Assembly (NCBI GenBank): GCA_903889525.1
Contig: CAISXT010000017.1
Span: 1 to 50,846, forward strand
Reading direction: 5' to 3'
Origin: an uncultured Opitutia bacterium
Lineage (GTDB): Bacteria; Verrucomicrobiota; Verrucomicrobiia; Opitutales; UBA953
Length of the DNA stretch: 50,846 bases
Numbering within the stretch: the first letter of the stretch is position 1; the number at the start of each line of letters is the position of its first letter. This document shows positions 1 to 50,846 of the stretch, piece by piece. The notes under the pieces were generated by a model. The model was not told the origin of the DNA. It made no database searches and saw nothing but the letters and a program-made list of their open reading frames with translations. A program made the translations under genes and the position numbers.

Positions 1-349
1 GAGAAGGAGTCAGGGGTCAGATTCATGATGCCCATAATTAGCGTGCGCTTTCTCCAGTCGGGAAGGGGAGTGCCGTGTGGGCTACGCCAAGACATGGTTT
101 AGGGGGTTAAAGCACCCACCTAAGGGTGCAAGACCCAAGGGCCCCAACGGGGATAGAAGAGGGGCGAGGTGCCCAGTATTAGCCGATATGATGCAATAAT
201 ATATATGTAAGTTAATGATATTCATATATTTATGTAATTAATCCCAATCTGGCGGACTGAGGGATCCCCATCCGCACGAATTAGCCCAGCGGGGGGCTTG
301 CAAATTACAGGGTTTTTACGGATTTTCCGGCGTCCGAAACTCATCCTTT

Positions 350-1630
350 ATGTTTTCTCGCTTCTTCAGTCGGGTCGGTCTGCTGGCCGCCCCCTTCCTC
401 GCCCTAATTATGGCAGGATGTTCCAAGGCCGAAATGACCGTGCGCCAGTCCACCTTAGATCCCAAGGGGCCCGTGGCCAAGATGCAGTATGATGTTTTCA
501 TGGACACCGTTTGGCTGGTCGTCGTCCTCTTCATCCTCGTGGGCGGTCTGCTGGTTTATGCGGTCATCAAATTCCGGGCCCGTCCGGGCGATGAGGATGC
601 CCCGCGCATCGAAGAAGGTCACGGCAACCCGCTCGTCGAAATCGGTCTCATCACCGCCTCCATTGGTGCACTGGTGATCATCGCGATTCCGACGCTTAGT
701 GCAATCTGGTACACCGACGACGTCCCAGTCGAGTCCGTGCCGACGTCCAAACTCTCCGCTTGGTACCCCCGCCTCGAAGGTGCGAAGGAGAATTACGCCA
801 AGGTCGTCGAGGAGCAGGTTCTGGAAATCGACGTCATCGGCAAGCAGTGGTGGTTCCGCTTCGAGTATCCGCAGCTCGGACTCACGAACGACGCTAAGCG
901 TTCCGTGCCGAATGAGTTCGTTATCCCCAAGGGCAAGGCAGTCCGTATCAACCTCCGCTCCGAGGACGTCATCCACTCTTTCTGGATTCCGAAGCTCGCT
1001 GGCAAGGTCGACCTCATGCCTGGCCGTAAGAACCATATGTGGATTCAGGGCGATGAAGTCGGCCATTACTACGGCCAGTGCGCCGAGTTCTGCGGCGACT
1101 CCCATGCCTACATGCGCTTCCGTGTCGAAGTCGTTGAGCCCGCTGAGTTTGCCAAGTGGGTGCAGAAGCAGAAGACCGACGCCGGCGCGGTCGTCGCATC
1201 GCCCAAGGCCGAGAAGGGCAAGGCGCTCTTTGCCGCCAAGACTTGCTCGATGTGTCACAATATCAGCGGACACTACGGTGCGGGCGCGTTTGCTCCCGAC
1301 CTCACCCACGTCGCTTCGCGCAAGTCGCTCGCGGGCGCTTGGCTCGATAACCGTGACCCTAAGGCTCAGCTTGCCAAGGAGCAGCAGACCCAGAACACCG
1401 AATCATCCGTCGAAGTAGACAAGGAGGTGCTCAGGGCCAATCTCAAAAAGTGGATCGGCTCCTCGGGCGTCGCCACCGGCGCTGATGGCAAGCCGACCAA
1501 GGACGTCAAGCCCGGCAACCGGATGCACTTCTACAAGATGTTCAACGTCGCTGGTCTGACCGAGACCCAGCAGAAGTTCACCGCCGACGAGCTGGACTGC
1601 CTGGCCGAATACCTCCTCACGCTGAAGTAA
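350..1630 (+). CDS. coxB: Cytochrome c oxidase subunit II with fused C-terminal cytochrome c domain (caa3-type)
   Basis: Lipoprotein signal (LALIMAGCSK), CuA motif GQCAEFCGDSHAYM, CSMCH heme motif; first gene of a cox operon. Confidence 0.95.
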   Translation: MFSRFFSRVGLLAAPFLALIMAGCSKAEMTVRQSTLDPKGPVAKMQYDVFMDTVWLVVVLFILVGGLLVYAVIKFRARPGDEDAPRIEEGHGNPLVEIGLITASIGALVIIAIPTLSAIWYTDDVPVESVPTSKLSAWYPRLEGAKENYAKVVEEQVLEIDVIGKQWWFRFEYPQLGLTNDAKRSVPNEFVIPKGKAVRINLRSEDVIHSFWIPKLAGKVDLMPGRKNHMWIQGDEVGHYYGQCAEFCGDSHAYMRFRVEVVEPAEFAKWVQKQKTDAGAVVASPKAEKGKALFAAKTCSMCHNISGHYGAGAFAPDLTHVASRKSLAGAWLDNRDPKAQLAKEQQTQNTESSVEVDKEVLRANLKKWIGSSGVATGADGKPTKDVKPGNRMHFYKMFNVAGLTETQQKFTADELDCLAEYLLTLK

Positions 1631-1652
1631 ACCTTTCGAACCTTTCATTCCA

Positions 1653-3680
1653 ATGTCTCACGATTCCCACCATGCCCCCGTCGCCTGCAAGACGGAGTTG
1701 GCACCCGAGCGCAGCGACCTCGGCCTGATCCGCCCCGACCGCACCACCGGCTGGACCGATTGGCTGACCACCGTCGATCACAAGAAGATCGGTATCCTCT
1801 ACGGTGCTTTCGCCATGTTTTACTTCCTCGTCGGCGGCGTCGAAGCCCTCGCGATTCGTACCCAGCTGATCCGCCCGGAGAATGACTTCGTCACGGCGCG
1901 GATGTATAACCAGCTGTTCACGATGCACGGTACCACGATGATCTTCCTTGGGGTCATGCCGCTCTCGGCCGCGTTCTTCAACTTCCTCGTGCCGTTGCAA
2001 ATCGGGGCCCGCGACGTTGCGTTCCCGCGCTTGAACGCCTTTTCGCTCTGGACGTTCGTTTTTGGTGCTTTCGTGCTCAACGCCTCTTGGTTCTTCGAGT
2101 TCGCGCACCTCGCTGGCTGGTTGAACTCGTTCGATTGGCACAAGGCCTTGGTCTATACGGATTTCGCTCCCGCCAACGGTTGGTTCAGTTACGCACCGCT
2201 CTCTGGCACCTTCGGTCAGAACGGACAGGCACTCCGTTTCACCGGCGTCGGTACCGATTTCTGGATCATCGGCATTCAGGTGCTCGGCATCGCCTCCCTG
2301 GCGGCCTCCTTCAACTTCATCTGCACGATCATCAACATGCGCGCCAAGGGTATGACCATGATGCGCCTGCCCGTGTTCACCTGGATGACCCTCATCACGG
2401 CGATTCTCATCATCCTCGCCTTCCCGGCGATCACCGTCGCGCTGATCGAATTGATGTTCGACCGGGCTTTCGGTGCTAACTTCTTCAACCCCTCGGCTGG
2501 CGGCCAGCCGGTGCTCTGGCAGCACCTCTTCTGGATCTTTGGTCACCCGGAGGTTTACATCCTCGTGCTGCCCGCGATGGGCATTGTCTCGGAAATTCTC
2601 CCGACGTTCTCGGGCAAGGCGCTCTTCGGCTACCCGATCATCGTCTTCTCCGGCGCCGTCATCGGCTTCCTGGGCTTCGCCGTCTGGAGTCACCATATGT
2701 TCACGACCGGCCTCGGCCCGGTGCCGACCGCCGCCTTCGCCCTTCTGACCATGGCCATCGCCGTGCCGACGGGCGTGAAGATCTTCAACTGGCTCGGCAC
2801 CATCTGGGGCGGACGCGTCCGTTTCACGCCGCCGATGGTGCTCGCCCTCGGTTTTATCTGGATGTTCATGTGCGGCGGATTCTCCGGCGTGATGCACTCC
2901 GCGGCTCCCGCCGACTCCCAGCAGCAGGACAGTTACTTCGTCATCGCGCACTTCCACTACGTGCTCCTCGGCGGCGTGCTCCTCGGCCTGATGGCCGGTT
3001 TATATTTCTGGTTCCCGAAGATTTTCGGTCGCATGCCGAACGCCCCGGTGGCGTACATCGCTTCAGGGATGGTCATCCTAGGCTTTAATCTCGCCTTTGG
3101 CCCGATGCACTACCTCGGCCTCGCCGGTATGCCTCGCCGCACGCACACCTACCAGGCTGGTAACGGCTGGGAAAACTGGAACTTCATTGCCACGATCGGC
3201 GCGTACATTCTCGGTGCGGGGGTGTTCATCGCGTTCGTTAACCTCTTCTGGACGGCCTTTAAGGGTAAGAAGTGTGCGAGCGACCCGTGGGGTGGCCGCA
3301 CCCTCGAGTGGTCGCTGCCTTCGCCGGTGCCTGAGTATAACTTCGCGCAGGCTCCGATTGTGGCCACGCGCGATGCGTATTTCGAAGATCGGCACGGCGG
3401 CAAGCGCATCGCCTATGAGAACGACGGCGGCGAAGCCGGCGTTCACATGCCTAGCCAGTCTTGGATGCCTTTGGTGGCTTCCGCGGGCTTCCTTTTCGCT
3501 GGCTTCGGCATGCCGATGATGGCCATGGGCGTCCCCCATGCTGGCTGGATTGTCATCACGGGCCTCGGCGTCCTCATCCTCGGCATCTGGCTCTGGGCCG
3601 TCGAGGGACCTGGTGGCTACATGCTCAAGACGCCCGCCGCTGCTGGGTCGCCGGCTCCCGTCGAGACCGCCGCGCACTGA
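1653..3680 (+). CDS. coxA: Cytochrome c oxidase subunit I
   Basis: HPEVYILVLPAMGIVSEI, WSHHMFTTG, YFVIAHFHYVL motifs; multiple TM segments. Confidence 0.98.
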   Translation: MSHDSHHAPVACKTELAPERSDLGLIRPDRTTGWTDWLTTVDHKKIGILYGAFAMFYFLVGGVEALAIRTQLIRPENDFVTARMYNQLFTMHGTTMIFLGVMPLSAAFFNFLVPLQIGARDVAFPRLNAFSLWTFVFGAFVLNASWFFEFAHLAGWLNSFDWHKALVYTDFAPANGWFSYAPLSGTFGQNGQALRFTGVGTDFWIIGIQVLGIASLAASFNFICTIINMRAKGMTMMRLPVFTWMTLITAILIILAFPAITVALIELMFDRAFGANFFNPSAGGQPVLWQHLFWIFGHPEVYILVLPAMGIVSEILPTFSGKALFGYPIIVFSGAVIGFLGFAVWSHHMFTTGLGPVPTAAFALLTMAIAVPTGVKIFNWLGTIWGGRVRFTPPMVLALGFIWMFMCGGFSGVMHSAAPADSQQQDSYFVIAHFHYVLLGGVLLGLMAGLYFWFPKIFGRMPNAPVAYIASGMVILGFNLAFGPMHYLGLAGMPRRTHTYQAGNGWENWNFIATIGAYILGAGVFIAFVNLFWTAFKGKKCASDPWGGRTLEWSLPSPVPEYNFAQAPIVATRDAYFEDRHGGKRIAYENDGGEAGVHMPSQSWMPLVASAGFLFAGFGMPMMAMGVPHAGWIVITGLGVLILGIWLWAVEGPGGYMLKTPAAAGSPAPVETAAH

Positions 3681-3716
3681 GCCCACCTTCCTTAAAACCT
3701 CTCCACTCTGACCTCC

Positions 3717-4385
3717 ATGTCTGAAACTGCCGACGCGCATGATGCGCCCACCTCCACCGGGATCGACCACAAGAAGCTCATCATGTGGCTCTTCCTGGCT
3801 TCGGACTGTATGTTCTTCGGGACGCTGATCTCGACGCACCTACTGTACCGGAAGCTGTACCCCTCGGGCTTCACCGACGCCGAAGGCCACCAGCGTTTCA
3901 TCCAGAACCTGTTCAATATCGAGCTGACGTCGTTCTCGACGTTCATCCTGCTGATGTCCTCGTTCCTGATGGCGCTTGCGGTCTCCGCGATGCACAAGGG
4001 TGAAATCAAGTCGTTCCGCCGTAACGTCCTCGGCGTGATCTTCTTCGGCCTGATCTTCCTGGGCTGTCAGGTCTTCGAGTTCACGCACTTCTATCACCAA
4101 GGCTTGACGATTCAGAACAGCGTGCTCGGCTCGACGTTCTACGTCCTCACCGGCACGCACGGCACCCACGTCGCCATCGGCGTGCTCTGGCTCATCCTGA
4201 TGTACTTCTACAGCTTCACCGGCAAGCTGCGTGGCCACATGGGCGCCCTCGACGTCGAAGTTGCGGGCCTCTACTGGCACTTCGTCGACATCGTCTGGAT
4301 CATCATCTTCACCGCAGTCTATCTCGTCGAATACCTCGGGCCGAACGGCATCTGGGGGACGGGTCTCCCTGCCGCCATCAAGTAA
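3717..4385 (+). CDS. coxC: Cytochrome c oxidase subunit III
   Basis: HLLYRKLYPSGFTDAEGHQRF, GTHGTHVAIGVLW, GLYWHFVDIVWIIIF motifs; operon position. Confidence 0.95.
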   Translation: MSETADAHDAPTSTGIDHKKLIMWLFLASDCMFFGTLISTHLLYRKLYPSGFTDAEGHQRFIQNLFNIELTSFSTFILLMSSFLMALAVSAMHKGEIKSFRRNVLGVIFFGLIFLGCQVFEFTHFYHQGLTIQNSVLGSTFYVLTGTHGTHVAIGVLWLILMYFYSFTGKLRGHMGALDVEVAGLYWHFVDIVWIIIFTAVYLVEYLGPNGIWGTGLPAAIK

Positions 4386-4400
4386 TTTTCATTTACGCTC

Positions 4401-4742
4401 ATGTCTTCCTCTTCCGAAGCCGCCCCCAGCCAGGAATTCCTCATCGAGGAAACCCGTCGCTACCACCACTTCATCACGTTGGCCCTTTGGCTGGCCGTGG
4501 TCACTGGTGCGGAGATTGTCCTCATCTTCCTGCCCATCCCGATGGCGGCGGTGCTCACCGTCCTCAGCCTGATGTCCGCCGGCAAGTTCTTTGCGGTCAT
4601 CCTCTGGTTCATGCACCTGATCTACGACAAGCGGCTGCTTTTATGGATCTTCGTCGCGGCCCTCGCGCTGACTTTCGCTACCTTCTCGGCGTTGCTGGCA
4701 CTCTTCTCGGTCGACTTGCTGGACCCAAAGTGGATCTCCTGA
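4401..4742 (+). CDS. coxD: Cytochrome c oxidase subunit IV (prokaryotic type)
   Basis: Small three-TM protein directly after coxC, with WFMHLIYDKR motif. Confidence 0.8.
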   Translation: MSSSSEAAPSQEFLIEETRRYHHFITLALWLAVVTGAEIVLIFLPIPMAAVLTVLSLMSAGKFFAVILWFMHLIYDKRLLLWIFVAALALTFATFSALLALFSVDLLDPKWIS

Positions 4743-4764
4743 GCGCACCAACTACTTGACGACC

Positions 4765-4789
4765 AAGGCTCCGTGAGGGGCCTTTTTTG
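4765..4789 (+). terminator. Rho-independent terminator of the cox operon
   Basis: AAGGCTCC-GTGA-GGGGCCTT stem-loop followed by TTTT. Confidence 0.75.
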
Positions 4790-4832
4790 TGCCCGCACTT
4801 GCGAAGGGGCGCGGTTGGATTAATAAGAAGGG

Positions 4833-5615
4833 ATGCTGCGCATCCCGCTCCATTGGCACACCGAGCCGCTTCTGCTGCTCCTGGTCGTGGGCGCATCTTG
4901 GGCGCACGCCTTGGCGTGCGGGCCGTATCGGTCGGCTTGGGCAGTGGCGGGCACACCTTATCCCGTCGCCCACACGATTCGTTTTCACCTCGGCGTCTTG
5001 GTGGGTTATCTCGCCGTGGGTTCGCCGCTCGATCAGCTGGGCGAGCAGTTTCTTTTCTCGGCCCACATGCTTCAGCACATGCTGTTGATCTACGTGGCGG
5101 CGCCCCTCTTGGTCACGGGCATCCCGCCGGACATCATTGACCGATTGCTCGCCTCGCGGCCCACGTTGACGAAAGTGTTGCGCGCCCTCACGCACCCGCT
5201 GGGCGGCGGCGTCCTCTTCACTTTATTTTTCTCCTTCTGGCACTTTCCGGAGCTCTATGAAGCCGCCCTCCGCAGTCGCCCGCTACATGTCATTGAGCAC
5301 TGGTCCATGTTCTTGCCCGCGGTTTTGATGGTCTGGCCACTATTCTCCCGTTCAACCATGCTCCCGGGCATCGGCTTCGGGGCCGCGATGTTCTACTCCT
5401 TCGCCCTGATGATCGCCGATTTGCCCCTTTGGGCTGCGCTCATCTTCGGCGAGCATCCCATTTACGATTCTTACCGGCTCGCCCCGCGCGTCAGTAGCCT
5501 GAGCGCTTCGGCCGATATGATTCTGGGCGCAGTGGTGATGAAGGGCTTCAACGAAATCTTCGCGTTGATTTGCATGGGCTACGCCTTCTTCGCCTGGTAC
5601 CGTCGCGATCGCTGA
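4833..5615 (+). CDS. ctaG: Cytochrome c oxidase assembly factor CtaG (caa3_CtaG family)
   Basis: HMLQHMLLIYVAAPLLVTG and HWSMFLPAVLMVWP motifs, multi-TM, next to cox genes. Confidence 0.85.
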   Translation: MLRIPLHWHTEPLLLLLVVGASWAHALACGPYRSAWAVAGTPYPVAHTIRFHLGVLVGYLAVGSPLDQLGEQFLFSAHMLQHMLLIYVAAPLLVTGIPPDIIDRLLASRPTLTKVLRALTHPLGGGVLFTLFFSFWHFPELYEAALRSRPLHVIEHWSMFLPAVLMVWPLFSRSTMLPGIGFGAAMFYSFALMIADLPLWAALIFGEHPIYDSYRLAPRVSSLSASADMILGAVVMKGFNEIFALICMGYAFFAWYRRDR

Positions 5616-5620
5616 GCGAC

Positions 5621-6778
5621 TCAGTGGCGCGAGGCACGCTTGAGCAACCAGAGTGCGACGGACACGACAAGAAGGTTCGGCCCCCAGACAAGTAGGTCTG
5701 GGTGCAACGCTGGATTCTTCACAAACGTCGCCGCCGAGGTGAGCATGTAATAGGAGAGCGCTACGCCGAGCGCGATTGAGGCGTTGACGAAGGTTTCTGA
5801 TCGGCCGACGCGGACGGCGAGAGGAACTGCGAGTAGGGCGAGGGAGAAGACGGAAAACGCTCCGGCGAGGTGGGCCATGAACTGCGTACGTGCCATCATC
5901 TTCTTGAGTTCGATTTCCGCGGGGGTGGAGCTCGCGGTCACCTGCCATCCTTTATCCATGGCATCAAGCAGCTCCGAGGTAGTCAGCCAGCGCAGTTTTC
6001 GTTCGAAGTTGGAGCCATCCTTGAAAATACCTGATGCGGGGAATTCAACCACCGTGGTGCTGGCGGTGAAACCAGAGGCCGGATGCAGAAAGCTGGTATC
6101 CCCGGCTTGCTGGGATTCCGACCGCACATCCTTTAGTGTGATACGGAGCACGCCTTCGCCGGATTTATTTTCAACCCTACTGAGCCGGGCTGAATCTGCG
6201 TGCAGGATTTGCTCAAGGTGGCCTTGCGGGTCGATGCGCCAAAGCCAGAAGTCGCGGAGGACTTCGCCCTCCCGGTCCGCGGCCCGAATCACCATGCCTG
6301 GAAACTGGCGATTCAACTTCCCCAGGGTGATGACCGAGGCGGGATTATCCTTGGCGGAGCCAACTAAGAGCTGCCGGTATTCGGTGTTGGAGAACGGCGC
6401 GACCTCAAGATTGAGCCAAGCAGAAAGTAGGGCGAGGGTGCCGGCGAGCCATAGGGTGGGGCGGGCGATGCGACTTAAACTCAGGCCGCTGGCCTTCATC
6501 GCGGTTAACTCATGCTGCGAACTCAGCCGTCCGAAGGTGATCAGCACGCCGGTGAGTAAGCCCAAGGGAAGGGCATAGGGGAGCACGCCAGGGAATAGCA
6601 GCACGACCAACTCCAGGCCCTCCCACCCGCTCACGCGACTGGAGGCGATGGCCCCAGCGACCTGCCCGAGGATATTACTCGCCACCATCACAAAGATGAA
6701 TGCCCCCGTCGCCGCACTACTGGCGATGGCGGTTTCTTTGAGGACGTGGCGGTCGAGGATGCGCACGCCATCATCCAA
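5621..6778 (-). CDS. LptF/LptG (YjgP/YjgQ) family permease
   Basis: DRHVLKE...LPYALPLGLLTGVLITFGRLSSQHELTAMKASGLSLSRI is typical of this family. Confidence 0.9.
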   Translation of the reverse strand: MDDGVRILDRHVLKETAIASSAATGAFIFVMVASNILGQVAGAIASSRVSGWEGLELVVLLFPGVLPYALPLGLLTGVLITFGRLSSQHELTAMKASGLSLSRIARPTLWLAGTLALLSAWLNLEVAPFSNTEYRQLLVGSAKDNPASVITLGKLNRQFPGMVIRAADREGEVLRDFWLWRIDPQGHLEQILHADSARLSRVENKSGEGVLRITLKDVRSESQQAGDTSFLHPASGFTASTTVVEFPASGIFKDGSNFERKLRWLTTSELLDAMDKGWQVTASSTPAEIELKKMMARTQFMAHLAGAFSVFSLALLAVPLAVRVGRSETFVNASIALGVALSYYMLTSAATFVKNPALHPDLLVWGPNLLVVSVALWLLKRASRH

Positions 6779-6811
6779 GCAAAACCGCCCGTCCGCTCCA
6801 AGGCGAAAGGG

Positions 6812-7573
6812 TTAGGGCGCGGCTTTCTGGTCTAAATCGGCGGGGAGGCTCTGCCCCCACACGGACTCAATCTCGCCGGCCCGGAGCCAGCCGGTCTTAC
6901 CGTCGGCCGTGGTGACCCGGATGTATCCGTTAAAGGCTCGGCCGGTCCGCACGACATCACCTTCGGACACGGCTTGCGTAGGCTCCGCCAGCAGCGTGGG
7001 CGTGAGGCGCAGGGAAATCTCGGTCTTACGAACCACGGCGCGATGGGCGCTCGAACGCGCTCCCCAGAGTCCGGGGATACACAGAGCTAGCAACGTGAGG
7101 GCGGCGACGCGGACACGCTGATTCCATTCGCCAGCGGGTTGCCGGCGGATGCGCGGGAGGAGAATCGCCAGTAAGGCCGCCCAGAAGGACCCGGCTGCCA
7201 GAATGAGCCAGAGGTCGGCATTCAGTACGGAGGCGTAGTTCTCCGAACTCGTGCTTCCTGGTCGCTCCACGCCGCCGGCATTCTGGCCATGGCGGATGCC
7301 GGCTAGGGCCACGACGTTATGTGGGTCTAACAATAAAGCGCGCTCCCAGCATACCACGGCCCGGCCCTTCCGCCCGAGTCTCCATTCGGCATTACCGAGT
7401 GCGGCGAGCAGGCCGGGGCTGACACCATCGCGCCGGGCCTCATCCTGCCAGGCCTCGACGGCGCCGGCGAAATTACCCTTGGCGTAGGCTTGTTCGCCCG
7501 CTGACGGCGCCGGTAGGTCGCCCGCGAATAGCGAGGTCACCATCATCGCGAGGCTTAGGGCGAGGAGTCTCAT
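6812..7573 (-). CDS. TPR/SH3-domain protein, BatE-like
   Basis: Signal peptide, TPR-like region, two TM segments, SH3-like C-terminus; downstream of batD. Confidence 0.7.
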   Translation of the reverse strand: MRLLALSLAMMVTSLFAGDLPAPSAGEQAYAKGNFAGAVEAWQDEARRDGVSPGLLAALGNAEWRLGRKGRAVVCWERALLLDPHNVVALAGIRHGQNAGGVERPGSTSSENYASVLNADLWLILAAGSFWAALLAILLPRIRRQPAGEWNQRVRVAALTLLALCIPGLWGARSSAHRAVVRKTEISLRLTPTLLAEPTQAVSEGDVVRTGRAFNGYIRVTTADGKTGWLRAGEIESVWGQSLPADLDQKAAP

Positions 7574-9243
7574 AGGAGGTCTCTCAGCAGAGCGAGGAGC
7601 GTCAGGGTTTCACCCTGATCGGCGGACGGGGAGGATGAATTCGCCCCGAACTTTTCGGCGCCGGCAGCATGAAAGAGGGCATCAAGCGTCGTCCGGGTTG
7701 CTTCAGGGAGCACCCGCAGGATATCTGTCTGAGTCATTGCCGCCGGCGCCGCGCCGAGGATTGCTCCACAGCCAGCCTGCAGTCCGCTGACGGAAATTCG
7801 CGCAAAAGCATTTGAGTCACCGGCCACGGTGCGGGCGACCCGGAGGGCTCGCTGGACGGCCCGCTTCGCCCGCCAGTGAATCACAATTTCGGGGTGGGTG
7901 GCCAGATAGCCCACGCCAATCACCATCGCGGTGGCGAGGATGATGAGGAAGAGGGCCACGCCGTTGCTTGACCAGAAAAGGGTCGAGGCTGCCAGTGGCT
8001 GGACTGTCCCGTTGCGGTGGAAGGAGAACCCGTCACGAGGGTTGGGTTCGGCGAGGCCGGACATTTTGAGTTTGGGCGTGGTTCCGGCAGGGGCGGAGGG
8101 ATCACTGGTGACCAGATCCACCTTGGCTGGAGCATTCCCCGTGACATTTACTTCCACGGAGGCGAACTCAAGTCGGCTGAACTGTTTGGTTTCAGGGTCA
8201 AAGGTCGAGAAGCGGATCTCGGGGGTCTTTCGTTTGCCCGGAAGTCGCGGCACCAAGGTGTAGACGAAGAAGCGCTGCTCTTCCGCATGGCGGCGGCGTT
8301 CGGTGGCCGGAAGCACGTCCCATGCTTCGCTGCTGGGAAGCTCGGGCGGGACGATCCGGTCAAGGTTGCCGCTGCCCGTGAGCACGGCGCGCAGCCGGAT
8401 GGGCTCGCCGACCTCCGGCTTTTCATTGGAGACCTGCTGGGGTTCAGCATTAAATTTACCGATGGCCCCAGCCCAATCGGCCGGCCGGCCTTTCTCAGGG
8501 ACATGCTCCACTGTAATGCTGCGGCGGAAGGTGAAAGGGCGGTCGCGGCCCGGGTTGCTGAAAACCGAAGTATTACCGGCCTGGATCAGCATGATGCCAT
8601 TGATGACGACAACGTTCTGCCCTTCCCGGATGGGCGTCAGGTCGAAACTCGTCTGTAGCCCTTGGCCCATTTCGGTGGGGAGTGGGGAGCGGTCGGAGAC
8701 GATTCCAAAGGTGAAACCTTCGGCCACGGATTCGAGCCCGAATGAAGCAACGACGGACTCTTGCTCGCCGCCGCGCAAGTTGATGGCGCCGCGGATAAGC
8801 TCGCCGACGTAGAAAGTGCGGTCCGGAATCGAGAGTTCAGCCCGGGCTTGGTTGGTGCGCACGAAGGCGACCGTCTTGCTCACGATAAGTTTGATCGCGG
8901 GGACGCTGATCATTTTGCGCGGGAAGCGAAGGTTGAAGCCGGGGATGATATATTCGCCCTCCTGCTCGGGGGCGACGCCGGAGAAGTTGAGCGTAGCCTC
9001 GGTCGCGTCGGGGCGGATGATCTGGCCGGACAGGCGCAGGGCCATGCCGCTCGGCGGCCGGATTTCTTTGCCCACATTCTGGGCGCCGCTCAGGGTGACA
9101 TCGGATTCGACTTGGATCTGTAGGCGGAAGGGTTGCCCCGGGGCCGTAATTCGCGGGGTGATTTCCCAGTTGACGCGGTCTTCCGCTCGCGTCGTCAGCG
9201 CGAGCAGCAGGCAGCCCGCCCAAATGGAGTAGAATCGGAGCAT
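7570..9243 (-). CDS. BatD-like oxygen-tolerance protein
   Basis: Start revised to MLRFYSIWAGCLLL (track ORF extends to 9336); repeated beta-rich domains and C-terminal TM; Bat operon context. Confidence 0.8.
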   Translation of the reverse strand: MLRFYSIWAGCLLLALTTRAEDRVNWEITPRITAPGQPFRLQIQVESDVTLSGAQNVGKEIRPPSGMALRLSGQIIRPDATEATLNFSGVAPEQEGEYIIPGFNLRFPRKMISVPAIKLIVSKTVAFVRTNQARAELSIPDRTFYVGELIRGAINLRGGEQESVVASFGLESVAEGFTFGIVSDRSPLPTEMGQGLQTSFDLTPIREGQNVVVINGIMLIQAGNTSVFSNPGRDRPFTFRRSITVEHVPEKGRPADWAGAIGKFNAEPQQVSNEKPEVGEPIRLRAVLTGSGNLDRIVPPELPSSEAWDVLPATERRRHAEEQRFFVYTLVPRLPGKRKTPEIRFSTFDPETKQFSRLEFASVEVNVTGNAPAKVDLVTSDPSAPAGTTPKLKMSGLAEPNPRDGFSFHRNGTVQPLAASTLFWSSNGVALFLIILATAMVIGVGYLATHPEIVIHWRAKRAVQRALRVARTVAGDSNAFARISVSGLQAGCGAILGAAPAAMTQTDILRVLPEATRTTLDALFHAAGAEKFGANSSSPSADQGETLTLLALLRDLL

Positions 9244-9244
9244 C

Positions 9245-10210
9245 TCAGTAGTCCTTGCCTTTCTTGTCGGCGGGCTTGCCTGGGGCGGCGCCATTCGCGC
9301 CTTTCTGGCCGGCCGGCATTTTGCGGCCGAATTCATTCTTGAGGCCTTCCAGTGAGCCGCGAGCTTCCTGTTCGGTCATCTTCTTTTCTTCGCCCTCCTT
9401 GGATTTTTTCTGTCCGCCGCCGGACTTGGGTTTCTTGCGGTCCTCCGGCATGAGGTCGTCATCATCTTCGTCATCGCCTTGGGCGGACTGCGGGAGCTTG
9501 TCGTCCGGGATACGCTTCATGAGTTCGCGGATAACATCGCGGAGTTCTTCCTGCTTCTTGCGCTGCGCTTCGATGGTTTCCTCCAGGGCGGTGGTTTCGC
9601 GTTTGAGGGCGCGGAGGAGTTCCTCGATGGCCTCCGCATTACTGCGGGCCTGCGCATCGGTCTGATCAAGTTCGTGTGCTCCGCGGAAATCGTTAACCGA
9701 ACGCGTCCAGACAGCGACCACCCCATTGCGCTTCACCACCATCGCCTCTTCTTTTGGGATGAGTTTCTTGATAGTGCGATAGGTCTCAATGCCTCCGCCC
9801 AGCGCAGAGGTAGCCGGGACGTAGTCGGGCTCGCGCTTCTCCGCCTTGGCTTTGTCGAGCAGTTCGATCTGGTCTTTCATGTCCGAGATGTCGGCGTCGG
9901 CTGCCTCGAGGTAGGAGCGCGCGATGGTGAGTTCCGTGATATCACCGGCCACCTTGCCGCCGAACGTCGCGCTACCTTTGCGGAAACGAACGTGGCCGAG
10001 GTTATGCAACGCACCAGGGCGAAGCGGGTCGACGTCCTTCGCTAGCGAGGCGCGCAGGGCTTCTTCCGCTCCGGCGACGTCGCCGGCGGCAAGCAGCTTG
10101 GTGCCAAGATTATGTAATTCCCGGGCGTCCATCTTGGCCAAGTCGGGGGCGTTCTTATTTTGCGCGAAGACCGCGGCCGTAAGGAAGATGATGGCGAGCA
10201 AGTTTCTCAT
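9245..10210 (-). CDS. TPR-containing BatC-like protein
   Basis: Start revised to MRNLLAIIFLTAAVFA; TPR-like LHNLGTKLLAAGDVAGAEEALRASL; acidic/basic low-complexity C-terminus. Confidence 0.75.
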   Translation of the reverse strand: MRNLLAIIFLTAAVFAQNKNAPDLAKMDARELHNLGTKLLAAGDVAGAEEALRASLAKDVDPLRPGALHNLGHVRFRKGSATFGGKVAGDITELTIARSYLEAADADISDMKDQIELLDKAKAEKREPDYVPATSALGGGIETYRTIKKLIPKEEAMVVKRNGVVAVWTRSVNDFRGAHELDQTDAQARSNAEAIEELLRALKRETTALEETIEAQRKKQEELRDVIRELMKRIPDDKLPQSAQGDDEDDDDLMPEDRKKPKSGGGQKKSKEGEEKKMTEQEARGSLEGLKNEFGRKMPAGQKGANGAAPGKPADKKGKDY

Positions 10211-11220
10211 GGCTGGGTTTGTTGGCGGCGGGTGGAAAAGAGGGACTCCAGGATAAGGATGAGGAGGGCGGCACCGATGAGCCATTCTTCGCGGGGAATA
10301 CCGCGGCGACCCGTGCCATTCTCGTCGGTGCCAGCCTGGATGGCCAAGCGCAGGGCTTCCATGCCTTCGCCGGCTTGACCAAGGCGAATATAACGACCAC
10401 CGGTGAGTTCAGCGAGTTCGCCGAGGGTCTTTTCATCCAGGCGACTCCGGACTTCTTCACCAGAGGAATCTTTCAAGGTAGTGATGGAGCCTTGCGACCC
10501 GATGACGCGGATGGGGCCGCCCGCCGGGGTGCCAATGCCGACGGCGTGAATCACTAGGCCTTTACGTTTGAGCGTCTTCGCGGCCTCGATGCCGCCAGCT
10601 TCCAAATCCTCGCCGTCCGTAAGGATAATCACCAGCTTGCGGTTACGATTGGCGAAGAAGGCGAGCTCAGACTCCTCGATGGCGCGCCCAATGTCGGTGC
10701 CGTTGACTTGAATGCTTCCCGTATCGGTCTCTTCCAGGGTGCGGAAGAAAGCGTCATAGTCGCGCGTCAGCGGGCATTGCAAGAAGGCCTGGCCAGCGAA
10801 AGCGACCAACGCGACATTGCCGGTACCTTTACGTTTCACGAAGTTAGCGATGGCGGCCTTGGCTCGAGCGAGTCGCGTGGGGGTCATGTCCGCCACCAAC
10901 ATCGACTTGGAGACATCCAGGGCGAAGACGACGTCCTCGGTGGCGCCGCGTTGCTGGCTGACCTCGACGCCCCAGCGCGGGCCAGCGAGTGACGCGACCA
11001 ATAAGGTCAGCGCGAGGGCGGCGGCGAGGTCCTTGGTCCGCCGGCGGGCGGCGGAATAACCCGCGGTTAGTTTGCCCAGCAGCCGGGCGGCGGCGAACTC
11101 GCCCAGTCCGCGGCGGCGGCGGCGCTCCGACCAGCGCAGGAGGCCGAAGGTGATGAGTCCGGCCACGAGGGCGAGAACGAGTAGCCCCGGCTTTTCGAAA
11201 TGGAGGTCGGCGGTGTCCAT
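10207..11220 (-). CDS. von Willebrand factor A domain protein, BatB-like
   Basis: MIDAS-like FALDVSKSM and LTDGEDLEAGG; N- and C-terminal TM. Confidence 0.9.
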   Translation of the reverse strand: MDTADLHFEKPGLLVLALVAGLITFGLLRWSERRRRRGLGEFAAARLLGKLTAGYSAARRRTKDLAAALALTLLVASLAGPRWGVEVSQQRGATEDVVFALDVSKSMLVADMTPTRLARAKAAIANFVKRKGTGNVALVAFAGQAFLQCPLTRDYDAFFRTLEETDTGSIQVNGTDIGRAIEESELAFFANRNRKLVIILTDGEDLEAGGIEAAKTLKRKGLVIHAVGIGTPAGGPIRVIGSQGSITTLKDSSGEEVRSRLDEKTLGELAELTGGRYIRLGQAGEGMEALRLAIQAGTDENGTGRRGIPREEWLIGAALLILILESLFSTRRQQTQP

Positions 11221-11223
11221 GGC

Positions 11224-12264
11224 TCAGGGGGCGCGGGGGCGGAGCAGCGCCCAGCCAAGTTCGCTCAATAACAGTAGTAAGCCCATGATGATCCAGACGA
11301 CGCGATAGCTCTCATACGTGGTCGTCTCGCGGATGCGGACTTCCGTGCGCTCTAGCCGATTGATCTCTGCGTAGACGCGGCTGAGCTGATTCTGATCCAG
11401 AGCGCGGTAGAATTTGCCCTCCGCGACGGTAGCCATCTTCGCGAGCATGACGTAATTCGCCGGATTAATGGTCTGCATCGGGATGGTATTCCCCTGGAAA
11501 TCGAGAAGCAGTTTACCGGTGCGACGGTCGAACTGGGGTAACACGGTGGGCTCATCCTTGCCGAGCCCAATGCAATAGAGCCGGATGCCCATCGCATGGG
11601 CGAGTTCGGCCGCGGGCACAGGGAGGATGGCTTTACTCATGTTATCATCCCCGTCGGTCAGGAGGATGATGACCTTGGAATTCTTCCCCTTCACGTTTTT
11701 CATACGATCCACGGCCATCGCCACGGCCTCGCCGATCGCCGTGCCGGTTTCCTGGATGATCCCGATGTGCATGCGGCCGATCCCCTTCTCCACCCAGACT
11801 TTATTAATGGTGAGCGGGCTCAGGAGGTAGGGCTTACCAGAGAAGACGACCGCGCCAATGCGGTCATCAGGGCGCTTATTGATGAACTCAAAGATGACAC
11901 TCTGGCTCGCCTGCCAGCGGGTAACCTTCTTCTCCAGTGGGCCCATGTCCAACGCCATCATCGACCACGAGAGGTCGACCACCAACATGATATCCAAGCC
12001 CTCTGTCTCGCGTTCGATTTCCTTATTCGCCGTGCGCGGGCCAGCGATGGCGATGATGAGGGCGGCGGCGGTCGCCAGACGGAGAAAGAGCCGGAGGCGT
12101 CCGGCTTTCTCGCGCACTGGCCGGGAGATGCCATCCAAGAGGGTGATATCAGGGTAGATGAGCGCGGAGGATTGGCCGATGCGGCCGCGCAGCCAGGAGT
12201 AAAGCGGCAGCAACGCCAGCAGGAGGAGTGCCCAAGGATACTGGAATTCGAAGTTGGTATCCAT
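11224..12264 (-). CDS. von Willebrand factor A domain protein, BatA-like
   Basis: VVDLSWSMMALDM, ETGTAIGEAVA, LLTDGDDN motifs. Confidence 0.9.
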   Translation of the reverse strand: MDTNFEFQYPWALLLLALLPLYSWLRGRIGQSSALIYPDITLLDGISRPVREKAGRLRLFLRLATAAALIIAIAGPRTANKEIERETEGLDIMLVVDLSWSMMALDMGPLEKKVTRWQASQSVIFEFINKRPDDRIGAVVFSGKPYLLSPLTINKVWVEKGIGRMHIGIIQETGTAIGEAVAMAVDRMKNVKGKNSKVIILLTDGDDNMSKAILPVPAAELAHAMGIRLYCIGLGKDEPTVLPQFDRRTGKLLLDFQGNTIPMQTINPANYVMLAKMATVAEGKFYRALDQNQLSRVYAEINRLERTEVRIRETTTYESYRVVWIIMGLLLLLSELGWALLRPRAP

Positions 12265-12758
12265 TATCGTGAGGCTGGGCCGAAGGTACGGCGCGCATTT
12301 TCGATACGTTGCGCAGCTTCGCGGATTCCCGCGGCGAGCAGCGGCAGCTCAACGGGGCTACGGGCAAACTTGGCGGCGTCGGCGGCGGTGAGTGCCGCCA
12401 GGAGCGGCTGGCGGGCGGGGAGGAAGACGGGGAGCGCACTAATGCGCGTCGTCAGTTCTGCCGTCGAAAGGGAGGTCGCGGCCCGAATGTCTACTTCGGC
12501 GAGGTAACGGCGCAAAGCCAGGGTGACGGCCGCGACATCGTTCGCGGGGTCGGCAAGCACCGTTTCTAATTTGACGATGGCAGGCGTGGCTACGGTGCGG
12601 CGACTGCGCTGAGCCCAAATAAGCAGCCCGATGAAAAGCAGGCCGCCGGCGATACACACAAGTAACGCGGGTGACCCCCAGAGTTCAAGGGGCACGGGCG
12701 GCTTGGGTCCCAGCAGGGTGAAAGTCACCTCATCGGTGGCGGCGGCGAATAGGTTCAT
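12264..12758 (-). CDS. Small membrane protein of Bat operon (DUF4381-like)
   Basis: N-terminal TM, position between DUF58 and BatA genes, overlapping frames. Confidence 0.55.
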   Translation of the reverse strand: MNLFAAATDEVTFTLLGPKPPVPLELWGSPALLVCIAGGLLFIGLLIWAQRSRRTVATPAIVKLETVLADPANDVAAVTLALRRYLAEVDIRAATSLSTAELTTRISALPVFLPARQPLLAALTAADAAKFARSPVELPLLAAGIREAAQRIENARRTFGPASR

Positions 12759-13663
12759 CGGCGGCGGCGTCTCCGTTCGAAGAATCGTGCGAGCGTAGGG
12801 GCCACGGCGGCATCGAGCTCAAGTCGGGCGACGTCCATGCCAGCTCGGGCCAGCCCCGCCGCGGTGGCCGATAAGCGAGCTTCGGCGGAAGCGGCGAAAC
12901 GCCGGCGGACTGAAGCCGAGCCGGTATCTACCTCGCGGATTTCGCCCGTCTCGGCGTCTTCCAAGGCGATGACGCCGACATCGGGTAGCACGCGTTCGCG
13001 CGTGTCGACCAGCTGGACGCAGGCGGTGTCGTGGCGGGCGTTGAGTTCGCCCAGCGCGGCGCCCATGACCTCGGCGCCTTCGGCGCCGGCCAAGAAGTCG
13101 GAGACCACGAAGACCATGGAGCGACGCTTCAGGGCTCGGCCGAGGCGGCGCATGGGTTGCGCGAAGGAGGTGCGGCGGGAGCTCGGAGTAAACTCCAAAG
13201 CCTCGCGAATGATGCGGAGAACGTGACGACGGCCTTTTTTAGGACTCACCCAGAGTTCTTCTTTTTCCGTGAAGAGCAGCAGGCCGACTTTATCGCCGGC
13301 TTTTAGCGCGGAGACCGCAAGACAGGCAGCGACTTCGGCGGCCCGCTCCCGCAGGGTCAGTTCGCCCGAGCCAAAAGAGGAAGAGCCAGAGATGTCGAGG
13401 GCGATGACCATCGTGAGCTCACGTTCTTCCCGGTACAGGCGGATGAATGGCTTACCAGTGCGGGCGGTGACATTCCAGTCCATCGATCGGACATCATCGC
13501 CCGGCACATACTCGCGGAGTTCTTCGAAGTCAGTGCCGCGCCCTTTAAAGCGCGAGAGATACGCCCCGACCATCGCGTCGTTGACCATGCGCGCGGCGAC
13601 GATCTCGACGCGCTGCGCACGGCGAAGGGTCTCCTGCGGATGGGTCTGGACGGGGCGGTCCAC
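12755..13663 (-). CDS. DUF58 domain protein
   Basis: GRGTDFEELREYVPGDDVRSMDWNVTARTGKPFIRLYREERELTMVIALDISGS is the DUF58 signature. Confidence 0.95.
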   Translation of the reverse strand: MDRPVQTHPQETLRRAQRVEIVAARMVNDAMVGAYLSRFKGRGTDFEELREYVPGDDVRSMDWNVTARTGKPFIRLYREERELTMVIALDISGSSSFGSGELTLRERAAEVAACLAVSALKAGDKVGLLLFTEKEELWVSPKKGRRHVLRIIREALEFTPSSRRTSFAQPMRRLGRALKRRSMVFVVSDFLAGAEGAEVMGAALGELNARHDTACVQLVDTRERVLPDVGVIALEDAETGEIREVDTGSASVRRRFAASAEARLSATAAGLARAGMDVARLELDAAVAPTLARFFERRRRRR

Positions 13664-13678
13664 GGGACTCCGGGCGGA

Positions 13679-14647
13679 TTAAGGAACGCTGACGGCGTCG
13701 AGCACGCGGCGTACGATGGCGTCGGCGTCGACTCCTTCGGCGTCGGCCTCGTAGGTGAGAATCAGGCGGTGGCGGAGGACATCCGGAGCGATATCCTTGA
13801 TGTCCTGCGGGGTGACGTGGTCACGGCCTTGCAGGAAAGCCCATGCCTTGGAGGCGAGGGTGAGGTTGATCGTGGCGCGCGGCGAGGCACCGAACTGCAG
13901 GAATTTCTTTAAGTCGGGGCCGCCGGGGTGTTGTCCGCGGGTCGCCAGCACGAGCGAGACGATGTAATCGCGAATCGGGTCCGCCACATGGATGGCATCG
14001 ACCGCGGCGCGTGCTTGGAGGATCTCCTCCTTGGAGATAACCGCCTCGACATCGAGCTTCGGGGACGTCGTCGCCATGGCGTCGAGAATCTTGCGCTCCT
14101 CCTCGCGGGTCGGATAGCCGATGTTCAGCTTCAGCATGAAGCGGTCGACCTGGGCCTCGGGCAGAGGGTAAGTGCCTTCTTGGTCGATCGGGTTTTGCGT
14201 GGCGAGGACGAGGAAGGGCGAAGGAAGCTTGTGCGTTTCGCCGCCGAGGGTTACCTGACGTTCTTGCATGGCTTCCAGGAGGGCGGATTGCACTTTCGCG
14301 GGCGCGCGGTTGATTTCATCGGCGAGCACAAAGTTGGCGAAGATCGGGCCGCGCTTGACGCTGTAGTCGCCGGACTTCGGATCGTAAATCAACGTGCCCA
14401 CGATGTCGGCGGGCAGGAGGTCGGGCGTGAACTGGATGCGCGAGAAATCCGCGTGGACGGTCTGGGCGAGCGTCCGGACGGAGAGGGTCTTCGCGAGACC
14501 GGGCACGCCCTCGAGGAGCACGTGACCATTGGCGAGGAGTCCGATGAGCAATCGGTCGACTAAGTACTGTTGGCCGACGACGACACGGGCAACCTGCTCA
14601 CGGAGGCGCGGCACCCAGGTGCCGGCGGCGTTGATGGAGTTAGACAT
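13679..14647 (-). CDS. MoxR-family AAA+ ATPase
   Basis: GHVLLEGVPGLAKT Walker A, FANFVLADEINRAPAKVQSALLEAMQERQV, NPIDQEGTYPLPEAQVDRF. Confidence 0.97.
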   Translation of the reverse strand: MSNSINAAGTWVPRLREQVARVVVGQQYLVDRLLIGLLANGHVLLEGVPGLAKTLSVRTLAQTVHADFSRIQFTPDLLPADIVGTLIYDPKSGDYSVKRGPIFANFVLADEINRAPAKVQSALLEAMQERQVTLGGETHKLPSPFLVLATQNPIDQEGTYPLPEAQVDRFMLKLNIGYPTREEERKILDAMATTSPKLDVEAVISKEEILQARAAVDAIHVADPIRDYIVSLVLATRGQHPGGPDLKKFLQFGASPRATINLTLASKAWAFLQGRDHVTPQDIKDIAPDVLRHRLILTYEADAEGVDADAIVRRVLDAVSVP

Positions 14648-14736
14648 GGGGGAGGGGAAAGGGCCGCGCGGGGTGGCGCGTTTGGCGGATCTCCGCCCAC
14701 TTATAGGGGTCCGGCAGAGCCGGTTTCATCTCTGGA

Positions 14737-16512
<1,776 letters not shown>

Positions 16513-16624
16513 TCACGCCCCGGTGGGCTTCCGCTAATACCTCCCCTTTGGCCATGGTCCGGGATGGGAAGGGTGGCTCCGCCCTATTTGATGCTTTTTG
16601 CACCCGTCCCCGTCACCCGCCGCT

Positions 16625-17296
16625 ATGTCCGCAAGCTCCTGCTCATCCTGCTGTCAGCCGTCTTCCATCGGGAAGAAGGTCGTGATGGCCCTCACTGGCC
16701 TGGTCTTGGCCGGGTTTGTCCTCGGCCACATGTCGGGCAACCTGCTGATGTTTAAAGGCGCGCCGGCGATTAACGAGTACGCGAAGTGGCTGCATGACCA
16801 TGCTGGACTGCTTTGGGCGGCCCGCGTGGTGCTAATTCTCAGCGTTATCGCCCATATTTGGGTCGGCATTCAACTTACGCTGGAGAATCGCGCGGCTCGG
16901 GCGGGCGGTCCGGCTGATGAAGCCACGCGCCGCGCCACGGTGGCCTCCCGCACGATGCCTTACTCGGGCGTGGTGATCCTGGCCTTCATCATCTTCCACC
17001 TCCTTCACTTCACTTTCCGCACGGTCGCCCTCGATGGCGCCGTTTACGGGGACGAAGTCTATAATATGGTGATCGCCGGGTTCAGCTCTAAGCCGGTCGC
17101 GATCTTCTACATCATCAGCATGTTCCTGCTCTGCTTGCACCTTAGCCACGGGGTCAGCAGCGTGTTCCAGACCCTCGGCCTGCGTAACGAGCGCTGGCGC
17201 TCCCGGCTTGATTTTGTGGCCTTGGCTTACGGCTGGATCATCGCCCTCGGCTTCATCTCCATCCCTCTCGCTGTCCTCACGGGCTGCCTCAAGTAA
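16625..17296 (+). CDS. sdhC: Succinate dehydrogenase cytochrome b subunit
   Basis: Five-TM type b subunit (KKVVMALTGLVLAGFVLGHMSGNLLMF, LHLSHGVSSVFQTLG), upstream of sdhA; start at MSASS preferred. Confidence 0.92.
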   Translation: MSASSCSSCCQPSSIGKKVVMALTGLVLAGFVLGHMSGNLLMFKGAPAINEYAKWLHDHAGLLWAARVVLILSVIAHIWVGIQLTLENRAARAGGPADEATRRATVASRTMPYSGVVILAFIIFHLLHFTFRTVALDGAVYGDEVYNMVIAGFSSKPVAIFYIISMFLLCLHLSHGVSSVFQTLGLRNERWRSRLDFVALAYGWIIALGFISIPLAVLTGCLK

Positions 17297-17308
17297 GCGC
17301 CCGCGACC

Positions 17309-19237
<1,929 letters not shown>

Positions 19238-19242
19238 TCACC

Positions 19243-20052
19243 ATGGTCCAGGACAACGGAAAAGAAGAAACCCTCGCGCTCAAGCTGCGCGTCTGGCGCC
19301 AGCGCCGCGGCCAGCCCGGCGCGTTCGAAGAGCATGCGCTTGCCGCCGTGCCCACCTCGGCCTCGTTCCTCGAGATGATGGACATGCTCAACGAGCAGCT
19401 CATCAAGGCGGGCAAGGACACCTTCGCCTTCGACCATGACTGCCGCGAAGGCATCTGCGGCATGTGCTCGATGACGATCAACGGTATGCCCCACGGCCCG
19501 CTCCCCGGCGTGACGACCTGCCAGCTGCATATGCGGAATTTCCGCGACGGCGAAACCATTACGGTCGAGCCATGGCGCGCGCGCGCCTTCCCGGTGCTCA
19601 AGGACATGATCGTCGACCGCTCCGGCTTCGATAAGGTCATCCAGTCCGGCGGCTTCATCACCGTCCGCACGGGCTCTGCTCCAGAGGCGAACAATATCCC
19701 CGTGCCCAAGCCCATCGCTGACGAGGCCATGGACGCCGCGGAATGCATCGGTTGCGGCGCCTGCGTCGCCTCCTGCAAGAACGGTTCCGCGATGCTCTTC
19801 GTCGGCGCCAAAATCAATCACCTCAATATCCTTCCCCAGGGCCAGGCCGAACGCGATCGCCGCACCCTCGCCATGGTGAAGACGATGGACGAAGCTGGCT
19901 TCGGCAACTGCACCAACTACGGTGAGTGCCAGGCGCATTGCCCGAAGAGCATCACGCTCGACGTCATCGCTAAGTTGAACCGCGATTACCTCCGTGCCCG
20001 CGTGAAGGAGTTCTTCTCCTCCACGGGTAAGCCTTCCAAGGGCGGCGACTAA
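19243..20052 (+). CDS. sdhB: Succinate dehydrogenase/fumarate reductase iron-sulfur subunit
   Basis: [34 protein letters not shown]; start revised to MVQDNGKEE. Confidence 0.96.
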
Positions 20053-20105
20053 GCGCGAGTGGAGCTCGCAAGGGCCAGTAAACTAAGAGGGCGCCCTTCT
20101 TGTTA

Positions 20106-20203
20106 GGGTAGGGACGGCTCTCCGAGCCGTCCGTTCGCCGATGGCGATAGCGAAGCTGGATCTGCTCAACGGCGGGCTCGGAGAGCCCGCCCTACCCAAG
20201 GCA
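20106..20203. repeat. Palindromic GGTAGGG element (copy 1)
   Basis: GGGTAGGG-ACGGCTC-TCC-GAGCCGT...GCGGGCTC-GGA-GAGCCCGC-CCTACCC; between convergent sdhB and DUF4956 genes. Confidence 0.85.
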
Positions 20204-20226
20204 AGTTGCTTGAGTGGGAATTCGCC

Positions 20227-20973
20227 TTAATCCGCTTCGACGACCAGCTGGTCGCTGACGCAGGTGAGGATGACGCGGTTATTTCCGTTCGCCGCCTGGA
20301 TGCCGCGGACGAACTCCGCAATCGCCGTGCTATCCACCATGGTGACTTCATAGGTCAACTCGGTCATCAGGCCCGCCTGGACGGTTTCCACCGACTTCAA
20401 TGACTGGTGGCTGAGGTGGCGGGCGAAGAGCCCCGCGAAGGCTTGGTCGTAGTCCAGATCGGTACCGACTCGGATGCGGAGCAGGTGCGAACCTTTCAGT
20501 GAGGAGAAGAGGTTGAGTCGCGAGATGGCGAAGATGATCGCACACACGAGGGGTACGGTGATCGCGGCCAATGCGTATTGGCGTGCCCCGACGGCGAGGC
20601 CGGTGCCCATCGCGAGGAAAATGAAACCGATATCGCGGGATTGTCCCACGGAGCGGCGGAAGCGGATAATCGAGAACGCCGCGAACATACCGAACGCCGT
20701 GGCCATATTGCCCATGACGACGAGAATCACTAGGGTGACGACCGTGCCCAGAATGAGCAGGGTGTGGACGTAATCCTGGGAGTAACGCGTACCGCGGTAG
20801 GTGCGTTTATAGGTGAAGGCCGTAAGGGCGTTCAGGGCGAAGCTGAAGAGAATCGCGAAGAGAATCTCCGTGACGCGGGGTTTCTCGCTGAGGTCAGCTG
20901 CCAGCTTGGCCATGGAGGAGCTGATGCCGTCCGCGGACGCGGATGTCTGGGCAAGATGAAGGAGGGAGTTCAT
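20227..20973 (-). CDS. DUF4956 domain membrane protein
   Basis: Multi-TM with AFGMFAAFSIIRFRRSVGQSRDIGFIFLAMGTGLAVG; adjacent VTC-domain gene. Confidence 0.85.
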   Translation of the reverse strand: MNSLLHLAQTSASADGISSSMAKLAADLSEKPRVTEILFAILFSFALNALTAFTYKRTYRGTRYSQDYVHTLLILGTVVTLVILVVMGNMATAFGMFAAFSIIRFRRSVGQSRDIGFIFLAMGTGLAVGARQYALAAITVPLVCAIIFAISRLNLFSSLKGSHLLRIRVGTDLDYDQAFAGLFARHLSHQSLKSVETVQAGLMTELTYEVTMVDSTAIAEFVRGIQAANGNNRVILTCVSDQLVVEAD

Positions 20974-21713
20974 GATAAGCAGGAAAGGGCGGGGGTAGCG
21001 CCGTGCAGGCGCATACACTCGGAATATTTACTGAAGGGTCGAGGATAGAGTCCGCGCGCGGAAAGATGGGCGGCAAACGCGTAGGGTACGGCCGTTGACC
21101 CTTTGACTTCCATCAGGCAGAGGTTGTCCGCGAGCACCGAGAGGGGGCAATTATCGTCCTCCGGTGTCGGTGTGAGTTGATCAAAGCGCGCACGGATACC
21201 ATGGTCGAAAGTGATGCGGAGTAGTTCGATGTCGTGGGCGTCGACGAAGCGGTAGGCGTGCCGGTCGTAGCAGATCACGCATACGGGTGCGAAGGCTTCC
21301 GTGGCTACGAGTTGGCGGACCTCGGCGAGGACGCGGGCGTCCCCCGTATCGGGGAGAGAGAGATGCTGGCCGTTGACGGCCGCCCAGGCTTCGCTGGCGG
21401 AGAGCTGGGCCCGCCGTTTCGCGCCCTCATTGCCGTCCTTGTGTTTGATCTCGAGGAAGATCGCTGGTGCGATGGCGCCGTCTTTAGTGCCGTAGATGCG
21501 CAAGCGCAACTTCCGTCGCGAAGGGACGCCCCGCCACGCCTCCCAGCGGCATTTCTGATCCGGGGAATCGCAGTATAGACTGACGACAGGATACCGCCCG
21601 GAGAGACCGCCGACCGTATCGGGTAGAAGTTGGCCCGCGAAACTCGCCAGCAGGTCGTCGCGCTGGGCGATGGTCAGGAGATACTTATGCTCGAAGCGCG
21701 CAGCGATTTCCAT
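20970..21713 (-). CDS. VTC-domain (polyphosphate polymerase-like) protein
   Basis: RFEHKYLLTIAQRDDL...YPVVSLYCDSP...KLRLRIYG...FLEIKHK...PVCVICYDRHAY is typical of the VTC/CYTH-like tunnel fold. Confidence 0.85.
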   Translation of the reverse strand: MEIAARFEHKYLLTIAQRDDLLASFAGQLLPDTVGGLSGRYPVVSLYCDSPDQKCRWEAWRGVPSRRKLRLRIYGTKDGAIAPAIFLEIKHKDGNEGAKRRAQLSASEAWAAVNGQHLSLPDTGDARVLAEVRQLVATEAFAPVCVICYDRHAYRFVDAHDIELLRITFDHGIRARFDQLTPTPEDDNCPLSVLADNLCLMEVKGSTAVPYAFAAHLSARGLYPRPFSKYSECMRLHGATPALSCLS

Positions 21714-21714
21714 G

Positions 21715-23313
21715 TCAGGGCACGCGTGTCAGGGTGAGGGAATTGCGGTCAAACCACACCTCGCCGGCAGCGGCCCGGAGTTCCATCACCAACGACGGGT
21801 CACTATCGGTGACCGAAAATTCGGCGCTCACGGATCGCCAGCCACCATCGCCAATCAGGGGTGGGACGCCGGCGAGCCCTGAAATGCGGAGGCGGGCCCC
21901 TTTGGTTTTTTCATCAGCCCCCGCGACCACGCCGGCGGTCTTCACCATGCCCGTGAGGCGGTAGCGACCTGGTCCGACGGAAAGCTGGAGGCGGTAATCC
22001 CCGCCTTTCTCGGTGCCGATTTTGAGATGGAAGCATTGCCGTCCTTCATAGGCTTGTTCCTCGGTGTCTCCTTTGTCGGTGGACCGATCCCAGTTATATT
22101 TCGCGAGGGCTACTTTTCCTCCAAGGGTCCGAAGTTGCGCGGCGTCTTCGAGTTGGGACCGCACCGCCTCAAGACGGCGTTTTACTTGCTCGGCGGCTTC
22201 TTTACCCCGGCCGTCAAAGCGCTTGCCCTCTTCGACATCCATGGGGGTCAGTTTGGCTTTCGCGTTGGCGGCAATTTCCAGAGTGCGCTTCGGCCAGTCG
22301 TAGTTCCGGAAAGATTTTTCGAAAACCGTGAAGAACTGGGCGCGGAATCGCTCCCGCATCACGGGGCTTTCCAGGAGTGCGTTGGAAACCGCTGATCCCG
22401 GGCGCCGGAAGACATACCAGCGATCATCACCGAACACCTGGTCCATCCCGTGCAGGATGAAATAGAACTTTCCGATGCCGGGGTCCTCGTAGATGCGGTA
22501 GTTATTACGATTAAAGGAATAACCATCCCAGTGGCAGAGGATTTCCTCAAGGGCGAGATGGCGGAAGTACGCGTCGAGATCCAGAATGCGATCCATCCGC
22601 TGGAGGCGCAGGGCGGGGTTTCGCTCCTGCGTGGAGGCGATGAGCTCGGTCAAGCGGACGCTTTCATCGGGGTCGCCATGGTCCACTTCCATCTTCGGAT
22701 TGATTTCATTGCAGAAGCCGCCGTCGTAGAGGTGCCCGCCAGATTTCTTGAAAAAGTATCCGAGGAACTCCCCGTTGAAGCCTTCCTTCAGGACATAGGT
22801 GCCCAGCGTCTTACCGTTGAGGGTCACGTACGCGTGGGTGCAGCGAGAGGCCGGCACGCCGCAGCGTCGCGCCATTTCACCTGCCACGAGTTCATGTAGC
22901 ATGGTGCCATCCTGGGCGCAGTTATTGAGCTGGAATTTAGTGAGCCCACGGAACTCCTGCGTCTTCTTGCTCTTGGCGGTGCGAATGGAGAAGCCCGGGC
23001 GATCTTCCGTGATTTGGCGGAAGCTGCCCGCCGAGCCTTTGAGTTTGAGGGAGCATTTCTCAAGGGTCACGCCGCCCGCCTCTTTGATGGTGAGCGTCAC
23101 GTAGTCGCGCGGATTTTTGGCGAGCTTGTCGATATTCTCCTTCGAAATGGTCAGTTCCAATTTCGGCACAATGCCCGCGAAGAGCGCATCCGGCGACACA
23201 TCGACATTCGCCTGCTTGGGTATGACGAGCGGTGGCAGGGTCTGGGCGTTCACCCCGAGTACGGACAACGCGAGCAAAGCTAACCGATAGGCTGATGGGC
23301 GAAGGGTTACCAC
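21715..23313 (-). CDS. CotH kinase family secreted protein
   Basis: LKLKGSAGSFRQITEDRPGFSIR, DGTMLHELVAGEMARRCGVPASR, NRNNYRIYEDPGIGKFYFILHGMDQVFG. Confidence 0.88.
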   Translation of the reverse strand: MVTLRPSAYRLALLALSVLGVNAQTLPPLVIPKQANVDVSPDALFAGIVPKLELTISKENIDKLAKNPRDYVTLTIKEAGGVTLEKCSLKLKGSAGSFRQITEDRPGFSIRTAKSKKTQEFRGLTKFQLNNCAQDGTMLHELVAGEMARRCGVPASRCTHAYVTLNGKTLGTYVLKEGFNGEFLGYFFKKSGGHLYDGGFCNEINPKMEVDHGDPDESVRLTELIASTQERNPALRLQRMDRILDLDAYFRHLALEEILCHWDGYSFNRNNYRIYEDPGIGKFYFILHGMDQVFGDDRWYVFRRPGSAVSNALLESPVMRERFRAQFFTVFEKSFRNYDWPKRTLEIAANAKAKLTPMDVEEGKRFDGRGKEAAEQVKRRLEAVRSQLEDAAQLRTLGGKVALAKYNWDRSTDKGDTEEQAYEGRQCFHLKIGTEKGGDYRLQLSVGPGRYRLTGMVKTAGVVAGADEKTKGARLRISGLAGVPPLIGDGGWRSVSAEFSVTDSDPSLVMELRAAAGEVWFDRNSLTLTRVP

Positions 23314-23372
23314 GAGTGGCAGGGGTTCCTCAAAATGCGGAGGCTCCTGCTGACTGTCAACCCGCCCCGCTA

Positions 23373-25118
23373 TCAGTTCCCGAAAAGGCCTTGAGAGCTT
23401 TCCCCTAGTCCGCCTGGCCGTGAGCGCATCGCCCAGACTCTATTATATTCCACCAAGAGCCGATGGCGTTCAGCTGCGCCGAGAGCGTGCCCGCTGGCCC
23501 GTTGTATGCCCGCTAGGGCGAGGTCGGCTCCTAGGATGATTTCATCACGCAGATTGGCATCACTTAACAAGCCAGCCAGCCTCCGGCCCTCTTCAGCATG
23601 AGCGATGGAGGCACCCATTTCTTCGGCCGGCACATCGGTGACGGCGATCGCCAGCGCGGCGGGTTTCGCGGTGAGGAACTCCCACGACAGGCTCTTGTTA
23701 CGAAAGGCTTTCTTGATGATGCCGTCGAGGCGTCCGAGATGTTCGAGGGCGGCCGTGGCCTTAGCGGCTTCGATGGGAGAGAGTCCTCCGAGGGTGGCCA
23801 CTCCGGCGACAAAGTCCGTCTTATGATTAGCTGGGAAGCCCCAGGCTTGAGCTAGGCCGGACGCAATCGGCAGCCAGGCAGTCGGCCAAGGTTGGTGATG
23901 ACCATTATCACCCCAAGTGGTCAGCAGGATCCCGCGGGCTCCATGGCGGATGGCTGCGCCGACGGCTTCGGCTTGATTGGTGAGCGCGTTATCGAGGCGT
24001 CCCGTGAAACTCTGCCAGGCACTCGTGCCCGGCGCGACCAGGTAGTTACGGCCAAGTTCGTGTAATCGTCCGCACTGCTCATTGAAAGGGTGTCCCGCAT
24101 CGTAACCCCAGACGACGGGCACGGTGTCAGCAGGTGCATCTTGGGCGAGGGCGAGGTCTTCGAGGAGGATGTCGCCCCAGAATTGCGGGGTGTGTCCGCG
24201 GGCTGTGGCTAATGCGCACAGTTTCTTCAGGTGGTCGAGGTAGACGCGATGCTTGCCGCGTTCTGCCACGGCCTGCTTGCTGAAGCCTTGCCCCAGCTCC
24301 CAGGGCTCGTCGCCGCCGATGTTCACTTGGCGGCTGCGGAAGTTCGGCAGGTAGCTGTCCAGCAGTGAGGCTGCGAAATCGAGGGAGGCTTGGTCGGGGC
24401 GTAGCGTGCCGGGAAATTCTTTGAACTGATTTGTCAGCGGATGAATCCAGCCTTCGGGGCATTCGGCCATCGCCCGGTAACGCGGGTGGCGTAGCCAGCG
24501 CTCCATGTGGCCAAAGGTGTTCAGGTTCGGGACGAGTTCGATGCCCAGTTGGGCGCACGCTTCATCGAGCTCACGGATTTCCGCAGGCGTCAGCGCGGAG
24601 GCGTGATGCCAGGCATCCTCGTGCCCGGGAAAGGCGAAGGTATGCTCTATATAGAGTTGGAGTTGATTCGCGCGTAATTTGCCGAGGGCGGCGATGAGTT
24701 GGAGCAACTCGCTCTGCGTCGGTACGCGGGTGCGCGAGATATCGAGCATGAATCCCCGCACGGGTAGGTCGGGCGAATCGGTGATCTCGAGGTGCGGTAG
24801 TTCGTCGGGATACTGCTCAGCAATCTGGCGGAGGGTCTGCGCTCCATAGAGCACGCCATGCGCATCGCCGGCATTGAGGCGGATGCCGCTCGTGAGGATT
24901 TCGAGATGATAGCCCTCGGCCCCTTGTTCGGGCTTATGGACGACCCGGCAGGCTCCGTCCGTAGCTCCGGCCAGAGCTGCCTGGGCTTCGGCGATGGTCG
25001 TCGGTAGGCTCTCTATAAAGAGGGCGGTCGGGTGGGGTAGGGGAGGTACCTTGAGCCAGCCCCCGCGCAGGGTCAATTCCCTCGGTCGGGGGAAGAGCTT
25101 GAGCACCGGAAGGGCCAT
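23373..25118 (-). CDS. Glycoside hydrolase family 20-like beta-N-acetylhexosaminidase
   Basis: GDAHGVLYGAQTLRQ, PVRGFMLDISRTRVPTQSEL, NIGGDEPWELGQG, GILLTTWGDNGHHQPWP. Confidence 0.85.
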   Translation of the reverse strand: MALPVLKLFPRPRELTLRGGWLKVPPLPHPTALFIESLPTTIAEAQAALAGATDGACRVVHKPEQGAEGYHLEILTSGIRLNAGDAHGVLYGAQTLRQIAEQYPDELPHLEITDSPDLPVRGFMLDISRTRVPTQSELLQLIAALGKLRANQLQLYIEHTFAFPGHEDAWHHASALTPAEIRELDEACAQLGIELVPNLNTFGHMERWLRHPRYRAMAECPEGWIHPLTNQFKEFPGTLRPDQASLDFAASLLDSYLPNFRSRQVNIGGDEPWELGQGFSKQAVAERGKHRVYLDHLKKLCALATARGHTPQFWGDILLEDLALAQDAPADTVPVVWGYDAGHPFNEQCGRLHELGRNYLVAPGTSAWQSFTGRLDNALTNQAEAVGAAIRHGARGILLTTWGDNGHHQPWPTAWLPIASGLAQAWGFPANHKTDFVAGVATLGGLSPIEAAKATAALEHLGRLDGIIKKAFRNKSLSWEFLTAKPAALAIAVTDVPAEEMGASIAHAEEGRRLAGLLSDANLRDEIILGADLALAGIQRASGHALGAAERHRLLVEYNRVWAMRSRPGGLGESSQGLFGN

Positions 25119-25236
25119 GGCACGAGGGTTATCCCCCGGAAGCGGACGGGCAAGACGCTAAGATGGGGCCGAATGCTCTTCCCGCTTGGAACAAACCCCG
25201 GGAGGGCTACATCTACTCCCTTACCCCGCTACACCT

Positions 25237-28200
25237 ATGGTACGCTCATCGCTCAGCCTTCTCTTCTTCGCCGCCGCGGCGCAGGCAGTCCCTGAAGGCT
25301 TCACTATCCGCGAGTTCCTCGGCAACGCCCAGGAGCCAGAAATCTATCCGACGGCCGTGTCTGCCGCCGCCAACGGCGACGTCTACGTCTCCTCGGACAA
25401 GAACGGTTCACTTGGCCACGTCCCCGGTATGGGCCGCATTCTCATCGCCCGCGACACCAAGGGCGCCGGCGTCGCCGATCAAGTCATCGAATACACCAAG
25501 GTCGAAAGCCCCCGCGGCGGCCACTTTGTCGGCGGCATCCTTTACCTCGTCCACCCGCCCTTCCTCTCTAAGTTCCAAGATAAAAACGGCGATGGTAAAG
25601 CCGACTATAACACCGAGCGGACCTTACTCGTCGACGGTCTCGGGGGTGGCATTGAGCACCCGCGCGGCGCTGATCACACCACCAACGGTACCCGCATGGG
25701 CATCGACGGCTGGCTCTACATCGCTGTCGGTGACTTCGGCGCAGGCCTCCTGCGTGACAACGACGGTGCCATCGGCCTCGGCGACAAGAAGCGCGTGACG
25801 CTCTATGGCGGCGGCGTGATGCGCGTCCGTCCCGACGGCACCGAGCTCGAAATCTATACCGAGATGACCCGCAACATCTGCGACGTCGCCATCTCGCCGA
25901 CGCTCGACCTCTTCTCCCGCGATAACACCAATGACGGCAAGGGCTGGAACACCCGTTTCCACCACTTCACTTCGCTGGCCAATCCCGGCTACCCTCGCCT
26001 GTACAAGAACTTTGCCGACGAGATTGCCCACCCCCTTGCCGATTACGGCGGCGGTTCCGGCACCGGCGGCCTCTACCTGAGCGAGCCCGGCTTCCCGGGC
26101 GACTTCGGCGAGTCGCTCTTCACCTGCGACTGGACGACGGGCACCCTGCATCGCCACCCGATCAAGCGCTTTGAATCCACGTTCGTCGCCCAGCAGGAGA
26201 CCTTCGAGAAAGTCCCGCGTGCGACCGACTTCGACGTCGACGGCAATTCCCGTCTCTTCCTTGCTGACTGGCGCGGCGGAGGTTTCAGTTACCTCGGTAA
26301 CGGCAAGCCCAAGTCAAAGAAGGTCATGAAGGACGGTAAGGAGGTCGACGAGCCGATCTATTACCCTAACGGCACTGTCCAGATCATCACCGCCAAGGAT
26401 GTTAAGCCCAACGTCTATGTTGATGTGACCAAGCTCTCGGACGCCGATCTCGTGAAGCAGCTTTCCTCGAAGTCCGCCGTCCAGCGCCTCGAGACCCAGC
26501 GCCAGATTATCGACCGCAATAAGGCCGAGCTCGCCGAGCCCGTCCTCGTCATCGCGCAAGCCGGCTCGGAGCACCTCTACTCCCGCGTCGCCGCAATCTT
26601 CACCTATAAGCAGCTGCTCGGCGCTAAGGCTAACGCCGCGCTCGCCGCGCTCGCCAAGGACTCCGTCGTCCGTGAGTACACCTTGCGCGCGCTCGCCGAT
26701 CGCAGCACGCAATTGGAAGGCGTGCCAGTCCAGCTCTTCATCGACGCCCTGAACGACACCGACCCGCGCGTGCGCCTCCAGGCTCTCATCGGCCTTCAGC
26801 GTCTCGGCGCCAAGGACGCCGCCCCGGCCATCCTCGCCGCCGCCGGCAAGTGGCCCGCGGACGAGTCGAAGCTCAGCGACGGCGAACACTATCGCCTGCC
26901 GCATACCGCCATCGCCACGCTCGCCCGTCTCGGCAACGCCAAGGCCTGCCTCGCTGCACTCGCCGACCCGGCGCAACGTAACGTCGCCTTCCGTGCCCTT
27001 CAGGGGATTCACTCTGACGAAGCGGTCGACGGCCTCCTGGCGGTCAGCCTGAACGGTGAAGACGCCGTGCGCTTCGGCGCCGTCTCGACCCTCGCTCGGC
27101 TTTACCACGTCGAGAAGCCCTGGAACTATAAGGACTGGTGGAGCACCCGCCCGGATGACCGCGGTCCGTATTTCGAGCCGGCTACTTGGTCCGCCACACC
27201 GCGCATTCATCAGGGCATCGAAGCCGCCTACGCCAAGTTGCCCGGTAAGCTGCGAATGGCCTCGCTCGAGATTCTTGCCAAGAATCGCATCGCGATTACC
27301 GAACTCAAGCTCGATGGCCTCGATCCGCTCCGACTCGCGATGGCTACCCAGACGCTGCGCCCGGCCGACATCACCCTGCTCGTCGACGCCGCCCTCCAGT
27401 CCAGTCGCAAGTGGGAAGAGCGCTTCGATTGCTATAAGGCCTTGCTCAAGGTCGAAGGTGATGCCAGCCTCGAATCTCGCGTCAAGGTCCTCGCCGGCTG
27501 GTCCAAGGACGCCACGGCGCCCGCTTCCGCCACGCAGGCGATCAGCGACTTCATCTACGAGGCCGACCGTGGCAACCAGGTGAACAAGCTCCGCTCGATG
27601 GCGAACAAGGCTGACGACGCCTCCTCGACGATCCTCTGGAAGGCGCTACTCAACGTACTCAACAGCCCGCTCACCAAGGACCAACAGAAGAAGGCCGTCC
27701 GCGGCCACGTCGACAAGAACCCCCGCGACCTAGGCTTCTTCTTCGCTATCGCCGACCTCGGTCTGACTGGCTTCGACAAGCAGCTCCTGGAAGGCACGAA
27801 GGGCGACAACGTCATCCAGATTAAGGCCGCTCAAGCCGCCCTCGACGCTGGCAAGAAGGCGCTCACTCGGAAGGGCAAGAAGATTGCGCAGCTTGACCTC
27901 GCCGATGTGGCTCAGGCCGTTTTCAAGGGCCGCGGCAACGTGAAGCAAGGCCAGCAGCTCTTCACCTCACAGGGTTGTGTGGCCTGCCATGCCATCGACC
28001 TTACCGCCGAACAGAAGGGCCCCTACCTCGGCGCTTCCGGTGCGAAGTTCCCGCGCGAATACCTCGTCGAGTCCGTGCTCTACCCGAGCAAGGTCGTCGC
28101 TCAAGGCTTCCAGACCTTCCAGCTAGATATGAAGGACGGCTCCATCCAGTTGGGCTTCATCACCGCTGAAGCGGATGGCGAAATCACCCTGCGGAACATC

Positions 28201-28356
28201 GCCGGCCAGGTCACCAAGGTGAAGCGTGCCAACGTGAAAGCGGAGAAGCATCTCCCCCAGTCGATGATGCCGGAAGGCCTCGCCGCTGGTCTCACCGTCG
28301 AAGAGCTCACCTCGTTGATTGAATACCTCGGCTCGCTCAAGGCGATCGGAGGCTAA
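25237..28356 (+). CDS. PVC-type heme-binding cytochrome c / membrane-bound dehydrogenase-like protein
   Basis: Beta-propeller N-terminus (NGDVYVSSDKNGSLG..), HEAT-like middle, C-terminal GCVACH; start revised to MVRSSLSLLFFAAAAQA signal peptide. Confidence 0.9.
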   Translation: MVRSSLSLLFFAAAAQAVPEGFTIREFLGNAQEPEIYPTAVSAAANGDVYVSSDKNGSLGHVPGMGRILIARDTKGAGVADQVIEYTKVESPRGGHFVGGILYLVHPPFLSKFQDKNGDGKADYNTERTLLVDGLGGGIEHPRGADHTTNGTRMGIDGWLYIAVGDFGAGLLRDNDGAIGLGDKKRVTLYGGGVMRVRPDGTELEIYTEMTRNICDVAISPTLDLFSRDNTNDGKGWNTRFHHFTSLANPGYPRLYKNFADEIAHPLADYGGGSGTGGLYLSEPGFPGDFGESLFTCDWTTGTLHRHPIKRFESTFVAQQETFEKVPRATDFDVDGNSRLFLADWRGGGFSYLGNGKPKSKKVMKDGKEVDEPIYYPNGTVQIITAKDVKPNVYVDVTKLSDADLVKQLSSKSAVQRLETQRQIIDRNKAELAEPVLVIAQAGSEHLYSRVAAIFTYKQLLGAKANAALAALAKDSVVREYTLRALADRSTQLEGVPVQLFIDALNDTDPRVRLQALIGLQRLGAKDAAPAILAAAGKWPADESKLSDGEHYRLPHTAIATLARLGNAKACLAALADPAQRNVAFRALQGIHSDEAVDGLLAVSLNGEDAVRFGAVSTLARLYHVEKPWNYKDWWSTRPDDRGPYFEPATWSATPRIHQGIEAAYAKLPGKLRMASLEILAKNRIAITELKLDGLDPLRLAMATQTLRPADITLLVDAALQSSRKWEERFDCYKALLKVEGDASLESRVKVLAGWSKDATAPASATQAISDFIYEADRGNQVNKLRSMANKADDASSTILWKALLNVLNSPLTKDQQKKAVRGHVDKNPRDLGFFFAIADLGLTGFDKQLLEGTKGDNVIQIKAAQAALDAGKKALTRKGKKIAQLDLADVAQAVFKGRGNVKQGQQLFTSQGCVACHAIDLTAEQKGPYLGASGAKFPREYLVESVLYPSKVVAQGFQTFQLDMKDGSIQLGFITAEADGEITLRNIAGQVTKVKRANVKAEKHLPQSMMPEGLAAGLTVEELTSLIEYLGSLKAIGG

Positions 28357-28376
28357 CGCGGGCGAAGCCGGATACC

Positions 28377-28405
28377 AAGGGCGCCTACGGGCGCCCTTTT
28401 TGTTT
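28377..28405 (+). terminator. Rho-independent terminator
   Basis: AAGGGCGCC-TACG-GGCGCCCTT followed by TTTGTTT, 20 bp after stop codon. Confidence 0.85.
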
Positions 28406-28535
28406 AGGTAGGGATGCGATGACATCGCATCCGCCTGTGTCTAGGTAGGGACGGCTCTCCGAGCCGTCCGTTCGCGGACCGGGGTGCGAATCGCAATCTA
28501 GGCAACAGCGGGCTCGGCGACCCCGCCGTTGCCTA
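28406..28535. repeat. Palindromic GGTAGGG element (copy 2, tandem half-unit plus unit)
   Basis: AGGTAGG-GATGCGAT-GAC-ATCGCATC-CGCCTGTGTCTAGGTAGGG-ACGGCTC-TCC-GAGCCGT-CCGTTCGCGGAC...CTAGGCAACAGCGGG...CCCGCCGTTGCCTAG. Confidence 0.85.
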
Positions 28536-28632
28536 GAGCTCTGCTTTTGGGCCCTAATGACATATCCTCCTATCTTGATACATGGATACAAACTTGCCAA
28601 AAGGCGGTTTACCCCTTTGATTCGTCAGCCTT

Positions 28633-29823
28633 ATGGCAAGCCATGACTCCTACACCTTCTCGTCCGAATCCGTCGGCGAGGGCCACCCGGACAAAGTCGC
28701 CGATAGCATCTCCGACTCCGTCCTCGACGCCTGTTTCGCGCAGGACCGGTTCTCCCGCGTTGCCTGTGAGACCCTGGTCAAGAGCGACCACGTCGTCATC
28801 GCTGGCGAACTCACGACCAAGGCGAAGGTCAACTTCGAGGAGGTCGTGCGCGCCGCGATCCGCGACATCGGCTACGTGAACGACGACGACGTCTTCCATG
28901 CCGACAAGGTTTTCATCACCAACCTGCTCACGAAGCAGTCCCCGGATATCGCCCAAGGCGTCGATGAGCGTAAGGCCGAAGGCAAGAAGCACGCCAAGAT
29001 GGGTGCGGGCGACCAAGGCATCATGTTCGGCTACGCCACCACGGAGACCCCGGAACTTATGCCGGCACCAGTGATGTTCGCCCACCGCCTCAACCGCGAG
29101 CTGGCCCGCATCCGCAAGTCTGGGGCCAAGGGTACCGAATGGATTCGCCCTGATTGCAAGTCCCAGGTCGCCGTGCGCTATGATGCCGGCGTCCCCGTCG
29201 CCATTGAGAACGTGGTCATCTCCACCCAGCACACCGCCGACGTCTCTCACCGCCAGATCGAGAAGTTCTGCATCGAGCAGGTCATCCGCAAGGTCCTCCC
29301 GAAGGCCCTCGTCGGCAAAAAGACCGAGTACCTGATCAACCCCACCGGCCGCTTCGTGGTCGGCGGTCCTCAGGGCGATTGCGGCCTCACCGGCCGTAAG
29401 ATCATCGTCGACTCGTACGGAGGCATGGGCCGCCACGGTGGTGGTGCTTTCTCCGGCAAAGATCCGACCAAGGTCGACCGTTCGGCTGCCTACATGGCCC
29501 GCTGGGTCGCTAAACACATCGTCGCTTCCGGTGCCGCCGAGCGCTGCGAACTCCAAGTCGCCTACGCCATCGGCCACCCTGAGCCGACCAGCATCCACCT
29601 CGACACGTTCGGTACGGGTGCCGTCGATGACGCCGTGATTCTCGCCGCGGTGAAGAAGATCTTCCTCTTCAATCCGGCTGAGATTATCCGCCAACTCGAC
29701 CTGCGCCGTCCGATCTACCGCGCTTCCACCCACTACGGTCACTTCGGCAAGAAGGGCCTGCCTTGGGAAGTCACCTCGAAGCTCGCCGCCTTCATTAAGG
29801 CCATCAACCGCAACGTCCGCTAA
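28633..29823 (+). CDS. metK: S-adenosylmethionine synthetase
   Basis: [51 protein letters not shown]. Confidence 0.98.
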
Positions 29824-29841
29824 TCCTTTCATCACATCACC

Positions 29842-31281
<1,440 letters not shown>

Positions 31282-31345
31282 GCGCGACGCTGCGCGTCGC
31301 GAGGGTCACGTGGGTAAGGGGACACGTTGACGCGGGGAAATTAAG

Positions 31346-31372
31346 AGGGCGCCTACGGGCGCCCTTTTTGTT
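31346..31372 (+). terminator. Rho-independent terminator downstream of ahcY
   Basis: AGGGCGCC-TACG-GGCGCCCT plus TTTTGTTT; near-identical to 28377-28405. Confidence 0.85.
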
Positions 31373-31373
31373 T

Positions 31374-31407
31374 GGTAGGGATGCGATGACATCGCCTCCG
31401 CCTGTCA
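31374..31407. repeat. Palindromic GGTAGGG element (copy 3, half-unit)
   Basis: GGTAGG-GATGCGAT-GAC-ATCGCCTC-CGCCTGTC. Confidence 0.75.
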
Positions 31408-31474
31408 GCGCCCACTTCCCGCTCACCCGCCAGCGAATCGCGGCGAGTTCGCCCGCGGATTCTAGCTGTTAAAT

Positions 31475-31548
31475 TGGCAGGGAAGGATGGAGTCGAACCA
31501 TCGCCAGCGGATTTGGAGACCGCTGTGCTACCGTAACACTTCTTCCCC
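31475..31548 (-). tRNA. tRNA-Trp (CCA anticodon), 3' CCA encoded
   Basis: Minus-strand GGGGAAG...GCGGT-CTCCAAA-TCCGC...GGTTCGACTCC...CTTCCCT-G-CCA; acceptor, D and T arms pair, G73 discriminator. Confidence 0.93.
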
Positions 31549-31586
31549 GTGAGCGGACAGACTAAGAGAGTCGGGCGACCGGAAGC

Positions 31587-31624
31587 AATCAGAAGAGGGC
31601 GCCTGCGGGCGCCCTCTTCTGATT
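31587..31624. terminator. Perfect 17-bp stem hairpin (possible bidirectional terminator)
   Basis: AATCAGAAGAGGGCGCC-TGCG-GGCGCCCTCTTCTGATT. Confidence 0.6.
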
Positions 31625-31626
31625 GG

Positions 31627-31797
31627 GACGGGATGCGATGACATCACCTCCGCCTGTCTTGAGGTAGCGGCAGCACCGCGTGTTGCCCTAGCTATCTTTG
31701 GTGGGGCAGGGTTGTCTCCAACCCGCCGTTGAGCCAATCGATATCCGCATCTCCCTCCGCAACCCGGACGGCTCGGAGAGCCGTCCCTACCCAAGGC
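31627..31797. repeat. Palindromic GGTAGGG elements (copy 4, composite)
   Basis: Contains GATGCGAT-GAC-ATCACCTC, GGCAGCAC-CGC-GTGTTGCC, GGGTTG-TCT-CCAACCC, GGACGGCTC-GGA-GAGCCGTCC-CTACCCAAGGCAA. Confidence 0.8.
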
Positions 31798-31842
31798 AAC
31801 GAGAACGCCTAGCTCGCTTGTTTTAAGCGGCTAGCTTTGCCC

Positions 31843-32913
31843 TTACTTCCCGTTCACCAACCAGCGCATCGCGGCGAGTTCGCCATCGGCTTTCACCATG
31901 GCGAGATAACTGGCCTGCGTCACGTCGTCAGACTGCATAAAGACGGGGAAGTAACGGGATGAAAGGTCCTTGATCTCGAGTAGTTTCGCATCAAGCAGCT
32001 GTTGCCGTTCGCCGGCGGTCTGCCCGCTAGGGCCGGCCTGAGTGAGTGGGTCAAGCTGCTGCAGGAACATTTTCTCGATCGCGATACCAGTGAGCTGGTC
32101 TATATTGTAAGGGCCTTGCTTCTGGATGCGCTGGCCCATGGTCAGGCCAATGATGACGGTGGGCTCGGCTGCATCGAAGTCGGCGGAACGAATGAACTCT
32201 TCCTGCACCGCCATGAGGCTGTGGGAGACGTCTATCACCGCAAGCGCTTGCTCGACCCGTAGAGAGGTAAGCGAAGCGGCAAAGGCGGCCGTCGCCTCAT
32301 AACCCGCGTCGAGGAACGCCTGCTCAGATCCTGCGAGAATTTTCTGGGTGTAATCTGCGTAGAGCGGATTATCCAAGGACTGCGCGAGCGCCGCGCCAGC
32401 TGCGCCGGCGTCTCCGGTCGCGAAGGCTTGGTGGGCGGCGAGGTAGTCGCCGAGGGAGTTATCCGGGGCCGCGGCGCGGAAGGCCGTGATTGCGGCGGAC
32501 TTCTCTTCTGGCGTCTCGCCACGGAGCACCAGCTCAAGCTGAGCGGCCGGATCCTTGGGGTCTGCCTTGGCGGCCTCACGTGCGAAGCTGAGGTCATTGA
32601 GCAGGCGCGAGGCCGCGAGCAGGTTCGTCGTGCTGCGACCATGGTTCTTCAGGAACGCCTCGACCTCGAGCTGATTGAGTTTCGGCACCTTGCCCGCCAT
32701 CATATCTTTGATCGTCACCCCGGTGCGCTTGGGCGGATCCTTCAGCTGCGGGATGATGTCGGCCGCGGAGCGCGGTTTGATCGCTGGCGAGGATTTGGCG
32801 GCGACTTCGGTTGGCTTGCGGAGCAGCTCCCACTTCTTCCCGCGCACGACCCAGATGCCCACGGCTAAGACGCCGAAGACGACGGCGATCTGCGCTAAGC
32901 GGCGGAGGGACAT
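31843..32913 (-). CDS. Conserved hypothetical membrane-anchored protein
   Basis: Continuous 356-aa ORF with N-terminal TM (IAVVFGVLAVGIWVV); alanine-rich helical repeats; clear coding character. Confidence 0.7.
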   Translation of the reverse strand: MSLRRLAQIAVVFGVLAVGIWVVRGKKWELLRKPTEVAAKSSPAIKPRSAADIIPQLKDPPKRTGVTIKDMMAGKVPKLNQLEVEAFLKNHGRSTTNLLAASRLLNDLSFAREAAKADPKDPAAQLELVLRGETPEEKSAAITAFRAAAPDNSLGDYLAAHQAFATGDAGAAGAALAQSLDNPLYADYTQKILAGSEQAFLDAGYEATAAFAASLTSLRVEQALAVIDVSHSLMAVQEEFIRSADFDAAEPTVIIGLTMGQRIQKQGPYNIDQLTGIAIEKMFLQQLDPLTQAGPSGQTAGERQQLLDAKLLEIKDLSSRYFPVFMQSDDVTQASYLAMVKADGELAAMRWLVNGK

Positions 32914-32964
32914 CGGGCTTTAAGATTAGGGGGCAAGTGGGTATGGGGGCAAGAGGACATGGGG

Positions 32965-33132
32965 GTAGGGGCGCGACTGCGTCGCGTCCGTTCGCGGAGA
33001 GAGGGTCGATTAGCCGGGCAAGCTATCTGGCCCCACGATATCCGTTCGCCTACGGACGCCACGCAGTGGCGCCCCTACCCCGCCACCAGAGAACGAAGGT
33101 AACTAGGGCAGCACGCGGTGCTGCCCCTACCA
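32965..33132. repeat. Palindromic GGTAGGG elements (copy 5, unit plus half-unit)
   Basis: GGTAGGG-GCGCGAC-TGC-GTCGCGT-CCGTTCGCGGA...GGACGCCAC-GCA-GTGGCGCC-CCTACC and GGGCAGCAC-GCG-GTGCTGCCC-CTACC. Confidence 0.8.
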
Positions 33133-33139
33133 TCCACCG

Positions 33140-33167
33140 ATACTCTATACTCGATACTCCATACTCT
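33140..33167. repeat. Heptamer tandem repeat ATACTCN x4
   Basis: ATACTCT ATACTCG ATACTCC ATACTCT; inverted partner at 34559-34586. Confidence 0.85.
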
Positions 33168-33188
33168 GCTCGCGGGCTCCGCCCGCGC

Positions 33189-34478
33189 TCAGATATGTTC
33201 CGTCGACCAGGGTTTGCGCAGTTCGCGCGACAGCATCGCCGTGGCGGTGTCGTCGTTGATGAACTTGCCGGCGGCACCATCGAACTTGAGCTTGCGGCCA
33301 GTGAAGATCGCCGCGTTGCCGAGGTGACCGATGGCGGTGGCGTGGTGTGCGGCGAGGGCGTGCGAAATCGGCTTGCGGCGCGACTGGCAGCAATCGACGA
33401 ACTCCTGGAAGTGATCGGTGGTGCCAGGGCAGCGCCAAGCATCCGGGCCGAGGTCCTTTTCAAACAAGCCCTTCTCGGAAGTGGTCTGGCTGCCGCGACG
33501 GACGTACATCGTGCCTTTCTCGCCAGTGAATTTAACGCCTTCGAACTTGCTGGTGACGGTCAACTGCATGCCGTCGGCGTAGGTGAGGGTGTAGTCGTAG
33601 TCTTTATGGGTATTCCACGGGGCTTCGCGCATGGTGCCCGTGCCTTCGATGGCGACGGGGAATTCGGCGTCCTTGCCGATGGCCCAGGCAGCGATATCGC
33701 CGTGGTGGCAGACCCAGTCGAGGACCATGCCACCACCGAAGTTGAGGTTCCAGCGCCAGTGGAAGTGGAAGACGCGCGGATCGTATTCCATCCAAGCGGA
33801 CGGGCCGACCCAGAGATCGTAATCCACGTCGACGGGTGGCTTTTCGCCGGGCTTCGGGGCGTCGGGCATCTTGTGGGTGTTGGCGTTGGTGCCGGCCTCG
33901 ACGTGCAGGATCTTGCCGAGGGCGCCGTTACGGACGAGCTCGACCGCCTTACGGAAATTCGGGGTGGAGCGTTGCCACATGCCGGTCTGCCAGACGCGGC
34001 CGTTTTCTTTCACGGTGTCGACGATCTTGCGGCCTTCGGCGAAAGTCTTTGCGAGGGGCTTCTCACCGTAGACATCGATGCCGGCGCGGAGGGTGGCGCA
34101 GCTGATAACGGAGTGCCAGTGATCCGGCAGGCCCATGACGGCCGCATCAGGCTTTTCCTTCGCGAGGAGTTCGCGGAAGTCGACGTACTGCTTTGGGGCG
34201 GCCATGCCTTTCTTGACGACGGCTTCGGCAGAGGAGGCGAGGACGCTCTTGTCGACGTCGCAGACCGCAATCACTTGGACGCCCTTCTTGGACATCAGCT
34301 GGCGCATGTCGCCGCCGCCTTGGGATTTGAGGCCGATGCCGACGAGCTGCAGGCGGTTGCTCGGGGCGACCGTGCCATCCTTGCCCAGCGCCGAGGCGGG
34401 GATGATGGAGGGGAAGCCTAAGGCGAACCCGGCGATGGCCGAGCTCTTCAGGAACGAACGACGATTGAGTTTAGTCAT
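33189..34478 (-). CDS. Gfo/Idh/MocA-family oxidoreductase with Tat signal
   Basis: MTKLNRRSFLKSSAIAGFALG Tat motif, VGIGLKSQGGGDMRQLMS..QVIAVCDVDK, YGEKPLAKTFAEGRKI; start revised from 34625. Confidence 0.93.
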   Translation of the reverse strand: MTKLNRRSFLKSSAIAGFALGFPSIIPASALGKDGTVAPSNRLQLVGIGLKSQGGGDMRQLMSKKGVQVIAVCDVDKSVLASSAEAVVKKGMAAPKQYVDFRELLAKEKPDAAVMGLPDHWHSVISCATLRAGIDVYGEKPLAKTFAEGRKIVDTVKENGRVWQTGMWQRSTPNFRKAVELVRNGALGKILHVEAGTNANTHKMPDAPKPGEKPPVDVDYDLWVGPSAWMEYDPRVFHFHWRWNLNFGGGMVLDWVCHHGDIAAWAIGKDAEFPVAIEGTGTMREAPWNTHKDYDYTLTYADGMQLTVTSKFEGVKFTGEKGTMYVRRGSQTTSEKGLFEKDLGPDAWRCPGTTDHFQEFVDCCQSRRKPISHALAAHHATAIGHLGNAAIFTGRKLKFDGAAGKFINDDTATAMLSRELRKPWSTEHI

Positions 34479-34558
34479 GGGGTCAGAGGTGTGGGTAGGG
34501 GTAGGACAGGGATAAGGGGATAATCGTTCCGTGGAAAGAAGGGAAAGCGGCCGTAAAT

Positions 34559-34586
34559 AGAGTATTGAGTATGGAGTATCGAGTAT
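34559..34586. repeat. Heptamer tandem repeat NGAGTAT x4
   Basis: AGAGTAT TGAGTAT GGAGTAT CGAGTAT; shares 20 nt (ATACTCGATACTCCATACTC on the opposite strand) with 33140-33167. Confidence 0.85.
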
Positions 34587-34660
34587 GGGGAGAGACAAAT
34601 GTCCGGGTTGGGGGCGGCGCAGCACCCAAGGGGAGACCGGGTGGTAAGTTGGTGATGCAT

Positions 34661-34794
34661 TGGGTAGGGATGCGATTGCTATCGCGTCCGCTCGATGCCG
34701 AAGGAGGCGGGTATCCTCGGGTCTTAGCTAGGTATATTGACCTCATGCCTGCGTCCGCGAACGGACGTGATGGCCATCACGTCCCAACCCCTGA
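34661..34794. repeat. Palindromic GGTAGGG element (copy 6)
   Basis: GGGTAGG-GATGCGAT-TGCT-ATCGCGTC-CGCTCG...GTCCGCGAACGGACGTGAT-GGCC-ATCACGTCC-CAACCC. Confidence 0.8.
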
Positions 34795-34851
34795 GGTGTC
34801 TACTTGCTCTCTCCTAATCCAACCCCATATCCCTACCCCTGCCCCTCACAT

Positions 34852-35631
34852 ATGTACCGCTCCCTCCTCACCCTGCTACTTGCCTCCGTGGTCGCTCTGG
34901 CCGCCGAGCCTAATCGTGCCTTGATCTTCTCGAAGACCGCTGGCTTCCGTCACGGAGATTCGATCAAGGTCGGCAATAAACTGCTGGAAGAGCAGTTCAA
35001 GGCCGCCGGCCTCGAAGCCGATATCACCGAAGACGCGGCCGCCTTCACCGCTGAGAACCTCGCGAAGTACCGTGCGGTCGCTTTCATGAGCGTCACGGGA
35101 GATGTCATGGGCGATGTTGTCGCGAAGGACGCGACCAAGGAAGTAAAGGAAGCCTCCGCCAAGGCCGCCCCTGCGCGCCGCGCCGCCTTCCAAGCTTGGA
35201 TGGAAAACGGTGGGGCTTACGTCGGCATCCACGCCGCCTCTGACGCCGGTTCGGCCGAAAAATACTGGCCTTGGTACGCCAACATGGTCGGCGGGCTTTT
35301 CAACGGCCATCCAGCCCAGCAGATCGCCGTGCTCCATCCGCTCGTGAAAGACCACCCCGCCGTGGCCCATCTCTCCGCCGACTGGAAGCGTAAGGACGAG
35401 TGGTATTCCTTCCGCAATCTTTCCCCAGACAATATCGTGCTCCTTGAGATCGACGAAAAAAGCTACAAGGCTGGCAAGGAAATGGGCGAGCACCACCCGA
35501 TGGCTTGGTGCAAGGCTGTCGGCAAGGGTCGCATGTTCTACACCGCGCTCGGCCACACCAAGGAATCCTACTCCGAGCCGGAGTTCATCCAGCACCTCAA
35601 CGGCGGCCTGCTCTGGACGCTGAAGAAGTAA
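34852..35631 (+). CDS. ThuA-like domain secreted protein
   Basis: Signal peptide MYRSLLTLLLASVVALAAE; ALIFSKTAGFRHGDSIKVG, GGAYVGIHAASDAGSAEKYWPWYANMVGGLFNGHP, RMFYTALGHTKESYSEPEF. Confidence 0.92.
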   Translation: MYRSLLTLLLASVVALAAEPNRALIFSKTAGFRHGDSIKVGNKLLEEQFKAAGLEADITEDAAAFTAENLAKYRAVAFMSVTGDVMGDVVAKDATKEVKEASAKAAPARRAAFQAWMENGGAYVGIHAASDAGSAEKYWPWYANMVGGLFNGHPAQQIAVLHPLVKDHPAVAHLSADWKRKDEWYSFRNLSPDNIVLLEIDEKSYKAGKEMGEHHPMAWCKAVGKGRMFYTALGHTKESYSEPEFIQHLNGGLLWTLKK

Positions 35632-35698
35632 GGCGAGCAGACTAAAGGCTGCTCGCGGGTAACTGCTGGCAAGCTGGCAGGCTGCGAAGCAGGGGATC

Positions 35699-35727
35699 AG
35701 GGCCGCCTTCGGGCGGTCCTTTTGTTT
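35699..35727 (+). terminator. Rho-independent terminator of the ThuA-like gene
   Basis: AGGGCCGCC-TTCG-GGCGGTCCT then TTTGTTT. Confidence 0.8.
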
Positions 35728-35853
35728 GGGTAGGGCGGCGATTGCTATCGCCGCCATTCTAAGCCGAGGGCGGAACGACGCCGGGACTTAGTCAGCCTCG
35801 TTGATGTACGCATCTCCGTCCGCGAACGGACGGCTCGGAGAGCCATCCCTACC
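35728..35853. repeat. Palindromic GGTAGGG element (copy 7)
   Basis: GGGTAGGGCGGCGAT-TGCT-ATCGCCGCC...GTCCGCGAACGGACGGCTC-GGA-GAGCCATCC-CTACC. Confidence 0.82.
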
Positions 35854-35901
35854 TGAGAGCCACGAACTGCGATGGGGTGCGCTTCCGAATCTAGCTGCCT
35901 C

Positions 35902-35991
35902 GGGTAGGGCGGCTCTCCGAGCCCGCCGTTGAGCCGATCGAGTTACGTATCTCCGTCCGCGAACGGACGTGATGGTAATCACGTCCCTACC
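35902..35991. repeat. Palindromic GGTAGGG element (copy 8)
   Basis: GGGTAGGGCGGCTC-TCC-GAGCCCGCCGTTGAGCC...GTCCGCGAACGGACGTGAT-GGTA-ATCACGTCC-CTACC. Confidence 0.82.
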
Positions 35992-36003
35992 TCGTGCCTT
36001 TGC

Positions 36004-36780
36004 TTACTTCACACCTTCGAGTTTCTTGATCAGGCGCCCGAGGGCGCCCTTGCTCGCGGCATTCGTCATGGATTGCTCGGCTTCGCGGAGGGCCGCGAGG
36101 TCGGTCGGCTGGGCGAGTTTCAACAAGGCCTTCTGGCATTCGAGGCGCATGATCTCTTCCTTAATCGCGACGCAGAGGGCCCCGGCGATGGTGCGAAGAT
36201 TGCGGGCGACGGCTGCCTTAATGAGCGCGTTGCGGGCGGTGACATCGGCCTTGGTGTCCGTAATCCCGGCGCTGAAGGCATCAGTAACGCCTGGGCCGGC
36301 GACTTTCACCAGGGCGTCCTGGATATTTTCCGCGAGGGCTTCATCTTTCGCCAGTGCCGCGAGAATCGGCACGGCTTTGGCGCCGCCGATTTCAGCCAGG
36401 GCTAGCGCAGCGGGTACGCGCAGCGGGGAATGAGGGGTCGAGGCGAGCGCCGCCACTTGCGCGGTCGCACCAGCGGCCTTCGCTTCGGCGAGCGCGGAAA
36501 GGAGGAGCTGGGCAGTTTGGACATCGGTCGACCCCAGTAGTGCCGCCACTTCTCCGGTTAGTGGCGATGTGGGTTCATCAACGAGTCGTTCGCGAACGTC
36601 ATCAACTGCGGCGAGGCGCACGGCTGGGGTAGCGTCAGCCTTTTTCAGGGCTTCGACCGACTTGCTTGCGCCCTTGCGGAAATCTTTTAGCGCGGCGGTG
36701 TAGGTGGTGTGGTCGACGACTGGACGATCGGCGGCGGCGAGCGAAGCGGCGGCGAGGAGCAGGGAGGCGAGGAGGCGCAT
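36004..36780 (-). CDS. HEAT-repeat-like secreted protein
   Basis: Signal peptide MRLLASLLLAAASLAAA; alanine-rich repeats (ALAEIGGAKAVPILAALAKDEALAENIQDALVKV); start 36780 or 36789. Confidence 0.7.
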   Translation of the reverse strand: MRLLASLLLAAASLAAADRPVVDHTTYTAALKDFRKGASKSVEALKKADATPAVRLAAVDDVRERLVDEPTSPLTGEVAALLGSTDVQTAQLLLSALAEAKAAGATAQVAALASTPHSPLRVPAALALAEIGGAKAVPILAALAKDEALAENIQDALVKVAGPGVTDAFSAGITDTKADVTARNALIKAAVARNLRTIAGALCVAIKEEIMRLECQKALLKLAQPTDLAALREAEQSMTNAASKGALGRLIKKLEGVK

Positions 36781-36852
36781 GTTGCTCATTAGGGGGCAAG
36801 TGGGCACGGGGGCAAGGGGACACGTGCCTACTTGCGCACGCCTCCGCCGGGC

Positions 36853-37998
36853 TTACTTCCGGCGGAAGGGGTAGATCAGCTGCGCCCAATAGCCCTTGGG
36901 GACTGGATGGCCTTCGATGCCGTAACTCTCCGGCCATTTTTTACCAGGCAAGTAATGGGTCCCGAAGAGCCGATCGAAAATCGGAAAGTGAATCGCGAAA
37001 TTCACGTCGATGGCTTCTTTTTCCGCACCGTGGTGCCAGTGGTGGAACTGCGGGGTGACGAGTAGTTGATCTACCCATGGCAGGCGCCAGCCGACGTTTG
37101 CATGGATCAAGGTCGTGTAAAGGTAGGCCAGCATGACGTAGATCTCGATGGCGAGCGGCGTGAACCCGAGGGCAAACATCGGAATCGCCGTGATCGAACG
37201 CATGAGGAGGATTTCCAGGAAGTGCATGCGCGCGCCGGACATCCAGTCCATGCGCTGCGCCGAATGGTGCACGGCATGGAAACGCCAGAGCCAAGGGAAA
37301 TGGTGAAAAGCCCGGTGCCCCCAGTATTGAAAGAAGTCCGCCCCGAGCATGATGGCGGGTACTTGGATGAACAGCGGCAGGTCGGCGACCCATCGTCGGG
37401 TGGCTTCGAGCGGGGTGAGTGTCCCGATCAGTTTGCCCGGAGTCAGCGGGAGGAAGGCGAGCGCCTGGATCATCAGGCTACTGACCAGGACGTAGAAAAC
37501 ATCTTCACGCCATTCATCGCGGAAGATCGGTTGGGTAGGCTGGCGGGGGAAGATACGCTCGATGGGGACGAAAATTAGGCCGGTGAGCAGCACGTTCAGC
37601 GCGAACCAATCGAGCCCGAAGTAAATGGGCAGGGGGGTGCTGGCGTTTGCATTCGTGATGGATTGGCCGATCACGGTGGCCAGCAGGGCGAGGGCGATTC
37701 CCGTGGTGCCGAGGATTTTGGCCTGTCGCAGGGCGAGGCTAGTGGCCGATGACATGAAGCCGGCGACGATGAGGAGGTAGACGCCCAGTTTGAACCACGG
37801 GCCGACTTTGAATGGCGTCAGTTGCGGGGCCGTCAGCAGGTGCCCAGGCGTGCACATAGAGATGACCAAGAGTAGGCCGCCTAAACTTAAGACGATCCCG
37901 AGGACCCCGCTGGCCCAGCCGGAGCCAAAACTCCGTTCGGCGGGTAGGGATTCAATCTCATCACGGATTTTCTGCCGCGTACCATGGAAAGGCTTCAT
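36853..37998 (-). CDS. Sterol desaturase / fatty acid hydroxylase family protein
   Basis: HRAFHHFPWLWRFHAVHHSAQRMDW, LIHANVGW, PQFHHWHHGAEKEAIDVNFAIHFPIFDRLFGTHY histidine motifs. Confidence 0.93.
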   Translation of the reverse strand: MKPFHGTRQKIRDEIESLPAERSFGSGWASGVLGIVLSLGGLLLVISMCTPGHLLTAPQLTPFKVGPWFKLGVYLLIVAGFMSSATSLALRQAKILGTTGIALALLATVIGQSITNANASTPLPIYFGLDWFALNVLLTGLIFVPIERIFPRQPTQPIFRDEWREDVFYVLVSSLMIQALAFLPLTPGKLIGTLTPLEATRRWVADLPLFIQVPAIMLGADFFQYWGHRAFHHFPWLWRFHAVHHSAQRMDWMSGARMHFLEILLMRSITAIPMFALGFTPLAIEIYVMLAYLYTTLIHANVGWRLPWVDQLLVTPQFHHWHHGAEKEAIDVNFAIHFPIFDRLFGTHYLPGKKWPESYGIEGHPVPKGYWAQLIYPFRRK

Positions 37999-38076
37999 CA
38001 GCAGAGTGGGGTGACAGGAGGTAACCCTTTCCGAGAAAGGAAAGCAAAGGTTAATCCCGACGCCGCTCGCCGCGCG

Positions 38077-38520
38077 TTAGCCCTGTAGTTTGCCTGCCTT
38101 CACGGCGATGCCGTACGCGGCGAATTTCACTTTGATCTCATCCCGCACTCGCCTGAATTCTTGAAGAATCTCCTGTTCGGTGCCCTGCGCGTGCGCCGGA
38201 TCGTCGAAGCCCCAGTGGAAGCGGGCAACTTGGCCGGGGTACATTGGGCAGACTTGGTCGGCGTTGCCGCAGACGGTGATGACGACGTCGATGCGGCGCG
38301 GCAAAAACTCATTCATGTGCTTCGACGTGTGTCCGGAGAGGTCGACACCCGCCTCGGCCATGACTTTGATGGATAGCGGGTGGACGTAGCCCGCAGGCTT
38401 CGAGCCGGCACTGAAGACCTCGGCGCTATCGCCGACCGCGGCGCGTAGGAATCCTTCGGCCATGTGGCTGCGGCAGGAATTGCCGGTGCAGAGGACCAGG
38501 ATGGCGGGCTTGGTGGACAT
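38077..38520 (-). CDS. arsC: Arsenate reductase (low-molecular-weight phosphatase type)
   Basis: [64 protein letters not shown]. Confidence 0.93.
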
Positions 38521-38610
38521 GGCGGGAAATTAGGGGGCATGCGGGCACGGGGGCAAGGGTGAGAAGATGGCTAGGGGCAGGGACAGGGTGGGGTCAGGTT
38601 GATTGTCTCT

Positions 38611-38717
38611 GGTAGGGCGGGTGGTCCTCAACCCGCCGTTGAGCCGACTAGGATCGGAACTCGTTCGAGGGGCTTCGCTCTGTTCACGAACGGACGGCTC
38701 GGAGAGCCGTCCCTCCC
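38611..38717. repeat. Palindromic GGTAGGG element (copy 9)
   Basis: GGTAGGGCGGGTG-GTCCT-CAACCCGCCGTTGAGCC...GAACGGACGGCTC-GGA-GAGCCGTCC-CTCCC. Confidence 0.78.
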
Positions 38718-38763
38718 ATCGGCATGCCTTATTTTCTTTCTCCGCAGGGCGGAGGCTGGCACG

Positions 38764-39765
38764 ATGCCCTTTATGTCCGAGCCACTCCTGACTCTCCGCG
38801 AAAGCAAGACCTCCCCGGTCGGCTCACGTTTCCAGGCCATCTGCGCCCTGGGGGAAATCGCCACCAAGACCGCGAAGACCGGCTCCACCTACTATGAAGC
38901 GGTCATCGCTGATGCGACCGACGACATCAAGGTGCGCGTCTTTGGCGACTCTCCGGTGAAGCCCGTGCTCGTGACGCTTAAGCCCGGCGCGATCGTCCGC
39001 GTGGGCGGCGTGGTCGGCGACTTCAACGGTCGGCCGGATCTCAAGGTCGATATACTTTCGCCGATCACGGATGCCGAGCGCTCCGATCCGGCGATCATGG
39101 GCAAGCTCACCCCGGTCTCGCAGCACGACCCGGTGAAGATGAAGGCGGAACTCGCGGGCATCACCAGCCGCATCCCGCACGCGACCCTGCGCGCCACCGT
39201 GGAATCTGTCCTCGAAGAGCATGGTGAGCGTTTCTACGACGCCGTCGCGGCGCTGGGCATGCACCACGCTTATCGCCACGGCCTACTTGAGCACACGCTG
39301 CGCATGGCCAAGTGCGCCGAAGCCTTGCTGCCACTTTACACCAAGGTTGATCACTCCCTCGCCGTCGCCGGCACCATTCTCCATGACCTCGGCAAGGTCC
39401 AGGAATATTCCCGCCTTGAGCCTGGTATGGCCAAGGCCGGTTTCACCCGCGCGGGCAATCTGCACGGGCACCTCGTCCTCGGCGCCTTCATTGTGCGTAC
39501 GCACGGCACCAAGGTCGGCCTAGAGGCTTCGCTCCTCGAACGCCTTGAGCACATCCTGCTTTCGCACCACACCATGCGCGAATACGGTGCCTGCGCCATC
39601 CCATCGACGCCGGAGGCCGTTTTCGTGGCCCGCATCGATGATATGGACGCCAAGCTTTCCGCCGTGGAAGAAGAGCTCCGCAAGGCGCCTCCCGGTGCCG
39701 AGTTCATGCAGCTGCGCGCGATCGATGGCCAGCTGTTGATCACGCCGCCGAAGACCGGAGTCTAA
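38764..39765 (+). CDS. OB-fold plus HD-domain 3'-5' exoribonuclease (YhaM-like)
   Basis: OB-like N-terminus; HHAYRHGLLEHTLRMAKCAE, AGTILHDLGKVQEYSR; start revised because the track ORF reads through repeat copy 9. Confidence 0.85.
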   Translation: MPFMSEPLLTLRESKTSPVGSRFQAICALGEIATKTAKTGSTYYEAVIADATDDIKVRVFGDSPVKPVLVTLKPGAIVRVGGVVGDFNGRPDLKVDILSPITDAERSDPAIMGKLTPVSQHDPVKMKAELAGITSRIPHATLRATVESVLEEHGERFYDAVAALGMHHAYRHGLLEHTLRMAKCAEALLPLYTKVDHSLAVAGTILHDLGKVQEYSRLEPGMAKAGFTRAGNLHGHLVLGAFIVRTHGTKVGLEASLLERLEHILLSHHTMREYGACAIPSTPEAVFVARIDDMDAKLSAVEEELRKAPPGAEFMQLRAIDGQLLITPPKTGV

Positions 39766-39768
39766 GCC

Positions 39769-40839
39769 ATGGACGTCCGGGAGCTGGATTTCGAACTCCC
39801 GCCTGCACGCATCGCCGCGGAGCCTGCCACGCGTCGCGATGGTTCGCGCCTCCTCGTCGTGCGCCGCGCCACGCGCACCATCGAGCATCGCCTCTTCTCG
39901 GAGCTGCCGGACCTACTTCCCGCGGGCGCCTTGCTCATTCGCAATAACGTCACCGTCCTCAAGGCGCGCCTCTTCGGCGTGCGGCCCACGGGTGGCAAAG
40001 TAGAGTGCCTGTTGCTGCGCCCCACCGCGGACCCGCTCGAATGGTGGTGCCTGCTACGCCCTGGTAAGCGCGCCTCGGACGAGGCTGGCTTCACCATCGA
40101 CGGCTGCCACGCCGTCGCCGTCGAGACCAAGCAGGGTGAATACCGCGTGCGCTTCGGATTGCCCGTCGGCGAGACCGTGCAGGGGCTCGCTGACCGCGTG
40201 GGCGAACTCCCGCTACCACCTTACATTGTCGAAGCGCGCAAAGAGCGCGGCTTGGCCGCGGCCGACGACGCCGCGCGCTACCAGACCGTCTATGCAGACC
40301 CCAGTGCCGCGCGGGCGGCGGCCGCGCCCACGGCTGGCCTGCATTTCACGCCCGAGTTGCTCGCTGTGCTCAAGGCGCGCGGCCACGATGCATTCGATCT
40401 CGTCTTGGATGTCGGCCCGGGGACATTTCAACCCGTCTCCGTCGATCATCTCGATCAGCACGTCATGCACTCTGAGGCGTATCGGATTCCCGCCGCCACC
40501 ATGGCGGCATTGCGGGACCGCCGGCCGCGTCTCGCCGTAGGGACGACCTCCGTGCGAGCGAGCGAGGATGCTTTTCGTAAGACGCAGGGCTTCGCGCAGG
40601 CCGCGGGTGATTTCAGTTCGGAGGCCTCCCTCTTCATTCGGCCCGGCGATACCATCGGCTGTTGCGAGCACCTCCTGACTAACTTTCACCTCCCGCGGTC
40701 GACGCTCCTCTGCCTCGTCGCCGCCTTCCTCACCCCTGGCTCGCCGGAAGGGCTCGCCTGGCTCAAGGAGATCTACGCCGAAGCCATCGCGCGCGAATAC
40801 CGTTTCTTCAGCTACGGTGACGCCATGCTGATTCTGTGA
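39769..40839 (+). CDS. queA: S-adenosylmethionine:tRNA ribosyltransferase-isomerase
   Basis: [66 protein letters not shown]. Confidence 0.96.
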
Positions 40840-40842
40840 GGA

Positions 40843-41862
40843 TTAGGGTTCGTTGATACTGAGATCTGACTGTTCCTCCAGTGGGCGGCTCTTATCCCAC
40901 TTCAGTCGATTTTTATTCAGTGCAAGCTCGAGGCCTCGATCATTAGGCTTGGCGTTAAAATAGTAAGTAAAGCGTAGCTTAGTGTAGGAGTAGCTAATGG
41001 GCCCGACAATTTTCGCGTAATGGGCGGAAGCAATCGAACCATCGGTATTCATTTTTACCCGGGTTCTCAGGAAAAACCCTGGCTCCTTCCGCTCATCGGC
41101 TAGCAGATGGCGCGAGGTGAAGTTGTTCGTTAAGTTGGGTTGGTAATTACTTTCCGGCGCAACGGGTGGCATGCTTAGCTGGCAGTAGGGCCAGAACTTT
41201 GGCTCGGGGATGATTCCGGAGCCTGGCTCGGGAAAAGCGATTTCCACTTTCGAATTCCAGTGGCCAAAGTGTCGGGCGAATTGTTCCGTGGTGAGATTGC
41301 GGTAGTCAGGATGCTGGCGATTGAAGGCGAGGGCCTCTGGCTCCATCCTCCATCCCTCTTGGACGGATGTGGTGCGGAAGCGGATATCCGTGACCTCCCC
41401 TTTACCAAAAGGTGGCAACATATCCCCCTTCTCGAAGTCATAACTGATCCAGGTATTCTCCGGGTAATTGCCGCCAGTAAAACGCAGGTATACCTTCCGG
41501 GCATGGAGAGAGGTTGGCTGCACCCGCCGTGGCAGGGCGAAAGTGTAGGACTGCTTTTCATCGAAGTGACAGATGCCGTACCATTCGTCGACCAAGCAGG
41601 GGTAGTGGCCGTCTTTCTTGATATCAATCCGGCTGAGGCACATGTCCGCGTTCGCCGTGAAGACGACCTTCCCGTCGACCCCGCTTTTACTTTCAATGAG
41701 CTTATCGCTGGAGTAGCGTGGGTCATTGCGGCGACCCAGGACGATACGGAGTCCGGCGTCAGCGACGGGGCTTCCGTCCTCGTCGGTGATCCGGATGGTG
41801 AATTCTGTGGCCGCCGCCGAAAGTGCGGCGACGAGGAGAAGCAGGGAGGGTAGTAGGTTCAT
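40843..41862 (-). CDS. Secreted hypothetical protein with N-terminal Ig/carboxypeptidase-regulatory-like domain
   Basis: Signal peptide; [22 protein letters not shown]; 4-bp overlap with upstream gene. Confidence 0.65.
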
Positions 41863-44516
41863 TTGAGTTGGCCGCGGTCAATGATGATTTGGAAGAGTGG
41901 GTGGACGAAGGGAAGGGCGACGTTTTTGTAGTCGCTATGTAGCCAGCGGCCGTGAGTTTTCTCCGCCTTGTGGCCATCGGTCGGCCAGCGCGAGCCGGGG
42001 GTTCGACCCGCAGCTTCCAGGTTGAAGTTTTCGTGCTTGGTCGGCGGCCCGGGGAGATTGCTCTCCAGTGGCAGTGGCACAGCCCCAGCGGCAAAGGTCA
42101 TGGCTGGAAGCCCTCTGGCCAGTAGGTCATAGCGTACTAGGCGATCGTCCAGCAGCGGTGAAGGTCGTCGCGGTCGCGCATCATGCAGCCACTTTTCGAC
42201 GAACGGCCGGAAGAATGAATCATTCATGAGCTGGGGGGTCGAAATTTTATCCGCCGTGGCAGGGGCGAGGTGCTCATAGTAGCCTCCGGTCCCGTTTGAT
42301 TGCGAACCCGGCACATACGGGCCCCTCCACGCGTTATTGAATCCCCAGCCGCCTTGACCACGCTCCATGGCAGGGCTGGCGAGGGAGCGGGACCAGCCAA
42401 CGCCCTTTAGCATCTCCTGCGTTTTCCATACGCCGTAATCCACCGCCCGGCCGGCCCAGAGCGTGGACAGTACGGCTGCGGATTCTGTCGCAGGCGGGCA
42501 ATTGGTGACATCTTCCCCTGGCGAGTAGCAGTTAGTTAAGGGCACAAGGTCCCGCGCGCGGCTGAAGCAGTTTTTCCATGTATAGGCGCGGCGTTGATCG
42601 TCCAGCGCGAAGAGCTTATACCAGTCGGCCGCGTAGAGCCTCCGTGTATAACCGCGCCATACTTTCTCCGTCATCTGTTCTGACTGAATTGGGTCGGCGG
42701 AATCGCCCGAGATGGCTTCGATGGGCATGGCGGCATTGAGGGGAAAATATTTGGCCGGCGTGAAGCCTGCTTGGACGCTCTGGGCAGCGACGATATTGCC
42801 GAGGCTATGCGCGATGAGTACGGAACGAGCAGGATCCAGGAAGCCAAGTGACTTGGCGAGTGTATCGCCGCTCTGGAAAGCGTGGAAGACAGCCTTGTGA
42901 TAATCCAGTCCAGTGTCGCCATTCCAGGTCACGCCGACAAATCGAGCCTGGCTGCCCATGGTGTAGAGTCGTTTGAAAGTCTCGGCCTGCCAGCCGCGCG
43001 CGGTATCCCCATCGACGTTATAACCGTGAATCATCAACACCCAGCGATGGGCGGTTTCCGTGTCTGGGAGTCCTGCTGGCTCGCCGGGCAGGTTCGGTCG
43101 GCCGGGTCTTCTGGGTAAGACAGGCCGGCCATCGATATCCCGAGCGCAGAAGTTCAGGCTCAGGTGGCGATACATGGTTTCCACTGGTACAATTGCGATA
43201 GGTAGTTCGAATGTCGCGACCACTTGACCGGCGTTGACGATTTCGATGCACGCCGGTCGATTGGTCGGTTTGTTTGCTTCCACCAGAAGCACGCCGCCGT
43301 TTCTCTCGCCCATGCCGTTGACGAATGCCTTGGTGAGTTCGATTCGCCCTTGCGCGTCTGGCATGCCCACGTTGGCGGTATTGATGTCGCCGATACCATC
43401 AGGTCCGTAGACATGGATATCCGGCTGGCGGTGGATGGAGCCGGCGGTTAACGCCGCGAGGCCTGTCTCGGTGGCCTGAAGGGCTTTATCTTCATTCCGG
43501 AGAAAATACTGATAGCCATCGTCAGGGCTAAAGGCGTGGACGAGCCGTCCGATATTGAGATTGAGAGCGAAGAAATCGATCAAGTCGCGGAGGCCATTGA
43601 TCCCTTTACGGCTGGCGTCCGACTGGCCGCTAGGTCGACCCGGGATATCGGCACGCTCTTGTGACTCGCCTTCATCGGAGTCGTCATTCACCCAAAATCG
43701 AAACGGCTTTCCACCGCTGGGCCGTTCGTCTGGTGAGATAATCCCATCGCGATCGACATCGACCTCGAGGCCCGCCTTGAGCACGGCAACCTGCAGGACT
43801 TCGTAGCGACCCGGACCACTTCGGTCTGGGATGATTTGCATGATGAGGGGGCGACCTTCATCTGCTTTAAGAAGTTCGAAGCTCAGGGCAAAATACCGCC
43901 AGTCCGCGCCCACCGCGTAGGGGGTCTTTTTCCTAAGGAGCGTCCGCCCGCCTTCGGTAAGGATGGTGACCTCGTAGGTTTGGATTTCGTTGCGGGGGTT
44001 GAGTAGCACGCGCTGTTCCCAGACGAGTGCATACGCTCCGCTCTTCAATCCATTTGCGGTCAACTTGGCGGCCATGTGCTCAGGGGCGTTGGCGGGTGCG
44101 AAGTATTGGCCGGAATAGCTTTCGCCTGATGGATCCGCCGGAGAATCGGGCGGCCGAGTGGAGGCGCCAAAGAGCACGCTCAAGGGCAGGCGTTTAATAG
44201 CTGGTGCGGTATTAGCGGCCAGCCCTCTGGTCGCAGAGTTTAAGACGATTGTATGCGGGTTGTCATGCGGATCCAGCGGGTCAGTCCCAGCTACAACCTC
44301 TTCTCCGTCGTCGTAGCCGTCTCCGTCCGTATCGGGGTTAAATGGGTCAGTCCCGATCAGCCGCTCATCCTCGTCCGAAATTCCATCGCCGTCGGAATCA
44401 ATCAGGTTGAGCGAGGGAAGGGGGGCCGGCGAGTGACTGGCCGCGAAACCGGAGTGAGCCAGCAGTAGGCAAGTGAGTGCGCCCACAAGTTGGCGCCAGG
44501 ATAAGGTCAGAAGCAT
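41859..44516 (-). CDS. Secreted protein with thrombospondin type 3-like Ca-binding repeats and an alpha/beta-hydrolase-like domain
   Basis: [69 protein letters not shown] and [16 protein letters not shown]. Confidence 0.8.
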
Positions 44517-44706
44517 GACCCATCTCAGAATAAGACCTTTCCCGAAAAAACAATCTCCAGAATCTGAGGTGTTTGTGATGGGGAATGCGCAGGGTGTCAG
44601 CGTGGGATGTGGGTCTGGGCTTTATGGCTGGCTTCGGGCTTTTAAATTGAACTTAAAGCGCCTCCCTCGGTTGACCCTGCAACCAGGCGGGTTTCATAGT
44701 GTCGGT

Positions 44707-47247
44707 ATGCGCATGCCCCGCTGCACCCTTACCCTGTCCGCCCTTTGCCTGGCGGCCGTCGTGGGCGCGCAGATCGGCGACAAGCCGGGCGAACCGATGG
44801 TGCAGCTCGTCCCGGACGCGAAAATCCCCGCCTCGCCGCCGCGTACCCCGCAGGAGCAGCTGCAGGCTTTTCAAATCGCGAAGGGCTATCAGATCTCCCT
44901 CGCCGCGAGCGATCCGGCCATCGGCGACCCAGTCGCGGCCACGTTCGGGCCCGACGGCCGCCTCTGGGTCGTGGAAATGCAGGGCTACATGCCCAACCTC
45001 GATGGCACCACGGAAGACCAGCCGCACGGCCGTATCTCGGTGCTTGAAGACACCGACGGCGATGGGGTCTTCGATAAGTCCACGGTCTTTCTTGATGGCA
45101 TTGTGATGCCGCGGGCGATCGCCCTCCATCGCGATGGCGTGCTCGTGGGCGCGCCGCCTCATCTCTGGTTCTGCCGCGATACCAAGGGCACGGGCAAGTG
45201 CGATGAGCGCACCGAGGTGGCGACGGACTTCGGCGTGCGCGTGGATCCTTCTCGCCCGCAGCTCGCTAATCCGGAGCGCGCCCCGAATGCACTCCTCTGG
45301 GGCCATGACAACTGGCTCTACGTCGGCGCCTATACCGCCCGCTTCAAATTCAAGGATGGCCGCTGGGTGCGCGGGCTGAGCAACTTCCGCGGGCAGTGGG
45401 GCCTTTCGCAGGATGATTTTAGCCACCTCTTTCATAACAGCAACAGCGATGCCCTCCGGGCCGATGTGATCCCATCGTCCTACCTCTTTCGCAATCCGAC
45501 CCTGAGTCGCACCACGGGGCTCAACTGGAAGGTCGCGAAGGAGCAGTTCGTGTGGCCGGCCCGCGTGAATCCAGGCATCAATCGCGGCTACCGCCCGGAG
45601 ATGCTCCGCGATTACAAGCTAAAGGAATACACCGCGGCTTGTGGTCCGTGGATTTATCGAGCCGACCTCTTCCCGGAGGATGCCTACGGCAACGCCTTTG
45701 TCTGTGAGCCTGCCGGTAATCTCATTTCGCGCCATGTCGTGAAATCCGTCGCCGGCGCCCTCGAGGCGCAGCCTTATTACGACCAGGCGGAATTCCTGAC
45801 CTCGACCGACGAGCGTTTCCGCCCAGTCAATCTCCTCACGGGCCCTGACGGTGCGTTGTATGTCATCGATCTCTATCGCGGCATCATCCAGCACCGGATC
45901 TCGCTCACGACTTACCTGCGCGAGCAAATCGTGAAGCGCGGCTTGGATAAGCCACTGGCCTTGGGGCGCGTCTGGCGTATCGCCCCAGAAGGTTCCGTGG
46001 TCGTGCCCGCTAAGAAACTTTCGCAGATGAGCTCAGCCGAACTCGTCGCCGAACTTTCCAGCGGCAACTCCTGGCGCCGCGAAACCGCCCAGCGCCTGCT
46101 CGTGGAAAAGGGTGATGTCTCGGTGGCGGCCGCGCTCAACGCCGTCGCGAAATCCGCCGCCAGCCCGATGGGCCGTGTGCACGCCCTGTGGACACTTGAA
46201 GGGCTCGGGGCTGTGACCGCCGAAGCCTTACGGCCTTGCCTGACGCATCCAGACGCCCGCGTGCGTGCTGCCGCTGTGCGGGTTTCGGAAGCGGGGATGG
46301 CGTCACCCGACCGCGAGGCAATCATCGCGCGCTGGATAGAATTAGCCGCGACGGAGGTGAGCACCGAAGTCCAACAACAGCTGGTGTTATCCATGGGCGA
46401 AGCCAAGGCGCTCTCCGTGGACCTCGCCGCCGCGGCGCTGGCCAACCGGGCCGCCTACACCGCGTTCATTCAGGACGCACTCATCAGCGGACTCGATGGC
46501 CGGGAACTCGAGGTCTTTGAGGCCATCCTCAAAAAGCCGGCGGATTACTCCAAGACGCTCCCGGCCGCTTTGCTCCGTTGTGTATTCGCCGAGCGCAAGG
46601 CCCCGCGTGTCGAGAAGGCCTTGGCGATCATTGCCGCTTTGCCGCTCAAGTCGCAGCAGCTCGCCTTGCTCGGTGCTCTGGCTGGCCACCCGACCGTGAC
46701 GGCGAAGCGCCCCGTCAAGCTCACCGCCGAGCCGGCTTCATTAGCGAAGCTCGGTCAGAGTAAGGACGCTGCCATGGTGAAAGCCCTCGCTTGGTTTAAG
46801 AGCACGGTCGTCTGGCCAGGTAAGCCCGGCGTGGTCGTGCCGATCGTGAAGCCGCTTACCAATGAAGAGCACGCAATGTTCGACTCCGGCAAACTGACTT
46901 TCACCGGGCTCTGCGCCGCCTGCCACCAGCCGACCGGAAAGGGGCTGGATGGACTCGCGCCGCCGCTGGCGGATTCTGAATGGGTTAACGGCGACCCTGA
47001 GCGCATTGTTCGCGTGGTCATGCACGGCCTGCGTGGCCCCATCAAGGTGAAGGGTAATAGTTACAGTTACGACATGCCCGCCGCGGGCTTCCTGACGGAT
47101 GAGCAAATCGCCTCCGTGCTCACCTATATCCGCCGCGAGTGGGACCATGAAGCCTCGCCTGTGCCGATTGATCTCGTGAAGAAAGTCCGCGAGCAGACCA
47201 AAGGCCGGACGGATGCGTGGACGGAGCCGGAGCTGCAAAAGAGGTAG
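44707..47247 (+). CDS. PVC-type heme-binding cytochrome c / membrane-bound dehydrogenase-like protein
   Basis: Signal peptide MRMPRCTLTLSALCLAAVVGA; DGRLWVVEMQGYMPN; C-terminal GLCAACHQPTGKGLDGLAPPLADSEWV; start revised from 44473. Confidence 0.9.
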   Translation: MRMPRCTLTLSALCLAAVVGAQIGDKPGEPMVQLVPDAKIPASPPRTPQEQLQAFQIAKGYQISLAASDPAIGDPVAATFGPDGRLWVVEMQGYMPNLDGTTEDQPHGRISVLEDTDGDGVFDKSTVFLDGIVMPRAIALHRDGVLVGAPPHLWFCRDTKGTGKCDERTEVATDFGVRVDPSRPQLANPERAPNALLWGHDNWLYVGAYTARFKFKDGRWVRGLSNFRGQWGLSQDDFSHLFHNSNSDALRADVIPSSYLFRNPTLSRTTGLNWKVAKEQFVWPARVNPGINRGYRPEMLRDYKLKEYTAACGPWIYRADLFPEDAYGNAFVCEPAGNLISRHVVKSVAGALEAQPYYDQAEFLTSTDERFRPVNLLTGPDGALYVIDLYRGIIQHRISLTTYLREQIVKRGLDKPLALGRVWRIAPEGSVVVPAKKLSQMSSAELVAELSSGNSWRRETAQRLLVEKGDVSVAAALNAVAKSAASPMGRVHALWTLEGLGAVTAEALRPCLTHPDARVRAAAVRVSEAGMASPDREAIIARWIELAATEVSTEVQQQLVLSMGEAKALSVDLAAAALANRAAYTAFIQDALISGLDGRELEVFEAILKKPADYSKTLPAALLRCVFAERKAPRVEKALAIIAALPLKSQQLALLGALAGHPTVTAKRPVKLTAEPASLAKLGQSKDAAMVKALAWFKSTVVWPGKPGVVVPIVKPLTNEEHAMFDSGKLTFTGLCAACHQPTGKGLDGLAPPLADSEWVNGDPERIVRVVMHGLRGPIKVKGNSYSYDMPAAGFLTDEQIASVLTYIRREWDHEASPVPIDLVKKVREQTKGRTDAWTEPELQKR

Positions 47248-47320
47248 GGGCGCCACTGCGTGGCGTCCGCCTGTCTTGAGGTAGAGACAGCACCACGTGC
47301 TGTCTTCGGTGCAGAAGTGC
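47243..47320. repeat. Palindromic GGTAGGG element (copy 10, two half-units)
   Basis: GGTAGGGGCGCCAC-TGC-GTGGCGTCCGCCTGTCTTGAGGTAGAGACAGCAC-CAC-GTGCTGTC. Confidence 0.75.
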
Positions 47321-47430
47321 CCATCGACCTACGGCCTGTGCTAAGGTGCCAAAGTGGGCAGCAAGTTTCCGTTCGTTGTAATGGGTAGGGCCGGGACCGC
47401 GTCACGACATCGCTGCTGCTGCCGCCGCTT

Positions 47431-47538
47431 GGTAGGGACGGCTCTCCGAGCCGTCCGTTCGCGGACGAAGATGCGCCGCTCGTATAAGTTTCTCTCCTCG
47501 ATCGGGCCAACGGCGGGCTGAGGACAGCCCGCCCTACC
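47431..47538. repeat. Palindromic GGTAGGG element (copy 11, full unit)
   Basis: GGTAGGG-ACGGCTC-TCC-GAGCCGT-CCGTTCGCGGACGAAGATGCG...CAACGGCGGGCTG-AGGA-CAGCCCGCCCTACC. Confidence 0.9.
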
Positions 47539-47602
47539 AGCGAAGACGGATCCTTCGCGGGGCATGGTCGGAAATATTTTCGGATGAAGGTATCTGTCTT
47601 GA

Positions 47603-47716
47603 GGTAGGGATGGCTCTCCGAGCCGTCCGTTCGCGGATGAAGATGCGCAGCTCGCGTGAGTTTCTCTCCTCGATCGGGTCAACGGCGGGCTGAGGACAGC
47701 CCGCCCTACCCAAGGC
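47603..47716. repeat. Palindromic GGTAGGG element (copy 12, full unit)
   Basis: Near-identical to copy 11 over its whole length, ending CCCTACCCAAGGCAA. Confidence 0.9.
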
Positions 47717-47838
47717 AATGCAGGTTTGAGCGAAGGGCAGCCCCACGTGTGGTCCTGGCGTTTAACGTTATGGTGTGACGCGGCTCCGGCCCTGCCTCAG
47801 CGCTTGTCAGTGTGGGTTGCAGGGGGCAAGATGCGCCC

Positions 47839-48396
47839 ATGATGAACTGGTTCCTGCAAGTCCTCCGCCGCCGTCGCCGGCCGGTGAACGCGCCGGACCT
47901 CGCCACCGCCCCAGAAGAGCCGGTGCCGACCGAGCGGGCCGCTTCGACGCGCCCCGCCGAGGCCAAGCCTTGGGTGGGCGTCGACCTAGACGGAACTTTG
48001 GCGGAAGCCACCGCTTGGAAGGGGATGACCCATATCGGTCCGCCCGTGCCGCTGATGATGCGCCGCGTCCGCGCATGGCTGGAGAAGGGGATTCGCGTGA
48101 AGATTATGACCGCCCGGGCAGGTGACCCAGAAGGCCTCGCCGCCACGCAGGCCTGGTTGAAGACCCACGGTCTGCCAGAATTGGAAGTCACCGATAAGAA
48201 AGACTTCGGGATGATCGAGCTGTGGGATGACCGGGCCATTCAGGTCGTGCAGAACACCGGCATCTGCTTCCTGGGTACTTCGTATTTCGCCCGGCCGAAG
48301 GCACCCATCCTGTCGGATGAGATTGCCGACCGCACCTTCATCCTCGTAGGTTCGGAGCCCAAGGCCTCACCCGCCGAGTCGAAACCCAGCGCATGA
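47839..48396 (+). CDS. HAD-like hydrolase family protein
   Basis: VGVDLDGTLAEATAWKGMTHIGPPVPLMMRRVRAWLEKGIRVKIMTAR; start revised to MMNWFLQ. Confidence 0.8.
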   Translation: MMNWFLQVLRRRRRPVNAPDLATAPEEPVPTERAASTRPAEAKPWVGVDLDGTLAEATAWKGMTHIGPPVPLMMRRVRAWLEKGIRVKIMTARAGDPEGLAATQAWLKTHGLPELEVTDKKDFGMIELWDDRAIQVVQNTGICFLGTSYFARPKAPILSDEIADRTFILVGSEPKASPAESKPSA

Positions 48397-48806
48397 AAGC
48401 CTCTCTTAAACTTGAATATTCCCTCCGCGTGCTCTCTCAGCTCGCCCGCCGTAATCGTGGTGGCGCCGTGACGCGCGTCGAAGAGCTCGCCCGGCTCGAG
48501 GCCATTCCCGCCAATTATCTCGTCCAGCTGCTCAACGAGCTCCGCGAAGGCGGCCTCGTAGATTCTAAGCGCGGCAAGACTGGCGGCTACCGTCTGGCGA
48601 AATCGCCCGAGGATATCACGCTCAAGCAGGTGCTCGCCGTCGTGGAGCCGGACCTGATCGACACCAAGATCACCTTAAAGGGTGCCTCCGGACCCCAGGT
48701 CGCCGCACTCTGGCGCGAAGTCTCCAAGCGTTTTGATAAGTCGCTCACCGGCTTCACCGTCGCCCAGCTCGCCCTTAACGAGTCTGGCACGGATTTCGAA
48801 ATCTGA
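48393..48806 (+). CDS. Rrf2-family transcriptional regulator
   Basis: LEYSLRVLSQLARR..TRVEELARLEAIPANYLVQLLNELREGGLVDSKRGKTGGYRLAKSPEDITLKQVLAVVE. Confidence 0.92.
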   Translation: MKASLKLEYSLRVLSQLARRNRGGAVTRVEELARLEAIPANYLVQLLNELREGGLVDSKRGKTGGYRLAKSPEDITLKQVLAVVEPDLIDTKITLKGASGPQVAALWREVSKRFDKSLTGFTVAQLALNESGTDFEI

Positions 48807-48895
48807 CCTAGGGGGAGCAGGGGAGTCCGCACTGAGGCCTGCCGCTGGGTTCAGTTTGGTAGTGAATGCGCTCCGTGTTAGCGTAGTGTCACGCC

Positions 48896-50846
48896 ATGCC
48901 CCCCACCCAGTCCTGCCCCCGCAGGTCTTTCTTCCGTGCCGCTGCGGGGCTCGCCCTCGCCGTGGCGTTGGGGGCGCCCGCCACTTCCTGGGCGATTAAC
49001 TTCACGGACCTGGGTGAGTTGGGCGGCGGCTGGTCCAGCGCGTTGGGCGTTTCCGGCAACGGGCTCATCGTCGTCGGCCAGTCGGTTAACAGCAGTTTGG
49101 ATTTCGAGGCCTTTAGGTATGAGATCAGCGCCGTCGGGCTCGGCGACTTGGGCACCCATTTCTCCGAGGCCACCGGCGCCTCTTTTGATGGGTCAGTGAT
49201 TGTGGGGGCAAGTTTCGATGCACTCGGAGTGGAGCGGCCGTTTCGTTTCGACTCCGCCTCCGGGACGATGCTCGATGCCGGCGGCACATTGATTTCCGGC
49301 CGTTTCAACGCCATCTCCGCCGATGGCCATGTCGCGGTCGGTCGCGGGACTTTTGGCTCCGGCTTTTACGCCATTAAGCAGGTCGATGCGGCAGACCCGA
49401 TCAGCCTTGGGGTGCTCCCAGGCGGGTCTACTTCCCAGGCGACGGGCGTCTCCAGCGATGGCGGCGTGATTGTCGGCTTCAGTGATAATGGCGTCACGAC
49501 GCGGGGCTTTAAGTATACAACCTTTGGCGGGATGGTCAGCCTGGGGGTATTGCCCGGTGGCTCTGCGGGAGATGAATCGCGTGCCTATGCGGTGTCGGCC
49601 AATGGCACGACCATAGTGGGCGAGGTCACTGATCCTGGGACGAGTCATCTTCGCGCCTTCAAATCTGTGGCCGGCGTGATGACCAATCTGGGGGTGCTCC
49701 CCGGCGGATTAAATTCCGCCGCCTTCGCCGTGAATGGCAGCGGCTCACTCGTGGTGGGCCGCTCAGAAGTATTGGTGGGCAGCCTCATTGAAACCCATGC
49801 GATAAAATATGAACTCGGCGCGGGGATGACCGATTTGGGTACGCTCGGTGGTAATTGGTCGGAAGCTCGGGGTGTTTCGGCTGACGGCAGCATCATTGTG
49901 GGCAGCAGCCTACTGGCCGATGGCCTGACGACCCACGCCTTCCTTTATACTAATTCCGCCCTCCTGGATGTGAATGATTGGATGAGTTCGCTCAATGGTC
50001 CCAATAGCGTATTGGCGATGGCGAACAGCCTGGCTTCCTTGCCGATGGAGGGTGCGCATCACCGTCCGCTGATGTCTTATGATAGCATGGGTAAGTTGGG
50101 CCAATGCTGGGCCACGGGGGATTTCGGGGCGAGTTCCCGTAATACGGACAGCCAACTCGCCTCGGGCGAGGTTGGCGCGAGCTGGAGTTATGGCGACGTA
50201 ATGGCCGGTTTGGCGGTCGGCCATGGCGTCCTGAATCAAACGCTTCCCTTCGGTTCGCCCGCAGTCGTCAGCGGCAACTATCTATTAGGCGAAGTGGATT
50301 TCCGGCTCGCAGACAAACAGAGCATCCTCTCGATCGTCGCCATGCCGGGTAGTTGGCAGTCGAATGCCACCCGGACCTACCGGATCGGCTCGCGCCGCCC
50401 GGGCGGGCTCGGCACGGTGGTCGGCATCGCCACGTCTTCCTCGCTCGGCGTCACCAGTATCCTTACGGAAAGCGTGCGCCTGCGGTATGATGGCGCCCCG
50501 CACCCGGTAGCTGGCCGCCTCACCGCGACGCCCTTCGCTTCATTGACCTGGACGCGCGCCAAGGTGGACTCGTATCAGGAGCACGGGGGCGCCTTTAATG
50601 CCACGTTCGATGCCCAGTCGCATACTTCCACCGAAGGGCGCCTCGGGCTCACCGTAAAATACCCACTCACCGTCGATCTGACGCTGTTGGTTGGCGGCGA
50701 ATGGATTCATCGCTTCGATCGGACCTCGGGCGCGTTGAGCGGGATTGATGCAGATCTCGGGGCGATGCCGTTCGCGATTCCCGGGCTTGCGCCCGCGGCT
50801 GATCAGGCGCGGCTGGGGCTCGATGTGGATTATAAACTCAACGCCC
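48896..50846 (+). CDS. HAF-repeat autotransporter (3' end outside window)
   Basis: My translation: MPPTQSCPRRSFFRAAAGLALAVALGAPATSWAINFTDLGELGGGWSSALGVSGNGLIVVG...; repeated LGxLPGG/LGTLGG and GVSADGSIIVG units, then beta-barrel-like C-terminus; open to the window edge, hence missing from the ORF track. Confidence 0.85.
   Translation, partial: MPPTQSCPRRSFFRAAAGLALAVALGAPATSWAINFTDLGELGGGWSSALGVSGNGLIVVGQSVNSSLDFEAFRYEISAVGLGDLGTHFSEATGASFDGSVIVGASFDALGVERPFRFDSASGTMLDAGGTLISGRFNAISADGHVAVGRGTFGSGFYAIKQVDAADPISLGVLPGGSTSQATGVSSDGGVIVGFSDNGVTTRGFKYTTFGGMVSLGVLPGGSAGDESRAYAVSANGTTIVGEVTDPGTSHLRAFKSVAGVMTNLGVLPGGLNSAAFAVNGSGSLVVGRSEVLVGSLIETHAIKYELGAGMTDLGTLGGNWSEARGVSADGSIIVGSSLLADGLTTHAFLYTNSALLDVNDWMSSLNGPNSVLAMANSLASLPMEGAHHRPLMSYDSMGKLGQCWATGDFGASSRNTDSQLASGEVGASWSYGDVMAGLAVGHGVLNQTLPFGSPAVVSGNYLLGEVDFRLADKQSILSIVAMPGSWQSNATRTYRIGSRRPGGLGTVVGIATSSSLGVTSILTESVRLRYDGAPHPVAGRLTATPFASLTWTRAKVDSYQEHGGAFNATFDAQSHTSTEGRLGLTVKYPLTVDLTLLVGGEWIHRFDRTSGALSGIDADLGAMPFAIPGLAPAADQARLGLDVDYKLNA

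What the first reader, a model, noticed from the sequence alone, without database searches (positions are those of the whole stretch)
20106..47716. Dispersed modular palindromic element family with pairing-preserving sequence changes
At least 12 full or partial copies share GGTAGGG at one end and CCCTACC at the other, with two short hairpins separated by CCGTTCGCGGA and a 30-50 nt spacer. Hairpin arms differ between copies but stay complementary: ACGGCTC/TCC/GAGCCGT, GCGGGCTC/GGA/GAGCCCGC, GATGCGAT/GAC/ATCGCATC, GGCGGCGAT/TGCT/ATCGCCGCC, GGACGTGAT/GGTA/ATCACGTCC, GGGCAGCAC/GCG/GTGCTGCCC, GGCGCCAC/TGC/GTGGCGTCC. Conserved ends with covarying stems indicate that structure, rather than sequence, is retained. 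That fits hairpin-recognising mobilisation (as in REP/RAYT or IS200/IS605-type systems) or an RNA-level function. No copies were seen in 1-20 kb, while nearly every non-operonic gap from 20 to 48 kb has one.
Basis: partly seen in the sequence, partly recalled or inferred. Interest (0 to 1): 0.78.

Follow-up and report, generated by a model that had tools for sequence, protein, structure and literature searches.

The report
REP hairpins spread by matching transposases
The scattered hairpins are REP elements, short mobile DNA hairpins that small RAYT enzymes probably copy around a freshwater Verrucomicrobiota genome; comparing 161 enzymes with their flanking hairpins shows that two amino acids predict two bases at the hairpin tip, which offers a testable answer to how each enzyme picks its own repeat.

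Summary
The window has 26 hairpins of one fixed build, GGTAG + 9-bp stem (GGN7...N7'CC) + 3-4-nt loop, all in intergenic gaps; 8 of 9 stem pairs show compensatory changes. They are GTAG-type REP elements, mostly in inverted pairs. No transposase lies on this contig, but a custom profile finds two Y1/HUH RAYT genes elsewhere in the genome, each flanked by its own REP type; both types also occur in the window. In the genus 48 of 48 RAYTs have such REPs within 300 nt. The gap at 20053-20226 is empty in 10 sister species and holds different REPs in others. So this is a new member of a known kind (REP/RAYT; GTAG repeats were already reported in Opitutus terrae). What appears new is a recognition pattern across 161 RAYTs: Arg at residue 53 goes with G as first loop base; a basic residue 92 goes with non-C at stem position 8, Glu/Ser92 with C. 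Both rules were written down beforehand and held in 51 held-out RAYTs (p 6e-11 and 4e-5, one per cluster). On the tree 18 of 19 and 18 of 21 residue switches coincide with the base switch. Residue 92 aligns with E. coli K82, known to contact the REP.

The parts
20107..20132 (+). REP, stem GGACGGCTC-tcc; left half of a REPIN in a convergent gap
20171..20196 (-). REP, stem GGCGGGCTC-tcc; right half. The whole unit (20106-20203) recurs as a ~97-nt dispersed element with sharp ends across the genus
28378..28405 (+). terminator-like hairpin with T-run directly upstream of a REP; the same 28 nt at 31346-31373
28407..28432 (+). REP, stem GGATGCGAT-gac
28444..28469 (+). REP, stem GGACGGCTC-tcc
31374..31399 (+). 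REP, stem GGATGCGAT-gac
31626..31651 (+). degenerate REP (head GGACG), stem GGATGCGAT-gac
   Evidence: read; entered in A3 with ends shifted by 2 nt
31663..31688 (+). degenerate REP, stem CGGCAGCAC-cgc
31766..31791 (-). REP, stem GGACGGCTC-tcc
32964..32989 (+). REP, stem GGGCGCGAC-tgc; left half of a REPIN
33054..33079 (-). REP, stem GGGCGCCAC-tgc; right half
33106..33131 (-). REP, stem GGGCAGCAC-cgc
34663..34689 (+). REP, stem GGATGCGAT-tgct; left half
34763..34789 (-). REP (head GGTTG), stem GGACGTGAT-ggcc; right half
35729..35755 (+). REP, stem GGCGGCGAT-tgct
35828..35853 (-). REP, stem GGATGGCTC-tcc
35903..35927 (+). REP, stem GGCGGCTC-tcc with one base lost from the 5' arm
35965..35991 (-). 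REP, stem GGACGTGAT-tacc
38611..38637 (+). REP, stem GGCGGGTGG-tcct; left half
38692..38717 (-). REP (head GGGAG), stem GGACGGCTC-tcc; right half
47243..47268 (+). REP, stem GGGCGCCAC-tgc; its GGTAG supplies the TAG stop codon of the gene ending at 47247
47280..47305 (+). REP (AGACAGCAC-cac), type of the genome's own RAYT at C23
47384..47409 (+). REP (GGCCGGGAC-cgc-GTCACGACA), type of the genome's own RAYT at C4
47431..47538 (.). REPIN: REP 47431-47456 (+) GGACGGCTC-tcc and REP 47512-47538 (-) GGCGGGCTG-tcct
47603..47710 (.). second copy of that REPIN (94% identical, 172 nt downstream); sister genomes G060 and G002 have only one

Best explanation
The hairpins are GTAG-type REP elements, mostly in inverted pairs (REPINs/BIMEs), non-autonomous elements processed in trans by small single-tyrosine HUH nucleases (RAYT/TnpAREP) coded elsewhere in the genome. 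Shown: the hairpin build, RAYT genes flanked by their own REP type, turnover of REPs at one orthologous gap, and coupled evolution of RAYT residues and hairpin-tip bases. Inferred: the RAYT binds the single-stranded hairpin (GGTAG plus tip), cuts next to it and joins it elsewhere, so REPs accumulate in tolerated intergenic sites. Several hairpin types sit in one window because several RAYT subfamilies have passed through this lineage; some have left REPs whose matching RAYT is not in the present assembly. Specificity is proposed to reside mainly in two contacts: residue 53 (C-terminal part of the first long helix) reads the first loop base, with Arg choosing G, and residue 92 (helix corresponding to E. 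coli alpha-3) reads the next-to-last stem pair; the middle of the stem need only pair.
For: Copy excess, shared build and compensatory changes. Two RAYTs in the own genome, missed by Pfam Y1_Tnp at E 0.001 but found by profile A1 at 3.7e-70 and 5.8e-56, both flanked by matching REPs. REP within 300 nt: genus 48/48 (45 on both sides), other records 62/65 (54 both), random stretches of the own genome 5.8%. All 8 A1 members match NCBIfam NF047646 REP_Tyr_transpos; nearest solved structure 4er8 (TnpArep) by sequence, 2e-15, and by fold, E 6e-10, TM 0.76, model pLDDT 91. Empty sites and REP replacement at one gap in 25 sister species; tandem REPIN gain. Mantel correlation RAYT vs stem 0.33-0.48, 0 of 999 permutations. 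Code: held-out clusters 45/47 and 32/36; tree co-switching 18 of 19 and 18 of 21. Residue 92 aligns with E. coli K82, which contacts the REP (PMC8266576).
Against: No transposition event was seen between nearly identical genomes; the clearest recent change (47431/47603) is a tandem duplication that replication slippage could also give. Most stem types in the window have no matching RAYT in this assembly (90% complete, 192 contigs), so current mobility of those types is unproven. The coincidence of residue and base switches does not prove contact; the null model placed changes at random by branch length. Three of 161 RAYTs have G without Arg53, three have Arg53 without G.
Confidence: 0.93

Rival explanations
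1. The hairpins are cis-acting RNA elements (terminators, mRNA stabilisers or a small-RNA family) kept for RNA-level function; the flanking transposases are incidental.
For: Compensatory changes; several copies follow a terminator-like hairpin and lie at gene 3' ends.
Against: No Rfam family hits them. Different types replace each other, or are absent, at one orthologous gap. Types match flanking RAYT subfamilies, and tip bases switch together with RAYT residues, which an RNA role does not predict. Some lie in divergent gaps.
Confidence: 0.03
2. The hairpins are ends or remnants of an autonomous IS200/IS605-type insertion sequence rather than REPs.
For: The enzyme fold and HUH-Y1 chemistry are shared; IS608 and ISDra2 transposases are the next structural matches.
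Against: GTAG guide, RAYT-specific NPVR.G motif, best match to TnpAREP and NF047646 rather than to IS200 models; REPs dispersed as ~97-nt pairs without the gene; RAYT genes one to a few per genome.
Confidence: 0.03
3. A variant of the best explanation: the REPs are extinct. RAYT activity has ended and only tandem duplication and recombination move them now.
For: Most stem types in the window lack a matching RAYT in the assembly; the clearest recent change is a tandem duplication.
Against: Two intact RAYTs with near-perfect flanking REPs are present; their types occur in the window; REP content differs widely between species of the genus.
Confidence: 0.15

Closest known systems
GTAG REP families / REPtrons (PMC3733652), including Opitutus terrae
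   Same: Short hairpin with a GTAG foot, 6-9 bp stems, inverted dimers, several families per genome, flanking a RAYT; a Verrucomicrobiota species already reported as highly enriched.
   Different: This genus and its stem types are not among the species named in the text read; stem length and GG/CC foot are strikingly uniform here while stems differ between RAYT subfamilies.
Group 3 TnpAREP / REPtron Sm of Stenotrophomonas maltophilia (PMC8266576)
   Same: Perfect-palindrome REPs with a 3-nt loop whose first base (G13) is essential in vitro; no need for a bulge.
   Different: That work states that the contacts can only be speculated about; here residue-base coupling points to positions 53 and 92. 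Membership of this clade in group 3 was not tested by a joint tree.
E. coli RayT/TnpAREP with BIMEs (group 2; PDB 4er8)
   Same: Homologous enzyme, GTAG foot, inverted REP pairs; K82 of the DNA-binding helix aligns with residue 92.
   Different: E. coli REPs are long, need a bulge, and the loop sequence does not matter (PMC8266576).
REPINs of Pseudomonas fluorescens (PMC3116915)
   Same: Inverted REP pairs spread as a unit (from its abstract and my own knowledge).
   Different: Different phylum, different head context (GA between GTAG head and palindrome in Pseudomonas, PMC2817692).

Membership tests
REP / REPIN (GTAG type) | short palindrome, many copies, mainly extragenic | tested here: met
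   26 in window, all in gaps; 73 in 225 kb of the genome against 1-4 for scrambled heads
REP / REPIN (GTAG type) | GTAG tetranucleotide at the 5' foot of the hairpin | tested here: met
REP / REPIN (GTAG type) | inverted pairs dispersed as a unit | tested here: met
   unit 20106-20203 recurs with the same ends in many genomes
REP / REPIN (GTAG type) | type matches the REPs flanking a RAYT gene | tested here: met
   two types match the own RAYTs, the others mostly match RAYT subfamilies of sister species
RAYT (TnpAREP) | HUH motif and single catalytic Tyr | tested here: met
   H68, H70, Y121 invariant in A1
RAYT (TnpAREP) | NP(L/V)(R/K)xG motif and N-terminal Thr | tested here: met
   N, P, R and T24 invariant in A1, Gly in most members, against the definition in PMC2817692
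RAYT (TnpAREP) | gene flanked by REPs | tested here: met
   48/48 in genus, 62/65 elsewhere; 62/76 held-out clade members
RAYT (TnpAREP) | cuts single-stranded cognate REP next to the hairpin | not testable with these tools
   needs purified protein
TnpAREP group 3 (perfect-palindrome REPs) | perfect stem without bulge, short loop | tested here: met
   most genus stems are perfect; some other lineages carry a conserved mismatch
TnpAREP group 3 (perfect-palindrome REPs) | falls in the group 3 clade of the RAYT tree | not tested
   no group 3 reference sequences reachable
IS200/IS605 insertion sequence | transposase gene moves between its own ends as an autonomous element in multiple copies | tested here: inconclusive
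   RAYTs are one to a few per genome and of different subfamilies; no whole-unit insertion was examined

The most novel reading that the evidence does not exclude
RAYTs of this Verrucomicrobiota clade read the hairpin tip by a simple protein-DNA code: Arg53 selects G at the first loop base, while a basic residue 92 selects non-C and Glu/Ser (also Gly/Ala) select C at the next-to-last stem pair. New REP families arise when these residues and the tip switch together, leaving the middle of the stem free to drift with pairing retained.
Probability: 0.75. Interest if true: 0.75.

Novelty: new member of a known kind. Interest (0 to 1): 0.62.

Why it matters
How a RAYT tells its own REPs from those of its neighbours is an open question for the perfect-palindrome group; the published in vitro work could only speculate about the contacting residues (PMC8266576). 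This genus carries many RAYT/REP pairs with one frame and different tips, so the question can be approached statistically: two residues predict two bases in unseen RAYTs. If the contacts are real, RAYT specificity could be predicted from sequence, orphan REPs assigned to lost RAYTs, and hairpin-specific single-strand nucleases retargeted in vitro.

Tried and rejected
Pfam PF01797 in the own genome gave no RAYT at E 0.001; taken alone it would have suggested a REP family without transposase; a custom profile reversed that. The ~320-aa Y1 proteins of the genus (e.g. L007-L009, L022, L023) lack REP flanks immediately beside the gene and were set aside. Rfam found only a tRNA. Prediction P4 (Arg104 with C at stem position 9) failed in the held-out set; P3 (Phe/Tyr106 with C at loop base 2) could not be tested because residue 106 did not vary. 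A second RAYT clade of the phylum (below 120 bits) never has GGTAG-9-bp REPs nearby (0/67) and was excluded. An out-of-phylum test in Gammaproteobacteria could not be set up: the locus labelled Polynucleobacter lies in a genome whose hits coincide with sister genome G059, E. coli is not usable as a centre, and plasmid hits are too distant. A regional cause for the REP-free 1-20 kb was dropped. A covariance-model genome search was not run: the pattern caller was enough.
Full report
OBSERVATION. The window is one whole contig (C17, 50,846 bases) of a 2.24 Mb, 192-contig, 90%-complete genome. GGTAGGG occurs 28 times against 4.35 expected. 20 of 90 GGTAG sites are followed by a 9-bp stem with at most one mismatch and a loop of 3-4, against 0.07% of all positions. 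With degenerate copies there are 26 hairpins between 20,107 and 47,710, all in intergenic gaps. The build is GGTAG + GGN7 + loop (3-4) + N7'CC. On alignment A3, 95.5% of cells pair, 8 of 9 pairs change on both sides, and sliding the partner destroys the signal. In 225 kb of the genome there are 73 such hairpins; heads with scrambled letters give 1-4.

THE ENZYME. Pfam Y1_Tnp finds nothing in the own genome at E 0.001 but does in sister species. Small (~150 aa) Y1 proteins there sit between inverted pairs of the same hairpins. A profile from eight of them (A1) finds two genes in the own genome, C23:5895-6344 (3.7e-70) and C4:7342-7788 (5.8e-56). The first is flanked by GGTAG-GGACAGCAC-cac-GTGCTGTCC, the second by GGTAG-GGTCGGGAC-cgc-GTCACGACA; close copies of both types lie in the window at 47280 and 47384. 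All A1 members match NCBIfam REP_Tyr_transpos. The nearest solved structure is E. coli TnpAREP, 4er8, by sequence (2e-15) and by fold of an AlphaFold model with pLDDT 91 (TM 0.76). Records of the same genus are named Opitutae, Verrucomicrobiota.

ASSOCIATION. A REP lies within 300 nt of 48 of 48 distinct genus RAYTs (45 on both sides) and 62 of 65 RAYTs from other records (54 both), against 5.8% of random 310-nt stretches of the own genome. Most stem types in the window flank some RAYT subfamily in the genus: GGCGGGCTC-tcc (L052, L075), GGATGCGAT-gac (L046, L064), GGGCAGCAC-cgc (L043, L057, L060-L062), GGGCGCCAC/GGGCGCGAC-tgc (L048, L051), the GAT-tgcc/tacc type (L050, L070, L071), and the two own RAYTs. 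RAYT distance and stem distance correlate (Mantel r 0.33-0.48; 0 of 999 permutations as high).

MOBILITY. In 25 sister loci with both flanks of the convergent gap 20053-20226, ten have no REP (gap 77-118 bp, usually just a terminator-like hairpin), thirteen hold REPs of various types, usually just after the T-run of that hairpin, and two hold only degenerate remnants. The 97-nt unit of the window recurs with the same ends in many genomes. At 47431-47710 the window has a tandem pair where G060 and G002 have one REPIN. I saw no clean insertion between near-identical strains, so the transposition step itself is inferred from published biochemistry of TnpAREP (PMC8266576) and from this turnover.

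RECOGNITION CODE (new here as far as the held literature shows). Left and right REPs of one RAYT share stem positions 8-9 in 88% of clusters (12% between RAYTs) and the first two loop bases in 89% (25%), but positions 5-6 in only 38% (13%). So the tip is kept and the middle drifts. Among 110 RAYTs, residue 53 (numbering of the own RAYT L026) tracks the first loop base and residue 92 tracks stem position 8. I wrote four predictions in the notebook before fetching further RAYTs. In 51 held-out RAYTs (47 clusters, at most 70% and in the median 55% identical to the training set): Arg53 <-> G held in 45 of 47 clusters (Fisher 6e-11); Glu/Ser92 -> C and Arg/Lys/His92 -> not C held in 32 of 36 (4e-5); one prediction was untestable and one failed. 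A first look at 21 of these came before the second batch was fetched; the rules were not changed in between. On a tree of all 161 RAYTs with those two columns masked, Arg53 changes 19 times, 18 on the same branch as the loop-base switch (null mean 1.7, maximum 6 of 5000); basic-92 changes 21 times, 18 with the stem-8 switch (null mean 2.9, maximum 9); these two columns rank first for their bases. Residue 92 aligns with E. coli K82 in three alignments, the residue that contacts the REP bulge base (PMC8266576). In the model, residue 53 lies near the end of the helix 38-54 and residue 92 in the helix 81-96 (model numbering is two lower). The essential first loop base of S. maltophilia REPs (G13, PMC8266576) fits the same position.

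COMPARISON. This is the REP/RAYT kind; GTAG repeats were known from O. terrae (PMC3733652) and RAYT-REP coevolution from Stenotrophomonas (PMC2817692). The family is a new member. The residue-base code is the part a specialist would not expect. Limits: the genome is incomplete, taxon sampling is one phylum, the null for co-switching is simple, and contact is not shown.

Noticed in passing
window 47243-47249; L011, L015: The TAG inside GGTAG serves as the stop codon of the gene upstream, in the window gene ending at 47247 and in some RAYT genes themselves.
   Followed up: no
window 20053-20106: The terminator-like hairpin seen in sister species at this gap has lost its loop and second arm in the window, right next to the REPIN, which may now take its place.
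   Followed up: no
L123 (record titled Polynucleobacter meluiroseus MAG) = G519: Match positions coincide with sister genome G059; the record title looks wrong for this genome.
   Followed up: partly
L237-L346, members below 120 bits: A second, large RAYT clade in Verrucomicrobiota with TGTAG-type flanking repeats of another build, present in many genomes of the phylum.
   Followed up: partly
L007-L010, L020, L022, L023, L025: A ~320-aa Y1 transposase family in the genus without REPs immediately beside the gene.
   Followed up: no
several REP-containing gaps, e.g. window 34565-34592: Short degenerate repeats of the type GAGTATNGAGTATNGAG lie beside REPs in the window and in sister genomes.
   Followed up: no
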